From the NCBI RefSeq assembly GCF_000375585.1, contig NZ_AQWP01000008.1, positions 1 through 64,000 on the forward strand: 64,000 nucleotides of DNA, read 5' to 3'. Every line of letters begins with the position of its first letter. Position 1 is the first letter of the stretch. The translations under genes were made by a program, and so were the position numbers. Positions 1 through 64,000 of the stretch are shown here, in pieces. Source of the DNA: Sinorhizobium meliloti 4H41 (GTDB lineage Bacteria > Pseudomonadota > Alphaproteobacteria > Rhizobiales > Rhizobiaceae). The notes below the pieces were generated by a model. That model was not told where the DNA came from and made no database searches. It saw nothing but the letters and a program-made list of their open reading frames with translations.

Positions 1-223
1 CTTTAAGGAAGCGCCGTCGCCATTTGCCAACCGTATGTTCATGCACGCCGAGCTCGCCCGCGACGACCTTGCTCGGAACTCCCTCGCCACAGCGAAGAAT
101 GATCCGGCACCGCTCCGACATGGAGCGTGCAACACGATGCTTGCGCACCTGTCGCTCCAGATATTCCCGCTCCGCCTCGCTCAAAACCAATGGGGCCGTT
201 GGTCGGCCAGTCGCATTTGCCAT
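1..223 (-). mobile_element. IS630-family transposase, N-terminal part (runs off window)
   Basis: Reading the minus strand from the ATG at 223 gives 74 open codons that continue past the window edge. The peptide begins MANATGRPTAPLVLSEAERE and ends with a helix-turn-helix of the type VAGELGVHEHTVGKWRRRF. This is the N-terminal DNA-binding part of IS630/Tc1-mariner-like transposases; the DDE catalytic domain would lie outside the window. The element marks the left border of the nif region. Whether the copy is complete cannot be judged, and I did not find a convincing terminal inverted repeat upstream of the start. Confidence 0.7.
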
Positions 224-301
224 GCCTCAACCTCCAATGAAGAGGTCAAGCATACAATGTAGTGAATTTTAGTTCCAGATGACTAGAGCACATCTGAGCA
301 G

Positions 302-568
302 TCATTCGACACTCTCAGGATCCTCTTGCGATCGGTAGCGAAGTTTTTGGCTATCGCCGAGATGCTCATCCCCTTGGGCACCTCCCCGAACGCGGCTCGA
401 CCGCCAGATTAGAAAGAGCATGCTTCCGAAATAACCAACCTGAAGAAGCAGCCAACCAGCGAACGTTGCGACGATGACTTGACGAATGGAACGCGAGAGG
501 AAGTAGACCGTTAGAGCGTTGGTGCATAGGGCAAACTGCAGAACGCCGCAAAAGAATCTGAAAGGCAA
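302..568 (-). CDS. SyrA/ExoX-like small membrane protein
   Basis: This 88-residue protein starts with TTG at 568, preceded by a good ribosome site (AGGAG, 7 nt spacing). It has two hydrophobic stretches (about residues 3-22 and 28-53), the second containing LLLQVGYFGSMLFL, followed by a polar tail. Size and this segment match the rhizobial exopolysaccharide production repressor family (SyrA, ExoX, Psi), which are inner-membrane proteins that lower EPS synthesis. It lies 26 nt behind fdxB on the same strand, so it is probably the last gene of the nif transcript. That would link nitrogen-fixation expression to EPS shut-down. The family call rests on topology and one motif, so it is moderately sure. 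Confidence 0.6.
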   Translation of the reverse strand: MPFRFFCGVLQFALCTNALTVYFLSRSIRQVIVATFAGWLLLQVGYFGSMLFLIWRSSRVRGGAQGDEHLGDSQKLRYRSQEDPESVE

Positions 569-594
569 CGCCGTTCTCCTGTCTGTCCGTCAGC

Positions 595-912
595 TCATGC
601 AGCAACATTGTCCGCCGCAACGTGGTTCTGGCAGTTCTTCGGGCAGACACGGGCGCAGGCTCCGCAGCCGATACAGCGGCCGGCATGGTCGACAACCATG
701 ATCATGCGGTTTAGCTCCCCATCGAAATCGTCGTCCGCGTCGTCGCAGATGCCGAGGATCTCACCGGCGTCATCGATGCCGTAAAGGTGCATGACCTCGC
801 GCGAGCAGACCTTGAAGCAGCGACCGCAGCCGATGCAAGTCGCACCGTCAATTGCAGTCAAATATTCCGGCATCCAGTTGGAACCGTCGCGGGTAAGGAA
901 AGGGCTCGTCAT
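595..912 (-). CDS. fdxB: nif-specific ferredoxin III (FdxB)
   Basis: A 105-residue 2[4Fe-4S] ferredoxin with two clusters of cysteines, CIGCGRCFKVC near residues 26-36 and CIGCGACARVC near residues 80-90, the latter followed by P. The insertion between the two halves is acidic (DDADDDFDGE), as in FdxB proteins of nif clusters. It carries electrons in the cytoplasm, probably for nitrogenase or FeMo-cofactor assembly. Its ATG overlaps the stop of the DUF683 gene (ATGA), which shows translational coupling, and the pair DUF683-fdxB is normal downstream of nifX in rhizobia. Confidence 0.93.
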   Translation of the reverse strand: MTSPFLTRDGSNWMPEYLTAIDGATCIGCGRCFKVCSREVMHLYGIDDAGEILGICDDADDDFDGELNRMIMVVDHAGRCIGCGACARVCPKNCQNHVAADNVAA

Positions 913-1112
913 GATGAGTTCTCCGATGCACTGAGCTCTCTCTTCGCAGCGTCCAACTCAGCAATTGCGTCAAACGTTTTCTTGGCGACCACTTTGATCT
1001 CGGTCCAGTTGACAGGGAGGTCTTCGGCGAGGTCGTGCAATTCCATCTTCGCAGTTCCCGCTCGCGACTGCAGCGTGCGGACCTTCTTCTGCAGCTTCTT
1101 AAAGTCTGACAT
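909..1112 (-). CDS. DUF683 / Rop-like NifX-associated protein
   Basis: A 67-residue, highly helical protein (MSDFKKLQKKVRTLQSR start) of the DUF683 family (PF05082), found almost only in nitrogen-fixation operons between the DUF269 gene and fdxB. It probably forms a helical hairpin. Family members have been described as small metal-binding proteins; the exact role in nitrogen fixation is unknown. GAGGAAAT precedes the ATG at 1112. In related nif clusters the upstream neighbour is the DUF269 gene. Here only a decayed C-terminal piece of such a gene is adjacent, and the intact DUF269 gene lies 2.4 kb away. Confidence 0.88.
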   Translation of the reverse strand: MSDFKKLQKKVRTLQSRAGTAKMELHDLAEDLPVNWTEIKVVAKKTFDAIAELDAAKRELSASENSS

Positions 1113-1137
1113 GACATATTTCCTCGTCCCAGTCCCA

Positions 1138-1265
1138 TCACCGCGCCACGTCGGGATAGACTACGATGGCCGCGATCGCATCGTCGACCATTTTCCTTCC
1201 CGCCTCATCGAGTTTGCGAGGCGTGTCAAAGCCTCCCGGTGAACGTCGCGGAGTCTTCGACAGAA
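1138..1265 (-). pseudogene. Relic of DUF269 gene, C-terminal end
   Basis: The minus strand here translates to a peptide ending DEAGRKMVDDAIAAIVVYP and then DVAR-stop. The intact DUF269 protein at 3533-4021 ends with the aligned sequence [25 protein letters not shown]. At the nucleotide level the segment resembles 3539-3665 over about 125 bases, with a frame change near the RDVHR codons. It sits exactly where the intact gene is expected, directly upstream of DUF683. This is seen directly in the sequence; the divergence shows that it is an old copy rather than a recent duplication. Confidence 0.8.
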
Positions 1266-2718
1266 GGAGGGTTTCATTCGGCGACACCTACTTCCTGCAC
1301 ACTTGCGCAGCCGACGCCCGGCTCGGGGCGGCCGGGTCCACGCAATTGATGTCCCTGCGACCTGGGACCCGACCTCTACTGCGAGCCTTCCACGCGAATT
1401 CGCCTCGAACATCGCTTCCGCCGCGAGGCGGCCGGAGGACATCGCGGGATTCGAGCCTCGAACCTGCTGCCAACGATCCACCAGGTGCTGCATGGAGCAT
1501 ATTTTTCTGCGGCCACACGAGGGAAATAGAGGAAGGGCCGGCAACCATTCGACCATCGCCCCTTTTTATGTTTTCTCCTTGGCTGACTGCGCTTTGGCAC
1601 CTTCGGGAAATCGTTTTGCGGAACCGCACAGGAATCCAGTGGAAGGTGCTGCTTCAGTTCGTCCGGTATAGGCTCCGGACAGTCCAGCGATGTGCACTAG
1701 TTCGTGAGGGGCTCGCCACGCAACCAGTTCTCCACTTTGATTGAGGGAGCCGGTTACTCCACCTGCAATACCATGTTGATCTCCGTAGCTATTACCAAGG
1801 GGTTGCGCGACTGTATGCGCGAGCTTGTTTCCCTCTTAGAGAGGGGCACACGGGTTCAAGGAAGGAGAGCATCGCGCGTCTGCGTGCAGTCAGCCTTCAC
1901 TCAGTGTTGCCGCATCTCAATTAGCAAAGGCCGTGCCAGCGCGTTCAGTGCGCAGTAAGCGCATGTTTACGCTTTGAAAAAACTTCCATGTGCCAAGGGC
2001 TGATGTATTGAGTCCGACATGGTTTCTGCCGCTGTCAGGTTTGGAACACGCATTCATGCGCTTCGCGCCGTCAGAAAGCACGGTCAGCATCGGCGCTACT
2101 TCGGGACCCGTTAGCGAGCCAAAACAGCGGCAACCGCGGCTTCCCAACTATCCATCTCAGTCTCGCGTCGACCCAATCCAACCGGCACGTGCTGCGGCGA
2201 CAGAGTCGCCACAGTGCCCTTCCGCACTAACAGCGCCGGCCTTCCCCCTTTGAGAAGTGCGAGCCGACGATCGTCAGATCGGTGCAGAACACCCGCTGTC
2301 GCACCGCGTCACTAACGTTAGTGTGATCGCAGTAGTCGCTATCGACGTCATAGCAAAGCGACATGGGCTTTCAGCAGTTTCTGAAATTTCCCTGGATTTT
2401 TTCCCTACTGGCCGTGCCCCTGTCTCGATTTGCCTATACCGTTTTTCCAGCTGGCAACCTGTGCGCGTTGTCTAGGCCACTCCGGGATGCGATCGCCTAG
2501 CGGCGGAGGCGACACAATCAGCACGGAAAGATACACGCCGACCTCGGCGCGCAAGCCGGCACTGATCGGGATGGTCAGCTCCGTTACACTTGGTGCGCCT
2601 TTGAAGATCATCTGACGGCTTCTTTCTGAGTATGTCGTAGCTGTAGGCTCGTTTCGAGGCCGCAATACTTGCCCTCAGCACGACGGAGGTGGGTAATGGC
2701 ACCACACGCATTCGCTAT
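1266..2718. other. 1.45 kb gene-poor scar inside the nif operon, with a nifH-like scrap
   Basis: No convincing gene is visible. Near 1300-1370 the minus strand keeps a short nifH-like scrap: in two frames it encodes INCVDP and PEPGVGCA, matching [16 protein letters not shown] of the intact NifH. Short open frames elsewhere (for instance minus 2405-2665, 86 codons) have no recognisable family. The stretch separates the response-regulator gene from DUF683-fdxB and looks like decayed DNA left by rearrangement between nif copies. Confidence 0.6.
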
Positions 2719-3504
2719 TTAGCCGTCCGGCACCTCGAGCGAGTAGCCGGCGGACCTGACGGTACGAATGACGCTGCCGGGGGAGGCTGTCTTCAGCGCC
2801 TTTCTGATCCGGCTGATATGGACATCGACGGTACGTGCACCGATATGGATATTGTCCGGCCAGGCCGCGCCGATCAGTTCGTCGCGGCTGAAGACCTTGC
2901 CGGGAGCCTCAAGCAAATGCCGCAGCAGGTTGAACTCGATCGGTCCGAGATGGATATCGTGGCCATTGCCGCGGACTCGGTGGGCATCGACTTTCATCTC
3001 AAGGCTGCCACAGCAGAGCCAGCTGCCGTTTTCGATCCCGTTTGAACCCGGCTTCGGCAGCGCCAGCCTCGTCCGTAGACAGTCAAGCAGCTTGGCTGGC
3101 GCGATCGGCCGCACAAAGCTCTCGTCAATGCCTGCCTTCAAGAGATCGAGGTGCTGGTTCTCGGCGCCGGGCGCGATAAGGGCAATAACGGGCAGGCCGC
3201 CTGTCCGGGGCTCCCCCTTGAGCCGAGCGCAGATTGTGGAGCCCGTCGCTTTTGTTGGCCCGCAATCCAGCACTACCGCCTGAAGCTCCCTTTCATCGGC
3301 CAATGCAAGTGCCTCCTCCAAGCCACCAGCCGGCTCACTAGTGAAGCCGTCCACCCCCAGGATGTGGCTGAGGAACAGATACAACTCCGCGTCTTGCGAA
3401 CAGATCAGGACAAGTGGCTTCTTCAGCGCTACCCCGAGAACCGAATCGGCCTCGACCGCCTCGGTTGAGTGGGCTCGCCGTAGGATGTCCTCAAGGCCTG
3501 GCAT
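2719..3504 (-). CDS. PhoB-type response regulator, y4xI/TtsI-like
   Basis: A 261-residue protein from the ATG at 3504, which has AAGGGG four bases upstream; a shorter start near residue 26 is possible. Residues 30-150 form a receiver-like domain with Asp38 and Asp80, but the conserved Lys of the signalling site is replaced by Arg (FVRPIAP, residue 132). Residues 160-258 are an OmpR/PhoB winged helix (GPIEFNLLRHLL, TVDVHISRIRKAL, IRTVRSAGYSL). It resembles the rhizobial regulator y4xI/TtsI, which activates type III secretion genes after NodD induction; no secretion genes or tts boxes were noticed here. It lies only 28 nt behind the DUF269 gene, so it is likely read from the nif promoter. The PhoB-family call is firm, TtsI identity is an inference. 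Confidence 0.8.
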   Translation of the reverse strand: MPGLEDILRRAHSTEAVEADSVLGVALKKPLVLICSQDAELYLFLSHILGVDGFTSEPAGGLEEALALADERELQAVVLDCGPTKATGSTICARLKGEPRTGGLPVIALIAPGAENQHLDLLKAGIDESFVRPIAPAKLLDCLRTRLALPKPGSNGIENGSWLCCGSLEMKVDAHRVRGNGHDIHLGPIEFNLLRHLLEAPGKVFSRDELIGAAWPDNIHIGARTVDVHISRIRKALKTASPGSVIRTVRSAGYSLEVPDG

Positions 3505-3532
3505 GATCCCCTTGTTCGAAAAATCGGTCCCG

Positions 3533-4021
3533 TCACGCCCGTGCCACGTCTGGATAGGCTTCAATGGCCGCGAGCGCATTATCGACCAGTTTCGCACCCG
3601 CCTTCGCGAGTTTGCCAAGTGTGTCGAAGCCGAACCGGTGGACGTCGCGAAGGGTCTTCGACAGAACGACCAACCGCCCCGTCGTGAGAAGTACGCGGCC
3701 GAAGCCCTCATGGCTCATCATCATGGTCGACGATACCACCAAGCCGGAGCGCTGCTCGATCACAAGCCCCACGCAAGTGTAGAAAATCTGGAGCCTCCAC
3801 AGCACGTCCGGGTCGGGATCGCCGATGATCGGGATCTCACGTCGCTGCTTCTGGGTGACGATGAAGTCGGCCAACAGCTCAGCATCCGCCTTACCTTCCC
3901 AAGATCCGTAGGAATCCTGCGCACGGATCAGCCGCATCAGGCACTTGAGGAAAGGCGTGGCAAGGGCCGTCTCGTCCGCGTCGACAGCAGGACCATCCGC
4001 AGTGGCTTTCGGTCTTTTCAT
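3533..4021 (-). CDS. NifX-associated nitrogen fixation protein (DUF269)
   Basis: A 162-residue protein of the DUF269 family (PF03270), always found just downstream of nifX in nif operons. Recognisable segments include [38 protein letters not shown] and a C-terminal helical tail. It is thought to help FeMo-cofactor biosynthesis or storage together with NifX, but its activity is not established. It follows nifX with a 3-nt gap. The 3' end of the gene is partly repeated at 1138-1265, showing that this locus has been rearranged. Confidence 0.92.
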
Positions 4022-4024
4022 CGT

Positions 4025-4519
4025 TCAGTCTTCATCCTCAAAGGGTTTCTTTTCGGTGGCGCCTGCTTCCGTCAGTACCTTGCGCAGCCAGGGCGGAGGA
4101 GCCGTCTTGAGCATGGTCTGAGTTCGCGACAGTACGTCTTCGATTGACTGAGACTGCGGCACTTTGATCGGATGGATTTTCGCCGAAATAACCTTGGCTG
4201 CCGAAGGACCACCGATCGCCAGACAAAATAGCAGGTGACAGCCGTTTAACGCTTCCACTTTCGGAGTAATTCGGTCATCGCCCTCTGTCCGGTGCTTCCC
4301 GCTCTCGTCGGAAACATCTTCAAAGGCGACGGCTTCCACGAAATTCCAGTCATCGGACGTCACGTCATAGACGGCGAAACGCTTAGCCGATCCAAAATGA
4401 GCGTTGAGGCTCTGCATATCTTGCGTGGCGATCGCCACGCGCAACGAACCGGTTTTCACTTTTGGCCCCGGTTGGTGAACCTCGTCAGTGACGAGAGAAA
4501 GTCGGCGGGAGGCTGTCAT
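4025..4519 (-). CDS. nifX: Nitrogen fixation protein NifX
   Basis: From the ATG at 4519 the protein has 164 residues (MTASRRLSLVTDEV start). It shows the NifX/NifY/NafY-type cofactor-binding fold: VKTGSLRVAIATQDMQSLNA, HFGSAKRFAVYDV, and the conserved CHLLFCLAIGGPSAAKVI segment. NifX binds NifB-cofactor and intermediates and hands them on during FeMo-cofactor assembly in the cytoplasm. The start overlaps the end of nifN by 35 bases. An in-frame ATG at 4600 would add 27 residues unlike the family and was not used. Confidence 0.93.
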   Translation of the reverse strand: MTASRRLSLVTDEVHQPGPKVKTGSLRVAIATQDMQSLNAHFGSAKRFAVYDVTSDDWNFVEAVAFEDVSDESGKHRTEGDDRITPKVEALNGCHLLFCLAIGGPSAAKVISAKIHPIKVPQSQSIEDVLSRTQTMLKTAPPPWLRKVLTEAGATEKKPFEDED

Positions 4520-5870
4520 CTGGCATTTCCCGGTTACGGAACGGATCGAGTGATTGAGGCGTTGGCGCGTGCTGGTTAGCTTGGAAGATGTTGGCGACAT
4601 CGAAGATCAAGTCGCGCGTTCCCTGATAGAGAATTGTGAGCTTGTGCTGGCTGCCGAGTCGGTCAAAGATCGGGAAGCCCACGCGCATGAGCGGAATGCC
4701 TAGGCGCTCGGCCGCTTGGCGTCCGTGCGAATGGGTGACAAGCAGATCAGCGCCCGCGGCAAGACCATCGAGATCGCCGAGATCGCCGACCTGGACCTGC
4801 TCAGCCGGCACTTGCTCGAGAATTTTCGAGGTGGCGGTCGTGGTGACGGCCGCCGCGATTTCGGCCCCCATGCCCTTGAAGAAGGTGGCGAGCTGGTAAA
4901 GCTGGTCCGGCTCGGCGGCGATGGCAATCTTTTTGCCGCTGAAATGAAAATGCCCGTCGAGCAGGGCGTCCTGCAGCTGTGCGCGGCGGCGGCGGATTTT
5001 CGCTGGCACTGGCCCACCGGAAATCCAGGCAAGCTGCGAGATGAAACGGTCTGTGTTCGTCAATCCTGTCAGCGAGTGAAACAACGCATAAGGCACTCCG
5101 GTCAGTTTCTGGAGCACCTCCGCCGGACGGTCCATATGCTCGCCGATTGCGATGCACTTCACCACCGTGCCAAGCTCCTGAATGTCCTTAACGGTGGTGC
5201 CGCCATAGGTGGTCGGCACCCAACGATCGTCGGGGACCGTACCGTCGAGCGAGCCGGAGAGGTCGGGCAGGATCACCGGCTTGAGGCCGAAGCTTTCCAC
5301 CATCTCACGCAAGTGCTCGATGTCCGCGACCGTGAGATTCCAGCCTGGCAAAATCGCAATCTTCTTCGACTGCCTTGCCTGCTCGCCGCGCACGGTAATT
5401 CGTTGGATCATGGCAGTGACAGCCTTGGCCCAGCCCTCCTCGATCGCTCCATCGAAATCCGGCGTGTTGGCCAGCACGATCTCGGTGCCTGCGAGTTTTT
5501 TCGCGCGCATCATCTTGATGTTCGAGAGATCCCTTGCAAAATCCTCGCCACGGGTTTCCACCAACGCAGTGGTACAGACCCCGATCAACTCCGGGTTCGT
5601 GCGGGTCTTCAGATTGAGGATCGCCTCTTCCAGATGGTCCATGCCGCCTAGGATCGTCGCCACCTCGTCCATCGCCGTTGTTTGCAAGGGGACGGCTTCC
5701 TTGAAATGCCGCACGAGAAGGACGAGGGCGAAGCTGGTGCAGCCCTGGCTGCCATGGAACAAGGGTACCGCATCATTGACTCCCAGAAAGGCGAGCGCGG
5801 CACCCAGCGGCTGCGAGGACTTTAGCGGATTGACCGCCATCGATTTGGCTTGGGGAAGGATGCGGGTCAT
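4485..5870 (-). CDS. nifN: Nitrogenase cofactor scaffold subunit NifN
   Basis: A 461-residue protein of the NifD/K/E/N family. The N-terminus (NPLKSSQPLGAALAFLG, then LFHGSQGCTSFALVLLVRHF) is the typical NifN/NifK P-cluster-side segment. NifN pairs with NifE in an alpha2-beta2 scaffold on which NifB-cofactor is matured into FeMo cofactor. The ATG overlaps the nifE stop codon (ATGA), which implies coupled translation in equal amounts. The length is normal for rhizobial NifN. Confidence 0.96.
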   Translation of the reverse strand: MTRILPQAKSMAVNPLKSSQPLGAALAFLGVNDAVPLFHGSQGCTSFALVLLVRHFKEAVPLQTTAMDEVATILGGMDHLEEAILNLKTRTNPELIGVCTTALVETRGEDFARDLSNIKMMRAKKLAGTEIVLANTPDFDGAIEEGWAKAVTAMIQRITVRGEQARQSKKIAILPGWNLTVADIEHLREMVESFGLKPVILPDLSGSLDGTVPDDRWVPTTYGGTTVKDIQELGTVVKCIAIGEHMDRPAEVLQKLTGVPYALFHSLTGLTNTDRFISQLAWISGGPVPAKIRRRRAQLQDALLDGHFHFSGKKIAIAAEPDQLYQLATFFKGMGAEIAAAVTTTATSKILEQVPAEQVQVGDLGDLDGLAAGADLLVTHSHGRQAAERLGIPLMRVGFPIFDRLGSQHKLTILYQGTRDLIFDVANIFQANQHAPTPQSLDPFRNREMPDDSLPPTFSRH

Positions 5871-7369
5871 CGGTTTTCCTCAACGGTCGCCGATTTCGTC
5901 GGCTGTTGTGCGAATACTTTTTCGAAGGCGTGGAGTGTCTCGGGTCCACTCTGCGTGCCAGGAAGTTCTTCCTCCACGGCAGGTTGGTATTCCCATGGTG
6001 CCGGCTCCCGCACCTGGCGCCAGATCGGGTTGTGAATGGCAAGATCGATCTGGCGTACGAGTTCCACCATGCCGTCATAGCCGGCATAGGGGTGGCAACG
6101 CTCCTGGTTGATATCCAGCCAAGGAGTCTTCGCCTTCAGCGCGATGAATTGCGTGCGACCGCCCGACAGCATGATGTCAGCCTTGTCTTCAGAGAGCATG
6201 TCGTAAAGCTGGCGCGGAGCCAAAGACTCGAACATATGGTTCTCGTCCTTGAGGATCTGCTTGATGCGTTCCTTGTCTTCAGCCGTCGATTTCTTGACGG
6301 AGGTGCCGACGATCTCGATGCCGATCTCCATCAGCGCATGGACGACCGACCAGGACTTCACGCCACCGGTATTGAGCAGCACGCGCTTGCCTTCAAGCCT
6401 TGGCCGATACGCCTCAAGCTTCTTCCACGCAATCGCCTCCTCCTTCTCGATCAGTGTTTCCGTGCGCTGGATCAGCTCCGGATCGGCGCCCTTGCTCACA
6501 AGCAGCTTGGCGATCTGCCGGAGTGCTTCCGAGGTGTCGGTGATGCCGTAGAAAGAGCCCTCGAAGAACGGGATGTCCCAGCGCTCCTCCATCTTGCGGG
6601 CAAGATTTATGAGCGCGGTCGAGCACACCATCATGGCCGCCCGGGCACGATGCGCGGAGGCCACGTCGAGGTAACGCGCATCGCCCGGAATGCAGGCGCG
6701 CACCCGAATGCCGAGCCGGTCAAGGAGCGGCTTCACAAGCCAGAACTCGCCGGAAAGGTTGAATTCGCCTAGGATATTGATGTCGTAAGGGCCTATATCA
6801 TTGGGCTCGACGGTGCCGATGACATGATCGAGCAAAGCCTCGCCGGCGAGCTTGTTGCCGAGGTTCTTGGAGCCGACGAAGCCCGGCGTGTTGACCGGCA
6901 CTACGGGCAAGCCGAACTTTTCCGCCGCGCGCTTGCAGACAGCCTCGATGTCGTCGCCGATCAGCGCCGTCACGCAAGTCGAATAGACGAAGACCGCCGG
7001 CGGAGCATACTTTTCCTTGATCTCGCGGATCGCTTTGAAAAGCTTCCGCTCGCCCTGCCCCATCACCACGTCGAGTTCGGTGAGGTCTGTGGTGAAGCTG
7101 GTGCGCCATAGCGTTGGCCCCGAAGAGGCCGCACCGCGGTTGTCCCAGGAATTGCCCTCGCAGGCGAGCGGTCCATGGATCAGGTGCGCCACGTCGGCGA
7201 TCGGCTGCAGCACGATCTTGGCCCCGTCGAAAGCGCAGCCGCCGGCTGCCGCCCCGGGGGTCAGCGGCTTCGAGCATCCTTTCTGGCGCGCCTTTGCATC
7301 CTTGCTGCGGTTCTTCTCGCAGGCGGGCTCGTCGAAGACATCATTGATTTTTACAGAGAGCGGTGACAT
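5867..7369 (-). CDS. nifE: Nitrogenase cofactor scaffold subunit NifE
   Basis: From the ATG at 7369 the protein has 500 residues and begins MSPLSVKINDVFDEPACEKN, which matches the usual NifE start. Conserved parts include GCAFDGAKIVLQPIADVAHL, HGPLACEGNSWDNRG and the cysteine-containing segments that bind the [4Fe-4S] cluster. It forms the NifEN scaffold with the next gene product. The ribosome site is weak; alternative starts are ATG 7390 (MELKTGAM) and TTG 7423, the last with a purine-rich AAAGGCGG upstream. nifK ends at 7434, so the genes are tightly packed. Confidence 0.95.
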   Translation of the reverse strand: MSPLSVKINDVFDEPACEKNRSKDAKARQKGCSKPLTPGAAAGGCAFDGAKIVLQPIADVAHLIHGPLACEGNSWDNRGAASSGPTLWRTSFTTDLTELDVVMGQGERKLFKAIREIKEKYAPPAVFVYSTCVTALIGDDIEAVCKRAAEKFGLPVVPVNTPGFVGSKNLGNKLAGEALLDHVIGTVEPNDIGPYDINILGEFNLSGEFWLVKPLLDRLGIRVRACIPGDARYLDVASAHRARAAMMVCSTALINLARKMEERWDIPFFEGSFYGITDTSEALRQIAKLLVSKGADPELIQRTETLIEKEEAIAWKKLEAYRPRLEGKRVLLNTGGVKSWSVVHALMEIGIEIVGTSVKKSTAEDKERIKQILKDENHMFESLAPRQLYDMLSEDKADIMLSGGRTQFIALKAKTPWLDINQERCHPYAGYDGMVELVRQIDLAIHNPIWRQVREPAPWEYQPAVEEELPGTQSGPETLHAFEKVFAQQPTKSATVEENR

Positions 7370-7433
7370 TGCGCCAGTTTTCAACTCCATCGAGGAAGAC
7401 GGCCGGCCTTCAGCAAAGGCCAAACCGCCGCCT

Positions 7434-8975
7434 TTAGCGGGTCAGGTCGAAAGAATAGTCCGTTACACCCGGTTCGCTCGTCTCGCGATCGAGCTTGTCG
7501 AAGATCTTGTCGAGGATTGCCGTCAAGACGCGTAGACCCCCTTGGTAGCCCATGAGAGGGAAGCGATGATGATGGTGCCGGTCGAAGATCGGAAACATAA
7601 GTCGAATGAGCGGCGTGCCGGTGTCACGCTCCAGGTACTTGCCGTAGGAATTGCCGATCAGCAGGTCCACCGGCTCGGTGAAGAGCAGCGAGCGCATCGC
7701 CCAGAGGTCCTTGCCCGCCCAGACCTGCGCATCCTTGCCGAAGGGCGAGGATTGAAGCAGTTCCTTCATTTCGGCTTCCCAGGCTGGCGTGCCATTGGTG
7801 GCGAGGCAGTGAGTCGGCTCGCCACCCGTCTCCATAACGAACCGGGCGACGGCGTAGACGAAGTCGGGATCGCCGTAGATCGCGTATTTCTTGCCATGCA
7901 GCCAGGCCTGGCTGTCGGCCATGGCGTCGACCAGCCTGCCGCGCTCCATACCGATTGCCCCAGGAATATCCTTGCCGGAAATCTCCGAGACCTTCATTAG
8001 GAATTCATCGGTCGCCTTCACACCGAGAGGATAGTGGAACGAGGCCGTCGCCTGCCCGACCTCTTTGCAGTATTCCAGCGTCTTGCGGGTATTGTAGTGC
8101 TGCAGCGACAGTGTCGCTTCGGCATTGAGTGCCGCTTTCACGTCCTTGATCATCGTGCCGCCGTCATACATGCGATACATGCCGTCCGACGGCGTGTCGA
8201 ATTGGTCGGAGGCGTCCTGGAGGAAGGTGTAGGATACCTCCATCAGGTCGAGCAGGCGCTTGAGCTCACGGTTATTGCCGACGCAGAAGCCGTCGAATCC
8301 CGGAATGATGTTGATCGTTCCGCGGGTTTCCTTGCGCTCCTGGCCTTTCCAGAAGTGCTCCAGAATGCCCTTGACCATGACGTCGTAGCCATCGACATGG
8401 CTGCCTACGAAGGCGGGCGTGTGTGCGAAAGGAACATCGAAGTCGGGCGGGACCGAGCCTTCGTTCCTGGCATTTTCGATGAAGCCGTGCAGGTCATCGC
8501 CGATGACCTCCGCCATACAGGTAGTCGAGACGGCAATCATCTTCGGATCATAGAGCGTATAGGTGTTGGCGAGCCCGTCGACCATGTTCTTAAGGCCGCC
8601 GAACACCGCCGCGTCCTCCGTCATCGAGGACGAAACTGCCGATGAAGGCTCCTTGAAATGCCGCGACAGGTGCGAACGGTAATAGGCAACACAGCCCTGG
8701 CTGCCATGCACGAAGGACATCGTCCGCTCGAAGCCTGCGGCAGCAAACACCGCGCCGAGCGGCTGGCAGGCTTTCGCAGGGTTCACGACAAGCGCTTCGC
8801 GGGCGAGGTTCTTTTCGCGGTACTCCCAGCTCTTGGTGTATTCGCCTTGATCGGTAACGATCTGGTCTGGGTGCGGACATTCAAAATTCAGCCTCTTCTC
8901 GGCAAGCATCTGCCTGTACTCCGGCTCGCGGAAAAGCGGAGCGTGGTCGAGAACTTTTTCGGCCGACTGCGGCAT
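7434..8975 (-). CDS. nifK: Nitrogenase molybdenum-iron protein beta chain
   Basis: From the ATG at 8975, with AAAGGG upstream, the protein has 513 residues and starts [20 protein letters not shown]. It carries the P-cluster cysteine contexts ([33 protein letters not shown]) and the conserved [13 protein letters not shown] segment. It forms the MoFe protein with NifD; the P-cluster lies at their interface and passes electrons from NifH to FeMo cofactor. A longer open frame to 9146 exists but overlaps nifD and lacks family similarity. Confidence 0.97.
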
Positions 8976-9041
8976 GGGGGTTACCCTTTCATCTGGCGCA
9001 CCAGGACGGCGGCACAGGGGATGTCGAGATGTTTCAGATTT

Positions 9042-9095
9042 CCCCCGAATGGGGGTCGGGTGACATGTAGGGCCCCCCTGCTCCTCGGAGGCCCT
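9042..9095 (-). terminator. Stem-loops in the nifD-nifK spacer
   Basis: The 125-nt spacer holds two inverted repeats: CCCCC-N4-GGGGG at 9042-9055 and AGGGCC/GGCCCT arms at 9069-9095. Neither is followed by a T-run on the transcribed strand. They are more likely mRNA processing or stability elements that set relative NifD and NifK levels than full terminators. Confidence 0.45.
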
Positions 9096-9100
9096 GGTTT

Positions 9101-10603
9101 TCATTCGGCGGCAAGCGCCATCGGCGGGCCGGCCTTTTTCTTCCAAGGGGCGTCGTAGAGGTCCCAGACCGGACTGTTGATCGCCAGATCCATGTCACGG
9201 GCGAAAATGGCGAAGCCGTCGTAGCCGTGATAGGGCCCGGAATAATCCCAGGAATGCATCTGACGGAACGGAATGCCCATCTTCTGCACCGGATACTTCT
9301 CCTTGATGCCGGAGCCAACGAGATCAGGGCGGATCCCCTCGATGAATTTCTCCAGCTCGTAACCGGTCACGTCGTCATAGATGAGCGTGCCCTCTTTTAC
9401 GTAATGCCCGGTGCGCTGATAGTCGTCGTTGTGAGCGAACTCGTAGCCGGTGCCAACGATCTCCATGCCGAGGTCCTCATAGGCCGTGATGACGTGGCGA
9501 GGACGGAGCCCACCGACATAGAGCATCACGGTCTTGCCTTTGAGGCGCGGCCAATACTTGTCGATGACCGCGTCGACCAAGGGGCGGTACTTGGCAATAA
9601 CCGCCTCGGTCTTGTCCTCGATCGTCGGTCCGAAATGCTTGGCTATCCTGCGCAGCGACGCCTCGATCTGGGAGGGGCCGAAGAAATTGTATTCCATCCA
9701 GGGAATGCCGTACTCTTCCTCCATGTGCCGGCAGATGTAGTTCATCGACCGGTAGCAGTGGATGAGGTTGAGCTTGGCCTTCGGCGCCCGCTCGACCTCA
9801 GCGAGGGTCGCGTCCCCCGACCAGTTGCCGACCACGCGCAGCCCCACTTCCTCAAGGAGGATGCGGGTCGCCCATGCGTCGCCGCCGATATTGTAGTCGC
9901 CGATGATATTGACATCGAAAGGGCCGGCCTCGAACTCTACTTCCGTCTTGTCGAGGACCCAGTCGCGTATCGCGTCATTGGCAATGTGGTGGCCAAGCGA
10001 TTGCGAGACGCCGCGGAAGCCCTCGCAGCGCACCGGCACGATCGTCTTCTCGTGCTCGTCGGCCTTTTTGCGCGACACCGCCTCGATGTCGTCACCGATC
10101 AGGCCGACCGGGCATTCCGATTGAATGCTGATGCCATTGTTCAACGGGAACAGCTCTTCGATCTCGTCGATGATCTTTTCCAGCTTCTTGTCGCCGCCGA
10201 ATACGATGTCCTTCTCCTGGAAGTCGGAGGTGAACTGCAGCGTCACAAACGTGTCGATGCCAGTCGTGCCGACATAGTAATTCCGGCGCTGCGACCAGGA
10301 ATACTGGCCGCAACCGACCGGCCCGTGTGAGATATGGACCATATCCTTGACCGGACCCCACACCACACCTTTGGAGCCGGCATAGGCGCAGCCGCGGATC
10401 GTCATCACGCCGGGAATGGACTTGATGTTCGACTTAACGTCGCATTCGGAAAGGATCTCTCCCTCCTTGCCGGCCTCGTCTCCGCTCTTCGCGACGCTCA
10501 GGTGCTTCTTGCGGCGCTTAGCCGCCTTGTCTGGATAACGCGACAGCACCTGCTCGATAAGCTTCTCATGGAGAGCGCCGTCATTCTCATGGTCGAGGCT
10601 CAT
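9101..10603 (-). CDS. nifD: Nitrogenase molybdenum-iron protein alpha chain
   Basis: A 500-residue protein with all landmarks of Nif[21 protein letters not shown] (P-cluster Cys), [34 protein letters not shown], and the C-terminal [17 protein letters not shown] segment with the FeMo-cofactor-binding His. It carries the active site for N2 reduction. The length and the start ([20 protein letters not shown]) are normal for rhizobia. It is 110 nt downstream of nifH, from which it is separated by two strong hairpins. Confidence 0.98.
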
Positions 10604-10630
10604 GGGCCCTGTTCCCTTTCAGGTTCGGTG

Positions 10631-10691
10631 ACGCCTCGCCGAAGAGGCGTTGTTCTTTAGGAAGAGCGCGCCGGGGTCGATGCCGGCGCGC
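10631..10691 (-). terminator. Two strong hairpins between nifH and nifD
   Basis: ACGCCTC/GAGGCGT arms (10631-10650, 6-nt loop) and a perfect 9-bp GCGCGCCGG/CCGGCGCGC stem (10666-10691, 8-nt loop). No T-run follows. Such structures in nifH-nifD spacers are known to stabilise nifH mRNA and give more NifH than NifD; here that role is inferred. Confidence 0.6.
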
Positions 10692-10713
10692 CCCCTGCCG
10701 GCGGCGGGGGAGG

Positions 10714-11736
<1,023 letters not shown>

Positions 11737-11784
11737 TCAGCTATTTAGCCCCGACACGACGAAACATGTCGCGCAACAAACGTG

Positions 11785-11800
11785 TGTTGCGGATCCGACA
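11785..11800. promoter_or_regulatory. NifA upstream activator site of nifH
   Basis: TGT-TGCGGATCCG-ACA matches the NifA consensus TGT-N10-ACA and has a symmetric core. Its centre lies about 125 nt upstream of the expected nifH transcription start, a normal distance for NifA acting on sigma-54 polymerase through DNA looping. Confidence 0.75.
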
Positions 11801-12252
11801 AAGCATACAGAGCTTTCGTCGCCAGATTTGGGGCAGCCCCATGCCGAGCTTGCCTTCGCGGGAAGTCTGATCGGGGATCGCTTTAAGCCTTATTCAGCGA
11901 GTTTACGTCCTCACCGCCCCGGCTTGAATTGAGAACGCGGCACGGGTACGCGTCACCAACATGCCTATGCGTCGGCGCTCCATCGACCGCACAAACCGAG
12001 GATTGATCGGCTTCGCCTCCGAACGGCCGATGGAGCTGACTGACCCTCGAAGGGGAGATCGCGCGAGCTCCTTCCCTTCCCAGCCACCGGCCGGTGTCAT
12101 CCACAGGGACTCCACTGGAACCCGCTGTATCGGACGCGGAATGCGGATCAATTCGACGGTTTACGGAGACTGGCATTCCAGTTTCTTATTGTGCCGCCAC
12201 TTTGCCGTGTGCTAGCTCTCAATCAAAGCTGCAGGGAGTGACAGGGCCGCAT
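11801..12252. other. Spacer between the nifH control region and the GmrSD gene
   Basis: No gene or strong signal was recognised. An in-frame extension of the next gene to an ATG at 12094 has no similarity to the family and is treated as non-coding. The gene pair is divergent, so promoters for the plus-strand gene should lie here. Confidence 0.4.
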
Positions 12253-14019
12253 ATGTACAAACCGGGTGGAACTATTAAAGCGTTGCTCGAGAAGATTGCC
12301 ACCCAGGACTATATCCTGCCTGCAATCCAGCGCGAGTTCGTTTGGTGGCCAGAGCAGATCTGCGAGCTATTCGACAGCCTTATGCAAGGATATCCCTTCG
12401 GGACCTTCCTCTTCTGGAAAATCACGCAAGAGCGCCGAAATGAATATAAATTCTACGACTTCGTGCGCGATTATCACGAACGCGACCGCTACCACTGCGA
12501 ACTGTTGAAGAATCCGCCGAACCGAGAACTCACCGCCGTCCTCGATGGCCAGCAGCGCATGACCGCACTGAACATCGGGTTGCGAGGCTCTTACGCGTGG
12601 AAAATGCCGGGCAAGCGTTGGGCGACGGATGCTGCCTTCCCCATACGCCGTCTTTATCTGAACCTCCTCAGCGAACCGAACCTCGAGAGCGGCTGCAAAT
12701 ATCACTTCGAGTTTCTGACGGATTATCAGGCGGCGACACCGGAGAAAGGCGAAGTCTGGTTCCGATGTGGGCGGGTGCTCACCGAGGACTACGACGCTCT
12801 CGTCGATAGCATCGACGACCTGGACCTGGACAAAGAGGGCGTTAAGACAGCCCGCGCGACCCTGCGATTGTTCCACAGGACGATCCACGACAAGGATGTG
12901 ATCACGTACTACGAGGAGGAAAACCAGAGCCTCGAACACGTCCTCAATATCTTCATCCGCATGAACAGCGGGGGCACCCCCCTCTCCTATTCTGACCTGC
13001 TTCTGTCGATTGCGGTGGCGCAATGGGAGGAAGTCGACGCGCGTGAGGCTATCCACACCCTTGTGGATGACATGAACAACGAAGGTGACGGATTTAAGTT
13101 TACCAAAGATTTGGTCCTGAAGGCTGGCTTGATGCTTTCCGACATCGGAAGCGTCGGGTTCAAGGTCGAGAATTTCAACAAGGCCAACATGGCGGTGCTG
13201 GAAAGGAACTGGCCGAAGATCCGCGACGCAATGATGCTGGCAGTCCAGCTGCTTGCAAGCTTCGGCTTCAACAATCAAAATCTTCGGGCCGAAAGCTCGA
13301 TCCTGCCGATCGCCTATTATCTCTATGCCCGCAAGCTCGACGGCTCCTATCTCAATCGCGCGGAATTCGCCGGCGACCGCGAGAATATCCGTAGCTGGCT
13401 CATTCGCAGCCTGCTCAAGGCATCAGGTATCTGGGGAAGCGGGCTCGACACACTTCTCACGGCGCTCCGAGAGAAAATCAGTGCTCATGCGCAGCAAGGA
13501 TTTCCGGTTTCGCAGCTTGAGGCTGTCATGGCGCTGCGCGGAAAGTCGCTAGCTTTTACAGATGTCGAGATCGACGAGCTTTCGGAATTGCCCTATGGCG
13601 ACGGCCGGACGTTCGCCCTGCTCTCCCTGATATTTCCCGGCTTCGATCTCTCTCGCCACTTCCATGTCGACCATATCTATCCCCAGGGCCGCTTCACTGA
13701 TGCCCAACTCCGCAAGGCAGGTGTGAACGAGCAATTGCGGGAGTCTTTTGGCGACAAGCACAACCGGCTGCCAAATCTCCAGCTGCTGGAGGGCACCATA
13801 AACAATCAAAAACGCCAGAAGATGCCCCACGAGTGGTACGCGCTCCAAAAACCGGACGCGCGTGCGCGCAAGGAGTACCTGGCCGGCTTGGAAATTGCCG
13901 AGCTAGTGGAGGACATCAAGCAGTTCCCGACATTCTATGAGTGCCGGAAACAAGCGCTACGCGTCCGGATCGTCAATGCACTGGTGTCGCCACAAAGCCA
14001 GGCAGCCCTAGCCTCGTAG
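12253..14019 (+). CDS. GmrSD-type nuclease, DUF262 plus DUF1524 in one chain
   Basis: From the ATG at 12253 the protein has 588 residues. The N-terminal DUF262 domain (ParB-like fold) shows ILPAIQREFVW and the DGQQR motif at 98-102, then FIRMNSGGTPLSYSDLL. The C-terminal DUF1524 domain has an HNH-like centre HVDHIYPQGRF (His471, Asp473, His474) and NRLPNLQLLEGTINN further on. Proteins of this plan (GmrSD, type IV restriction) use nucleotide hydrolysis and a nuclease domain to cut modified foreign DNA. Both motif sets look intact. It stands alone on its strand, and its position next to Fic and TIR genes supports a defence role. Confidence 0.85.
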   Translation: MYKPGGTIKALLEKIATQDYILPAIQREFVWWPEQICELFDSLMQGYPFGTFLFWKITQERRNEYKFYDFVRDYHERDRYHCELLKNPPNRELTAVLDGQQRMTALNIGLRGSYAWKMPGKRWATDAAFPIRRLYLNLLSEPNLESGCKYHFEFLTDYQAATPEKGEVWFRCGRVLTEDYDALVDSIDDLDLDKEGVKTARATLRLFHRTIHDKDVITYYEEENQSLEHVLNIFIRMNSGGTPLSYSDLLLSIAVAQWEEVDAREAIHTLVDDMNNEGDGFKFTKDLVLKAGLMLSDIGSVGFKVENFNKANMAVLERNWPKIRDAMMLAVQLLASFGFNNQNLRAESSILPIAYYLYARKLDGSYLNRAEFAGDRENIRSWLIRSLLKASGIWGSGLDTLLTALREKISAHAQQGFPVSQLEAVMALRGKSLAFTDVEIDELSELPYGDGRTFALLSLIFPGFDLSRHFHVDHIYPQGRFTDAQLRKAGVNEQLRESFGDKHNRLPNLQLLEGTINNQKRQKMPHEWYALQKPDARARKEYLAGLEIAELVEDIKQFPTFYECRKQALRVRIVNALVSPQSQAALAS

Positions 14020-14408
14020 GATTCTAGCACCTGTACTTCGAGATCAAGTACGGATGTTTATGGCCAGCAAGCGCCAGGTACGAAGAATACCTCTGCGCAG
14101 TCTTGAACGTTCAACACGGATGAGCTCTCATGCGATTCCCCTGCAACCGCCAGGAAAACTCCGTGGCCGCGGAGATCGACGGCCCTTTCATCAGTTCAAA
14201 TTTTTGGCAGTAAACAAAGGAAGGTGCAGCGCAATAAGGCCGTGTTTTTTGGCCGCCTATGCAGGGAAACTACATCCATTCGAGCCTGTGTTCCGCGTCG
14301 GCGAGAACAGGAGAGAGGGGGACATGCCAAGGCAGCTGGCAGGAAGCTGTGCCTGCGGCACGTCATAAAGAAGTAGGCAACCGCTCGGCGGAGATGGTAA
14401 GGTGAGTC
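14020..14408. other. Spacer upstream of the Fic pair
   Basis: No supported gene. Short open frames here have no family features. The region presumably carries the promoter of the small partner gene and fic; no clear boxes were recognised by eye. Confidence 0.35.
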
Positions 14409-14618
14409 ATGACGAAAGCTACGGAAACAACCCGCTCAGCGGTGACAGGCAAGTTTGTGACGCAGCCCATCGGCGGCAAGAAGGCTGCCAAATTCGCCCA
14501 GGTCGAAGGGTTGGAGATGAATGCCGCTTCAAAGGCGCTTTCGAAGACGCTGACCGCAAGTGGGCTCAAGGGTGAGGCTTACCGTAGCGAGATCGTCAAA
14601 GCCTTTAAAAAAGGCTGA
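14409..14618 (+). CDS. Small basic protein, likely partner of the Fic protein
   Basis: A 69-residue basic protein containing RSAVTGKFVTQPIGG, then a helical part ending YRSEIVKAFKKG. It ends only 3 nt before the fic start, so the two are one operon in antitoxin-toxin order. Class I Fic antitoxins (VbhA type) carry an inhibitory motif S/T-x3-E-G/N. I do not see that motif: the nearest, FAQVEG, has Phe in the first place. It could be a divergent antitoxin or another kind of regulator. I do not recognise its family. Confidence 0.55.
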   Translation: MTKATETTRSAVTGKFVTQPIGGKKAAKFAQVEGLEMNAASKALSKTLTASGLKGEAYRSEIVKAFKKG

Positions 14619-14621
14619 CAG

Positions 14622-15200
14622 GTGGTCCGCTACAATGCCGTCGAAGATCCGCTATGCTATCCCGGCAGCCATGTGCTGCGCAACAAGGCGGATATCAAGG
14701 ACCAGGACCAGCTTGATGAATTCGAGCAATTGATGTTCGACTCACGTGCGGAGGAAGCGCTTCCGGACGGCGATTTGGATTTCACCCACTATCGCGCGCT
14801 GCACCGACACTTCTTTCAGGACGTTTATGAATGGGCGGGGGAAACGCGGACGATCCGCACCGGCAAGGGTGAAAACTGGTTTTGCTATCCTGAATATATT
14901 GAAAACGAAGCCAATCGGCTGTTCAACGAGCTGGCCGCTCGCGACCATCTTGCCAATACGGAGAGCAAGGATGCCTTCGCCGGAGACGCAGGGTGGCTTC
15001 TCGCGGAGATCAACGCGATTCATCCGTTCCGGGAAGGCAACGGCCGCATCCAACTGGTGTTCCTGACGATGCTTACCCGAAATGCGGGATACGAGCTCGA
15101 TGAGGGCAAGCTGGAGCCGAAGCGCTTTCTCGAAGCCATGATCCGGAGCTTCAGCGGCGACCTGGCGCCGTTGGCGGGCGAAATCAGGCGGATGATCTAA
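14622..15200 (+). CDS. Fic/DOC family protein
   Basis: A 192-residue Fic-domain protein starting with GTG. The core motif is HPFREGNGRIQL (His134 to Leu145). Catalytic His, Glu, Gly, Asn and the first Arg match HxFx(D/E)GNGRxxR, but the last Arg, which helps hold ATP phosphates, is Leu. The flap segment GKGENWFCYPEYI is present. Such enzymes usually transfer AMP to a hydroxyl of a target protein and act as toxins held by a partner. The upstream small gene is nearly overlapping. Activity with the altered motif is uncertain. Confidence 0.85.
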   Translation: MVRYNAVEDPLCYPGSHVLRNKADIKDQDQLDEFEQLMFDSRAEEALPDGDLDFTHYRALHRHFFQDVYEWAGETRTIRTGKGENWFCYPEYIENEANRLFNELAARDHLANTESKDAFAGDAGWLLAEINAIHPFREGNGRIQLVFLTMLTRNAGYELDEGKLEPKRFLEAMIRSFSGDLAPLAGEIRRMI

Positions 15201-15204
15201 CCCT

Positions 15205-15696
15205 TCATCTGGGGCCTTGGCCTTGAGGCAGTTCATTCCCGCTTGGTTCTTTCCAAAGCACGCGTTTCGTCGGGCCTTCACCGATCACAACCTGCCACCT
15301 TTTGAATCCTGCTTGGTACTCCCCAGCTGATTCTAGCTGGTCGTGAAGCGTGACAGCAGTTAATGAGGTGGAAGAACGCTCTCTCTTCGCCCGAATAATG
15401 AGCCGCGTATCGGTTCTGATGACGGACCGTAGGGGTACCCTGCCTTGATCCGGATCAAAGATGCTCCCTTCGTCTACCTCGACACGGACATCCGGGACAA
15501 TAAGGCCGTTCCAATTGTCACTTCCCTCAGTCATAAAGAACTCGAAAGCATACTGACCCGCAAGGAAAACCGCAGCAGGTGCGTTGTCGACATGACCGAT
15601 CAGCACAGTCGCCTCGTATTCCGTTCGAGGCAGGATAAGGCTGAGAGGTTCGGCGCTCCCAAACGTGCCGACGGTGAACTCATTCGGTGACAGCAT
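15205..15696 (-). CDS. Hypothetical protein paired with the TIR protein
   Basis: A 163-residue soluble protein (MLSPNEFTVGTFGSAEPLSL) with no signal peptide or membrane segment and no family I recognise. Its sequence alternates short hydrophobic strands, suggesting a beta-rich fold. It starts 9 nt after the TIR gene stop on the same strand, so it is the second gene of a two-gene operon. A role as sensor, partner or immunity factor of the TIR protein is possible but is only inferred from position. Confidence 0.6.
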   Translation of the reverse strand: MLSPNEFTVGTFGSAEPLSLILPRTEYEATVLIGHVDNAPAAVFLAGQYAFEFFMTEGSDNWNGLIVPDVRVEVDEGSIFDPDQGRVPLRSVIRTDTRLIIRAKRERSSTSLTAVTLHDQLESAGEYQAGFKRWQVVIGEGPTKRVLWKEPSGNELPQGQGPR

Positions 15697-15705
15697 TTGC
15701 TTCCC

Positions 15706-16686
15706 TTAGTAGCGCGTTCCCTGAAGCGGGGCGATCAGGATCGCCCAAAGCAATTCGGCGGCCCCTTCTTGCGAAAGTTTCTGATCGCGATCTCGCCCGA
15801 ACGACATGCCCATACATTTCAGGAAGAGCGTCTGGTCGTCGGCCTCGACGTTCAGCGACTCATTCATGCTGTTGCTGCTGGTCGTCTCACCCTGTACGTA
15901 ATTGATACCTCGTCCCCACGTCTCCCCACCCAGATAGACGGTGCCCCGCGCCACATCCTTGCCGTCGCGGTAGATGGTGGCGAAGAACCTGTTCGCATCC
16001 ACCCGTCGGAAAACGCCTTCGAAACCAGGGTTTCGCTTACCAAGCTCCTCAAGGGAGTTTTCGAAGAAGCGAGCGATGTATTCGAAGGTGTCGTGCTTGA
16101 ACTTGTCTTTATCCCTCTGGGTAAAGCTCTTGGCGAGCCCCAGATTGCTCGACCGGGGACCAAGGGATTTAGGAGACGATGAAACTGCCGGCGTCGGGGC
16201 CGCGACGACACGTGCAGGCGAAGGCGAAGGCGAAGCCGAAGCCGTTCTGCCATCGCGCGCGGCGGCCTCTCGGACGGCCTTGGCGACTTGCAGGAAGGCT
16301 TCGTCGATATCCGGCCATTGTGTTATTGGCTTGCCGTCCCGGGGAACCGCTTTCAGCTTTCCAAACGGAGCATGGTGCCAGTCGCAGGCCCGAAGAATGA
16401 CCGGAATGACGACGGCCTCGCCCTTGTCGTGGCGCTGCATCGCACGCTGCATTTCGATGTCATAACAGTAATCGGAGGCGATGAAGTCCGCGCTCACGAG
16501 CAGCAGGATGATGTCGTCCGTGTTAATGTGATCATCAATTGCCCGATGGACATCTTCTCCGGCGCCGATGCGCCGGTCGTGCCAGGTCTCAATCACGCCC
16601 TGTCGTTTCAGCATGGACAGCTGCTTTTCGAGCTGGTCCCTCAACGCCTCATCTACGTGCGAATATGAAAAAAAGACGCTCGGCAT
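15706..16686 (-). CDS. TIR-domain protein with unknown C-terminal domain
   Basis: From the ATG at 16686, preceded by AAAGGGGGAGAC, the protein has 326 residues. Residues 1-140 are a bacterial TIR domain: VFFSYSHVDEALRDQLEKQL, then GVIETWHDRRIGAGED, and SADFIASDYCYDIEMQRAM, in which Glu78 occupies the place of the catalytic Glu of NAD-cleaving TIRs. A Ser/Pro/Ala-rich linker (about 148-185) leads to a C-terminal domain (about 190-326; FEYIARFFENSLEEL, VDANRFFATIYRDGKDVARG) that I do not recognise. Bacterial TIR proteins often deplete NAD in phage defence. The neighbouring nuclease and Fic genes fit such a role. No function is proven from sequence. Confidence 0.75.
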   Translation of the reverse strand: MPSVFFSYSHVDEALRDQLEKQLSMLKRQGVIETWHDRRIGAGEDVHRAIDDHINTDDIILLLVSADFIASDYCYDIEMQRAMQRHDKGEAVVIPVILRACDWHHAPFGKLKAVPRDGKPITQWPDIDEAFLQVAKAVREAAARDGRTASASPSPSPARVVAAPTPAVSSSPKSLGPRSSNLGLAKSFTQRDKDKFKHDTFEYIARFFENSLEELGKRNPGFEGVFRRVDANRFFATIYRDGKDVARGTVYLGGETWGRGINYVQGETTSSNSMNESLNVEADDQTLFLKCMGMSFGRDRDQKLSQEGAAELLWAILIAPLQGTRY

Positions 16687-16973
16687 GTCTCCCCCTTTGC
16701 TGGGATGCGCGGCATCGGCGTGACAAGATGTCTCATTGTGTTTTCCCGCTTCCACTCGGTCGCTAGACACGCATTTATAGCTGACGCTTCCGGTTCCGAA
16801 GCCTGTACCCCACTTCATGTCGTCACTGGACCAGCTGTCTTCTTGTACAACCGTGCGTTGTCGCGAGAAAGATGGAGATCTTTCCGCCATCTGTCGATGC
16901 GCAAGCACCGTCGCTGAGTAGGATGCGCAGCTTGGCCTGAGGGTCCAGGAGACGCCGACCAGCGAGCTAATGA

Positions 16974-17190
16974 ATGGAAGGGCGGGACATCCAGCGCAGC
17001 GTCAGCGGGAACGATGTGAGTTTCGAAGGCCTCAGGGACGGCCTGACACCGGTCTATATCCAGATCCCGTTCGACATGACGAAAACGTTTTCGGGATGGT
17101 TGCGTGAGGTGCTGAAGGCCGGCTTCGATCCCATGCTCGCCAAATTCCGGTGCTCTTCATGCTCGACGAATTCCTAAACATCCGTTTTCG
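16974..17190 (+). pseudogene. Relic of VirD4/TraG-type coupling ATPase
   Basis: The frame from 16974 encodes LRDGLTPVYIQIPFDMTKTF, SGWLREVLKAGF, which resembles the TraG/VirD4 segment before the Walker B strand. The Walker B itself, VLFMLDEF, follows near 17147 in another frame, so a frameshift separates them. Only this central piece remains. It is a leftover of a conjugation or type IV secretion gene and shows past mobility of the region. Confidence 0.55.
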
Positions 17191-17351
17191 GAATACCGCG
17201 ACGCGATCAACACGCAGCCAGGCGCGAGGTGCGCCGGTGTTTCTTGCTCCAGAATCTCTGGCTATCCAAATACACTATCGGTACCAGCCGGCAGCCGTTC
17301 CTGAATTCCGCCATGAAGAGGTTTTTTGGGGGGACCACAGACGGAGAGGCC

Positions 17352-18767
17352 TCACAGGGCAAGCAGATAGGCAACCAGCGCATCCTTCTCTTGCTGCGCA
17401 AGCTTTGTTCCCAGAACCAGATTGAAGAACTCGACCGTATCGGCGAGTGTCAGCAGCCGCCCATCGTGCAAATAGGGCGGAGAGTCCTTGATGCCGCGCA
17501 GAGTGAAGGTCTTGACCGGACCATCCGGTGACATCACGAGATCGTTGACCTTTTGGCCGACCTTGTAGAAGCGCTCGAGCTTCAGGTCGTGCATGTTGTT
17601 GTCCATGAAGGCGGTCCCCGGGAAATGGCAAAGGGCGCAGCGACCCTTGCCCATAAATACCCGTTCGCCTTCCAATTCCTGCTTACTCGCAAGGCTCGGA
17701 TCGAGGCGTCCGAACGAGTCCAGCTTGGGCGCTGGCGGGAAGTCGATCATATTCTGCATCTGCGCCATCAGCGAGGCCTGACTCGCGCGGTCGAGCAGGT
17801 TCACGCCCTTTCTCGCCGCGCTCACATGATCGCCGTTGAAATAGGCAGTGCGCTGCTCGAACTCAGTAAAGTCTTCAATCGACCGAAGAGACCGTTTTGA
17901 GCCATGAATCTGCTGATTGAACAGTCCACGCAAGCTGGTAGTGTCGAGACGAAACCGCTGCGCCTGTGGCCGGACGTCAGGGGTCAGGTGGAAGGCGGCA
18001 TTCGTATGGAAGTTGGAATGGCAGTCCAGGCAGGCGACACCCAGGCTCTCTTCGGCAACCTTGCGATCCTCGGTCTCGTTAAACTCTTCTTGCGGAAACG
18101 GCGTTAGCAGCAGCCGAAGCCCTTCCATCTGCACTGGCGTGATGATGCCGCTCATGATGTCATGGAAGTTCCTGGTCGTCAGAAGCTCGCCACGCGACAC
18201 GTCACCAAGTTCCGGATGCGTGGTCAGGAAGATTGGCGGCGGGAACTCCGGCGTCAGGTGATCGGGGAGGTCGAAGTCGACATCGAAACGCCTGAGATCC
18301 CTGCCTTCCTGGCGGCCGATTTCATTGACCTGCACCTCGGGAAAGACTTGGCCGCCCGTCGCCTGCTTTACATGTGGCAGCGGCAGAAAGCCGCGCGGCA
18401 ATAGACCCTGGTCTCTGATCTCGTCTGGGCTCTTGGTGGCCAATGTGTCCCAGCTTACGCCCTTCGGGAGTTTGACGCGGACGCCGGCCTGAACCGCCTT
18501 CCGGCGACCTGACATCATCACGCCTTTCACGGGACGGTCAGAAAGATCGTATCGCTCCTCAAGCAAGCTCCTCTGACGTTTCATGACGCTCGGCTTCGTA
18601 CGTTCGTCGAGTTCCTTCGCCTCGGAAAACGGGATCGTCGGATAGGTCCTGTAGATCAGATCAGCAGGCAGCGGATAAGTCGCGGTCGCAAGAGCATGCG
18701 CGGAAACTGAGAGTGCGATAGTTATAGCGATCAGAATAAAAGATATGATCTCACGCAGCCCTGACAT
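17352..18767 (-). CDS. Periplasmic di-haem cytochrome c peroxidase-like protein
   Basis: From the ATG at 18767 the protein has 471 residues. A hydrophobic signal segment at 8-27 sends it to the periplasm. Two CXXCH haem sites are seen: CLDCH at 246-250 and CALCH at 377-381, with the C-terminal TLRGIKDSPPYLHDGRLLTL segment typical of MauG/CcpA-like di-haem proteins. These reduce peroxide or oxidise small substrates. The upstream region has a NifA site and a nifH-like sigma-54 promoter, so it is likely made in bacteroids; there it might remove peroxide or act in electron transfer. The first codons (ATGTCAGGGCTGCGT) resemble those of nifH. Confidence 0.8.
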   Translation of the reverse strand: MSGLREIISFILIAITIALSVSAHALATATYPLPADLIYRTYPTIPFSEAKELDERTKPSVMKRQRSLLEERYDLSDRPVKGVMMSGRRKAVQAGVRVKLPKGVSWDTLATKSPDEIRDQGLLPRGFLPLPHVKQATGGQVFPEVQVNEIGRQEGRDLRRFDVDFDLPDHLTPEFPPPIFLTTHPELGDVSRGELLTTRNFHDIMSGIITPVQMEGLRLLLTPFPQEEFNETEDRKVAEESLGVACLDCHSNFHTNAAFHLTPDVRPQAQRFRLDTTSLRGLFNQQIHGSKRSLRSIEDFTEFEQRTAYFNGDHVSAARKGVNLLDRASQASLMAQMQNMIDFPPAPKLDSFGRLDPSLASKQELEGERVFMGKGRCALCHFPGTAFMDNNMHDLKLERFYKVGQKVNDLVMSPDGPVKTFTLRGIKDSPPYLHDGRLLTLADTVEFFNLVLGTKLAQQEKDALVAYLLAL

Positions 18768-18830
18768 GTTGCTTCCGCCTTCTCCACCACAATGCAGGAC
18801 GGCAGCTTCGTCCGCCCGTGATAAGTCACC

Positions 18831-18846
18831 TTCAAAATATGTGCCA
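18831..18846 (-). promoter_or_regulatory. Sigma-54-type promoter of the peroxidase gene
   Basis: Minus strand TGGCAC-ATATT-TTGAA, about 65 nt before the start. It has the same perfect -24 box and the same TTGA variant of the -12 box as the nifH promoter at 11679-11695. A NifA site lies upstream at the right distance. Confidence 0.65.
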
Positions 18847-18920
18847 ACAGAATGGGACATTGTTTCGCGATGTGCGCGGCTGCTTCAACGAGAGCGCGCC
18901 CAGACCGTGGGCGAACATCG

Positions 18921-18942
18921 GCGTGTCAGGTACCTGACACGC
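18921..18942. promoter_or_regulatory. Perfect 22-bp palindrome containing a NifA site
   Basis: The segment is a perfect palindrome with arms GCGTGTCAGGT and ACCTGACACGC. Inside it is TGT-CAGGTACCTG-ACA (18924-18939), which fits the NifA consensus TGT-N10-ACA. Its centre lies about 110 nt upstream of the predicted start of transcription from the promoter at 18831-18846. Confidence 0.7.
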
Positions 18943-19109
18943 TCATTCGGCGGCTGCAGTCTGCATTGCTCTTCCAGTCAGTGACGAAGCGAATTACATC
19001 CTCCTGGCGGCCTGGGGGGATATTCGTCCCGCGCGCCACTCCCCCGCGGAAAACCCATCCCAATGACCTGATAGAGCTCTCACAGCAGCGAGCTCGGGCA
19101 GCGCGTCGG

Positions 19110-20336
19110 TTAGCGGTCTTTCACAACACGGCCGCCTTTGATGATCGTGCGAATGCGCTTGGGGTCGGCAAGGATCGACAGGTCCTTCAGCGGATCGCCG
19201 TCGATAACGATCACGTCTGCGAAAGCCCCTGGTGCGATGATCCCAACCCTTTCCTCCAGCTGGAGGACCCGAGCCGCATCCATGGTGGCCGAGCGGATCA
19301 CTTCGTGTGCCGGTAGAACTCGGCCGCGTAGCTCGAATTCTTGCGCTTGATACTCGTGCATCCCGCCGAGTAGGTCCGAGCCGTAGCCCATTGTTACTCT
19401 GGCCTCGCGCAAGGTCTCCAATGCCGTCAGACCCGCGGTGAGGACGAAATCGATCTTTTCGAGCGATGCCGCCGGCATCCCATGTTCGGCGCCTTCGCGT
19501 GCCAAAGCGGCATATGTGATGTTCGTAGGAACCACTACGGCGCCGGACTTCCGTACCTGCTTGGCAGTTGCCGGGGTAATATGATTTCCGTGCTCAATCG
19601 ACCGCACCCCGGCCTCAAGCGCCCTGGCAATGGCTTCATCCGTATAGAGGTGAGCGGCAACATAAGTGTGCTGGTGCGCCGCTTCCTCGACCACCGCCTG
19701 CAGTTCTGGAAGGCTGAACGCGACCGCATCTATCGGGTCGGTTGGCGAACAAACACCTCCGCTGCCCATGACCTTGACGAAGCGCGCTCCCGCCTTCAGC
19801 TCCTCCCTGGCCGCCCGTCGCACTTCCGGTTCGCCGTCGCAAATGCGGCCAAGCGCACCGAGCTGGTCGAGGTAATAATCCGCAGGGCGCCGATTGTGCC
19901 TATCGCGAAAATCGGTATGGCCGCCCGTCTGAGACAGTGCCTTGCCGCAAATCACAAGGCGCGGTCCCTCGATAAGGCCGTATTCGACAGCGTCAACCAG
20001 GCCTTGATCGGCGCCGCCCATGTCGCGTACCGTCGTGAAGCCACGGCTCAGCATTCCGCGCATGGTATTTGCGGCATGGAGCGCGACGAGCGTGTTGGGC
20101 AGCTCAGCGTTCGCGGCAAGGTTTCCTTTCACGGTAACGACATGCACGTGACAATCAATCAGCCCCGGCATGACGAAGCGCCCCGCCGCGTCAAAAATGC
20201 GGGCGTCCGCCGGGGCCTTCAAGCGCTCTCCAACTTCGGCAACGTATCCATCCGCCATCAGAACATCCACCCGATCCGCAGCACGGTCAGCGGTGCCATC
20301 CACGATGGCAGCATTGCGAATAACGATTGTTTTCAT
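19110..20336 (-). CDS. Metal-dependent amidohydrolase (imidazolonepropionase/prolidase-like)
   Basis: From the ATG at 20336 the protein has 408 residues. It is an amidohydrolase-superfamily TIM barrel with a small N- and C-terminal beta domain: HVH at 63-65 (metal site), the FVKVMGSGGV segment with the probable carbamylated Lys, AAHLYTDEAI and SIEHGNHI with metal His residues, and the catalytic Asp in YGSDLLGG. No signal peptide is seen, so it should be cytoplasmic. Relatives hydrolyse cyclic amides, dipeptides or organophosphates; the substrate cannot be told. A decayed prolyl-oligopeptidase piece lies just upstream, so a former peptide-use operon is possible. Confidence 0.8.
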   Translation of the reverse strand: MKTIVIRNAAIVDGTADRAADRVDVLMADGYVAEVGERLKAPADARIFDAAGRFVMPGLIDCHVHVVTVKGNLAANAELPNTLVALHAANTMRGMLSRGFTTVRDMGGADQGLVDAVEYGLIEGPRLVICGKALSQTGGHTDFRDRHNRRPADYYLDQLGALGRICDGEPEVRRAAREELKAGARFVKVMGSGGVCSPTDPIDAVAFSLPELQAVVEEAAHQHTYVAAHLYTDEAIARALEAGVRSIEHGNHITPATAKQVRKSGAVVVPTNITYAALAREGAEHGMPAASLEKIDFVLTAGLTALETLREARVTMGYGSDLLGGMHEYQAQEFELRGRVLPAHEVIRSATMDAARVLQLEERVGIIAPGAFADVIVIDGDPLKDLSILADPKRIRTIIKGGRVVKDR

Positions 20337-20385
20337 CCATGCGCCCCACGGTTTTCGCGTAGAATCGGCCACTGACAGAACGCCA

Positions 20386-20694
20386 TCACTTCCAGATATG
20401 ACATGCGGGGCTCCGCCCTGCCTCGATGGTCGGCCAAACACCGATCAGGAAGGCGCAATCCTCGGGGCTTGTCGCGATCGCCGTATTCGTCAATCCAGCT
20501 CGCGCCTCCGAGTAGCTTCCTGTAGCGGAGCATATCGATAAGCGGACAGAACTGCGATCCGCCGAGAGGTGCAGTGTTCTCGCCAATTGCTCCGCGACCC
20601 AGACGAGGGCTTCTTCGTCATCGATGTCTTCAAGCCAGAGATGAGGATTATTGTTGGGGGCATTCAGCCTCGGGCGAGAATCGACACCACTCAT
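20386..20694 (-). pseudogene. Relic of prolyl oligopeptidase (S9) gene, N-terminal end
   Basis: The start region encodes NPHLWLEDIDDEEALVWVAE, QLARTL, the usual N-terminus of S9 prolyl oligopeptidases (DPYLWLED..ALAWV pattern). After that the frame is lost; a piece resembling the ..DKPRGL.. propeller strand appears in another frame near 20333-20533. The gene is truncated and frameshifted. Similar peptidase genes are known on S. fredii symbiotic plasmids. Confidence 0.5.
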
Positions 20695-21228
20695 CTAAAG
20701 ACACCATAGTTGTAAAGCACTCCTAGGGCCGGAATTCCCAATCGGGGATGTCGCATTTTTCCTCGCTTCCCAGATAGTCAAAAGCTGTGCCAACTGCACA
20801 TGACCTTCTTCCCGGATGGGTTCACCAGCTAAAGTGGGAGCTATCAACAGCTGGCCGGACACTCCCGTGTCGCGGACTCGACATCCTGACAGCCGCCGGC
20901 TGCTGCTCAATGGTCTCAATGCGCTCCGGCACCAAGTCAGAGGTGGGACGCTCCGGAGTGACATCATAATCGCTGGAGCCCGAGCGCTGGTTGGCAAGCT
21001 GCCTGCCCATATACCGGCGACTGCACCTTCGGATTATTCTGCCCCCCGAACGCCGCATCATTCGAGCTTCGCGGGGCCGATCTAGACAGCTACCCCTAAC
21101 TTGATCCTTGATCTAGGCGACCGGCCCAAGTGCGTGGAGAGCGGGATCGCCGCCGGCAGCGTTGACGCGCTTCACGCCAAGGGGTGACATCCCGCCTTTT
21201 TTTGCTTGGCCCGTGTGAAGGCCGCGGA
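20695..21228. other. Non-coding stretch between the S9 relic and nodD
   Basis: No gene, repeat or binding site was recognised. Open frames here are short and without family features. Confidence 0.4.
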
Positions 21229-22206
21229 TCAGAGCTGGGCCGCACAATATTCGTGCTGGTCCGGATTGATGAGGAGCCCGAACGCGGCAAGCGGAGAAGC
21301 CAGCCGGGACGCCTCCTCTACCAGCATCTCGCGCAGCCAAAGACTGGCCGGATCACTATCGTGAAGCGCAGGCCATTGGACGGCCTCGGTGAACGGAAGG
21401 TGTTGTGGCAGTGGAAGCTCGACGATTTGGAGGGGCAGGATTTGCGCGAAATGCTGCGCCAGGCGTAAGGGCATGGTTCCTATACGATCGGTTTCCGACA
21501 GCATGGGCGGGATCATGCTGTATCCGTGTACGACGACGTCGATCCGTCTCTTTTGACCATACTCCAGCAAATACCGTTCCTCGAGGCCTAGCCTCAGGCT
21601 GTCCCCAAAGCCGACGACAACGTGCCCCATCGACATGTATCTCTCGAATGTGAGCGGCTCTGACAGCTGCTTGTTCGAACGACAGCCGACACACACGTGT
21701 ACATCGTCGAACAATTTCGCTCGAGGATGAGCGTTTGACATGAATATCTCCGGCAGAATCAGAAGATCGACGTCGCCGCGCTGGAGAAGGTCCTCATTAT
21801 CGTCGGCGGGAGGCCGAAAATCGAAGCTCACGGAGGGAGCTTGGCGCATCGCACGCTCCACAACCCTTTCGAAAAACACGAGCGTCACGTAGTCGGACAG
21901 GATGATCCTGAAGCGACGATCCGATCGGGCCGGATTAAAGGGCTCCCAGGAAATGATGGAGAGCTGAATGTGCTGCAGAGTCTCCCTGACCGCGGCGGCC
22001 AGCCCTTCCGCACGTGGCGTAGGGACAAATTCGCGGCCACTCATCGTAAAGAGCTCATCGTTGAAATAGGTGCGTAACCGCGCAACCGCTGCGCTCATCG
22101 CCGGCTGACTAAGATTGATGCTGCGTGCCGCCGCCGTGACGTTACGCTCGGTCATCAGGGCGTCGAGCGCGACGAGGAGATTTAGATCAAGACCTTTGAA
22201 ACGCAT
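21229..22206 (-). CDS. nodD: LysR-type nodulation regulator NodD (left copy)
   Basis: A 325-residue Nod[21 protein letters not shown], the helix-turn-helix [20 protein letters not shown], and the effector-binding half with the NodD signatures [31 protein letters not shown] and [20 protein letters not shown]. NodD binds nod boxes and, with plant flavonoids, activates nod genes. It is clearly paralogous to the right copy at 31640-32596, with a longer, different C-terminus. A nod-box-like sequence, pointing away from the gene, begins 7 nt before its ATG. Confidence 0.95.
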
Positions 22207-22213
22207 GTCTCAT

Positions 22214-22262
22214 TATCCATAGCGTGGATGTATACCGCGTTCCTTATTAGTAATCTAAATTG
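22214..22262 (+). promoter_or_regulatory. Degenerate nod box in front of the left nodD
   Basis: The first half, TATCCATAGCGTGGATG, matches the nod-box half ATCCAT-N3-RYRGATG exactly. The second half (AAACAATC core) is lost. A shared tail (TTATTAGTAAT, AAATTG) links it to the element before the right nodD. It points away from nodD toward a region with no plus-strand gene, so it is probably a remnant of a divergent nodD/nod-operon pair that may still serve nodD autoregulation. Confidence 0.55.
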
Positions 22263-22707
22263 GCGTTTCACAGCACAGAGACGCCGTACGGAAACTTTCA
22301 TTCGCGAATAGGACATTGATCGAGAATTTGAACATTGCGATGTCGGATTACGGACGCGTGTTCGGGCAAGCGGGCGATCCAACCCTCGGGTCGCAACGGT
22401 CGGCCTTCCGTCACCCCACTCTCGAATGTTCCGCCTTCGGTTGAGAGCCTTTGGGGGGTCGGGGCCACCGACCACGAGTGGTCAAACAACGCAGAGCGAG
22501 CTCCTTCTGCGTCGCATGCGAAGTTCATCTTTGAAGCGAACTGCGAATTGCCGACTACATGAAGCGGCTAAACATGACGGATGCTGGTGAAGAGAATGTC
22601 GGCGACACCGACGGCGATCATCCGACGGCGCAGAGACTTATCTGCCGCGTGTTCCGTCTTTCGCTTTCGCTGAGACCGATTATTCTATTTGCGCGTGAGG
22701 GCCTTCA
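22263..22707. other. Spacer between nodD and the AraC-type gene
   Basis: No supported gene is visible. It lies downstream of the AraC-type gene and upstream of nodD. Nothing else was recognised. Confidence 0.35.
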
Positions 22708-23736
22708 TCATTCGCCCTGTCCGGGGGACCTACGAGAATGCAACCCGCTAACGCGCCTCCTCGTTGCGGACGGATTTTCTCCATAGTGTGCCCTATAAAT
22801 TGCGGAGAACCTCCCGAACTGGAAGAATCCCCATTTCAGGCAGATTTCCTTCAAAAGCATCTGGTTCTCTGGATCGAGGAGGTCCTCCCGCGCTGCCCGT
22901 AATCGAAGCATCTGTAGATAGGCTGCAGGCGTTGTGTCCTTGAAAGCACGAAATCCCGCTTCGAGTGCTCTGGTGGAAACACCCGCTGCATGTGCCACCA
23001 TTGGCATTGTAATCGGCTTGTTGATATTGGCGCACATAAACTCGATCCCGCGGCGCACATGTCCGGGAGCAATCATGGAAGGCTTCTTATTCAGTAGATG
23101 CGACAACCGATGAGGCACCATCCTTATTACCACGTCGGCGAGTGCCTCCGTAATATGGGCCATCGCTACGGGGGACCGAATGAGGGGGCCATTATCGCGG
23201 ATCCCGTTGATTATCGCTTCAGTGACATCGCCGATAGTCCTACCGACCGGCATTGACAGGTCCACTTCGGGCAACAGGTCGAGCGAGCCATTGAACGGCA
23301 CGTCGAAAGTTTCGCCAATGGTCCGTTGAATCAACGACCAATTAAGCACCAACTCGTCTATCAGATTGGACTGCCCGTGCATTGAGATGCCGTCAGGCTC
23401 GAAATTCCTGTAAAGAAGCAATTTCCCGGGTTCGGCCGCCGCCATGCGCGAACCGTATGTGACCCCCATGCCACCTCTGCGCGGCACTACGATCGATAGG
23501 TGCTCTGTTGCACCGGCACACCACTGAGCGCGGAACTGAAACCCCGTCTGATGATGACCCGTAATCAATACTGCGCTCTCAGAGGCTGAAAGATCGATCC
23601 CCCAATGGAACTCTTGAACACGGCCGACAAGCTCGGCGTTGAATGTGCCGAAAACCCCTCCCAGCGTTTCGATCATGCTATCGAACGTGGAACCACGATA
23701 TCGAAAAACGGCATTACCGGCGCTATTTTCCATCAT
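22708..23736 (-). CDS. AraC-family transcriptional regulator
   Basis: A 342-residue protein with an N-terminal AraC_binding_2-like sensor half (about 1-220) and a C-terminal AraC/XylS DNA-binding half: FMCANINKPITMPMVAHAAG, VSTRALEAGFRAFKDTTPAAY, and WGFFQFGRFSAIYRAHYGEN, which fits the second helix-turn-helix signature. It probably senses a small molecule. It sits among nodulation genes on the minus strand, between a nodD and a nodD relic, and could be part of the symbiotic regulatory set; the target genes are unknown. Confidence 0.85.
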   Translation of the reverse strand: MMENSAGNAVFRYRGSTFDSMIETLGGVFGTFNAELVGRVQEFHWGIDLSASESAVLITGHHQTGFQFRAQWCAGATEHLSIVVPRRGGMGVTYGSRMAAAEPGKLLLYRNFEPDGISMHGQSNLIDELVLNWSLIQRTIGETFDVPFNGSLDLLPEVDLSMPVGRTIGDVTEAIINGIRDNGPLIRSPVAMAHITEALADVVIRMVPHRLSHLLNKKPSMIAPGHVRRGIEFMCANINKPITMPMVAHAAGVSTRALEAGFRAFKDTTPAAYLQMLRLRAAREDLLDPENQMLLKEICLKWGFFQFGRFSAIYRAHYGENPSATRRRVSGLHSRRSPGQGE

Positions 23737-23974
23737 GCATTCTCCAGGTTCACTATTGCTGCTTTTATCGTTCCTGCTGGTTTCAATTTCAAAGGACCTG
23801 ACGAGAGATGTGCATGCATTCCAATTGCGGCGCGATAGTGCCAGATGTCCGCGCAGAGCTTCGTTGCCGCTGAGGACTTGCTTGACAGGAGTTCCTTGCA
23901 GCCGACAAAATCGTCTCCTAATTGCGTTGAAGCGCGGCTCGGACCGATCATGATTTCCGCCAAATTCGCACCGA

Positions 23975-24133
23975 GCGATTTATAACGACTGCTCGTGAAT
24001 GGGCCAGTAGTCGGGCGGCGGCCGCACTCAGGGCCGGCTGGCTGAGATTGCGTGCCGCGGCCCGTGACGTTACGCCCGGTCATCAGGGCGTCGAGCGCGG
24101 CGACGAGATTTAGATCAAGGCCTTAAACCGCAT
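23975..24133 (-). pseudogene. Relic of a third nodD (N-terminal end)
   Basis: The minus strand from the ATG at 24133 matches the first roughly 50 codons of the intact nodD genes (compare 22060-22206), for example GATTTAGATCAAGG near 24109. A missing base early on breaks the frame, and the later part encodes ARNLSQPALSAAAARLLAHS, equivalent to the nodD helix-turn-helix. The rest is absent. It lies directly behind the nodA-nodB stump, so a nodD copy has recombined there. Confidence 0.75.
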
Positions 24134-24314
24134 ATCTGCAAGTAGGGGGCGGATCTATGCCAGCCAAGCGCTTGATCGACGGCTCCATTGGAAGAAGGTC
24201 ATTGCCAGAACTCAAACGGACGGCTGGCAGATCCGCCGGCTGGGGCATGCGCCGTCGGTCCCGCTGGCCACCGGCTTCGGACTGCGGGCGAGACCGCATG
24301 AGATCGCCAATGAG

Positions 24315-24350
24315 CGTCGGCACTTCGGACAGGCAGTCGAGGTGGCTCAT
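24315..24350 (-). pseudogene. Stump of nodB
   Basis: An ATG overlaps the nodA stop (ATGA), as in intact nodAB operons, and the first 12 codons [12 protein letters not shown] match the NodB start (M-x-HLD-x3-EVP). After that the similarity stops; the frame runs on to 24123 without the deacetylase motif TFDDGP. So nodB is cut off here and nodA is separated from any nodBC. Confidence 0.6.
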
Positions 24351-24937
24351 AGCTCTGGTCCATTCCGGTCGATCATCTTGGCTGCGGGCCAGTCGGAGAG
24401 CGGCCGACTCACAGGCAGGACGATGACAAGAGGTTCCTCGACGCGCGTGGGCGGCAGGTCCATACGCGCGTGTGGCAGCGTGGATCGTACGCTAATCCCA
24501 GACATAACAGTCACCAGGCCGTGTCGGCCGAACCGCTCAATGTGTTTCCGCAGCTGGTTGCGGACGGTACCGAAAGCGAATGGAACTTCAAGCTCCTGCA
24601 GTGTTGGAAGCATGACATGTATCGAATGGGCGATTCCGAGTCCCTCGAGATCCGGACGCACTCCATACAAGCCGAGTTCAGCCACCAGCAGGTCGACTTC
24701 GTCAACCTTGATGAAACGGCGCAGCAGGCCCATGTGGGCCGCTACGCCGCTGGAATCGTAGGCGATGGCACGAAGCTCAGGTCTTGCCCCGGCCCAGCTT
24801 TGACTGCCTTCGAACGGCTTCGCGTTAAAGGCCCCTGTCGGGCCATAGGTCCTTCGAAAGAAGTCCGTGAGCTCGACATGGTCGGAGAGTTGCAACTCGT
24901 TTTCCCAACACAATTTCCACCGCACGTTAGAGCGCAT
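24347..24937 (-). CDS. nodA: Nodulation N-acyltransferase NodA
   Basis: A full-length 196-residue Nod[79 protein letters not shown], and the end MIDRNGPEL. It attaches the fatty acid to the de-acetylated chitin oligomer in Nod factor synthesis, in the cytoplasm. No frameshift or stop is seen. nodB and nodC are not downstream; only 12 nodB codons follow. Separation of nodA from nodBC is known in some rhizobia such as R. etli. A degenerate nod box and a palindrome that fits the NolR pattern lie about 290 nt upstream. Confidence 0.96.
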
Positions 24938-25222
24938 GCAAAGACCTTTTTTGCTGTTGAATGGAGTTCGGAGGTGTCGACCGTACGACCAAGTTTATTG
25001 CTCGCTTCGTCAAGGCGCAGTCGGATCACCGTGCAGGTGCAACCGGTTTAGCAGGCCCTCGTGGTCACCCTGGATATGGGGGATCTAACGGGAGATGTAG
25101 GGGCGTCTGGGCTTGTTCGTTTCCGGGAGGCTGCGAAGTCCAGCATGAATGGATCCTGTTCCGACGCTTAGGCCCGCTGTGGCCAGTGTTGCGATGACGG
25201 CAAGCGCATTAAGGTCGCCACG
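24938..25222 (-). other. Long leader of nodA
   Basis: No gene recognised. A long untranslated leader between nod box and nodA is common in rhizobia. Confidence 0.35.
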
Positions 25223-25246
25223 CCAATTTAGCGCATGCTAAATTGG
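25223..25246. promoter_or_regulatory. Palindrome with NolR-like pattern upstream of nodA
   Basis: CCAATTTAGC-GCAT-GCTAAATTGG has perfect 10-bp arms. It fits the published NolR recognition pattern (A/T)TTAG-N9-A(T/A) on both strands. NolR is the repressor that acts near nodD1/nodA in Sinorhizobium. The location, about 290 nt upstream of nodA, agrees with such a role, but nothing else supports it. Confidence 0.45.
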
Positions 25247-25282
25247 GCGTATTTCGATGAACTGACAATCTATATAGAATAT
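25237..25282 (-). promoter_or_regulatory. Possible degenerate nod box for nodA
   Basis: On the minus strand a segment with ATAGATT (for RYRGATG), then ATCGAAAT and CCAATTTAGC follows the order of nod-box blocks, but with an extra two bases between the halves and a weak first half. It ends inside the palindrome at 25223-25246. Its place before nodA is right. This may be a decayed box or chance. Confidence 0.35.
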
Positions 25283-25756
25283 CTGCCAGTAAGCTGCTCA
25301 GGCATAGCCAGGCACGTGACGAGCAAATAGTTCGTGTCCGGCACCCCAGCGGCACGTCAAGCGGAGGTGGCAGACAGCGTAATCCAGGCCAGGTGGCCCA
25401 ATGACCGCTGGTCAACCTTAACAACCCTCGTGAGGTGGAAGTCACCAGCACGCTTGTCTACGCTGAAGGCGGTGGTGCGGTCCTGCGTTCCCAAAGCTAC
25501 ATGGCCGCGTCCCCACATGAGACGTTGAAAGCTCCTTGAACCCGCGATTGGACACCCGGCGCATGCCTTTAAAGCGAATGATCGCCTGGATCTAAATGCG
25601 GGCGGCCACGCATCCGTCAGTGCCCTCAACGTACCGCATTCGAGAATAACTCGCTTGCGTTACCATGCCTTATGGCTCCCACGACGGGCGACATCGGTGC
25701 GAAAGGCACCACCACGAGCCGAGATCAAGACCTGGAAAAGGCAGGGCGCCCCCATA
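25283..25756. other. Spacer between the nodA control region and the nodN nod box
   Basis: No gene, repeat or known motif recognised; open frames on both strands are short and unlike known proteins. Confidence 0.35.
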
Positions 25757-25805
25757 TATCGAGAATGTGGATCGGTGCCATCCAAACAATCAATTTATCA
25801 AACCT
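25757..25805 (+). promoter_or_regulatory. nod box upstream of nodN
   Basis: The sequence follows the 49-bp nod box with correct spacing: ATCGAG-N3-GTGGATC-N4-CCATC, then CAAACAATCAATTTATC. The strongest part, ATCCAAACAATCAATTT, is nearly perfect. It points to the plus-strand nodN-like gene, whose ATG is 316 nt downstream. NodD binding with flavonoid would switch that gene on. Confidence 0.85.
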
Positions 25806-26121
25806 GGTCAAGTGCTATTAGAACAAGATGAAGTAAAGAACAAAGGCAGGAAGTTTTTCATGCTCCCATAGGTACGATGCCGTCCGTCTCCCATAATGGC
25901 TATTGGTCCAGGATCACTATCTCAGCCACTTAAAAAGTCGGCGGAGGGAGGTCCATGCGACCCCCGTCGTGATCAACCGCAGCGCGACGCACAAGCGGCG
26001 GGGACCGCGTCCGTTGGGCGTCAGGCAGCTGAGCGGATAGCTTCCTAAAATCGTACCCCGCTCTTCTAGAGCCTCGCCTAACAACTACAGTTCGGCTCGA
26101 GGCCCTTGTCAGGATAACTAC
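25806..26121 (+). other. Leader between nod box and nodN
   Basis: No gene seen. In R. leguminosarum nodM lies between the nod box and nodN; I see no nodM trace here. Confidence 0.35.
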
Positions 26122-26730
26122 ATGCCGCAAGAAATCTCGCTCTCAGATGTCAAGGACCTGATCGGCAAGGAGATCGGCGTCTCCGACTGGATCACCGTGA
26201 CACAAGAGACCATTGACAACTTCGCGGGGGCGACGGGAGACTTCCAGTTCATTCACACCGACCCGGTACGCGCAGCAACGGAGACACCATTCGGCGGCAC
26301 GATCGCGCATGTTTTCCTGTCTCTCTCGCTGCTCTCGGTGATGAATTACAATTGCCTGCCGAAGCTCCGCGAGCTGACGATGGGCATCAATTATGGGTTC
26401 GACAAGGTTCGCTTCATGGCGCCGGTCAAGTGCGGCGCACGCGTGCGCGGCCGCTTCACCATGGCCGACGCCCGCTTCTGCGCCGCCAGCATGCTGATGA
26501 TTATCTATGACGTGACAGTGGAGATCGAGGGCGAAAGAAAGCCCGCACTCAGTGCAACGTGGCAGACAATGATTCAATTCGACGCAAAGCTCATGTCTGA
26601 GCAGGCCCGGCGAGCGACTTTCGCCGGACGCGCAGGCGCATTCCGGCCGCCGCACAATAGAGGTTTGGCTTGCCCTGACCGGGCAGCGCTTCCAGGAAGG
26701 GAGCGATCCACTCTTCACGCGCGAGCGTAG
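26122..26730 (+). CDS. nodN: NodN-like MaoC-fold dehydratase
   Basis: A 202-residue protein whose first 155 residues match NodN: IGVSDWITVTQETIDNFAGA, TGDFQFIHTDPVRAA (hot-dog hydratase dyad Asp40 and His45), FGGTIAHVFLSLSLLSVM. NodN has the fold of R-specific enoyl-CoA hydratases and affects Nod factor production or quality; its substrate is not established. The last 45 or so residues (from about 156) are arginine-rich and unlike the family, probably a read-through into non-homologous DNA after loss of the original stop. AGGA precedes the ATG. A nod box is located 316 nt upstream. Confidence 0.82.
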   Translation: MPQEISLSDVKDLIGKEIGVSDWITVTQETIDNFAGATGDFQFIHTDPVRAATETPFGGTIAHVFLSLSLLSVMNYNCLPKLRELTMGINYGFDKVRFMAPVKCGARVRGRFTMADARFCAASMLMIIYDVTVEIEGERKPALSATWQTMIQFDAKLMSEQARRATFAGRAGAFRPPHNRGLACPDRAALPGRERSTLHARA

Positions 26731-26972
26731 ACTAGCCTGGCCCGGGAGCTTTCGGGATGGCAGCTCCTATAACGGTCTTGAGAGCCAGATTCGCGCGTTT
26801 GGCATCAAAAGTTCCTAGCTTCTCAAAGTAGTCATCACCACGGTAGTCGGATCATGCGGTGCCTGCCTTGCAATTGTCATACTTAAGGTAATCATGTTGC
26901 ACTGCACCATAATCGGTTTGTCGTGCACTGTGGTTGCCGTTTCCCTATGGCGCATGATCGAAGGAGTTAACC

Positions 26973-27215
26973 ATGCCAAATTCAGCAAACAATGCAGGTG
27001 CCCCTGTGACGAAGCAGGGCTACGTTGATATTGGTGATGCTGTTCGGCGATCTCGCGAAGCGGTTGGATATAGCATCGAGGATCTTGCGTTGACCTGCGG
27101 ACTGACTGGCGCGGAAATCACTAGGATTGAACTCGGTGATGATGTCGACCCAGACAAGCTCAGGCGCATCGCGGCGGCACTTCGAGTGCCAACCTCCACT
27201 TTCCTGCTGGACTAA
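26973..27215 (+). CDS. Small XRE-family helix-turn-helix protein
   Basis: An 80-residue protein with a single Cro/C1-type domain: GDAVRRSREAVGYSIEDLAL, TCGLTGAEITRIELGDDVDP, DKLRRIAAALRVPTSTFLLD. AAGGAG lies 7 nt before the ATG. It is likely a DNA-binding regulator or an orphan antitoxin; no partner gene is adjacent. Its targets are unknown. Confidence 0.75.
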   Translation: MPNSANNAGAPVTKQGYVDIGDAVRRSREAVGYSIEDLALTCGLTGAEITRIELGDDVDPDKLRRIAAALRVPTSTFLLD

Positions 27216-27372
27216 CGGAAAGGGGGTGACACTGCCAGCGATACCCGACGCCTCTTGTTGCTAAAGACGCACTTTACACCGCCACAGCTTTGTTGAAACT
27301 CGCCATGATCGGCGACTACCAGTGACCTTAATAGCCATTGTCCACGGATGTATTGCCTTTGGCGGCACCAGG

Positions 27373-27395
27373 GCCGGGTTCAGCCCGGCTTTTTT
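27373..27395 (+). terminator. Intrinsic terminator
   Basis: GCCGGG-TTCAG-CCCGGC followed by TTTTTT is a textbook rho-independent terminator on the plus strand. It is 158 nt behind the XRE gene stop, so it may end that transcript or a short untranslated RNA. Confidence 0.7.
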
Positions 27396-27532
27396 GTACG
27401 CTACGTGACTGAACGGGTCCCCTGTGTTGCGCTCCTGCCAATAGGGCGTACATTGCTCTCATCAGCGGCTGGTTACACGGGCGCCGCTGGCTGGAAGATC
27501 TGCGCTTTCGCCCCAGCTAAGCGAGTTGCGCA

Positions 27533-27739
27533 ATGTATTGTGGCAATGATTCCTATAACGCTCCCCTCTCGCCTGACGACCTCGACTTGCTCCAAAGCAT
27601 CCTCGATGAGGAAATCAGGGTCCGACGCATTCCGATTACAAGCGACCGAGCCGATGAGCTTGCCGGAAAGCTCATCAGGCTGTTTCAGTCGGGAGTGAGG
27701 CAGCCTGATGTCCTTCGTTTAATGATCAGGACCGGGTGA
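27533..27739 (+). CDS. Small conserved-looking hypothetical protein
   Basis: A 68-residue acidic, mostly helical protein: PLSPDDLDLLQSILDEEIRV, ITSDRADELAGKLIRLFQSG, VRQPDVLRLMIRTG. The composition and codon pattern look like a real gene, and small proteins of this style occur on rhizobial symbiotic plasmids. There is no strong ribosome site. No function can be assigned. Confidence 0.55.
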   Translation: MYCGNDSYNAPLSPDDLDLLQSILDEEIRVRRIPITSDRADELAGKLIRLFQSGVRQPDVLRLMIRTG

Positions 27740-28275
27740 AAGCCTCACCGCCGTGGATGGGCCGTCTTGACGGCGGTTGTAGCGACTTCGCCAGCGATCG
27801 AAGAAAGCTCGCTCGTGCAATCGTGGCGGGTGATAACGCGCGCGTGTCGATATGGGCAACCACCGGCATCCCGCCCATTTCACGCGTAAGTTTCAGGCCT
27901 GACCGTGTCGGTGACAAGGAGCGAGGCAAGACAGGGATGACCCATGCCGGCATTGAGGCTTGATTAGGTTTGTCGACCGGCTTTCTCAATGTCCTTCTTC
28001 GCGGCCTGACCGAAAGGTCACCTGTACCCCCTCGGAACGGGCACTACGCGGCCAGCGATCGTCAACGCGATGTTCATGTTGTCCTTGATGCGCCGCCTGA
28101 GTAGGATGAAGGGGGCGTTCTGAAGGACCATCGCCTGAATGCGACGACGTCGGCCCCACTGGATCCCGTCGGCGTTGCCCGCGGCACATGCAATTGATAT
28201 TTGCCGATTCGCATCCGTCGATGCGGATCGTTGCGTCACCGTAATTCCGTTCCAAGGCGATGGGCGAAATGGTGG
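27740..28275. other. Gene-poor stretch
   Basis: A minus-strand frame ending near 28018 (…IALTIAGRVVPVPRGYR) could be the tail of a decayed gene, but I cannot place it in a family. Nothing else is recognised. Confidence 0.3.
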
Positions 28276-28986
28276 CTAGTAGAGCAGTACACGTGATGGT
28301 CGGAAACCATATGCTGTCGCGCTGCGGCGTATTGAGAACAGCCTGTAAGCTAAGTCGATGTCGCGGCCCGGCCCCCACCTCACAATCACCGATCTGAGAT
28401 CATTAGCAGCTGCCATGCGCTCAAGAAGGTCATCACGGGCATTGATCCCAAATCCTAGAAGGATTTTGCCTCCTTCCGTAAGAAATGCTTGGGCCTCCGA
28501 CAGAAATCTCTCGAGCTGGACGTAGCCGGGATCAAACGCTCCACGCTCAATGTCATCGCTAAATTCGAATTGTGCTGGAACGAAATTCCAGGGGTAGTTC
28601 CAAAAAATAATGTCGAACTTCTTTCCAGGAGGAATATTGCTGAAGATATCACTTTCGATAACGTCTAGGTTTTCAATATCGTTTCTTGCGGCATTCTCCA
28701 ACGTGTTCGCGACAGCCCGCGGATTGATATCGCAGGCTAGCAACGACAGCGCTCCGGTCTTTGCCAAAAGGAGACCCGGGAGACCGAAACCGCAGCCGAT
28801 CTCCAAGATCCGCTTTCGCGCAAATGGAGGGAAGTTCTCGCTAGACCAACGCCAACTTTGGAAATCTTCGGGAGGAAAAACGCCTTCTCGCACGATCAGA
28901 TCGAGCCCGAACTCCCGTATTTGCCGCGGAAAAGTTCTCTGTTGACTAGTCCTGAGTGTTGCCCGGATTTTATCGAGTTCGCTCAA
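28276..28986 (-). CDS. SAM-dependent methyltransferase (RsmC/PrmC-like)
   Basis: A 236-residue protein starting with TTG, which has a strong GGAGG 7 nt upstream. It has a class I methyltransferase core: motif I ILEIGCGFGLPGLLLAKTGA, motif II-like LLACDINPRAVANTLENAA, and a motif IV of the form FWNYPW (in place of NPPY). Such enzymes modify rRNA, proteins or small molecules. It stands alone on its strand; the substrate cannot be told. It could also be an orphan lysine methyltransferase of the METTL/EFM type. Confidence 0.75.
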   Translation of the reverse strand: MSELDKIRATLRTSQQRTFPRQIREFGLDLIVREGVFPPEDFQSWRWSSENFPPFARKRILEIGCGFGLPGLLLAKTGALSLLACDINPRAVANTLENAARNDIENLDVIESDIFSNIPPGKKFDIIFWNYPWNFVPAQFEFSDDIERGAFDPGYVQLERFLSEAQAFLTEGGKILLGFGINARDDLLERMAAANDLRSVIVRWGPGRDIDLAYRLFSIRRSATAYGFRPSRVLLY

Positions 28987-29234
28987 ATGTGCCCTCCGAG
29001 ATGGGGACGCGCTAGCGCTGCTGGCCGCTCAACTGTTTTATGCCCAGCGGCAGCTTTCTCAGGCCTTGAGGCTAGTATGCGGGTTAATCCAGCCGAACGT
29101 TTGCGGCGTGTCGACTTCCACAGACAAGCCGGCGTTGAATGCTGCCCGGCGCACAAGTGCAGCTATTCGGCCCCGTCGAGAGTCGCTGGAATACCAACGG
29201 CCCCGACGGGGCGAACCACCTTTCTCGGCTAGCC

Positions 29235-29255
29235 GAAGCTGCGGGACGCAGCTTC
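29235..29255 (-). terminator. Hairpin downstream of groEL
   Basis: Perfect GAAGCTGCG/CGCAGCTTC stem with a 3-nt loop, just after the groEL stop codon. There is no T-run, so it may protect the mRNA end or act with Rho. Confidence 0.5.
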
Positions 29256-29263
29256 AGGCGGGA

Positions 29264-30895
<1,632 letters not shown>

Positions 30896-30930
30896 TCACT
30901 CCTTCGCTGAATTCTGGTCAGTGGCAGCTC

Positions 30931-31245
30931 TCAGGCGGCCTTTTTATCCGCGCCCAAATCTTCGATGATGCCGAGCACGTCGGCTTCCTTGAGGATCAGC
31001 AGGTCCTCGCCGTCGATCTTGATCTCCGTGCCCGACCATTTGCCGAAGAGCACGCGATCTCCGACCTTGACGTCCAGCTCGACGAGTTGACCTTGCTCAT
31101 TGCGAGCGCCCGGGCCGACGGCGATCACCTCGCCTTCCTGTGGTTTCTCCTTGGCTGTATCGGGGATGATGATGCCGGCTTTGGTTTTCTCTTCGGACGA
31201 GACGCGGCGGACAAGAACGCGATCGTGGAGCGGTTGGAACTTCAT
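30931..31245 (-). CDS. groES: 10-kDa co-chaperonin GroES
   Basis: From the ATG at 31245 the protein has 104 residues: [40 protein letters not shown], the mobile loop region and the C-terminal [14 protein letters not shown]. It caps GroEL. First gene of the groESL operon; GAAGG sits upstream of its start. The open frame extending to 31452 is the untranslated leader. Confidence 0.97.
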
Positions 31246-31373
31246 GCCTTCCTCCTGGATAAAATCAATCGATGATGTTCTTCGCCGGACGAATGCACTG
31301 CGGACGGGCAAGGCCGTTCCGGCTACTGGCAGCGGTTGATTCTGTTTCAGTTGAAATCTGAATTCAAGAGTTT

Positions 31374-31400
31374 TTAGCACTCTTTGGTCGAGAGTGCTAA
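31374..31400. promoter_or_regulatory. CIRCE operator of groESL
   Basis: TTAGCACTC-N9-GAGTGCTAA is a perfect match to the CIRCE element, the binding site of the repressor HrcA. It lies 128 nt upstream of groES. The operon is therefore expected to be heat-inducible through HrcA, even though it is on a symbiotic replicon. Confidence 0.97.
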
Positions 31401-31639
31401 AGTGCCGCAGCCAACCGAGGGAGCTTGGCTCACACGGACCTCGACAGGCCATACGAGCTCTGGTTCGATTGAGAAGCGGCTTAACCTGGTTGGCTGGCCC
31501 CGCGCTTGGGCAGAAGCCCGGCTTGCGTCGAGAAGCGATGTCGAGGATTTCAAAAGAGGCGGCGGCAACATCGTCTTCATGGAAGGCGGGCGATGAGGAG
31601 GCGCACTTGTCGGGAGCAGCGCCTCATCCCGCGCCGGGT

Positions 31640-32596
31640 TTATTGAACAACGCGACTAAAGCCGGGATCCAGAGGTTCCTGGGCACGCGGCGAGACCATA
31701 CGCGACGCCTCTTCTACGAGCATCTCACGCAGCCAAAGACTTGCCGGATCACTATCGTGTGGGGCGGGCCATTGGATTGCTTCGATAAACGGGGGAAGTG
31801 GCAGCGGAAGCTCGACGATCTGCAGGGGTATTGTTTTTGCGAAATGCTGCGCCAGCCGTAGAGGAATGGTCCCTATACGCTCGGTGCCCAACAGCATTGG
31901 CGGAATCATGCTGAAGCCCTGTACTGCGACCTCGACACGTTTCTTGAAACCATGCTCGAGCAAATACCATTCCTCGAACGAGGGCTTCCGCGTATTTCCG
32001 AACTTCACCGCAACGTGGCCCATCGACATGTATCTCTCGAATGTAAGCGGCTCCGACAGCTGCTCGTTCGTTCGGCAGCCGACGCACACAAATATATCCT
32101 CGAACAGTGCAGCGTGAGGATGCAGCGACATGAACGCTTCCGGCATAATCAGAAAGTCAATCTCGCCTCGCCGCAGAAGCTCCTCGAAGTCGTCCGCGAC
32201 TGGCAGACAATCGAAGCTGACGCCGGGAGCTTCCCGCGCCGCACGCGCCACAATCTTTTCAAAGAACACGAGCGTGACGTAATCGGAGAGCACGATTTTA
32301 AAGCGGCGATTTGAGTCGGCCGGTTTGAATGCCTCCCAGGAAACAATCGAGTGCTGGATCTGCAGCAGAGCCTCGCGTACTGCGGGGGCGAGCCCTTCCG
32401 CACGCGGCGTCGGGATAAATTCGCGCCCCGCCATTGCAAACAGCTCATCACGAAAATAGCTGCGCAGCCGGGCAACGGCCGCGCTCATCGCCGGCTGGCT
32501 GAGATTAATGCGACGCGCCGCCGCCGTGAGGTTGCGCTCGCTCATCAAAGCATCGAGCGCGACGAGGAGATTTAGATCAAGACCCTTGAACCGCAT
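31640..32596 (-). CDS. nodD: LysR-type nodulation regulator NodD (right copy)
   Basis: From the ATG at 32596 the protein has 318 residues: [75 protein letters not shown]. It is a NodD with a typical helix-turn-helix and flavonoid-binding half. It differs from the left copy throughout, so the two may answer different inducers, as NodD1/NodD2 pairs do. The gene is transcribed toward groES. A nod-box-like element begins 9 nt before its ATG, in divergent orientation. The frame upstream to 32785 is not NodD-like. Confidence 0.95.
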
Positions 32597-32605
32597 GCGT
32601 TCATC

Positions 32606-32654
32606 TATCCATACCGTGAATGGTTGCCATCCCAAATTGCCAGCATTCTTAATT
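32606..32654 (+). promoter_or_regulatory. Partial nod box in front of the right nodD
   Basis: TATCCATACCGTGAATG, then TTGCCATCCCAAATTGCC follows the nod-box plan ATCCAT-N3-RYRGATG-N4-YNATC-NAAA, but the distal AATCGATTTT part is missing. It points away from nodD toward the convergent monooxygenase gene. Likely a relic of a divergent nod operon, perhaps kept for nodD control. Confidence 0.55.
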
Positions 32655-32840
32655 AGTAATACAAATTGTTCGAAATCAAGGCAGCCGCCTGCGCATTTAT
32701 GCAGGGTAATCCGAGGCGGTCGGATAACCTTGAACGCCCTTCGCTGCCGTCCAGCCGCGCGCACGACAAAGCCGTCCAAGTCCACGGGCGAGAGGAGACA
32801 GCTCCGCTAGAAGTTGCTTGGAACTGCGCCTGCTCTGGCC

Positions 32841-33929
32841 TTATCGCCCCTCACGTTGAGGGGCCGGACCGACCTCCGCCGAGCTGTGGCGCATGACCGC
32901 GTTGATCGCAGGGATGATCTTGTCTCCCCATAGTTCAATTTGCCTCAGCATCGTCTTCTGGTCGAAATCGCCCAATTGGGTCTGAACGGCAATCTGAGTG
33001 GGTTTCAGCACGCTAATTTCTTCAAGCAGGCGATCGATCACCCGATTCACATTACCGATCGGCAGGTTCTCGCGCATGCTCTCGAACGAGAGGTCCTGTT
33101 TCGTCGGGACTTCCTCAAGCATATAACCGTCCTCGCTCTGCTGACGGCGCTGTTGCAACGCTTCAGATAGCCGCCGCTGAAAGCGGGCGTTGTCGAGATA
33201 GCTGCTGATTTCCGCCTCGTAGTCACTGGCATAGCAGCAGCGCAGCAGTGATATCTTGGCTTTCGTGACATTTTTCCTCTCGCAGGTCGCTGCCTTCTCG
33301 ATGCTTTCACGCAGCGTGCGCAAGGCGTCCAAGCCGTTGTGAAATGCCGTGACGAACAGATTGTGGCCCTCACGATAGGCCCGCCTCATACTGCGCGCGG
33401 ATCCGGCCGCGATCCAGATCGGCGGAGTCGGTTTTTGGATGGTCCGCAACGAAATCGCCGTCGGAGGTATCTTCTGATAATGGCCGTCGTGTTCGAAAAC
33501 CTTCTGGTTGAGCCCCTTCAGAAGGATATCCAGGTACTCGGAAAAGACGGTAGCCGCCTCATCGATATCGACACCGAAGCGCTCGAACTCGAACTGCTGG
33601 TACCCGGAGCCCACGCCAAGCTCAAGGCGACCATCCGAGACGATGTCGGCGAACCCGATCTCGGCAAGCAGTCGCTGCGGCTGATAGAGCGGCAGTACGC
33701 AGACGGCGGTACCGAGACGAATCGTGCTCGTCAGGCCGGCACAATGCGCAATCATCATCAATGGAGAGGGAACGAGACTGTAATTATTGAAGTGGTGCTC
33801 GGCAAACCATGCCGTGTTGAAGCCAGCCTGCTCCGTAAGCACTGCCTGTTCGATTGAGTTGCGGATGACTATGTCGGGTGATTGATGATAGCCGCGCTGG
33901 GCGGCAAGGAGAAATGTCGCGAATTCCAT
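32841..33929 (-). CDS. Luciferase-like flavin-dependent monooxygenase (y4vJ-like)
   Basis: From the ATG at 33929, with AAGGA upstream, the protein has 362 residues. It has the bacterial luciferase-like fold: FATFLLAAQRGYHQSPDIVI, FNTAWFAEHHFNNYSLVPSP (the AEHHF flavin-site signature), GRLELGVGSGYQQFEFERFG. It uses reduced FMN from a separate reductase. It is the last gene of the P450-ferredoxin-SnoaL-SDR operon, which has the same make-up as the y4vJ-y4vG region of NGR234. It probably acts on the product of the upstream enzymes; the substrate is unknown. Confidence 0.85.
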   Translation of the reverse strand: MEFATFLLAAQRGYHQSPDIVIRNSIEQAVLTEQAGFNTAWFAEHHFNNYSLVPSPLMMIAHCAGLTSTIRLGTAVCVLPLYQPQRLLAEIGFADIVSDGRLELGVGSGYQQFEFERFGVDIDEAATVFSEYLDILLKGLNQKVFEHDGHYQKIPPTAISLRTIQKPTPPIWIAAGSARSMRRAYREGHNLFVTAFHNGLDALRTLRESIEKAATCERKNVTKAKISLLRCCYASDYEAEISSYLDNARFQRRLSEALQQRRQQSEDGYMLEEVPTKQDLSFESMRENLPIGNVNRVIDRLLEEISVLKPTQIAVQTQLGDFDQKTMLRQIELWGDKIIPAINAVMRHSSAEVGPAPQREGR

Positions 33930-34094
33930 AGCAATCCTTCGGTGATGGGAGGTTCTCGATTCGGCTGATCGACAGCTTCTCGACTTCATGGCCGCAGGGG
34001 GACGTTTGCGGTATTCGACGGTTGGCGATTCACTCGCCATTCGACGGCCGTGCCCCACGAAAGCCAATTGTTGCAATGAGCCGCCGCTCGTCGA

Positions 34095-35711
34095 CTACGG
34101 CATAATCGGCAACCATTTGGCGGCCGCCACCGGGTATTCCTGGTCGAGTCCACTTTCGAATCCAGCATCACCTAAGGACGTGCAGCCGCCGTCCACGTAT
34201 AGGGTTGACCCGTTGACATATGAGGCCTCAGGCGAAGCCAGGAAGAACGCTGCTTCAGCGACGTCTTCCGGTTCTCCCGTCCTGATCGGGATGCGCCGGC
34301 TGGCCGCTTCCGGGGCGACGCTGCCGACCTTTGCCAACCCGGAGCCGCCGGAAGGGCGTATGTAACCAGGAGCGATGCTTGCCGTCCTAATACCGACTGG
34401 CCCAAGTTCTGCCGCCAGACACCGTGTCAGGATCTCTGTCCCCGCCATGGAGGCTTCATAGGCTTGACGCTGTGCGAGGGGCAGAAAGTCGACCATCGAT
34501 GCAACGTTGAGGATTACGCTTCCGGGGCGCATCATCTTGATCGCCTCACGCGCGCAGGTGAAGACGCCGGTGAGATTGACATCCATGACACGCTGGACCT
34601 GTACTGTTGTTTTTTGGCTCCCCGCAACAGAAAGCTCGGCCCCAGCGGTAGCGTTGACGAGGAGGTCCAGCCTGCCGAAGCGCGCTCGCAGCTCCTCGAA
34701 CAGCGCCACCACGTCGCTCTCGACGGCAATGTCCACGGATTTCGCCATGTGCTTGCCACCGAGAAAGCCCGCAAGCTTTGCCGCCACAGCGCCTTCTCTA
34801 TCGGCAATTACGACGGTATCGCCGTTTGCGGCAAAGCGGCGAACGACGGCCGCGCCTATGCCGTTCGCTCCGCCCGTGACAAGCACGATTCGCTCGCCGC
34901 TGTACTCGGCCGGACGGGAGAGTTCGGCTTCTGGTGTCCCATACACCGGCGGGTGCGCGTCGCCAGGCTGGTTGAAAGACATCCAACCACCATCAACCGT
35001 CAGAACCGACCCGTTGATGCAGGCCGCCTGTGGGCTAGCCAGGAAACGGACAACCCGGGCGATCTCGTCGGGACGCGCCATGCGCCCCATCGGCACGCGG
35101 CGGCGAATAGCCGCTAGATCCGTCTCGCCGACGCGTTCCAGTTGCTCGACCATCGGCGTGCGCACATAGCCCGGCGCTACTGCCGTCACGCGGATTTCGC
35201 GCGGCGCCAACTCGCATGCCAAACTTCTCGTGATCGAGATCAGGCCTGCCTTCGAGGCGGCGTAGGCGTTACGCCTGGGATTGCCCAGCAAGCCAGCCAG
35301 CGACGCCACATTGACGATAACACCGCCGCGCTGCATCCGCCGCGCCGCTTCACGCGCCATGACGTATGGGCCGATCAGATTTACGGCCAACGCGCTACGA
35401 AAGGCATCGATAGTCGTGTTAACGGTAGGATCCAGGGTAGGCCCTACAGAGGCGTTGTTGACTAGGACGCCGATTTGGGGAAACTGTGCTTCGATCTGTT
35501 CATGAAGAGCGAGGATATCCTCCTCTCGCGAGATATCGGCCTCTAGCCCGAGATGCGCGGGACCGAGGTCGCGGACCAATTCGAGTACGCCGCTTCCCGG
35601 AAGGTCCACGGCAACGACAGTGTCGCCGTTTGCGGCAAAGACATCGACCAGAGCACGGCCAATTCCGCCTGCAGCACCTGTAATGATGATGACGCGTTCT
35701 GCTTGGCTCAT
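34095..35711 (-). CDS. Tandem short-chain dehydrogenase fusion (y4vI-like)
   Basis: A 538-residue protein made of two SDR domains. Domain 1 has TGAAGGIG at 11-18 and YAASK. Domain 2 has VTGGANGIG near 278 and the Ser of NVASM, but its catalytic motif reads YEASM: the Lys of YxxxK is Met. So domain 2 probably binds NAD(P) or serves structure, and domain 1 does the chemistry. AGGAG lies 9 nt before the ATG. The fusion resembles y4vI of NGR234 and belongs to the NifA-linked P450 operon. The substrate is unknown. Confidence 0.88.
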   Translation of the reverse strand: MSQAERVIIITGAAGGIGRALVDVFAANGDTVVAVDLPGSGVLELVRDLGPAHLGLEADISREEDILALHEQIEAQFPQIGVLVNNASVGPTLDPTVNTTIDAFRSALAVNLIGPYVMAREAARRMQRGGVIVNVASLAGLLGNPRRNAYAASKAGLISITRSLACELAPREIRVTAVAPGYVRTPMVEQLERVGETDLAAIRRRVPMGRMARPDEIARVVRFLASPQAACINGSVLTVDGGWMSFNQPGDAHPPVYGTPEAELSRPAEYSGERIVLVTGGANGIGAAVVRRFAANGDTVVIADREGAVAAKLAGFLGGKHMAKSVDIAVESDVVALFEELRARFGRLDLLVNATAGAELSVAGSQKTTVQVQRVMDVNLTGVFTCAREAIKMMRPGSVILNVASMVDFLPLAQRQAYEASMAGTEILTRCLAAELGPVGIRTASIAPGYIRPSGGSGLAKVGSVAPEAASRRIPIRTGEPEDVAEAAFFLASPEASYVNGSTLYVDGGCTSLGDAGFESGLDQEYPVAAAKWLPIMP

Positions 35712-35827
35712 GGATCAAGTCTCCTGCTCAGCTCGAACGGTATGGGGCTCAGATCATCGCAGTTCAGCAGCACGGCCCGGAGACGAAGAGGCCACACCAG
35801 CCAGACGTGGCGCTATTCGCCCTGACT

Positions 35828-36358
35828 TCATTGCGCTTTGCGCTTCCCGAGCGAATAGACCGGGTCATCCGGATGCGATGTTCCGATCGGCTGCCTGGGA
35901 CCGAACCGCTCAATCTCTGACGCCGCCTGCGGTGTCTGCTCCTCGAGCCAATCGTAGACCACCGTACGCTCGGCAATTCGCCACTCCCCTGCCCTCTTCT
36001 GAAAAAGGTCGCAATAGCGACCACATAGGAGAACCTGACGTATCGTTCTGCCGCCGTCGGGCCCACGTTGGAGCGCGGTGAAGTAACTTTCGACGGCGGC
36101 TTCAGTCGGCCTGATAAACTCGATTAGAATGTTCGTGATCTGATGGATGTTGCGCGGTTCGGTCTTGAAGACACCAAGCGCGAATTCAATGAAGCCCTCG
36201 GCCGAGCCGGCATACGCCCCGTGATTGTCATGCGCATCGGGCCAGTAGCAGCTGCGCAGCGCCGCCTCGTCCGCCCGGTCTATCCCGCGGCAGTACCGAT
36301 AGAGACAGTCGCGGATCGCTTCGCGGTCGTGTAATTCGACAATATTCTTGTGGTCCAT
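35828..36358 (-). CDS. SnoaL/NTF2-like protein (y4vH-like position)
   Basis: From the ATG at 36358, with GAAGG upstream, the protein has 176 residues: [24 protein letters not shown]-like core and [20 protein letters not shown]. This is the SnoaL_4/NTF2-like cone fold used for ring-hydroxylation partners, dehydratases and isomerases of small molecules. It is in the middle of the P450 operon and may act on its intermediates. An alternative ATG at 36400 lacks a ribosome site. Confidence 0.8.
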
Positions 36359-36564
36359 GGCCTTCGCAAGTTCTGAGTTGGAAGAGACGTTTTGGCCCAT
36401 CCGGTTATGCAGGTGCAATTTTCGGTCTATTCGGCGGTCAGCAGCCGCCTGCCGCGCAAAAACTGCTTGTCGCTTGCGCGTCAACTGAAACAGCTCAGTG
36501 CCGTAGGTTTCGCGGCGGTCCGATGCGGTTCTGACCAGAGGCAATCGGCCTCCACGGCTGCCTT

Positions 36565-36813
36565 CTATTTAAACCCTCCACAGGCTTGATTGAACAACAG
36601 CCGCGCAAGCAAGGCATCGGCTGTGGCATCGATTTCCAGCGCACGCTCAGGGCAGGATCGAGCGCCTCGTGAGGCGAGGAGTTCGTCCCTCTCCGCCACC
36701 TCGATGTCTCCAGGTAGGATGTAGCCTTCGTCATCCAGTTCGAAGACCTCCGGCGCCTGCGCCCAGCATCGAGCATGCCCCTGGCACCTGTCCTTGTGGA
36801 CGATGATGCGCAT
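36565..36813 (-). CDS. [3Fe-4S] ferredoxin for P450
   Basis: An 82-residue ferredoxin with three cysteine ligands (Cys10, Cys16, Cys54; [19 protein letters not shown] and SCPERALEI), the pattern of single-cluster [3Fe-4S] ferredoxins that feed bacterial P450s. GGAGGTAGCGC precedes its ATG. It lies 33 nt behind the P450 gene and is surely its redox partner. Confidence 0.92.
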
Positions 36814-36846
36814 GCGCTACCTCCATGTCTTTGATCGCGCCTATGG

Positions 36847-38085
36847 TCAGGACCAGTCCAGAATCAGATTGTCGATTCCGAACACATGACCGCCATAGGT
36901 GATGGGTGCTGTACCTTCCTTGATACGGAAGTCAGGAATGCGCGACAGCCACTCCTCCAGGCCGATCACGATCTCCCGGCGGGCAAGATGTGAGCCAAGA
37001 CAACGATGGGGACCATGGGCAAAGGCGGTGTGGCGGTTGTCTTCCCGTGCAAGATCGATCGTATTGGGACATTCGAATTCTTCCGGATCACGATTGGAAA
37101 TCATCGTGGCGCAGGAAATGTAGTCGCCCTTGCGGATCGGCGCGCCATCGAAATCGATGTCTTTCGTTGCCACGCGGATCATCTGTACGGTCGAATAGGC
37201 GCGCAGCAATTCTTCGGAGGCGAGCCCGATCCGATCCGGTTCGCTGCGCAGCAATTGCTGGTCTTTAAGATTGCGGGCGAGATGGGCGAGGTCAAAACCT
37301 ATCGCCGTTGCTACCGTGTCGAGTCCTGCGACGAACAGAAGGACCCCGATGCCACGGAGCTCCTCGTCGGTCAGCGGGCGGCCATTGACCTGTGCCCTGA
37401 CTGCGAAGCTCATGAAATCGTCGGCCGGTTCCTTGCGGCGCATGGCTGCAAGTTCGTCGATAAACCCCACGATCGCCAGGGCCGCCGCCGTTCGTTTGAC
37501 ATTCTCTCCGTGAAGCAGATCCCTTCCCCAGCCGACAAACGTGTCCAGCTCCTCATCCGACAGACCAAGAAAGCCAAGGAAGATACTGACAGCAAAGGGG
37601 AACGCGAAATCCTTCATAACGTCGCAGCTTGTGCTCGACGCCAAGATCCTATCGATCAGCGTAATCGCGCGCTCACGGATGACCGACTCCAGAACCATGA
37701 CCCGCTTGGGCGAAAACAGCGGGTTGAGCAGCGAGCGAAAGACGCCATGCGCTGGTGGGTCGAGTTCCAGCGGTATCATCGGCCAGTTTTCGCCGAGCGC
37801 GGAGGCAAAGATGCTGCGATGGCTGGAAAATGTCGCGGTGTCCTGCAGCACTCGACGTTGGTCACTGGCGCGAGTGATGACCCAGGTTCCCCGGCCATCT
37901 CGAGTGTTGTTGGGAGAATAAAAGATCGGTGGCCCGTCATGGACGCAGGCGACAGCTGCGTGAGGATCCCCGTTGGGCATGCGTTGCATGCCAGGCGACG
38001 TGAACAGGCTGAAGTCCCTCACCATTTCGGGCGGGACATGGTCTGGAACCGGCTTGCGGGTCACGTGGTTTCTCCTCGAGGTCAT
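36847..38085 (-). CDS. Cytochrome P450 (CYP127-like)
   Basis: A 412-residue soluble P450: I-helix FVAGLDTVATAIG (253-258), ExxR motif EELLR (292-295), and the haem loop FAHGPHRCLGSHLARRE with Cys362 as ligand. The I-helix has Val where most have Thr/Ser after DT. Together with ferredoxin, SnoaL-like, double SDR and luciferase-like enzymes it forms one minus-strand operon, as on pNGR234a, where the P450 is CYP127A1. It would oxidise a hydrophobic substrate in bacteroids. A NifA-type control region lies 260-360 nt upstream. Confidence 0.92.
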   Translation of the reverse strand: MTSRRNHVTRKPVPDHVPPEMVRDFSLFTSPGMQRMPNGDPHAAVACVHDGPPIFYSPNNTRDGRGTWVITRASDQRRVLQDTATFSSHRSIFASALGENWPMIPLELDPPAHGVFRSLLNPLFSPKRVMVLESVIRERAITLIDRILASSTSCDVMKDFAFPFAVSIFLGFLGLSDEELDTFVGWGRDLLHGENVKRTAAALAIVGFIDELAAMRRKEPADDFMSFAVRAQVNGRPLTDEELRGIGVLLFVAGLDTVATAIGFDLAHLARNLKDQQLLRSEPDRIGLASEELLRAYSTVQMIRVATKDIDFDGAPIRKGDYISCATMISNRDPEEFECPNTIDLAREDNRHTAFAHGPHRCLGSHLARREIVIGLEEWLSRIPDFRIKEGTAPITYGGHVFGIDNLILDWS

Positions 38086-38344
38086 GCACTCCTGCGCTCG
38101 ATTTATCGCCCCGCGATCATCGATGTTGATTAGTGGCGCGACCCCGTCTTATACGCATTGAGAACCTGCTGCACTATCCGCCGACACACGCACCAGCGCG
38201 GATGAGATCGGTCGCAAATTTAAGCAGTAGAGTATCCGGGTACCTGGTCCATGAAGACTGAGCTTACGCGCGCTGAAGTTCAGATGTTGGTCAATCACCG
38301 GCGAGCTCCTTGAGGCACAGCGGACATCCGTCCCAAAGCATCGA

Positions 38345-38360
38345 TGCAAGTTGCATGCCG
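38345..38360 (-). promoter_or_regulatory. Sigma-54 promoter of the P450 operon
   Basis: Minus strand CGGCAT-GCAAC-TTGCA keeps the essential GG-N10-GC spacing and a perfect TTGCA -12 box. It is 260 nt before the P450 start and has two NifA sites at proper distance upstream. Confidence 0.75.
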
Positions 38361-38411
38361 TTAACGCCGAACCGCTTGTCCACACCAGTTGCACGCCTTC
38401 GGCACTATTTT

Positions 38412-38447
38412 TGTCCGGTTTCCGACATAGTTGTTCTTCTTCGGACA
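38412..38447. promoter_or_regulatory. Two tandem NifA sites upstream of the P450 operon
   Basis: TGT-CCGGTTTCCG-ACA (38412-38427) and TGT-TCTTCTTCGG-ACA (38432-38447) both match TGT-N10-ACA. They are 20 bp apart centre to centre, about two helical turns, so they face the same side of the DNA. They lie about 87 and 107 nt upstream of the expected transcription start. Confidence 0.8.
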
Positions 38448-38724
38448 CAAGGAGCCTGGCGGGTTGACACGCGGCGGAGAACGCATCCGAACGCCGCAAT
38501 CCAATCGGAAGCATAAACCGGAAGCGAACGAAGTGGCCTGCCATCAAATACTTGGGCACGATTACCTCCACGCCTTGTGACCTGCTGAACCGCCCAAGGT
38601 TTCTGGACCACCGGAAGCTAGAGTTTCCGGCGATTTTCCTGGCTGAGAATAGGACGGAAACTCTAACCGAAACCGGTTTAGGTTGGGGCCATGTCAGTTC
38701 TAAGTTTTGGCACGCACGTGGTTA

Positions 38725-38773
38725 CATCCGCTATGTCGATGCGTTCTATCCAAACAATCAATTACTCTAATTA
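38725..38773 (+). promoter_or_regulatory. nod box upstream of nodO
   Basis: The blocks ATCCGC-N3-GTCGATG-N4-CTATC, CAAACAATCAATTACTC follow the 49-bp nod box with exact spacing; CTATCCAAACAATCAATT is the most conserved part. It ends 64 nt before the nodO ATG on the same strand. Confidence 0.9.
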
Positions 38774-38837
38774 GCCGACAAGGCATATGACTGAGTTTAC
38801 CGCGTGTCGTGGGGCTGTTTCATAAGGTGGATTCGCA

Positions 38838-39653
38838 ATGGAAAACACAATTCGGGGCGGCCAGGGTAGCAACAGTCTCTTTGGCAGCAATGGGGATGAT
38901 GTAATCCTTGATCCGACGGGAAATGACTGGATCGATGGTGGTACCGGCAGCGACTCCATCTCGGCCGGCGAGGGCAATGACCGGGTCTTCGGTGGCGTGG
39001 GCAACGACCACGTCTTTGGCGACGAGGGCAACGACTACCTCTACGGCGACCTTGGCCGCGGCAAACCGCGCATCCTCGCTGCGACCATTCTGGGTGCGGA
39101 CACCGACAAGCTCTATGGCGGCTCCGGCGACGACGTCCTCTTCGCAGGCGACGGTAGAGACTCTCTGACCGGGGGTGCCGGCCACGACACCTTTGTGTTC
39201 CAGTTCCACAACCCGATGGCGGGGTTCGATCCAGACTACGGGCCAAAATCGGACCACACCAGCATTGTGGATTTTGATCCAGCGCAGGATACTTTCACCT
39301 TCGATGCGGTGGGGCTTGGCAGCGATGGTCTTGAAGCGAATTTCGTTAATCACGCGACGCGTGGCAATCAGGTGGACACCTTCTACAGCGGCCCCGGCAA
39401 TGAAGCTAACGGCGAGCACGTCGTAGTGATCACTGACCACAGTTTTGCCGATGGCTCGGCCGCAGCCAGGGATATCTCCGGCGAAGCCGCAGGCGATATA
39501 ATTGCCTATTTTAATTATCAGACCATGACGGCGGAACTGGGTTATGTTACCTCCGAGAACCAAGTGGACGACTTCGCGCACCTTGACAACGTGCAAAGTT
39601 TGCTCCACTTGGCTGGCCTGGGCCTGACCGCGTCGGATTTCATGTTTTGCTGA
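38838..39653 (+). CDS. nodO: NodO-like secreted calcium-binding RTX protein
   Basis: A 271-residue acidic protein without N-terminal signal peptide. Residues 5-115 hold glycine-aspartate nonapeptide repeats (GGTGSDSIS, GGVGNDHVF, GDEGNDYLY, GGSGDDVLF, GGAGHDTFV) that bind calcium as a beta-roll. The C-terminal third ends LAGLGLTASDFMFC and should hold the type I secretion signal. NodO (284 residues in R. leguminosarum) is exported by PrsD/PrsE and forms cation channels in plant membranes, helping nodulation. The nod box 64 nt upstream supports the name. No secretion genes are in the window. AAGGTGG precedes the ATG. Confidence 0.9.
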   Translation: MENTIRGGQGSNSLFGSNGDDVILDPTGNDWIDGGTGSDSISAGEGNDRVFGGVGNDHVFGDEGNDYLYGDLGRGKPRILAATILGADTDKLYGGSGDDVLFAGDGRDSLTGGAGHDTFVFQFHNPMAGFDPDYGPKSDHTSIVDFDPAQDTFTFDAVGLGSDGLEANFVNHATRGNQVDTFYSGPGNEANGEHVVVITDHSFADGSAAARDISGEAAGDIIAYFNYQTMTAELGYVTSENQVDDFAHLDNVQSLLHLAGLGLTASDFMFC

Positions 39654-40005
39654 TGCGGAAAACCAAGCGATATCATATTCCAGCCGACGCCAGAGGGGGC
39701 CATCAACTTCGCCGTACGCGTAGAAGATCTTTTGAATGCTTGGGCATCTTGTCGGTTCGATATGGTCACGCAAAGCTTCTGGCCATGGGCTACTTCGATT
39801 TGGTCGGCTCCATGGTGGTGAATGGTATTCATCACGACGGCCATCTTGAGTGGACAGACCTGCACCATCCAAATGGCGGCCTGTTACTAGACCCGCCGTT
39901 CTTCAGGTGAATCCGAATCTCGGCATTTCCCAGACGCCATAGCCGAGGCTCTGGACGGGGTTGACGCGTCGAAGGGCACTCTGGGCGAGCGCAGCCCACA
40001 TGCAA
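39654..40005. other. Spacer between nodO and the helicase gene
   Basis: Convergent 3' ends meet here. No gene or clear terminator was recognised. Confidence 0.35.
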
Positions 40006-43000
40006 TCAGGAAAACGGCCGATCCGGTAGGAACCGGTCCAATGTCGAGAAGTGCCCTGCCGATCTCCACAGTCCTCTATTCCCGATCACATACAGGGTAG
40101 TCTTGGCGCGTGTTACTGCGACGTTGACAAGATTGGGCCGACCGCCGGCCCATGCCCGTGCGCCACTCTGTGAAGACATCGGCGCGCCAAGTACAAAGAA
40201 CACAATCCCAGCCTCCCTGCCCTGAACGGTGTGAACGGTTCCAACCCGCTTAGACGCCCAGTCCCACGGATCATCGACCCACCCGTCCAGAACCCTGCTC
40301 TTAACGATCTCGCTACGCAGATTGTCCTGAACGATGACGAAGGGCGTCACCACGTACAGGTCGGGGGCGTGGCCGGCACTTCGAAGCTGCTGTAGCATTT
40401 TGATGAAGACTGCGCCTTCATCTGGTGACCATTTGTCAGTCGACGACCAGCTCACGACATTCACCCATGCGGATCGGCCGAGGACTTCATTGTCTGGTGT
40501 CGGACGCTTCGCATGCACCATGAGATTGGCGTAGGCGATCTCGTTCGAGATGTCGAACATCGGGCTGTTACAACGGCGGTGGACCAGCAACGGCGCGCCA
40601 ACGCTACGATGACCGCTACCAATCGGGAATCGAGCGCAATAGATGCTCGCCGCGTCTGCAAGCGTCTGCACCGAGGCTTCGGGTGCATTGAAACGCAGCG
40701 GATCGATGCCGAAGAACCCGCAAACCTTTTCTGTCAGACTGCTGGGAAGCGTGACCACGGGTTCGATCTGCAACGGGTCACCTACTACGATCGAACGCTT
40801 TGTTCTCATCATGGCTCCCACGACCGCCTGCGGAACGGCCTGGCCAGCTTCGTCAACCAAGAGCCAACCCAACGTCTCCGGCTTCAGACGGGAAAACATT
40901 CGATGGACAGATGCGAAGGTCGTCGAGATGAGTGGCACCACGAGGAAGAAGGACGCCCACAGCTCCGGTATCATCGCATCCTTCTCGGGGCTTCCCAAGG
41001 TCCGCGTGCCAAAGCTTTCCATGAGAATCGCAAGGTTCTGCCTGAGGCGGTCCGCGGCGCAGTCGATGAAGGCTCGGTGCAGATGAATCGCGGCTTCAAA
41101 AACCTTGTCTCGGAGGACATTGGTATCCTTGTCGAACCAGACGTTCAGTAGCTGGATTTCCTCGTGCGGCCGTCCGAAGAACTCCAAATCCGGGACCTCT
41201 GCCCCCAGGGCCTCCCTCGCCTGCCGTGTTGTCTTCTGCAGCGCAATGCGTTCGTTATTCAGCTCGGTGGCCTTCGATGCGATCCGGCCAACCGTCTCTT
41301 TGATCCGGTGTAACTCGCCACCGATGGTATCGAGCTGGCTCTTGAGCGGCGAAAGGACCTGTTCCTGCTGTTTGGCTGTTGTCGCAAGATCATCACTCCT
41401 CGCTGTCCAATCGCGATACGGCGCGGTTCTGAAGATGCGCGAAATCAAACCTGGCCGCACATCTCCATTTCGGCGCATTTCCTCTCGTGTGCGGGACAGA
41501 GTTTGCTCATGTTTTCGGACTGCCTCCGTAATCGAAGCCAACTGGCCCTCGAGGTCACTGGCCGTACTCTCCAACGTCTTCCGCTGTTCGATGACGGCCT
41601 GATATTCCACGCCGATCTGAACGAGCCGCTTCAGCTGAACATGAAGCATCTGAATACGGCTCCGGCGTTCCTCGAAAGCCGCCTTGACCTTTTGAAAGCT
41701 CGATCTCGCGAAGTCCCAACGCGATGCGGCTTCCATAGCGTTTTGCGGGGGCCGCTCACGTTTGACGATTTCCCGAAGGCGGCGGATCGGAGGCCCGTTT
41801 TCTTGGGGTATCGTGACAATCTGCGGCTGTCCGCTGGCGTGATTGAGGTAGGTGGAAAAGCCGAGCTCCTCGTCCTTCCAGAAATCCTGCGAAAACTGGA
41901 AGCGATTGGATGAATTCCCCAGGACAGCTCCCACAATGCCCCAAGTCGGTATCCCTAGAACTTTGTCGGAAATTGCTTGGAAATACCGAAGATCAGGCGC
42001 GTCCTCGGCCACCGCCTCTATCGAAGGCAATTCCGCACTGACATTCTCGACAGCCTTGTTGTTGGAAGAGGCAACAACCATCTCGAACCCCTTGAGACGG
42101 TTGTGCAGGCGGTGAAGCATTATGGTGGCGCCGTTGCGCGAGAAGCTGACACGTGAGGGTTCGAAAGCCTGGGCCGGCTTATCAAATGTCGCCATGACAC
42201 TTGCGCGCTCCACGACCCTGTCGGCGACGACGTCACGCAAGAGCGTGGTTTTCCCGGTGCCCGGCGGTCCATTGACCCCCAAAACGCCTGTTGGCATCTG
42301 GTCGTGCCCAGTTGCGTTGACGGCTGCCTGCTGAAGGATCGCCAACGGATACCGTCCCTTCCCTGGCCAGCGTCCAGATGGCGACAGCTTTGGCTGCAGA
42401 AGGTCCTGAAGTCCTGCTGTGTCTCCAAACAGGTCCGTCCGCGTGAGAGGGGATTTGATGCCGAGGTAATGGGCAAGGGCATTCGGCACATTGTTTGCGG
42501 CGATAAGAGATCGAGCGCTCTCTAAATCCTCGAGGTAGAAGGAGTTCAGGAGATTTGGTTCTGGCGGATTCTTGTTGCCGATCCACTCGAAGCGCTTGAG
42601 AGCAAAGTAAGGTGCCTTCGTTTCCAAGCCGTCGAGATCAAGGGCTTGCAAAAGCCAGTTATAGACATCGCGGATATGCCGCTTAGTGAGGGGTTCTATT
42701 TCATTGTCTCGGTTTCGTCTGACGAGCCGTTCGCGAAACGCCGAGGTGAGTGACTTCTCATGTTTGGGCCAGTCCGCCAACTTTCGAAGGTCGCCCCGCA
42801 GCGCAACGGGCACTCCCCAGGCGAAGCTTGATATCGACGCGCTATCGTCTTCTTCAAGGGGCTTCCCCTCCTTGTCGAGAATGACGCTGGCGATCGGACT
42901 GAACCCCTTCACCGTGGGCTTTTCCGGCCTATTGTCGGAATACACCTTCAGCAACGACTCCACCGCGGGGGCCATGGCGATCGTGCCAAAATAGAGTTCG

Positions 43001-43482
43001 AAATACAGGCGTTTCTTCGGCCGCGACGTCTGGCTAATCTCCCACGGGAGATAGCTTACCTCGAACATGACGAGGGCCCCCTTGTCGCCAGCGACAAGGT
43101 CAATTTCCTTCTTGAACCCGTTCGGGGACAGTACCTCCAATGCGGTCCAAGTGCTGAGGACATCAGTGGCCTTGTTCGTTACAGGCGGCATCTGCATCGG
43201 CTTGACCGCGGGTACTGGTCCGACAGTAGGCGTCGGCTCTACGCGCATCGGAGATGCCGCAGCAAGCGGACATTCTATAAGTGAGCTCTGGACCGGAGTT
43301 TCGGATGGCTTTCGACCCGCGCGATCTTTGGCGATGCGCTGCTTGAGGGTCTCCGCCGTCTGCGTTGTCCGAAAGGCCAACTCCTTAACCAGAAGATCGA
43401 CCGTAGCCTTATCCGTGGCACTGGTTTCGTAGATCGCCTCCAGTTCTACGACAGACTTGGAGAGGTACGGTCGCTTCGACAT
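40006..43482 (-). CDS. Very large SF1 (Upf1/DNA2-like) helicase-ATPase
   Basis: From the ATG at 43482 the protein has 1158 residues. The N-terminal 370 residues have no family I recognise. Then come the Walker A GVNGPPGTGKTTLLRDV (about 405), ASSNNKAVENV, a long coiled-coil insertion (about 600-800), the Walker B LLVDEAGQAVPQA, motif III VVGDPLQIEPVV, GTVHTVQGREAGIVFFVLGA and motif VI VNVAVTRAKTTLYVIG. This is a superfamily 1B helicase. Such solitary giants often belong to phage or plasmid defence; an RNA or DNA processing role is equally possible. It stands alone on its strand. Confidence 0.85.
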   Translation of the reverse strand: MSKRPYLSKSVVELEAIYETSATDKATVDLLVKELAFRTTQTAETLKQRIAKDRAGRKPSETPVQSSLIECPLAAASPMRVEPTPTVGPVPAVKPMQMPPVTNKATDVLSTWTALEVLSPNGFKKEIDLVAGDKGALVMFEVSYLPWEISQTSRPKKRLYFELYFGTIAMAPAVESLLKVYSDNRPEKPTVKGFSPIASVILDKEGKPLEEDDSASISSFAWGVPVALRGDLRKLADWPKHEKSLTSAFRERLVRRNRDNEIEPLTKRHIRDVYNWLLQALDLDGLETKAPYFALKRFEWIGNKNPPEPNLLNSFYLEDLESARSLIAANNVPNALAHYLGIKSPLTRTDLFGDTAGLQDLLQPKLSPSGRWPGKGRYPLAILQQAAVNATGHDQMPTGVLGVNGPPGTGKTTLLRDVVADRVVERASVMATFDKPAQAFEPSRVSFSRNGATIMLHRLHNRLKGFEMVVASSNNKAVENVSAELPSIEAVAEDAPDLRYFQAISDKVLGIPTWGIVGAVLGNSSNRFQFSQDFWKDEELGFSTYLNHASGQPQIVTIPQENGPPIRRLREIVKRERPPQNAMEAASRWDFARSSFQKVKAAFEERRSRIQMLHVQLKRLVQIGVEYQAVIEQRKTLESTASDLEGQLASITEAVRKHEQTLSRTREEMRRNGDVRPGLISRIFRTAPYRDWTARSDDLATTAKQQEQVLSPLKSQLDTIGGELHRIKETVGRIASKATELNNERIALQKTTRQAREALGAEVPDLEFFGRPHEEIQLLNVWFDKDTNVLRDKVFEAAIHLHRAFIDCAADRLRQNLAILMESFGTRTLGSPEKDAMIPELWASFFLVVPLISTTFASVHRMFSRLKPETLGWLLVDEAGQAVPQAVVGAMMRTKRSIVVGDPLQIEPVVTLPSSLTEKVCGFFGIDPLRFNAPEASVQTLADAASIYCARFPIGSGHRSVGAPLLVHRRCNSPMFDISNEIAYANLMVHAKRPTPDNEVLGRSAWVNVVSWSSTDKWSPDEGAVFIKMLQQLRSAGHAPDLYVVTPFVIVQDNLRSEIVKSRVLDGWVDDPWDWASKRVGTVHTVQGREAGIVFFVLGAPMSSQSGARAWAGGRPNLVNVAVTRAKTTLYVIGNRGLWRSAGHFSTLDRFLPDRPFS

Positions 43483-43959
43483 CAATTGAACCTGCTTTAC
43501 TATGAGGGCCTGGGCGGGTGCTTAGTCTTCAACCAGTGTACCCAGAAATTCAACCGGTGGCGTGCGAAGCCATAACTTTTACCGCGAGATCAACATGGAA
43601 ACGTCTGTTCCATGACACTGAGCGGCGTTTTCACGGAGCCACATTTCCACCCTCTCCTTTGTAGGGCGACTTTTTGTACGATCTCCTACGCCAGAAAGTT
43701 CGATGCCACATGCCACACGTTTTCGGAAGAACGATCCTCGGCTCAAGCGTGACACGCGCAGATACGAGGCTGTCTCAGGAGCCCGTTAATCTAAAGATGC
43801 ATCTGGCGGTGCGATGTATTTTTAAATACACTCCAGAACTCACATGCGCCTATCGCGAGAGTACAATATAAATGAAAATATATCTAAATATATAATATTA
43901 TTTCTATTGCATTCCTTCGACAAAGCGTTCAGCCTTGCTTTTATGACGGAGGAATGACG
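43483..43959 (+). promoter_or_regulatory. AT-rich control region of the PEP-mutase operon
   Basis: This 477-nt divergent spacer turns strongly AT-rich at about 43850-43920, unlike the rest of the window. At 43815-43830 it has TGT-ATTTTTAAAT-ACA, a near-palindrome that formally fits TGT-N10-ACA. I see no GG-N10-GC sigma-54 promoter behind it, so NifA control is not supported. No nod box or phnF-type operator is seen here. Confidence 0.45.
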
Positions 43960-44871
43960 ATGAATCAGGCAGCATCCATAGCCAAGTCGATCGGTGCCGT
44001 TGAAGACCCGACGAAGATGCTCCGTAATCTTATTTGCTCCAGCGAGCTGTCCTTCCTCATGGAAGCGCATGACGGACTTTCGGCGGCGATCGCCAGGCAG
44101 GCTGGTTTCAAGGGGCTTTGGGCCTCCGGACTTTCGATTTCTTCGGCGCTCGGCTATCGAGACGCAAACGAGGCAAGTTGGACCGAGATCGTTGACGTGG
44201 TGGAGCGAATAGCCGACGCAAGCGGACTGCCGATCCTGGTCGACGGTGACTCGGGGTTCGGCAATTTCAATAACGCCCGATTGCTAGCTATGAAGCTCTT
44301 GAAGCGCGGGGGCGCCGGCGTCTGCCTGGAGGACAAACGCTTCCCGAAGATGAACAGTTTCGTGGGAGACCGGCAAGCCCTCGCCGATATCGTTGAGTTT
44401 TCCGGCCGACTGAAAGCGATCAAGGACATCACGGGGAGCGACCTCGTGCTAGTCGCTCGGACCGAAGCGCTGATCGCCGGCCACGGTTTGGACGAGGCTC
44501 TGCAGCGCGCGGACGCCTATGCTGACGCCGGCGCCGACGCACTCCTGATACATTCGCGCAAGAGCGATGCGGGCGAGATTCTCGCTTTCGCGAAGCGGTG
44601 GCAGAAGCTTCCGATCGTGATCGTGCCCACGAAATACTACCGCACGCCGGTTTCGGCTTATCGAGATGCTGGCATCTCGACGGTGATCTGGGCCAACCAC
44701 GCGATGCGTGCGGCAGTCGCCGGGATGCGCGCGGTATGCAGTCGCATCGTCGCCGAAGAGAGTATCGCCGGAGTCGAGCCGGAAGTTGCCACACTCGAGG
44801 AGGTCTTTGGCCTCTTGCGTTACGATGAATTGATATCGGCCCAGGATCGCTATCTACCGCAACATGGATAA
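43960..44871 (+). CDS. pepM: Phosphoenolpyruvate phosphomutase
   Basis: From the ATG at 43960 (GGAGGA 7 nt upstream) the protein has 303 residues of the isocitrate-lyase superfamily. It shows the PEP mutase signature EDKRFPKMNSF at 124-134 (EDKx5NS), where lyases of the family have KKCGH instead, and LVDGDSGFGNFNN for the Mg2+ site. It converts PEP into 3-phosphonopyruvate, the entry step to nearly all natural phosphonates. The equilibrium favours PEP, so a second enzyme must pull the product; the next gene is an aminotransferase and no decarboxylase is seen. The gene overlaps the aminotransferase start by 8 nt. Confidence 0.92.
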   Translation: MNQAASIAKSIGAVEDPTKMLRNLICSSELSFLMEAHDGLSAAIARQAGFKGLWASGLSISSALGYRDANEASWTEIVDVVERIADASGLPILVDGDSGFGNFNNARLLAMKLLKRGGAGVCLEDKRFPKMNSFVGDRQALADIVEFSGRLKAIKDITGSDLVLVARTEALIAGHGLDEALQRADAYADAGADALLIHSRKSDAGEILAFAKRWQKLPIVIVPTKYYRTPVSAYRDAGISTVIWANHAMRAAVAGMRAVCSRIVAEESIAGVEPEVATLEEVFGLLRYDELISAQDRYLPQHG

Positions 44872-46120
44872 TGCGGGGCCCATTGAGGGGGCGAGCGCGA
44901 ATTCAACGATCAATTTCGGGGGCGCGCACATGCTTGCGCAACGGACAGAGTTGTTCAAATCGTCGGCAACGGCGGCGGCGCGCGCAGCGGCGAAATCGGC
45001 TGCGGACCAAGGAAAGGAGATTGTCGATCTGACGGTCGGCGAGATCTGCAGCGATCTTGCTCCGACGATCCGAGCAGGCGCGATCGATGCGATCCGCCAG
45101 GGCGTCAACCGCTACACAGATCCCATCGGGATGATGGAACTTCGAGAGGCGCTCGCCGGCAAGATTTCCGGCAATACTGGTCAGGTCTGGCGCGCCGATG
45201 AGGTCGCCGTTACCACCGGCGCCAAACAGGCGCTGTTCAACGTCGCCATGGTGCTGCTTAATCCGGGTGACGAGGTCATCGTGCCTGCGCCCTACTGGAC
45301 GACATTCCCCGCCCAGGTGCTAATCGCCGGCGGAACGCCCGTCCATGTTGACACCCGCGCCAATGGATATGTTCCCCGTATTGAGGATATCGAGGCCGCA
45401 ATCACCGACCGCAGCCGCGCGATTGTGGTCAACACTCCAAACAACCCGACTGGCACCGTTTACGATGCTGAAACTTTGGCCGGCATCGGGAAGCTTGCGA
45501 TCAAGCGCGGCCTCTGGATCATTTTCGACGAATGCTATGGCGACTTCATCCACGTTGACGAAGCCCATCATCCTATCGTCTCAATTCTTCCGGAAGTTCG
45601 TCCGCGCACTCTTATCGTCAACGCCTTCAGCAAGTCGCTTGCACTCGCGGGCTGGAGGATGGGTTATCTTGCCGGGCCGAAGAATGTAATTAGTGCGGTG
45701 AAAGCACTGCAATCACATACGACCTCGAACCCGAACGTCATCGCTCAACACGCAGTACTCGCGCATCTTCTAAACGGCGATGGCAATTTTGAGAGCGAGC
45801 TGCGCTGCCAACTCACCTGTGCAAGGCAGATGGGTCTTAGCGTGCTTTCGGCTCTGACGCGCGTCCCCGTTCCGAAGGCGATGGGAGGCTTTTATTTCTA
45901 CCTCAACGTTTCGGACCTGCTGCGCCGCCCGAGGCTCCGCGAGGCCGGGACGACGGCCGACGACGTCGTGAAAGTTCTGCTGATGAAAGCGGGCGTAGCT
46001 GCGGTATCGGGCACGGCGTTCGGTGACCCGGTTGGCCTTCGCCTCTCGTACGGGGTCCCCCCCGAGAAACTAGAGGCTGGCCTTACCCCGCTCGTCGATG
46101 TCCTGAACGCCTGGGAATGA
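44864..46120 (+). CDS. Class I/II aminotransferase, probably acting on phosphonopyruvate
   Basis: A 418-residue PLP enzyme of the aspartate aminotransferase family: NTPNNPTGTVYDAETL (Asn194), FDECYGDFIH (Asp222, Tyr225), SKSLALAGWRMGY with the PLP lysine Lys257 and Arg265. The start at 44864 overlaps pepM; the ATG at 44930 (MLAQRTELFK) fits the family better and could be the true start. Position suggests it converts 3-phosphonopyruvate to 3-phosphonoalanine, drawing the PepM equilibrium forward. The family call is firm; the substrate is inferred from coupling to pepM. Confidence 0.88.
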   Translation: MDNAGPIEGASANSTINFGGAHMLAQRTELFKSSATAAARAAAKSAADQGKEIVDLTVGEICSDLAPTIRAGAIDAIRQGVNRYTDPIGMMELREALAGKISGNTGQVWRADEVAVTTGAKQALFNVAMVLLNPGDEVIVPAPYWTTFPAQVLIAGGTPVHVDTRANGYVPRIEDIEAAITDRSRAIVVNTPNNPTGTVYDAETLAGIGKLAIKRGLWIIFDECYGDFIHVDEAHHPIVSILPEVRPRTLIVNAFSKSLALAGWRMGYLAGPKNVISAVKALQSHTTSNPNVIAQHAVLAHLLNGDGNFESELRCQLTCARQMGLSVLSALTRVPVPKAMGGFYFYLNVSDLLRRPRLREAGTTADDVVKVLLMKAGVAAVSGTAFGDPVGLRLSYGVPPEKLEAGLTPLVDVLNAWE

Positions 46121-46162
46121 CAAGATAATGCTGCGACCCTAACAGTAGGAGACCTGTTTAGG

Positions 46163-46939
46163 ATGACGAATGTTCCCAGGCAAGCAGTCATACTCGCGGC
46201 CGGTTTCGGATCACGCCTGCGGCCCTTGACCGACCTGCGGCCGAAGCCGCTCGTCGAGGTCAACGGTACGCCCATCCTCCACAACGCGCTGCGCAATCTC
46301 GAGTCCGTCGGCGTCGAGGAAGTTACCATCGTCGTCGGCTACCGCAAGGATGCGATCCAGCACTCCTGCGGCAATCACTTTGGCAAGCTCGAAATAAATT
46401 ATGTCGAATCCTCGGTCTTCGACAGGACCGGCAGCGCGTACTCCCTTTGGTTGGCACGGCATGTCCTGCTGACCGGCGACGTCTACCTTCTGGAGGCAGA
46501 CGTTTTTTTCGAACTGGATGCGCTTCGCTATCTCGGAACGGGAGAAGCAGAGAATGTCGCCGCGGTCGCACCCTTTGACCGCTCGATGGAAGGCTCCGCG
46601 GTCGTCCTCACAGAGAACGGCTATATCGCCGAAGTCCGGATGAAGCAGACGGCCGCCAACCTGGTCGACGGCGCGCCGCGGCTTTTCAAGACGATGAATC
46701 TGATTCGGTTTTCCGGTAACGATCTGCGCGAGACGATCGTCCCGCATCTCGACAGTATCATCCGCAGTGGCGCCGTGAAGTCCTATACCGAGGAGATGCT
46801 CTCCAATCTCGTGCAAACGAGGAACTTGCGGATCGCCGCGGCCAGATGTGACGACGTCAGGTGGTATGAGATCGATAATGAGGATGATCTGCGCATCGCG
46901 GAGGCAATATTCCGGACCTCCCCCGAAATCGCGTGTTAG
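46163..46939 (+). CDS. Nucleotidyltransferase, PntC/LicC-like CTP:phosphonate type
   Basis: A 258-residue nucleotidyltransferase with the signature AVILAAGFGSRLRPLTDLRP, KPLVEVNGTPILHNALRNL (residues 8-46), and VDYL-type acidic metal sites (LLEADVFFEL, WYEIDNEDDLRIAE). This branch includes phosphocholine cytidylyltransferase LicC and PntC, which makes CMP-2-aminoethylphosphonate and is often fused to PepM. Here it would activate the phosphonate amino acid with CTP for transfer onto a glycan, lipid or other acceptor. It is 42 nt behind the aminotransferase. Hexose-1-phosphate activation is an alternative but fits the context less. Confidence 0.8.
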   Translation: MTNVPRQAVILAAGFGSRLRPLTDLRPKPLVEVNGTPILHNALRNLESVGVEEVTIVVGYRKDAIQHSCGNHFGKLEINYVESSVFDRTGSAYSLWLARHVLLTGDVYLLEADVFFELDALRYLGTGEAENVAAVAPFDRSMEGSAVVLTENGYIAEVRMKQTAANLVDGAPRLFKTMNLIRFSGNDLRETIVPHLDSIIRSGAVKSYTEEMLSNLVQTRNLRIAAARCDDVRWYEIDNEDDLRIAEAIFRTSPEIAC

Positions 46940-47262
46940 CAGCTCGGGCGAGGAGCAGGTCAATGCTTCGACTGTGTCCTTGATGAGGCCAATGCGATCA
47001 CGACGTGCGGCTGCGCATTGGTTGGATTTGAACGGGCGGCTTGATCTCGCTGTTGTCACCGCTTCGTGGCAGTTGCTCGCGCATTGTCTGACGGCGCCTT
47101 CACCGCTCGGACGCGCAATCGTGATGAAGCGAAGCTCCGCACTCGACGCATGTAGTGGGGGGTTTCAAGGCCGCGATACCGCCTTACCGGCATCGCAACT
47201 CTCGTGGCCAAGTCTGGGAAGGGCGTCTCGACGTATTAATCATTCACCAAGAGAGAAATACC
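46940..47262 (+). other. Spacer before the methyltransferase gene
   Basis: A 323-nt gap in an otherwise tight gene row. Open frames in it have no recognised family. It may be a deletion scar or hold a separate promoter; neither is clear. Confidence 0.35.
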
Positions 47263-48051
47263 ATGAACGATCCTGTTGAAGAGAGAGATGCTTATACCGC
47301 CTATGGCGAAATTTGGAGTGATATTTACGATGAGTATGGGGAAGCGCTCAACAAGTCGACCCAGATCGAGCGGGCAGTCCGTTTTCTCGCGCCCTTCGCA
47401 GAGAACGGAACGGCACTCGAGTTGGGCGTCGGAAACGGCCACTTCGCTTTGCCCCTTTCGCAGACAGGAGCTTCGGTTCACGGTCTCGATAACTCAGAAA
47501 GCATGCTTGCCTCGCTTCTCGCAAAGGAAGGCGGGCAGTCTATCACGGCACACTTAGGCGACATGGCAGACTTTGACCTGGGCACTCACTATGATCTCGT
47601 GTACTGTGTCGGCAACACCTTTTCGCTTATGTTGACAGTCGAGCAACAGCTTAGTTGCTTGAAATCAACTGCAAAGGCCCTAAAGCCGAACGGATGCTTT
47701 GTTGTTGATTTGAGCTATCCATATACCAGTGACTTCACCGGAGAAGGCATCCATCGCGACCAACGGACTACGGTCATACACGTTGATGAGCGTCGAGCGA
47801 TGGTTCGGTTTGCCAGACACGACCGCAATCAGCAGTATCTTATTTCTCTGGACTTCTGGATTACACCTTCGGGAAGCCGGACGATGCCGCTTAAGATGCG
47901 ATATGTCTATCCAACCGAACTCGACTTGCTCGCGAGGATCAGCGGGCTTGAACTTCTTGAGCGCCACGGAGACTGGCAGAGGCGCCCGTTTGATAATAGA
48001 TCTTCGCGATACATGTCCGTGTTCCGCAAAGCGGCATGCGAGTTCCAATAG
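47263..48051 (+). CDS. SAM-dependent methyltransferase of the phosphonate cluster
   Basis: From the ATG at 47263 (AAGAGAG upstream) the protein has 262 residues. Class I methyltransferase core: ALELGVGNGHFALPLSQTGA (motif I), VHGLDNSESMLASLL (motif II) and LVYCVGNTFSLMLTVEQQLS. The downstream half resembles small-molecule O-/N-methyltransferases. As last gene of the pepM row it could methylate the phosphonate or its amino group, but this is only inferred from position; it is separated from the nucleotidyltransferase by 323 nt. Confidence 0.72.
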   Translation: MNDPVEERDAYTAYGEIWSDIYDEYGEALNKSTQIERAVRFLAPFAENGTALELGVGNGHFALPLSQTGASVHGLDNSESMLASLLAKEGGQSITAHLGDMADFDLGTHYDLVYCVGNTFSLMLTVEQQLSCLKSTAKALKPNGCFVVDLSYPYTSDFTGEGIHRDQRTTVIHVDERRAMVRFARHDRNQQYLISLDFWITPSGSRTMPLKMRYVYPTELDLLARISGLELLERHGDWQRRPFDNRSSRYMSVFRKAACEFQ

Positions 48052-48708
48052 AATCTCGGCCTCTAGCTAGAACGAGATTCCATGGGAGTGGAAGGCGACT
48101 CCATCGGCATGCTTTCAAGACGACGATTTGCAAACGCAGCCTGGATACTGCACTTCCGAGTGTACGCCTGGGTCTGCTTCTGTCTTAGCATGGGCGTAAC
48201 GTGGTCAGACACTAGGTCCCGTCAAAGATACCTTGACCAGGACGTGCCTTCAGCATTGGGCATCAGCAGATCATAATCTCGTCTCCTCTTTCTCATCGCG
48301 CCTGAGCCGTTGGCGCTAGTTTACGCTTGATGAGTTGGTCGCAGTGATCCTTCTGATCCCGCGCGAGATCGCGCATACGAATTCATTCGGAAATGGGCGA
48401 TGACACGCGCAGCCGCACATTATTGGGCGCAGCTTCCCATGACGCTGAGGGAAAACACCGCCCCGATGTTCTGGGCGGGCAGCCGCCGAGACACCCGTCC
48501 GGCACGCGCAAATTGTGATCCATCGGGCCCGTGCAGCGGTAATTCGACGCGTCCAAATGCGGTCCATCATCTGTGCACTCGACATTGCCGTCGCCGCTGA
48601 GTCGCTCGTCCAATTTGCGAGCGACTTGTGCTCTCACTGCAGGGTTTCGGTGCGAAATTCGTCGCAAACATTACAAATATGGCGACATTTTCTACACTTT
48701 TGTCGCGA

Positions 48709-48726
48709 ATGTCATCAAAGCGTAAC
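48709..48726 (+). promoter_or_regulatory. PHO-box-like motif, transporter operon
   Basis: ATGTCATCAAAGCGTAAC matches 13 of 18 positions of the Sinorhizobium PHO box (CTGTCATAWAWCTGTCAY), with a perfect TGTCAT first half. A similar motif stands before phnG at 56407-56424. PhoB control would mean induction by phosphate starvation. Confidence 0.5.
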
Positions 48727-48744
48727 ATACACGCCTTACTCCCC

Positions 48745-48762
48745 AGATACCTAGACATCTAG
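48745..48762. promoter_or_regulatory. PhnF-type operator, transporter operon
   Basis: AGATACCTAGACATCTAG occurs here and, identical over all 18 bases, before phnG at 56440-56457. It contains the inverted repeat CTAGA-CA-TCTAG. The GntR/HutC-type PhnF repressor encoded between the two operons is the likely ligand. It lies 55 nt before the first permease gene. Confidence 0.75.
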
Positions 48763-48817
48763 ACGGCCCAGCCGAGGAGCGTTCTTTGGCTTCTCGCTTT
48801 TGGGCGGAGGAGAGTTA

Positions 48818-49732
48818 GTGTTTTTCATCTCGCGAGCCTTGCGTAGCGCATTCACGCTTTGGGCGATCCTCACCATCGTGTTCTTTGCGACACGAATGAC
48901 CGGAGACCCCACCTCCTTCCTCATTCCGCCTGACCTTCCAGAGGAACAACGTGTCGAGCTAAGGGCAAAGCTCGGACTGAACGATGATGTCGCGACGCAA
49001 TACGTGCGGTACAGCACCGCACTCCTGCGCGGCGATTTCGGGCAGAGTTTCTTTTCGAACCGGCCTGTGGTCGAGCTGTTCGTTGAACGAGTTCCCAATA
49101 CGCTGCTCCTAACCATTCCAGCTTTCGTGTTGTCGGTGATTGTCGGCATGGCCGTCGGCCTCTTGGCCGCACTAAATCACAATACGGTCTTTGATCGCTT
49201 CCTCACGACCGCAACAATCGCGGGGCAAGCCATTCCGAACTTTGTTGTCGGCATTGCCGCCATTCTGATCTTCAGTTTCTCTCTAAAACTACTGCCGAGC
49301 GGCGGCATGGGCACGTGGAAACATCTGCTCCTGCCCGCAATTACCCTAGCTCTTGCTACCTGCGCCAACATTGCAAGGCTCGTTCGCAGCAGCATGCTGG
49401 AGGTCCTGTCTCAGGACTACATGCGCTATGCGTACAGCAAGGGCTTGAGTCCCTTCCGTGTCGTGGTGAAGCACGGGCTGAGAAACGCAATCCTCCCCGT
49501 GTTGACAATTCTGGGCCTGCAATTTGGCGGCCTGATTGCCGGCGCCGTGGTAACGGAATCGGTGTTTGCCTGGCCCGGAGCAGGACGCCTGGTGCTCGAT
49601 GCGGTAATGCAACGCGATTTTGCCATGCTGCAATTCGGAATTCTCGTGTTTTCAGCAGCAATCATCCTCACCAATTTTCTCGTTGACATCGGGTACGGCT
49701 TGCTCGATCCGCGAGTGCGCGGGAGGTCATGA
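48818..49732 (+). CDS. Dpp/Opp-family ABC transporter permease (DppB-like)
   Basis: From GTG at 48818, preceded by GGAGGAGAG, the protein has 304 residues with six membrane helices and the EAA-like loop DYMRYAYSKGLSPFRVVVKH. It is an inner-membrane permease of the dipeptide/oligopeptide/nickel/opine group. It overlaps the second permease gene (ATGA-type). The operon has no phnCDE; this transporter stands in its place. Substrate is inferred to be a peptide-like or esterified phosphonate. Confidence 0.88.
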   Translation: MFFISRALRSAFTLWAILTIVFFATRMTGDPTSFLIPPDLPEEQRVELRAKLGLNDDVATQYVRYSTALLRGDFGQSFFSNRPVVELFVERVPNTLLLTIPAFVLSVIVGMAVGLLAALNHNTVFDRFLTTATIAGQAIPNFVVGIAAILIFSFSLKLLPSGGMGTWKHLLLPAITLALATCANIARLVRSSMLEVLSQDYMRYAYSKGLSPFRVVVKHGLRNAILPVLTILGLQFGGLIAGAVVTESVFAWPGAGRLVLDAVMQRDFAMLQFGILVFSAAIILTNFLVDIGYGLLDPRVRGRS

Positions 49733-50637
49733 TGAGCATCGAGACCAGCGCGCCGGAATTGAGTCCTTCCCGAACCGAAGAGGGTATCGTCTCCACCGAG
49801 ACCTGCCGGCGTCGTCGGCCTCCGACGGTCGCAATCGCCTCGTTCCTGATCCTTACAGTGATAGCGTTGCTGGCCGCGATCTCTCCGGTGATTGCGCCGC
49901 ATGACATCGCCGACCAAAGCCTTTTGCACCGACTTCGGCCGCCGGCGTTCGCCGGGGGTACAGCCGAATACCTTCTTGGAACGGATCATCTCGGCCGAGA
50001 CCTGTTTTCTCGGCTTCTGTTCGCAACCCAAACCACGCTACTCATCGCCGGCGCTGGCGTCCTCGTCGGCGTCATCACCGGCACGCTGAGTGGGCTGGTC
50101 TCGGGAAGCATGGGAGGATGGATCGACCATTGCTTTATGGCTGTGGTCGATGCGCAGGCCTCGGTGCCGGTCACTTTGGTGGCGTTGACTGCGGTTGCCC
50201 TCATCGGCCCAAGTCCGCTTGTCTTGGTGCTGATCATCGGATTTGCGGACTACTACAAATATGCTCGAGTCGTCCGTGGCCAGGTTCATGCCCTGCGCGG
50301 ACGCAGCTTCGTAGAAGCGGCTCGATCCTCCGGCGCTTCCCCCTGGCATATCGCGATGCGTCACGTGCTTCCCAACACGCTCTCGCCCGTCATCGTATTG
50401 GCTAGCCTGAGCTTTGCCGAGATCGTCGTGCTGGAGTCGTCGCTGTCGTTCCTTGGCGTGGGTGTTCAGCCGCCAAATGTTTCTCACGGTTCATTGCTCG
50501 GCGAGTCGAGGAACTATCTGATCACCACCCCCTGGCTGGCGGTGTTTCCCTGTGTGGTCATCGTCGCAATCACGCTGGCAGCATCGATGGTCGGCGATTG
50601 GTTGCGTGACAGTTTCGATCCCCGGAGCCGCAGCTAG
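49729..50637 (+). CDS. Dpp/Opp-family ABC transporter permease (DppC-like)
   Basis: A 302-residue permease with an N-terminal cytoplasmic tail, membrane helices and the segment HDIADQSLLHRLRPPAFAGG, LGTDHLGRDLFSRLLFATQT typical of DppC/OppC. The coupling loop reads RSFVEAARSSGASPWHIAMR. It pairs with the preceding permease. Tight packing with both neighbours shows one operon. Confidence 0.9.
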   Translation: MMSIETSAPELSPSRTEEGIVSTETCRRRRPPTVAIASFLILTVIALLAAISPVIAPHDIADQSLLHRLRPPAFAGGTAEYLLGTDHLGRDLFSRLLFATQTTLLIAGAGVLVGVITGTLSGLVSGSMGGWIDHCFMAVVDAQASVPVTLVALTAVALIGPSPLVLVLIIGFADYYKYARVVRGQVHALRGRSFVEAARSSGASPWHIAMRHVLPNTLSPVIVLASLSFAEIVVLESSLSFLGVGVQPPNVSHGSLLGESRNYLITTPWLAVFPCVVIVAITLAASMVGDWLRDSFDPRSRS

Positions 50638-50698
50638 ATCGCACAGCTCTCAGACCTTCCTGCAGGAAAACCTCAAAACCCCAACCTTAGGAGACACT

Positions 50699-52210
50699 AT
50701 GCGAAACCTACTCGTAGCAGTCGCTATGCTGCTGCCGACCTTCGTGGTCGCGCAGGAAGACACGCGACCTCCGCTTACCGTGGGCGTCAATGCCGTCCGC
50801 GCCAACTTCGATCCCGCAATGGCGCTTGGGAATGTCGACATCCCGATCACCTACAATATGTTCGACACGCTCGTTGCGCGGGACTTTTCCAAAAGCAAGA
50901 ATCGGACAGCTTATGAGCTCGTTCCTGGCCTCGCGAAGAGCTGGAATCGGATCGACGATCGCACCATGGAATTTTCGCTGCGGCCAGGTGTGCGGTTTCA
51001 TAACGGCCAGCCTTTCACAAGTGCCGACGTCAAGTTCACCTTCGATCGAATCTTGAATCCGGAATCGGACTACGTCTCTGCCAGAAACCTCCTCAAGGTG
51101 ATCGAACGGGTCGACATCGTCGATGATCTGACCGTCCGGATCACGACCACGGCCCCGAGCCCAATACTCCTACACCTGCTTGCCTATCATTCGAGCGACA
51201 TCGTGCCGAAAGCCTATTTCGAGTCGGTCGGAGAGAGCGGCTTCGGTCAAAAGCCGGTCGGAACAGGTCCGTTCGCTTTCGTCAAGCTCCAGCCCGACGA
51301 GAGCATGCAGCTCAAGGCCAACGATACTTACTTTGGCGGTCGGCCGACAATCTCGAGCTTGACATTCAAGGCCATCCCCGAGGTCTCGGCCAGGATCACC
51401 GCGCTCGCGAACGGCGAGGTCGATGTCATCAACAGCCTGCCGCCAGATCAATTGGAGGCGGTAAAGACCCTCGGCTGCTGCGAGGTCCGCAGCGCATTGA
51501 TGAACCACCACTTCCTTCTCTACAACACGTTCAACCCGGTGATGGCCGACAAGAAACTGCGCCTGGCACTCAATCTTGCCATTGATCGCAAGTTGATCGT
51601 GGACGCTCTGTGGAATGGCCAGGCCACGCTGCCACACTCTGCCCAATACGAGGCTTGGGGACCGGAGCTCTATAATCCGGATCGACCGACTCCTGCCTTC
51701 GATCCTGATCGCGCGCGCCAGCTGCTCTCGCAATCAACCTACAAGGGGGAGCCGATCTATTTCGTAACGCATCCGGTCTACTATACGAATGGCGTCCCGG
51801 TAGCCGAGGCGGTCACTGAGATGTGGAAGGCGATAGGCGTCAATGCCAGCGTCCGTGTCGATGAAGGATGGTCGAAGCTGAAAAAGTACGATCCGGTCCT
51901 CACGGTACGCAACGGCTCTGATTGGGTCGTGCCGACCGATCCCGCGGTCACGCTATACATGACATGGGCGAAGCGTTTTTGGAAGGACGAGCAGCGCTTC
52001 GACGAACTCGCCAAAGAGGGCGAGACAACACTCGATAGCAAACGTCGCTACGATATCTATCAAACGATGATCGATATCTTCGAGGACGAAGCGCCCGGTA
52101 CGTACCTCTATCGCGCGCCGGAATTCTACGGCGTTCGCAGCAACTTAGAGTGGCTGCCGAACACCGAATACACGATGGATTTCCGGCCGACCAACATTCA
52201 CTTCAAGTGA
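50699..52210 (+). CDS. Periplasmic substrate-binding protein, Dpp/Opp family
   Basis: From the ATG at 50699 (AGGAG 8 nt upstream) the protein has 503 residues. A signal peptide MRNLLVAVAMLLPTFVVAQE is followed by the SBP_bac_5 pattern (TAYELVPGLAKSWNRIDDRT, MEFSLRPGVRFHNGQPFTSA, DVKFTFDRIL). Such proteins bind peptides, opines, sugar phosphodiesters or nickel. The ligand pocket cannot be read from sequence. In this context it should give the phosphonate compound to the two permeases. Confidence 0.9.
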   Translation: MRNLLVAVAMLLPTFVVAQEDTRPPLTVGVNAVRANFDPAMALGNVDIPITYNMFDTLVARDFSKSKNRTAYELVPGLAKSWNRIDDRTMEFSLRPGVRFHNGQPFTSADVKFTFDRILNPESDYVSARNLLKVIERVDIVDDLTVRITTTAPSPILLHLLAYHSSDIVPKAYFESVGESGFGQKPVGTGPFAFVKLQPDESMQLKANDTYFGGRPTISSLTFKAIPEVSARITALANGEVDVINSLPPDQLEAVKTLGCCEVRSALMNHHFLLYNTFNPVMADKKLRLALNLAIDRKLIVDALWNGQATLPHSAQYEAWGPELYNPDRPTPAFDPDRARQLLSQSTYKGEPIYFVTHPVYYTNGVPVAEAVTEMWKAIGVNASVRVDEGWSKLKKYDPVLTVRNGSDWVVPTDPAVTLYMTWAKRFWKDEQRFDELAKEGETTLDSKRRYDIYQTMIDIFEDEAPGTYLYRAPEFYGVRSNLEWLPNTEYTMDFRPTNIHFK

Positions 52211-52245
52211 ATGTCACTCTTCCGCTCAGTTATCAGGACGGGTTT

Positions 52246-53265
52246 ATGATGAACCAAGCCGAACTCCTGCGCGTCGAGAATTTGCGCACCCATTACCATG
52301 CCCACGATCGAACCGTCAAAGCAGTCGAAGGGGTCTCATTCTCGGTTCGACAAGGCAGCACCGTCTGCCTTGTCGGAGAATCCGGCTCAGGCAAATCGGC
52401 AACCGCGTTTTCCATCCTGAACCTTATTCCGAAGTCGCTGGGGCGCATCGTTGCGGGGAAGGCCCTCTATCAAGGGGAGGACCTTCTCCAAATTCCAGCG
52501 CGGCGCCTGCGGGGTGTCCTTGGCAACGATATTGCCATGATCTTTCAGGAGCCGGCGGCGGCGCTCAATCCAGTCTACACGATTGGTAACCAGTTGATGG
52601 AGGTGCTGCGGACCCATCAACGATGTACGCTTCGCGAAGCACGACGCCAAGCGAGAGAACTGCTCGATCGCGTTGGTATCGCAGATGCCGAACGGCGTCT
52701 CGATGACTATCCGCATCAGCTTTCCGGCGGCATGCGCCAGCGGGCAATGATCGCGATCGCGCTCTCATGCAGCCCCAAATTGCTGATCGCCGACGAGCCG
52801 ACGACGGCTCTCGATGCCACGGTCCAATCGCAAATCCTGGCCCTGCTTCACGAACTAAAGCAGGAGACCGGCATGGCCATGCTGTTCATCACGCATGACC
52901 TCAGTGTCGTTGCCGAAATCGCGGACCGGGTCGTGGTGATGTATGCCGGTCGGGTTGTCGAGGAAGGCAGTGTACTGCAGATCTTCGAGACGCCACGGAT
53001 GCCATATACGCGCGGTCTGCTGAGAGCGCGACCGCGATTGCAACCCGGCTGCGCAATTCCACGACGGCTTTCCGCCATCCGCGGCAGCCCCCCCGAACTT
53101 GCTCATCTTGCGACCGGCTGTTCCTTCCGCCCGCGCTGCGGCCATGCGGTAGCGGATTGCGCACGCCACATGCCGGAACTCGACACGACCGACGGGCACA
53201 GCGTTCGTTGTTTGCGTTGGCGCGAAATCACCGATGCTGCTTCGGAGCCGGAGGTCGCGGCATGA
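52246..53265 (+). CDS. ABC transporter ATPase (DppD-like)
   Basis: From ATG at 52246 the protein has 339 residues: Walker [17 protein letters not shown], signature [16 protein letters not shown], Walker [14 protein letters not shown]-loop [14 protein letters not shown], and the C-terminal Cys-rich [20 protein letters not shown] motif of oligopeptide ATPases. It powers the transporter with the next gene product, whose start overlaps its stop. Confidence 0.93.
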
Positions 53266-54299
53266 ATGCGTCCTTTGCCCCTTCCGGCATGCCTGATCGC
53301 GGTGCTATTCCTGCGTTGAGCGGTCCGTCTCTGCTCGAGGTTGAAGACCTTCGCGTTCACCTGCCACTCCGCAGCACGTCGCCGTTTCGTCCCAAGAAAT
53401 TCATCAAAGCCGTCGACGGCGCATCGTTTTCAATATTTCCCGGTGAGATCGTCGCCCTGGTCGGCGAGTCCGGTTCAGGCAAGACGACATTGGGGCGCAG
53501 CTTGCTGCGGCTGACCCCGCCGAGTTCGGGTCGGGTTCGGTTCAAAGGGGTCGATTTGACGGCTTTGACGCCAAAGGAAATGCGTTCCTTTCGGCGGCAT
53601 CTGCAGATGGTGTTCCAGGACCCCTACAGCAGCCTCAATCCGCGCATGACCCTCGGGGAGATCATCGGCGAACCGCTGTCGATCCATCATGCTCATCTGA
53701 CCCCGCGAGCACGTCTCCAGCGTGTGGCAGAACTCCTCTCCCAGGTCGGAATTTCCCCGACGTATGCCGCGCGCTACCCACACAGCTTCAGCGGCGGTCA
53801 GCGCCAGCGAATTGCCATCGCCAGGGCACTGTCGACCGAGCCGGATTTCATCGTCGCCGACGAGCCCATATCGGCTCTCGATGTGTCGGTTCAGGCGCAG
53901 ATCGTCAACTTGCTCCTGGATCTGAAGGACAAGCTGTCGCTCACGATGCTTTTCGTCTCGCACGACCTGCGAGCGGTCAGTCATATCGCTGACCGGGTGA
54001 TCGTCATGTATCTCGGTCGGATCATGGAAATCGCCCCTTCGTCAATGTTCTGGGATGCGCCTGCGCATCCCTATACCGAAGCTTTGCTATCCGCACTCCC
54101 GGTCGAACATCCAAGCCTTCGACGAAACCGGGTGCTCCTGAAAGGTGAAGTGCCGAGTGCCGTTTCACCGCCATCCGGCTGTGTCTTTAGGACCAGATGC
54201 CCAGTGGCAAGTCCGGAATGTGCCGTGGCTCCACCGGCACTGCGGCAGGTTACGCCAGGGCACTGGACGGCCTGCACCAAACAAAAATCTTTCGATTGA
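53262..54299 (+). CDS. ABC transporter ATPase (DppF-like)
   Basis: From the ATG at 53262 the protein has 345 residues: Walker [18 protein letters not shown]-loop QMVFQDPYSSLNPRMTLGEI, signature SGGQRQRIAIARALS, Walker B FIVADEPISALD, and a C-terminal Cys motif GCVFRTRCPVASPECA. Second nucleotide-binding subunit of the importer. A short spacer leads to the hydrolase gene. Confidence 0.93.
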   Translation: MNASFAPSGMPDRGAIPALSGPSLLEVEDLRVHLPLRSTSPFRPKKFIKAVDGASFSIFPGEIVALVGESGSGKTTLGRSLLRLTPPSSGRVRFKGVDLTALTPKEMRSFRRHLQMVFQDPYSSLNPRMTLGEIIGEPLSIHHAHLTPRARLQRVAELLSQVGISPTYAARYPHSFSGGQRQRIAIARALSTEPDFIVADEPISALDVSVQAQIVNLLLDLKDKLSLTMLFVSHDLRAVSHIADRVIVMYLGRIMEIAPSSMFWDAPAHPYTEALLSALPVEHPSLRRNRVLLKGEVPSAVSPPSGCVFRTRCPVASPECAVAPPALRQVTPGHWTACTKQKSFD

Positions 54300-54315
54300 G
54301 GGGATGACATTGGAA

Positions 54316-55545
54316 ATGAAGCGCCGCAAACTTCTGTTGATCATGATCGATGGCGTGAGCTCGGACTATCTTGAGAACCATCGGGAGCGTCTCCCAAATT
54401 TGTCCTCACTCGCCGACAGAGGATACCGCGTCCGCCGGATGCGGTCTGCTGTGCCGGGGACCTCCATGCCGGGTCGGGCTTCCATTCTAACAGGCGTCGC
54501 AGCAGACATGCACGGGATTTTTGGCAATCGTGTCCTGAGCGACGGGGCGTTCATCGCCGCCGAGGTGGAGCATGTTCTTGTTCCGACGATTGCAACCCTT
54601 GCTTCGCGCGCGGGACTGGATGTGGCCTGCATCGGGCACGCCCTCATTAACCCGGTAGACACCTCCGTCTATGTCCCGCCTAGCTGGATGCGCGGCCCCG
54701 GCTTCACCAAGGTTCCGAGCGACGGGAGTATGCCTTATCTCCTGAGAGTGAAGGATCCGCGCGGCCGCCTGGCGGGGGTCCCCCTGCCGTCCTTCGTTCA
54801 GGAGTCAGCAAGGCCCGATACCGTCTCTCGGGTCACAGCGACGCTCATCGATGACCAACTGACCGTCTCCGCCACCGCAAAGTTGATCGCATCACGAGAG
54901 CCGCCCGATCTGGTGGTTACAGAAATCAATGTCACAGACATGTTCCAGCACGAGTTCGGTTACGAGAGCCAAGAGGCCCATTTCTCTGTCGCTTTCGCCG
55001 ACTCCCTCGTCGGTCTTTGCTTGGAAAGCCTGCGGCGTTCCGGCCGGCTCGACGACTACGTGATCGCAATTACCAGCGATCACGGGCACGGCAATATCAA
55101 CACCTCGATCCTTCCCGAACTGATTATTCCCGGTAAGCGCTGGAGCTCCGAAGGCGCGACGCTGCATGTCGTGGTCGAGAACGCTGCCGATCGCGCGGAG
55201 GTTACACAAAGATTGGCAGCCGTCGGGGCGGAACCCTGGAACGATGCGCATTTGCCGGTTGGGCTGCGCGAGCGCATCGCAACCTTCGTGGCTCCGCCGC
55301 AGCATGATTTCGAGGAAGTGCCAGCCGGTCACCCGCTAGACCAGCCGTTCGGTCGGCCGAAATACAAGTCTACCCATGGATTTCGGCCAGGTATGAGTGC
55401 GGACGATCGCATCTGCATCATATCAGGGGCTGATCTTCCAATAGCGGTGGCGGAAGGAGCTGAAGCAACCCGCCTTGCGCCGACGCTTGCTTCCATCCTT
55501 GGGCTATCAACCAAGATATTTCCGGATCGGCCGCTTTTCGGATAA
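54316..55545 (+). CDS. Alkaline-phosphatase-superfamily phosphodiesterase / phosphonate hydrolase
   Basis: From the ATG at 54316 the protein has 409 residues; ATG 54304 would add four. It has the metal sites of nucleotide pyrophosphatase/phosphodiesterases: IMIDG with Asp12, nucleophile loop PGTSMPGRASILTG (Ser50 where NPPs have Thr), TDMFQHEFG, ITSDHGHGN and STHGFRPG. No signal peptide, so it acts in the cytoplasm after uptake. Relatives cut nucleotide diesters, phosphonate monoesters or phosphonoacetate. It is the last gene of the transporter operon and would release the free phosphonate from an ester or CMP form. The exact bond is unknown. Confidence 0.82.
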   Translation: MKRRKLLLIMIDGVSSDYLENHRERLPNLSSLADRGYRVRRMRSAVPGTSMPGRASILTGVAADMHGIFGNRVLSDGAFIAAEVEHVLVPTIATLASRAGLDVACIGHALINPVDTSVYVPPSWMRGPGFTKVPSDGSMPYLLRVKDPRGRLAGVPLPSFVQESARPDTVSRVTATLIDDQLTVSATAKLIASREPPDLVVTEINVTDMFQHEFGYESQEAHFSVAFADSLVGLCLESLRRSGRLDDYVIAITSDHGHGNINTSILPELIIPGKRWSSEGATLHVVVENAADRAEVTQRLAAVGAEPWNDAHLPVGLRERIATFVAPPQHDFEEVPAGHPLDQPFGRPKYKSTHGFRPGMSADDRICIISGADLPIAVAEGAEATRLAPTLASILGLSTKIFPDRPLFG

Positions 55546-55552
55546 AGAGGGT

Positions 55553-55578
55553 TTTGCACCCCTTTTGGGGAATGCAAA
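55553..55578 (+). promoter_or_regulatory. Hairpin between the hydrolase gene and phnF
   Basis: Nested arms TTTGCA-CCCC-TTTT-GGGG-AA-TGCAAA form a stem-loop 8 nt after the hydrolase stop. It has no T-run, so it may attenuate or protect the transcript rather than end it. Confidence 0.45.
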
Positions 55579-55608
55579 GGCTCGTGGGGACAGTTGAGGT
55601 GGTGCTTA

Positions 55609-56310
55609 ATGAAACGTTGGGAAGTTGTTCGCTCCGGAATACTCAGCGATATCCATGCAGGAGCCTTCGAAAACGGTCGCCTTCCTCGGGACCTTGTCTT
55701 GGCAGAACGATTCGGCGTCAATCGCCACACTGTCCGCAACGCCATCAAGGTTTTGGAGTCTGAGGGCGCACTGCGAGTGCAACACGGTGTGGGCACCTTC
55801 GTTGCCGACGACTTCATTTCGCATACCTTGGACAGTGATCCGAGGTTCACTTTCAAACTTCTTGGCCAGAACAAGTCGGTCAAGCGGGAGATCTTGTCGA
55901 TCAACGAGATCTCTGTCGAACTTGATGTTGCGAGGCATCTGAAGATCGCCCCTTCGGCGCTCGTTACCGCCGTCAGGGCGACTTCGTTCATTAACGACTG
56001 GCCCTTGGCAACCGGGACGAGCTATTTTCCCGTCGAGCGAGTTCCCGGTCTCGTCTCGGCGTTCCATGGACTGAACTCTCCGACTGCGGCGCTGAAGCGC
56101 TGTGGCATTCCAGGATACAAGCGAAAATGGACGCGGATAACGGCTCGAAGGCCCACCCAGCAGGAGGCCCTTCTGCTGCGAGTATCATCGTCCAGTCCGG
56201 TGCTCTTCGAGACCAATGTCGATGTCACTCTGGATGGACTGCCGATCAAATACGCCTTCAGCGTTATACGAGCCGACCGATATGAATACTTAATAGAAGA
56301 GGGCGACTAA
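55609..56310 (+). CDS. phnF: GntR/HutC-type regulator PhnF
   Basis: From the ATG at 55609 (GAGG upstream) the protein has 233 residues. The N-terminal winged helix (LPRDLVLAERFGVNRHTVRN, AIKVLESEGALRVQHGVGTF) is followed by a UTRA ligand-binding domain with DFISHTLDSDPRFTFKLLGQ and RVPGLVSAFHGL. It is placed between the transporter-hydrolase operon and the C-P lyase operon. The identical 18-bp operator in front of both operons is its probable target; the inducer may be the phosphonate or a breakdown product. Confidence 0.88.
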   Translation: MKRWEVVRSGILSDIHAGAFENGRLPRDLVLAERFGVNRHTVRNAIKVLESEGALRVQHGVGTFVADDFISHTLDSDPRFTFKLLGQNKSVKREILSINEISVELDVARHLKIAPSALVTAVRATSFINDWPLATGTSYFPVERVPGLVSAFHGLNSPTAALKRCGIPGYKRKWTRITARRPTQQEALLLRVSSSSPVLFETNVDVTLDGLPIKYAFSVIRADRYEYLIEEGD

Positions 56311-56406
56311 ACGAGATTGCGAGCGCATTCGCGGGTTCAGCCATCCAGCGCCGCTCTTCTTCCCTGTGTTAATCTGTCTGAGCAAGTTTTTTGCTGAAAC
56401 AGCTCC

Positions 56407-56424
56407 TTGTCATCAAAGTGTTGC
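56407..56424 (+). promoter_or_regulatory. PHO-box-like motif before phnG
   Basis: TTGTCATCAAAGTGTTGC matches 13 of 18 positions of the Sinorhizobium PHO box and shares TGTCATCAAAG with the motif at 48709-48726. The operator for PhnF follows 15 nt later. Confidence 0.5.
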
Positions 56425-56439
56425 AAAGAGCACATAGGT

Positions 56440-56457
56440 AGATACCTAGACATCTAG
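56440..56457. promoter_or_regulatory. PhnF-type operator before phnG
   Basis: AGATACCTAGACATCTAG, identical to 48745-48762, with the CTAGA-CA-TCTAG inverted repeat. It lies 45 nt before the phnG start and probably allows PhnF to repress the C-P lyase operon. Confidence 0.78.
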
Positions 56458-56502
56458 TTATCGGCAGCGTGGCCCGTAGGTCAGCCATTGGATAAGCGGC
56501 AA

Positions 56503-56964
56503 ATGCAAGTAGGCAATCAAATCGGAAACAGACAGCGATGGATGGCGGTTCTGGCGCGAACGAGGTGCTGTGACCTTGAGGGCGCCTGGAACGATCTGCC
56601 CATCGCCCCGCAATATGAATGGCTGCGCCGGCCCGAGACCGGCCTGGTGCTGGTGCGCGGACGCGCAGGTGGTACCGGCAGCCCGTTCAACCTCGGTGAG
56701 GCCACGATGACTCGATGTGCCTTGAGGCTCGCCGATGGCACGACGGGGTTCGCCTTCGTGCTCGGACGCGACCAACGGCATGCGGAACTGGCGGCAGTCT
56801 TCGATGCGCTCCTGCAGCGGGCGGATGAGGTCGCTGCCGAGAGTCGTGAATTGGTCGCTCGACTTGAAGCGATGCAAGCGAGCCGACGTGAACTGAAGAG
56901 CCGCAAGGCGGCTTCTACAAAGGTCGATTTTTTTGCAATGGCGCGGGAAACGAGTCCGGAATGA
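56503..56964 (+). CDS. phnG: C-P lyase core subunit PhnG
   Basis: From the ATG at 56503 the protein has 153 residues (MQVGNQIGNRQRWMAVLART, then RGRAGGTGSPFNLGEATMTR, a conserved PhnG segment; end TKVDFFAMARE). A TTG at 56488 is an alternative. PhnG forms the PhnGHIJ core that binds alkylphosphonate and ATP and makes ribose-1-alkylphosphonate triphosphate. Its stop overlaps phnH. Confidence 0.94.
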   Translation: MQVGNQIGNRQRWMAVLARTRCCDLEGAWNDLPIAPQYEWLRRPETGLVLVRGRAGGTGSPFNLGEATMTRCALRLADGTTGFAFVLGRDQRHAELAAVFDALLQRADEVAAESRELVARLEAMQASRRELKSRKAASTKVDFFAMARETSPE

Positions 56965-57566
56965 GCAGCGTTATGGACACTTCCGGGATCGGGCCCGGAT
57001 TCACAAATCCCATCTTCGATAGCCAAGACACGTTCCGCCGTATTCTGGATGCCTGTGCATATGTGGGGCGCCCCCAAAAGCTTGGCTTTGTATCTACGGC
57101 AGTTGGGCCGCTCGCATCGGCGACCCTCTCGGCTTGCCTCACATTGGGAGACTTCGAAACGCCGGTCTGGCTTGATTCCCGATCCGATCGCATCGACGTC
57201 CGTAATTACCTTGGATTTCACTGCGGGACGCCGTTCGTGGATAGCGCTTACGAAGCAGCATTTGCCATCGTGGCGGATCCGACGACGATGCCGCGCCTGG
57301 CGGAGTTTCACGTCGGAACAGAATTGGAGCCCCAAACCTCGACGACTATTGTCGTCCAGGTGCCCTCCTTTACGGCCGGTCCCGCGGTTCGGTGGCGGGG
57401 GCCGGGGATCCAGCACGAGGCCTCAGTCGCCATCGAGGGACTTCCCTCGTGGTTCTGGGAAGAGTGGCAGCTCAATCAGGAGCTTTATCCGGTCGGGGTC
57501 GATGTCCTCTTTACCTCCGGAAACGCAATCATTGCTCTTCCTCGCAGCATTTCGGTGGAGATCTAA
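56961..57566 (+). CDS. phnH: C-P lyase core subunit PhnH
   Basis: A 201-residue PhnH: FDSQDTFRRILDACAYVGRP, VWLDSRSDRIDVRNYLGFHC, and GPGIQHEASVAIEGL, which is the conserved GPGI motif. PhnH is a PLP-fold-like structural partner without PLP in the core complex. It starts within phnG (ATGA) and ends at the phnI start. Confidence 0.93.
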   Translation: MSSVMDTSGIGPGFTNPIFDSQDTFRRILDACAYVGRPQKLGFVSTAVGPLASATLSACLTLGDFETPVWLDSRSDRIDVRNYLGFHCGTPFVDSAYEAAFAIVADPTTMPRLAEFHVGTELEPQTSTTIVVQVPSFTAGPAVRWRGPGIQHEASVAIEGLPSWFWEEWQLNQELYPVGVDVLFTSGNAIIALPRSISVEI

Positions 57567-58673
57567 ATGGCTTATGTGGCTGTAAAAGGAGGCGAGCAGG
57601 CTATCCTCAACTCGCACCGTTTGATCGCGGAGGATAGACGCGGCGATCCCGACGTTCCCGACCTTACGGTTTCTCAGATCGCCGAGCAACTCGGTCTCGC
57701 CGTCGACCGCGTGATGTGCGAGGGCTCTGTCTACGACAGAGAGCTTGCGGCCTTGGCATTGAAGCAGGCTCAGGGCGACGCAGTTGAGGCGATCTTCCTC
57801 CTCAGAGCGTTTCGGACGACGTTACCGCGCGTCGCGGTGTCGAATCCAATCGATACGGACCGGATTGAACTCCAGCGACGGATTTCCGCGACCTTCAAGG
57901 ACGTGCCGGGTGGGCAGGTCCTCGGTTCGACCTACGAGTACACGCATCGGCTGCTTGATTTCGACCTGCTCGACAATGCTGAGGGCGAGGAGACAAAGGC
58001 AGAACTCGCCGCGGCCCCGCTCGACGCCAATTGTCCGCGCGCTTTCGACAGCATCTCCGACGAAGGGCTGATCGAGGCAGAACTGCCTGTGCCTGACGAA
58101 GCGCCGGTTTTTGATCTGACGCGAGAACCTCTGGCACTGCCGGCCGGTCGCGACCAGCGTTTGCAGAATCTTGCGCGGGGCGATGAGGGATTTATCGTGG
58201 GATTGGCGTATTCCGCCCTGCGTGGCTATGGCGCGGCCCATCCCTATGTCGGCGAAACCCGGGTCGGCGACGTCGCGATCGAAGTCATTCCGGAGGAACT
58301 GGGCTTTTCCGTCTCGATAGGAGACATCACCGTCACCGAATGCCAGATGCTGGACTTGTTTGCGGGCTCGGACGACGAGCCGGCGCGCTTCACGCGGGGG
58401 TATGGTCTTTCCTTTGGAAAGAGTGAGCGCAAGGCGATGGGAATGGCGATCGTCGATCGCTCATTGCGGTCCCGTGAATATGGCGAGGATGTGAAATACC
58501 CCGCGCAGGACGAAGAGTTCGTCCTTTCTCATACCGACAATCTCGAGGCGGCCGGGTTCGTTTCACATCTGACCTTGCCCCACTACGTCGATTTCCAGGG
58601 TGACCTACAGTTCATACGGCAACTGCGCGAGGAGCAGGTCGGCAGCCGTTCAACCAAGGAGGCCGCGGAATGA
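57567..58673 (+). CDS. phnI: C-P lyase subunit PhnI
   Basis: A 368-residue PhnI: MAYVAVKGGEQAILNSHRLI, LTVSQIAEQLGLAVDRVMCE, GSVYDRELAALALKQAQGD, and the C-terminal LPHYVDFQGDLQFIRQLRE. PhnI, with PhnG, H and L, exchanges the adenine of ATP for the phosphonate. The length is normal. Its stop overlaps the phnJ start. Confidence 0.96.
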   Translation: MAYVAVKGGEQAILNSHRLIAEDRRGDPDVPDLTVSQIAEQLGLAVDRVMCEGSVYDRELAALALKQAQGDAVEAIFLLRAFRTTLPRVAVSNPIDTDRIELQRRISATFKDVPGGQVLGSTYEYTHRLLDFDLLDNAEGEETKAELAAAPLDANCPRAFDSISDEGLIEAELPVPDEAPVFDLTREPLALPAGRDQRLQNLARGDEGFIVGLAYSALRGYGAAHPYVGETRVGDVAIEVIPEELGFSVSIGDITVTECQMLDLFAGSDDEPARFTRGYGLSFGKSERKAMGMAIVDRSLRSREYGEDVKYPAQDEEFVLSHTDNLEAAGFVSHLTLPHYVDFQGDLQFIRQLREEQVGSRSTKEAAE

Positions 58674-59617
58674 CCGAGGCGCATGAAGATGCGGCCAAGC
58701 GTGGCCGCCAAGCCTACAACTTCGCCTATCTCGACGAGCAGTCCAAACGGATGATCCGCCGGTGCATCTTGAAGGCGATGGCCGTTCCCGGCCTGCAGGT
58801 TCCGTTTGGCAGCCGCGAAATGCCGCTCGCCTACGGATGGGGCACCGGCGGCATACAAGTGGCGGCCAGTGTCATCGGTCCCAATGACACGCTCAAGGTG
58901 ATCGACCAAGGTGCGGACGACGCCACGAACGCGGTCTCGATCCGCCGGTTCTTCAAGCGCGTGGCCGGGATCGAGACGACCGAACAAACCGCTGCGGCCA
59001 CAATAATTCAGACACGCCATCGCGTCCCCGAAACGCCTCTCAGAGAGGGTCAGGTCATCGTCTACCAGGTCCCCTCGCCGGAACCGTTGCGCAGTCTGGA
59101 ACCGAGGGAATCCGAGACGCGGAAGATGCATGCCTATGCTGAGTACGGCCTGATGAGCGTCCAGCTCTACGAAGACATTGCGCGCTTCGGCCATATTGCC
59201 ACGGCTCACAGCTACCCGGTGATGACCCACGGGCGCTACCTGATGTCGCCGTCGCCTATTCCCAAATTCGACAATCCAAAGGTCTCGGAGAATCCGGCTA
59301 TCCAGCTTTACGGCGCAGGCCGCGAAAAGCGGATCTATGCCGTCCCACCCTACACGCGGGTTGAGAACCTCGATTTTGAAGACCATCCGTTCCGGGTGCA
59401 GAAATGGAGGCAATGTTGCTCGCTTTGTGGGGCAACCGACAGCTACCTCGACGAGATCATCGTGAATGACAGCGGGCAGCGAATGTTCGTTTGCTCCGAC
59501 ACCGACTACTGCGCAACCCGTCGAGGCCAGGGTCACTTTGGACCGAAGGGTGTGGGCCAGGCTGCCTTCGGATCGCTCCCGAGCTTGAAGCCAGAAAAGG
59601 GATCGGAACCACGATGA
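58670..59617 (+). CDS. phnJ: Carbon-phosphorus lyase PhnJ (radical SAM)
   Basis: A 315-residue PhnJ with the exact cysteine pattern CX2CX21CX5C: Cys250, Cys253, Cys275, Cys281 (C241, C244, C266, C272 in E. coli). Three hold the [4Fe-4S] cluster, and one is the thiyl radical site. The N-terminal part (FGSREMPLAYGWGTGGIQVA) is conserved. It splits the C-P bond of ribose 1-phosphonate 5-phosphate and releases the alkane and cyclic ribose phosphate. All key residues are present, so the enzyme should be active. phnK starts within its stop codon. Confidence 0.97.
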   Translation: MTEAHEDAAKRGRQAYNFAYLDEQSKRMIRRCILKAMAVPGLQVPFGSREMPLAYGWGTGGIQVAASVIGPNDTLKVIDQGADDATNAVSIRRFFKRVAGIETTEQTAAATIIQTRHRVPETPLREGQVIVYQVPSPEPLRSLEPRESETRKMHAYAEYGLMSVQLYEDIARFGHIATAHSYPVMTHGRYLMSPSPIPKFDNPKVSENPAIQLYGAGREKRIYAVPPYTRVENLDFEDHPFRVQKWRQCCSLCGATDSYLDEIIVNDSGQRMFVCSDTDYCATRRGQGHFGPKGVGQAAFGSLPSLKPEKGSEPR

Positions 59618-60411
59618 GCACTGCAATTCAGTTCCAACCCAGACGGCGACAACCACTGCTCTCGGTCCAAAATCTGACGAAGGGCTACGGAAAGACGATC
59701 GGCTGCCAGAACATTTGCTTCGACCTCTTCCCAGGCGAGATCATCGCCATCGTCGGAGAATCGGGATCCGGCAAGTCGACGATGCTCAACTGCCTTTCGG
59801 GGCGATTGACGCCGGACAGAGGGTCCGTGGTTTACGATCTCAATGACAAGGGGCCCACGGATATTCTGACCTTGTCAGAGCCAGAGCGGCGCAGGCTGAT
59901 GCGGACCGACTGGGGCCTTGTGCATCAGAACCCGCGCGATGGCCTCAGAATGGAAGTCAGTGCAGGCGGCAACATCGGCGAGCGACCGATGGCCATCGGT
60001 GCGCGGCACTATGGCCGCATACGCGAAGAGGCGCAGAATTGGCTCGCCCGGGTCGAGATTGACCTGCGGCGCACCGATCACCACCCGAGAACCTTTTCCG
60101 GCGGCATGCAGCAACGTCTGCAGATCGCCAGGATTCTCGTCACCAAGCCGCGCCTCGTCTTCATGGATGAGCCGACCGGCGGCCTCGATGTTTCGGTCCA
60201 GGCCCGGCTGTTGGATCTCTTGCGACAGTTGGTCATGGATTGCGGGATTTCGGCGGTGATCGTCACCCATGACCTTTCCGTCGCCCGGCTATTGGCGGAC
60301 CGCATCATCGTCATGTGGCGAGGTAACGTTGTGGAGACCGGTCTGGCAGACCAGGTCCTGGATGATCCGCATCACGCCTACACTCAGCTTCTAGTATCGT
60401 CGGTGCTTTAA
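59614..60411 (+). CDS. phnK: C-P lyase ATPase subunit PhnK
   Basis: From the ATG at 59614 the protein has 265 residues: Walker [38 protein letters not shown] (typical of PhnK), signature SGGMQQRLQIARIL, Walker B FMDEPTGGLD. It docks on the PhnGHIJ core as an ABC-type ATPase and is not a transporter. Start chosen because it overlaps the phnJ stop (ATGA). Confidence 0.95.
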   Translation: MSTAIQFQPRRRQPLLSVQNLTKGYGKTIGCQNICFDLFPGEIIAIVGESGSGKSTMLNCLSGRLTPDRGSVVYDLNDKGPTDILTLSEPERRRLMRTDWGLVHQNPRDGLRMEVSAGGNIGERPMAIGARHYGRIREEAQNWLARVEIDLRRTDHHPRTFSGGMQQRLQIARILVTKPRLVFMDEPTGGLDVSVQARLLDLLRQLVMDCGISAVIVTHDLSVARLLADRIIVMWRGNVVETGLADQVLDDPHHAYTQLLVSSVL

Positions 60412-61617
60412 ATGTTTGAAACTGACACTTCATCGTTCGGTGTGGCGGTCAAAGGCTCCATCAACAACGAATTGACCTTGACCGGCGCACGACTTGTCTT
60501 GCTTGACGAGGTTTATGAAGGAACCGTCCATGTCGTTGACGGCCACATCAATGACATCGCCCCGGGCAGGAGCAAGGCGCCCAAGGCGATCGATCTCGAC
60601 GGAGGCTATCTGATACCGGGTCTTATCGACCTTCATACCGACAATCTGGAGAAGCATGCTCTACCGCGCGCCGGCGTGGTCTGGAATCCGCTGTCCGCCG
60701 TCGTAACGCATGACGCCGTGGTCACCGCAGCCGGCATTACCACGGTCTTTGATTCGCTGTGCATCGGATCAACGACCCGCGATCACAGAAAGCAGGACGA
60801 TCGCGCTCGCATTCTGCCGATCCTCGTAGATGGCATCCATGAAGCCCAGGAGTGTGGTGTGCTTCGAGCCGATCATCTTCTACACCTGCGCTGTGAAGTG
60901 ACGGACGAGGAAGTTCTGGCCAGATTGACGCCCTTGGTGGACGATCCGCTCGTGAAGCTCGTCTCGGTTATGGATCACGCCCCCGGTCATCGTCAGTCGC
61001 CGGAACTCGACCGCTTCCGCCAGATGCAGATCACGCAATACGGCTGGTCGGACACGGACGCGGATCGCCGTATTGAAGAATGGATGGACGCGTCCCGGAC
61101 GATTGGACCTCAAAATCAGGCCCGCATCGTCGCGCTTGTCCGCGCTCGGCAACTGCCGCTCGCCAGTCACGACGATGAAACAGCCGAGCATGTTCAAGAA
61201 GCGATATATGCTGGTGTTTCGATATCTGAATTTCCGACGACGCGGACGGCGGCGGAAATGGCGCACTCGCTAGGCATTCGTGTCCTGATGGGCGCACCCA
61301 ACGTCGTTCGTGGCAACTCGCATTCGGGAAACATAAGCGCCCGGGATTTAGCGACAACCGGACATCTCGATATCCTCGCCTCGGATTACGTTCCGGCGAG
61401 CCTCCTGCATGGTGCCTTTCAACTGACCAGAGATCCGGTCGGGATGAGCTTGCCACAGGCCATCTCCACCGTCAGTTCAGCCCCTGCTTCGGCGACCGGG
61501 CTAGCCGACAGAGGCGCGATCAAGGTCGGCACCCGAGCCGATCTCTGCCATGTCATTGAGATCAACGACATTCCGCTTGTCCGAAGAGTCTGGAAAGAAG
61601 GCCGGCAGGTATTTTGA
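60412..61617 (+). CDS. phnM: Ribose-1-phosphonate triphosphate diphosphatase PhnM
   Basis: A 401-residue amidohydrolase-type PhnM: LIPGLIDLHTDNLEKHALPR (metal site HTDN), VLHLRCEVTD-like strand, HDDETAEHVQEA, and TLAS-type C-terminal sheet. It removes pyrophosphate from alpha-D-ribose 1-phosphonate 5-triphosphate. It begins directly after the phnK stop codon. In E. coli phnM follows phnL; here the order is K-M-L. Confidence 0.95.
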   Translation: MFETDTSSFGVAVKGSINNELTLTGARLVLLDEVYEGTVHVVDGHINDIAPGRSKAPKAIDLDGGYLIPGLIDLHTDNLEKHALPRAGVVWNPLSAVVTHDAVVTAAGITTVFDSLCIGSTTRDHRKQDDRARILPILVDGIHEAQECGVLRADHLLHLRCEVTDEEVLARLTPLVDDPLVKLVSVMDHAPGHRQSPELDRFRQMQITQYGWSDTDADRRIEEWMDASRTIGPQNQARIVALVRARQLPLASHDDETAEHVQEAIYAGVSISEFPTTRTAAEMAHSLGIRVLMGAPNVVRGNSHSGNISARDLATTGHLDILASDYVPASLLHGAFQLTRDPVGMSLPQAISTVSSAPASATGLADRGAIKVGTRADLCHVIEINDIPLVRRVWKEGRQVF

Positions 61618-61671
61618 CAGAACGCAGATCACAAGTCGTTGTATTCGACCAGACACCGGGAGAACTGTTCG

Positions 61672-62421
61672 ATGAAATCCGTGTTAACGAAAGCCGCGCT
61701 TCGGGCCATTGGCCTTTCCAAAAGCTTCACGCTCCATACACAGGGCGGCATCGTCCTGCCCGTTTTCGACAACATCGAACTCACGGTCAGGTCCGGCGAG
61801 TGCGTCTGCCTGCACGGACCATCCGGCGCCGGCAAGTCGACCCTGTTGCGCTCACTGTATGCCAACTACAAGCCGAATGAAGGTCAGATCCTGGTCGAGC
61901 ACATGGGCGAAACCGTCGATCTGCTCGCCGCCGAGGCATGGGAAGTGGCGGAGATCCGCCGCTCGACAATCGGCTATGTCAGCCAATTCCTGCGCGTCAT
62001 CCCGCGCGTCGGTGCCCTCGACGTCGTCGCCGAACCAGCGATCGCCAACGGCATGCCGGCGGAGGAGGCCAAGGCGGTCGCCAAAACCCTGCTGAAACGG
62101 CTGCGCATCCCTGAGCGTCTCTGGTCCCTGGCGCCAGCCACCTTCTCCGGCGGCGAGCAGCAGCGCGTCAACATCGCCCGTGGCTTCATGGTCGACTATC
62201 CGGTCCTGCTGCTCGACGAACCGACCGCCTCGCTCGACGCCGTTAATCGCGCGACCGTCGTTGGTCTGATCAACGAGGCGAAGGCTCGCGGCGCTGCCAT
62301 CGTCGGCATCTTTCACGACGAGGAAGTGCGCGAATCCGCTGCTGACAGATTGTTCGGGATCGGCAGTCAGTCGGCCGCCATGGCACTACCGGCTGTTGCC
62401 CTGACGGAGGCGTGCGCCTGA
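61672..62421 (+). CDS. phnL: C-P lyase ATPase subunit PhnL
   Basis: From the ATG at 61672 (GGGAGA 9 nt upstream) the protein has 249 residues: Walker [17 protein letters not shown], signature [16 protein letters not shown], Walker [12 protein letters not shown], and HDEEV for the H-loop. PhnL is a non-transport ABC protein that binds PhnK on the C-P lyase core. Its stop overlaps the next start. Confidence 0.94.
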
Positions 62422-63137
62422 TGCCGGAACCATCCACTCCTCGCTATGCCATCTACTACACACCGGCTCGGGAACATCCGTTGACCGGGGCGGCGAGTGC
62501 ATGGCTTGGCCATGATCCGTTCGGCAGAACTGATGTAACCGGCGCCGCTCGATCGGAAGCAGACGCCCTTCTAACTTCTGAGCCGCGCCGATATGGTTTT
62601 CACGCAACGCTCAAGGCGCCGTTCCGGTTGAGAGAAGGCGCATCGGTCGATGAGTTGGAATGGGCGCTCAGCAGCTTCGCTTCGTCGCGGCCACCTTGCC
62701 CGATCGGATCATTGAAGATCGATCTTCTCGGCGGCTTCTTTGCGCTCGCTCCCGCCACTCCCATCCCGGCCTTGCGCGGTTTTGCTGCGCAGATTGTCGA
62801 AGAGTTCGACCGGTTCCGGGCCCCGATGAATTCACCGGAACTGCAGCGGCGGCTGCAACGTCCGCTCGATGAAGTCGAGACCTCCCATCTCGTCCAATGG
62901 GGCTACCCCTATGTCCTCGATCGATTTTCCTTTCATATGACGCTGACCGACCGAGTTCCGGAAGAGGGCCGCGCGCGAACGAGGGCGCGCTTGGAAAAGG
63001 TCTTCCAGCCGCACCTGTCCGAGGATTTCCGCATCGACACCCTGTCCCTGTTCGTTCAGGAGGACGGCGGGGGCAATTTCGTCGTTCGTTCGCAGTTCGC
63101 CTTGAAAGGCGAAGCGTTGCTTCAGACGGCGATCTGA
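62421..63137 (+). CDS. DUF1045 2H phosphoesterase of the phosphonate operon
   Basis: From ATG 62421 (overlapping the phnL stop) the protein has 238 residues. It has two HxT motifs, His61-x-Thr63 (GFHATLKAPF) and His172-x-Thr174 (FHMTLTDRV), the pattern of 2H phosphoesterases (DUF1045/TIGR03223, phosphonate-metabolism). C-P lyase yields 5-phosphoribosyl 1,2-cyclic phosphate, normally opened by PhnP; no phnP is in the window. This enzyme is the likely substitute, but that activity is inferred. Confidence 0.88.
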   Translation: MPEPSTPRYAIYYTPAREHPLTGAASAWLGHDPFGRTDVTGAARSEADALLTSEPRRYGFHATLKAPFRLREGASVDELEWALSSFASSRPPCPIGSLKIDLLGGFFALAPATPIPALRGFAAQIVEEFDRFRAPMNSPELQRRLQRPLDEVETSHLVQWGYPYVLDRFSFHMTLTDRVPEEGRARTRARLEKVFQPHLSEDFRIDTLSLFVQEDGGGNFVVRSQFALKGEALLQTAI

Positions 63138-63142
63138 GGCCA

Positions 63143-63712
63143 ATGATGTCGCCCCGCGGAGCACTTGCCATTGTTGTGGGGCCAAGCGGTGCGGGCAAAG
63201 ACACGTTGATCGAATACGTGCGAAGCCGGCTCAAAGATGATCCTCGCGTTCGCTTCGTACGCCGGCTCATCAGTCGGCCAGTCGCGGTCGGGGAGGACCA
63301 TGAGGCGGTTGACTATGACGAGTTCCAGCGGCGGCTTCTCGCAGGCGCCTACGGGCTTCATTGGCAGGCGCATGGCCTCTGCTATGGCATTCCCTCGGAA
63401 ATCGATAAGTGGCTAGAGCAGGGCGATATCGTTGTGGCCAATGGCTCTCGCGCCGTCCTTTCGAAAGCCCGGCGGCAATACCCGCAACTGCTTGTCATCA
63501 ACGTCACCGCGCCAATAGACGTCTTGGCAAGGCGTCTGGTCGAACGGGGACGCGAAAATCTAGAAAGCATCAGGGGGCGTTTAATCCGAAGTGATGAATA
63601 TCTGGTCGATGGTGCTGACGTGGTGCATATCGACAACTCGGGTTCGGTGGAGGCGGCTGGGGAACGCCTTCTTGCCGCGTTTGTTGCACAGGTTGGGCGG
63701 GCGAAGCAATGA
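63143..63712 (+). CDS. phnN: Ribose 1,5-bisphosphokinase PhnN
   Basis: From the ATG at 63143 the protein has 189 residues: P-loop VVGPSGAGKDTLIEY, RFVRRLISRPVAVGEDHEAV, and GIPSEIDKWLEQGDIVVANG. It phosphorylates ribose 1,5-bisphosphate to PRPP, the last step by which the C-P lyase pathway returns the sugar. It closes the phn operon, 5 nt after the DUF1045 gene. A second ATG lies one codon later. Confidence 0.93.
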   Translation: MMSPRGALAIVVGPSGAGKDTLIEYVRSRLKDDPRVRFVRRLISRPVAVGEDHEAVDYDEFQRRLLAGAYGLHWQAHGLCYGIPSEIDKWLEQGDIVVANGSRAVLSKARRQYPQLLVINVTAPIDVLARRLVERGRENLESIRGRLIRSDEYLVDGADVVHIDNSGSVEAAGERLLAAFVAQVGRAKQ

Positions 63713-63757
63713 GGCGGTGCATCGAAGTCCCGAGGCGATCTGGGAGGAAATTCCCCA

Positions 63758-64000
63758 ATGATCGACGCGCGGCACTTATCCCGACTCGTTGGATACGGGC
63801 CAAAGCTATGTGAGCAATTCGCTTTATCTACTGGCACTACACTGTCGGGTGGACCGCAGTCCGTGCCCAACTTCGCTACTGGGAGCAGACCTATGCAGCA
63901 TGGCCTGCGTGGCCATGGTTCACGCGAAGAGCTTGAGATCTCGCCTTTGGCCGTCTCCTCGGAGGTTCCAAAGAGCCGAACAAGGTCTCGGGTACGGACC
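63758..64000 (+). CDS. Partial unknown ORF at the window end
   Basis: An ATG at 63758 with GGGAGGAA upstream opens a frame of 81 codons (MIDARHLSRLVGYGPKLCEQ start) that runs to the end of the window. I recognise no family. It may be the next gene after phnN or a chance frame. Confidence 0.25.
   Translation, partial: MIDARHLSRLVGYGPKLCEQFALSTGTTLSGGPQSVPNFATGSRPMQHGLRGHGSREELEISPLAVSSEVPKSRTRSRVRT

What the first reader, a model, noticed from the sequence alone, without database searches (positions are those of the whole stretch)
43960..63712. Make-and-consume phosphonate island on a symbiotic replicon, with rhizopine/agrocinopine-like logic
Seen: on one strand in 20 kb are PEP mutase with its EDKx5NS motif, a coupled aminotransferase, a PntC/LicC-like nucleotidyltransferase and a methyltransferase, followed by a Dpp/Opp-type importer, a phosphodiesterase-like hydrolase, PhnF and a complete C-P lyase set with intact PhnJ cysteines. 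Known: rhizopines (mos/moc) and agrocinopines (acc: Dpp-type importer, phosphodiesterase, repressor) are compounds made by one partner and eaten by kin. Inference: bacteroids or cells make a phosphonate conjugate that free-living kin import, hydrolyse and mine for phosphorus and carbon. I know of no described phosphonate rhizopine.
Basis: partly seen in the sequence, partly recalled or inferred. Interest (0 to 1): 0.92.

Follow-up and report, generated by a model that had tools for sequence, protein, structure and literature searches.

The report
Rhizobial phosphonate make-and-eat gene island
On the symbiosis DNA of a nitrogen-fixing root-nodule bacterium, genes that appear to build a carbon-phosphorus compound lie beside genes that appear to import and dismantle one; the pairing recurs far above chance among rhizobia and suggests a private phosphorus-containing food made in nodules for the makers' own kin.

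Summary
Observation confirmed: pepM, AAT-type aminotransferase, LicC-like nucleotidyltransferase, methyltransferase; then Opp importer, NPP-type phosphodiesterase, PhnF and phnGHIJKMLN. The island lies between nifHDK and rpoN/nod genes. Just past the window lie AsnB, a second methyltransferase and a CDP-alcohol phosphotransferase, preceded by a NifA/sigma-54-type promoter. The pairing is not chance: in 146 Mesorhizobium genomes a consume marker (this phosphodiesterase or phosphonopyruvate hydrolase PalA) occurs in 38 of 41 pepM carriers and 3 of 105 others; where PalA and pepM co-occur, they lie within 25 kb in 23 of 24 genomes. The modules are exchangeable. The importer's binding protein is closest to agrocinopine-binding AccA and keeps its four phosphate contacts. 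NifA-type promoters precede 11 of 32 make units and 1 of 40 consume units. In M. loti R7A, pepM, aatA and asnB fusions are nodule-expressed and NifA2-dependent, and the mutants are fully effective (PMC3538637). Best reading: an opine-like phosphonoalanine conjugate. No compound has been seen, four NodC-negative genomes carry the pair, and the window's own pepM lacks a NifA site.

The parts
43815..43830 (.). AT-rich palindrome TGTATTTTTAAATACA before pepM, possible GntR-family operator
   Evidence: similar AT-rich sites before pepM in L007, L008, L009, L010; a GntR gene precedes pepM in L008, L009, L010. No sigma-54/NifA pair here. Regulator assignment is inference.
43954..44871 (+). pepM, phosphoenolpyruvate mutase
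   Evidence: TIGR02320 337.9 bits over cut-off; EDKxxxxxNS kept
44864..46120 (+). aspartate-aminotransferase-type aminotransferase, likely phosphonopyruvate to phosphonoalanine (start probably 44933)
   Evidence: function inferred from PnaA (PMC11867202) and from lack of a decarboxylase over cut-off
46163..46939 (+). LicC/PntC-like nucleotidyltransferase, likely activates the phosphonate with a nucleotide
   Evidence: PF00483; LicC 1jyk and 6pd1 among solved relatives
47155..48051 (+). MT1, SAM-dependent methyltransferase (start probably 47263)
   Evidence: PF13649; present in 6 of 6 loci with the window-type importer and 0 of 5 with other types
48745..48762 (+). 18-bp operator-like site before the importer operon
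   Evidence: Identical to 56440-56457, expected 0.01; pair conserved in L007, L008, L011, L031, L171 with 0-3 mismatches
48800..49732 (+). Opp/Dpp-type permease
49729..50637 (+). Opp/Dpp-type permease
50699..52210 (+). periplasmic binding protein, AccA-like (ORF from 50552)
   Evidence: PF00496; best solved relative agrocinopine-binding AccA, 304 bits against 128 for the next kind; 37% identity over 473 residues, four phosphate contacts kept
52150..53265 (+). Opp/Dpp ATPase
53157..54299 (+). Opp/Dpp ATPase
54310..55545 (+). NPP-type phosphodiesterase, predicted cytosolic (ORF from 54145)
   Evidence: PF01663 124 bits; D14, T51, D210, H214, D257, H258, H356 invariant in 12 relatives; no room for a signal peptide before D14
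55594..56310 (+). PhnF, GntR/HutC-type regulator
   Evidence: TIGR02325 180.9 bits over cut-off
56440..56457 (+). 18-bp operator-like site before phnG
56488..56964 (+). phnG
   Evidence: TIGR03293
56961..57566 (+). phnH
   Evidence: TIGR03292
57567..58673 (+). phnI
   Evidence: PF05861 505 bits
58670..59617 (+). phnJ, C-P lyase
   Evidence: PF06007 477 bits; cysteines 250, 253, 275, 281
59491..60411 (+). phnK (start probably inside the ORF)
   Evidence: TIGR02323
60412..61617 (+). phnM
   Evidence: TIGR02318
61639..62421 (+). phnL
   Evidence: TIGR02324
62412..63137 (+). DUF1045 phosphonate-operon protein, 2H-phosphoesterase type
   Evidence: TIGR03223, PF06299
62897..63712 (+). phnN (start probably inside the ORF)
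   Evidence: TIGR02322, match from residue 88

Best explanation
An opine-like phosphonate economy on a symbiosis replicon. PepM turns PEP into phosphonopyruvate and the AAT-type enzyme transaminates it to phosphonoalanine (inferred). The nucleotidyltransferase activates it and the CDP-alcohol phosphotransferase just outside the window joins it to an unknown alcohol; two methyltransferases and AsnB decorate the product (inferred from families). In several lineages some of these operons are under NifA/sigma-54, so the product would be made by bacteroids (motifs shown here; expression shown in print for M. loti R7A). Free-living relatives carrying the same replicon would take it up with an AccA-like importer anchored on its phosph(on)ate ester, cleave the ester in the cytosol with the NPP-type enzyme, and recover P through C-P lyase, or in other lineages through PalB-like transaminase plus PalA. 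Shown: gene content, conserved catalytic residues, association statistics, promoter bias. Inferred: product structure, export, timing in this strain, benefit to kin.
For: Co-occurrence: Mesorhizobium PDE or PalA in 38 of 41 pepM carriers and 3 of 105 others, p=6e-28, or 26 of 29 and 3 of 105 after collapsing 13 near-identical Lotus-type genomes to one; Rhizobiaceae sample 9 of 12 and 8 of 382. PalA within 25 kb of pepM in 23 of 24 genomes with both. On plasmids this PDE is in 14 of 72,556 records; 10 of the 14 carry pepM, 8 of those within 17 kb. Different gene orders and several non-homologous consume modules. PalA (389.9 bits in L216, over cut-off) points to phosphonoalanine; PepM beside PalA would be a futile cycle unless the two act at different times or in different cells. 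AccA-type phosphate contacts kept. NifA-type promoters 11 of 32 make units, 1 of 40 consume units. lacZ in R7A bacteroids: pepM 827, 625 (nifA1), 7.7 (nifA2); aatA 2456, 2290, 16; asnB 862, 809, 22; under 20 in broth; mutants fully effective (PMC3538637).
Against: No compound or activity seen. The window's pepM lacks a NifA-type site; only the CDP-alcohol phosphotransferase operon has one. Sullivan et al. judged direct NifA activation of pepM, aatA and asnB highly unlikely. Four NodC-negative Mesorhizobium genomes pair pepM with PalA. Distances of pepM or the aminotransferase correlate poorly with those of PDE or binding protein (r 0.06-0.38), though pepM and CT track PhnJ better (0.72 and 0.97 on 15 pairs). 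Only 4 of 37 named pepM genomes carry this PDE. CDP-alcohol phosphotransferases often make lipids. ABC importers are common in rhizobia, so an importer nearby means little by itself. No exporter was identified.
Confidence: 0.5

Rival explanations
1. The make half builds a cell-envelope phosphonolipid or phosphonoglycan of bacteroids; the consume half recycles head groups released from dead cells. The two are linked by substrate but there is no opine-like trade.
For: CDP-alcohol phosphotransferase and LicC-like enzyme are typical of head-group transfer; most pepM clusters are predicted to serve cell surfaces (PMC6697681, passages).
Against: AsnB, two methyltransferases and lineage-specific tailoring that goes with importer type (MT1 in 6 of 6 against 0 of 5 loci) fit a soluble private compound better; the importer resembles AccA, which binds a soluble phosphodiester.
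Confidence: 0.25
2. The product is an antimetabolite, perhaps a Trojan horse entering rivals through AccA-like importers as agrocin 84 does; the phosphodiesterase, PalA or C-P lyase protect the maker.
For: AccA imports agrocin 84 (PMC4526662); phosphonoalanine peptides are antimicrobial (PMC11867202); pepM clusters without this PDE are common.
Against: A maker's own importer for its poison would be harmful; consume-only plasmid records exist without pepM (Microvirga VF16, P. zundukense, M. mediterraneum); NifA-driven synthesis inside nodules has few rivals to kill; a whole C-P lyase operon is nutritional.
Confidence: 0.12
3. The two halves are unrelated accessory genes that accumulate on mobile symbiosis DNA; the consume half scavenges environmental phosphonates.
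For: Modules have partly separate histories; the genome has another C-P lyase; bean bacteroids show P limitation (PMC6421345).
Against: Association persists within NodC-positive Mesorhizobium (PDE with pepM 17 of 18 against 20 of 83, p=3e-8) and PalA sits within 25 kb of pepM in 23 of 24 genomes.
Confidence: 0.08
4. An intracellular phosphorus or nitrogen store: the same cell makes the conjugate in the nodule and reuses it on release.
For: Make and consume regulation differ in the same genome.
Against: A dedicated high-specificity importer is not needed for an internal store.
Confidence: 0.05

Closest known systems
Rhizopine mos/moc system (L-3-O-methyl-scyllo-inosamine) of rhizobia
   Same: Synthesis genes with nodule/NifA-type control linked to catabolic genes on symbiotic DNA; mutants still fix nitrogen (R7A, PMC3538637)
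   Different: Phosphonate chemistry and no shared enzymes that I know of; mos/moc features are recalled, not searched here
Agrocinopine acc system of Agrobacterium (AccA importer, AccF phosphodiesterase, AccR)
   Same: Closest solved relative of the binding protein is AccA; phosphate contacts N54, Y375, Y376, S419 kept; uptake then ester cleavage
   Different: Hydrolase is NPP/PF01663; sugar contacts E510, E434, W178, W423, M372 differ; regulator is PhnF; the maker is a bacterium, not a tumour; ends in C-P lyase
Phosphonoalamide pathway (PnaD PepM, PnaA transaminase) of Streptomyces
   Same: PepM coupled to an AAT-superfamily enzyme
   Different: Peptide ligases there; nucleotidyl activation and CDP-alcohol phosphotransferase here
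PntC/LicC nucleotidyl activation clusters for surface phosphonates
   Same: PepM with a LicC-like nucleotidyltransferase
   Different: Aminotransferase type and linkage to import and C-P lyase; 'rhizob' does not occur in that paper's text
Phosphonoalanine degradation (PalB transaminase, PalA phosphonopyruvate hydrolase)
   Same: Found beside pepM in L209, L216, L219 with a sugar-type ABC importer
   Different: Not in the window; there C-P lyase takes its place. PalB assignment is by position and recall

Membership tests
Rhizopine system | Synthesis and catabolism genes linked on symbiotic DNA | tested here: met
Rhizopine system | Synthesis under nif control, in bacteroids | tested here: inconclusive
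   NifA-type promoter before the CDP-alcohol phosphotransferase operon, none before pepM in this genome; expression data only for R7A in print
Rhizopine system | Compound found in nodules and used by free-living producer strain | not testable with these tools
   Needs chemistry
Rhizopine system | mos/moc gene homologues | not tested
   No mos or moc search was made
Agrocinopine acc system | AccA-type binding protein with pyranose-2-phosphate site | tested here: inconclusive
   Nearest relative AccA; phosphate contacts kept, most sugar contacts changed
Agrocinopine acc system | AccF-type hydrolase and AccR-type repressor | tested here: inconclusive
   Hydrolase is PF01663 and regulator is PhnF; not compared with AccF or AccR directly
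PepM phosphonate biosynthesis | PepM equivalog with catalytic motif | tested here: met
   TIGR02320 over cut-off, EDKx5NS
PepM phosphonate biosynthesis | Coupling enzyme that drives phosphonopyruvate onward | tested here: inconclusive
   AAT-type enzyme adjacent, activity unknown; decarboxylase not over cut-off in the genome
C-P lyase pathway | PhnGHIJ core with PhnJ cysteines, PhnK, PhnL, PhnM | tested here: met
CDP-alcohol phosphotransferase | DxxDGxxA...GxxxDxxxD motif | tested here: met
   D46, D49, G50, A53, D71, D75 invariant in 13 sequences, G67 in 90% or more; the window genome's own protein gives no Pfam match at 0.001, a relative does (L213, 37 bits)

The most novel reading that the evidence does not exclude
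Phosphonate rhizopines: a widespread class of private, replicon-encoded currencies built on phosphonoalanine. Symbiosis plasmids and islands each carry an exchangeable lock and key: tailoring enzymes set the compound, and a matched importer plus ester hydrolase, ending in C-P lyase or PalA, lets only carriers cash it in. NifA makes bacteroids pay and free-living kin benefit, and consume-only plasmids are cheaters.
Probability: 0.38. Interest if true: 0.93.

Novelty: new variant of a known kind. Interest (0 to 1): 0.82.

Why it matters
Why bacteroids, many of which leave no descendants, should invest in free-living kin is a long-standing question, and rhizopines are the rare known answer. A phosphonate version would put phosphorus, often limiting in soil and nodules, into that trade, would explain published nodule-specific genes of unassigned purpose (pepM, aatA, asnB in M. 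loti R7A), and is directly testable with existing R7A mutants and 31P NMR. It would also give rhizobial pepM clusters a biological role and offer binding-protein variants with changed sugar contacts as keys to unknown compounds.

Tried and rejected
Rejected or led nowhere. (1) A NifA promoter on the window's own pepM: none. (2) Strict co-inheritance of the halves: not supported. (3) Counting any nearby ABC importer as evidence: dropped, since 3 of 20 random 20-kb windows of this genome already hold a generic binding protein of the same family. (4) The first PDE homologue as the only consume marker: too narrow (4 of 37 named genomes); PalA and second-type PF01663 enzymes fill much of the gap. 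(5) Second-type PF01663 enzymes: 9 of 61 long pepM loci, one of them (L057) weak, against 0 of 20 control windows; that control alone is weak, the genome rate (3 over cut-off in 6.79 Mb) makes the stronger case. (6) Distinct promoter sequences: the 11 NifA-type promoters before pepM fall into three groups (4, 6 and 1), and three independent events in about 87 loci is only borderline (p=0.05). (7) The 32 make and 40 consume starts were listed by hand, some from approximate tblastn ends; five further pepM loci with hits (L053, L056, L059, L060, L061) were left out; collapsing repeats gives 8 of 29 against 1 of 38, p=0.004. (8) The 17-kb limit in the plasmid distance test was chosen after seeing the distances. 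(9) One pepM row (G090) was dropped before the second family count because it is the PalA gene itself. (10) M. huakuii 7653R bacteroids: phnG down, phnN up 2.4-fold (PMC3973600, passages); which phn copy these are is unclear. (11) A signal-peptide predictor was not available; cytosolic location is read from the sequence.
Full report
WHAT IS THERE. On the + strand from 43954 to 63712 lie pepM, an AAT-type aminotransferase, a LicC-like nucleotidyltransferase and a methyltransferase (MT1), then a five-gene Opp/Dpp importer, a PF01663 phosphodiesterase (PDE), phnF and phnG-H-I-J-K-M-L-DUF1045-phnN. PepM passes its equivalog cut-off and keeps EDKx5NS; PhnJ keeps its cysteines. No phosphonopyruvate decarboxylase passes the family cut-off in the genome. 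The window is the first 64 kb of a 236,902-base contig. A same-genus genome (G341) has pepM at exactly the place where S. terangae plasmid pCB3126_2 has it, so the host is probably a Sinorhizobium (inference).

SETTING. nifH and nifD lie at 9-12 kb. Beyond the window come a GNAT gene, AsnB, a second methyltransferase (MT2) and a CDP-alcohol phosphotransferase on the other strand, then peroxiredoxin, rpoN, nifS and, 30 kb on, nodI, nodU, nodS and nodC. The CDP-alcohol phosphotransferase keeps its four aspartates in 13 aligned relatives. So the biosynthetic set brackets the catabolic one. The same bracket is seen in R. gallicum IE4872 (97% of the island at 86.9% identity) and, rearranged, in S. 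mexicanum and S. fredii CCBAU 83666.

REGULATION OF THE CONSUME HALF. The 18-bp site AGATACCTAGACATCTAG occurs twice in the window and nowhere else within 3 mismatches, once before the importer operon and once before phnG; 0.01 matches are expected. The pair is kept, with 0-3 mismatches, in L007, L008, L011, L031 and L171. This ties importer, PDE, PhnF and C-P lyase into one regulon, presumably PhnF's (inference).

THE IMPORTER. The binding protein's best solved relatives are all AccA of agrocinopine uptake (304 bits for the best; the next kind 128), 37% identical over 473 residues. El Sahili et al. (PMC4526662, outline and passages) give Asn54, Ser419, Tyr375 and Tyr376 as the phosphate contacts. 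All four are kept in the window protein, while Glu510, Glu434, Trp178, Trp423 and Met372 are not (residue numbering matched by me, consistent for all listed residues but one the paper prints as Glu504). Among 26 related proteins 19 keep all four. Of the 21 that lie beside a PDE of this family 18 keep them, and the 3 that do not (L010, L174, L177) are a different kind of binding protein. Four proteins near pepM without this PDE (L097, L098, L100, L103) keep only two or three.

THE HYDROLASE. Seven residues that match the metal-binding and nucleophile positions of nucleotide pyrophosphatases (positions recalled) are invariant in 12 relatives. The first lies at residue 14, leaving no room for a signal peptide, so cleavage would follow import. 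Solved relatives are nucleotide pyrophosphatase/phosphodiesterases, at weak scores (5.7e-11 best).

ASSOCIATION TESTS. Plasmids: the PDE is in 14 of 72,556 records at E 1e-30, all of Sinorhizobium, Mesorhizobium, Rhizobium, Microvirga or Phyllobacterium. Ten of the 14 carry pepM (E 1e-60, 84 records), 8 of them within 17 kb and two about 160 kb away (p=4e-8 for random places, 4e-7 with one repeat arrangement collapsed). Rhizobiaceae, 394 genomes: pepM 13, PDE 5, both 4 (p=3.5e-6). PalA 12. After dropping one pepM row that is PalA itself, PDE or PalA is in 9 of 12 pepM carriers and 8 of 382 others. Mesorhizobium, 146 genomes: pepM 41, PDE 18, PalA 26, NodC 101. PDE with pepM 17 of 18; PalA with pepM 24 of 26; either in 38 of 41 pepM carriers against 3 of 105 others (p=6e-28), and 26 of 29 against 3 of 105 after collapsing the 13 Lotus-type genomes. 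Other relatedness is not corrected. PalA and pepM share a contig within 25 kb in 23 of 24 genomes; in G409 they are on separate contigs.

AGAINST A SIMPLE STORY. Among 37 genomes behind named pepM loci (of 80 loci found), only 4 have this PDE. Sequence distances of pepM or the aminotransferase follow those of PDE or binding protein poorly (r 0.06-0.38 over 45 pairs), while PDE follows the binding protein (0.78); on the 15 pairs with PhnJ, pepM and the nucleotidyltransferase follow PhnJ better (0.72, 0.97). So the halves are exchangeable modules that keep meeting. MT1 is present in 6 of 6 loci with the window-type importer and 0 of 5 with other types (p=0.002; related loci, and MT1 was sought only inside the fetched stretches), as if the importer matched the tailoring.

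OTHER CONSUME MODULES. I fetched eight pepM neighbourhoods without regard to neighbours (L213-L220). Seven have pepM-aminotransferase-nucleotidyltransferase; L220 does not (pepM beside a citrate-synthase-type gene). All seven have ABC transporter genes nearby, which alone means little. Four carry a specific hydrolase: PF01663 in L213, PF00149 in L214, PalA in L216 and L219. L217 and L218 have phnF-annotated regulators; L215 has none of these. R. gallicum M101 has PalA, a PalB-like aminotransferase, a sugar-type importer and a PF01663 enzyme between pepM and nifQ. PalA matches TIGR02321 at 390 (over cut-off), 362 and 352 bits (just under 374.4), each about 80-100 bits above the PEP mutase model. 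PalA acts on phosphonopyruvate, so these neighbours point to phosphonoalanine as the phosphonate; and since PepM plus PalA in one cell would burn PEP for nothing, they argue for separation in time or cell. L214 also has an octopine/nopaline dehydrogenase-family gene. Ten pepM loci found in named genomes have a second-type PF01663 enzyme, also without room for a signal peptide.

REGULATION OF THE MAKE HALF. In the window's genome such a promoter (15.7 bits) precedes the CDP-alcohol phosphotransferase operon and shares its upstream site with the peroxiredoxin-rpoN promoter; S. mexicanum has one before MT1 and one before the CDP-alcohol phosphotransferase, S. fredii one before MT1. Over hand-listed starts, 11 of 32 make units and 1 of 40 consume units have one (p=3.5e-4). 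The two NodC-negative loci that I could read (L097, L098) have none before pepM.

PUBLISHED EXPRESSION. Sullivan et al. 2013 (PMC3538637; section 12 and passages) fused lacZ to pepM (msi327), aatA (msi326) and asnB (msi323) of M. loti R7A: under 20 units in broth; in bacteroids 827, 2456 and 862; in a nifA2 mutant 7.7, 16.2 and 22.0. All three mutants were fully effective. They list these as genes without NifA/RpoN promoters and think direct NifA control highly unlikely. In the MAFF303099-like genome G446 I find CGGCACGCGCCTTGCT with an upstream site 81 bp away before pepM, which a search demanding TGGCAC could miss. I did not see R7A's own sequence, and that these three genes are the same set is inferred from names and order. 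'phosphon' does not occur in that paper's text.

MECHANISM. PEP to phosphonopyruvate to phosphonoalanine (PnaA precedent, PMC11867202 passages), nucleotidyl activation (PntC precedent, PMC6697681 passages), transfer to an unknown alcohol by the CDP-alcohol phosphotransferase, methylation and amidation; release in or from the nodule; AccA-like uptake; cytosolic ester cleavage; C-P lyase. Every enzymatic step is inferred from family and residues.

KNOWN OR NOT. Ten searches of the open-licence library listed no paper that joins pepM or phosphonates with rhizopines or opines in rhizobia; subscription papers and preprints are mostly outside that library. E. meliloti M270, whose plasmid C carries this island, is reported to carry agrocinopine genes on plasmid B (PMC5994717, passages).

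VERDICT. A real, recurrent make-and-consume phosphonate system, with good evidence for nodule-linked synthesis in some lineages; opine-like function is the best single reading at about one half. It works like rhizopine and agrocinopine systems but is a member of neither on present tests.

Noticed in passing
L214:25241-26449 (Rhizobium sp. 007 plasmid): An octopine/nopaline dehydrogenase-family gene (PF02317, 77.6 bits) lies inside a pepM-nucleotidyltransferase-CDP-alcohol phosphotransferase cluster, with a methyltransferase, an MFS gene, a metallophosphoesterase and an Opp binding protein.
   Followed up: partly
L012 and L094: pepM-aminotransferase-nucleotidyltransferase sets also occur on Agrobacterium plasmids, one contig being labelled pTi in its record title; L012 continues with alanine racemase-, cysteine synthase- and ornithine cyclodeaminase-like genes.
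   Followed up: no
NZ_CP069355.1 (Microvirga sp. VF16), NZ_CP133150.1 (S. chiapasense): Plasmid records with the importer, PDE and C-P lyase but no pepM at E 1e-60: possible consume-only replicons (the S. chiapasense strain has pepM on another plasmid).
   Followed up: partly
window 36847-38360: A cytochrome P450 gene with a NifA/sigma-54-type promoter (15.6 bits, two upstream sites), heading the P450-SnoaL-SDR-luciferase-like block that sits beside pepM in several relatives.
   Followed up: no
window 40006-43485: A 1159-aa helicase-like ORF (AAA_11/AAA_12) inserted between the P450 block and pepM, where S. mexicanum and S. terangae have a calcium-binding protein, TauE and GntR genes.
   Followed up: no
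L014:12569-13843: NodU appears shortened: 424 aa matching positions 1-325 of 556 of the NodU model.
   Followed up: no
L011:16697-18412, L032:18331-20037, L033, L036: A 515-570-aa protein with a C-terminal class I/II aminotransferase domain and an unassigned N-terminal part recurs beside AsnB; it could be a phosphonoalanine-decarboxylating or second transaminase step.
   Followed up: partly
L037, L038: In Phyllobacterium zundukense and Mesorhizobium mediterraneum the AccA-like importer and PDE are followed by a class III aminotransferase instead of C-P lyase; in L038 a nucleotidyltransferase, CDP-alcohol phosphotransferase and GHMP kinase lie upstream without pepM.
   Followed up: partly
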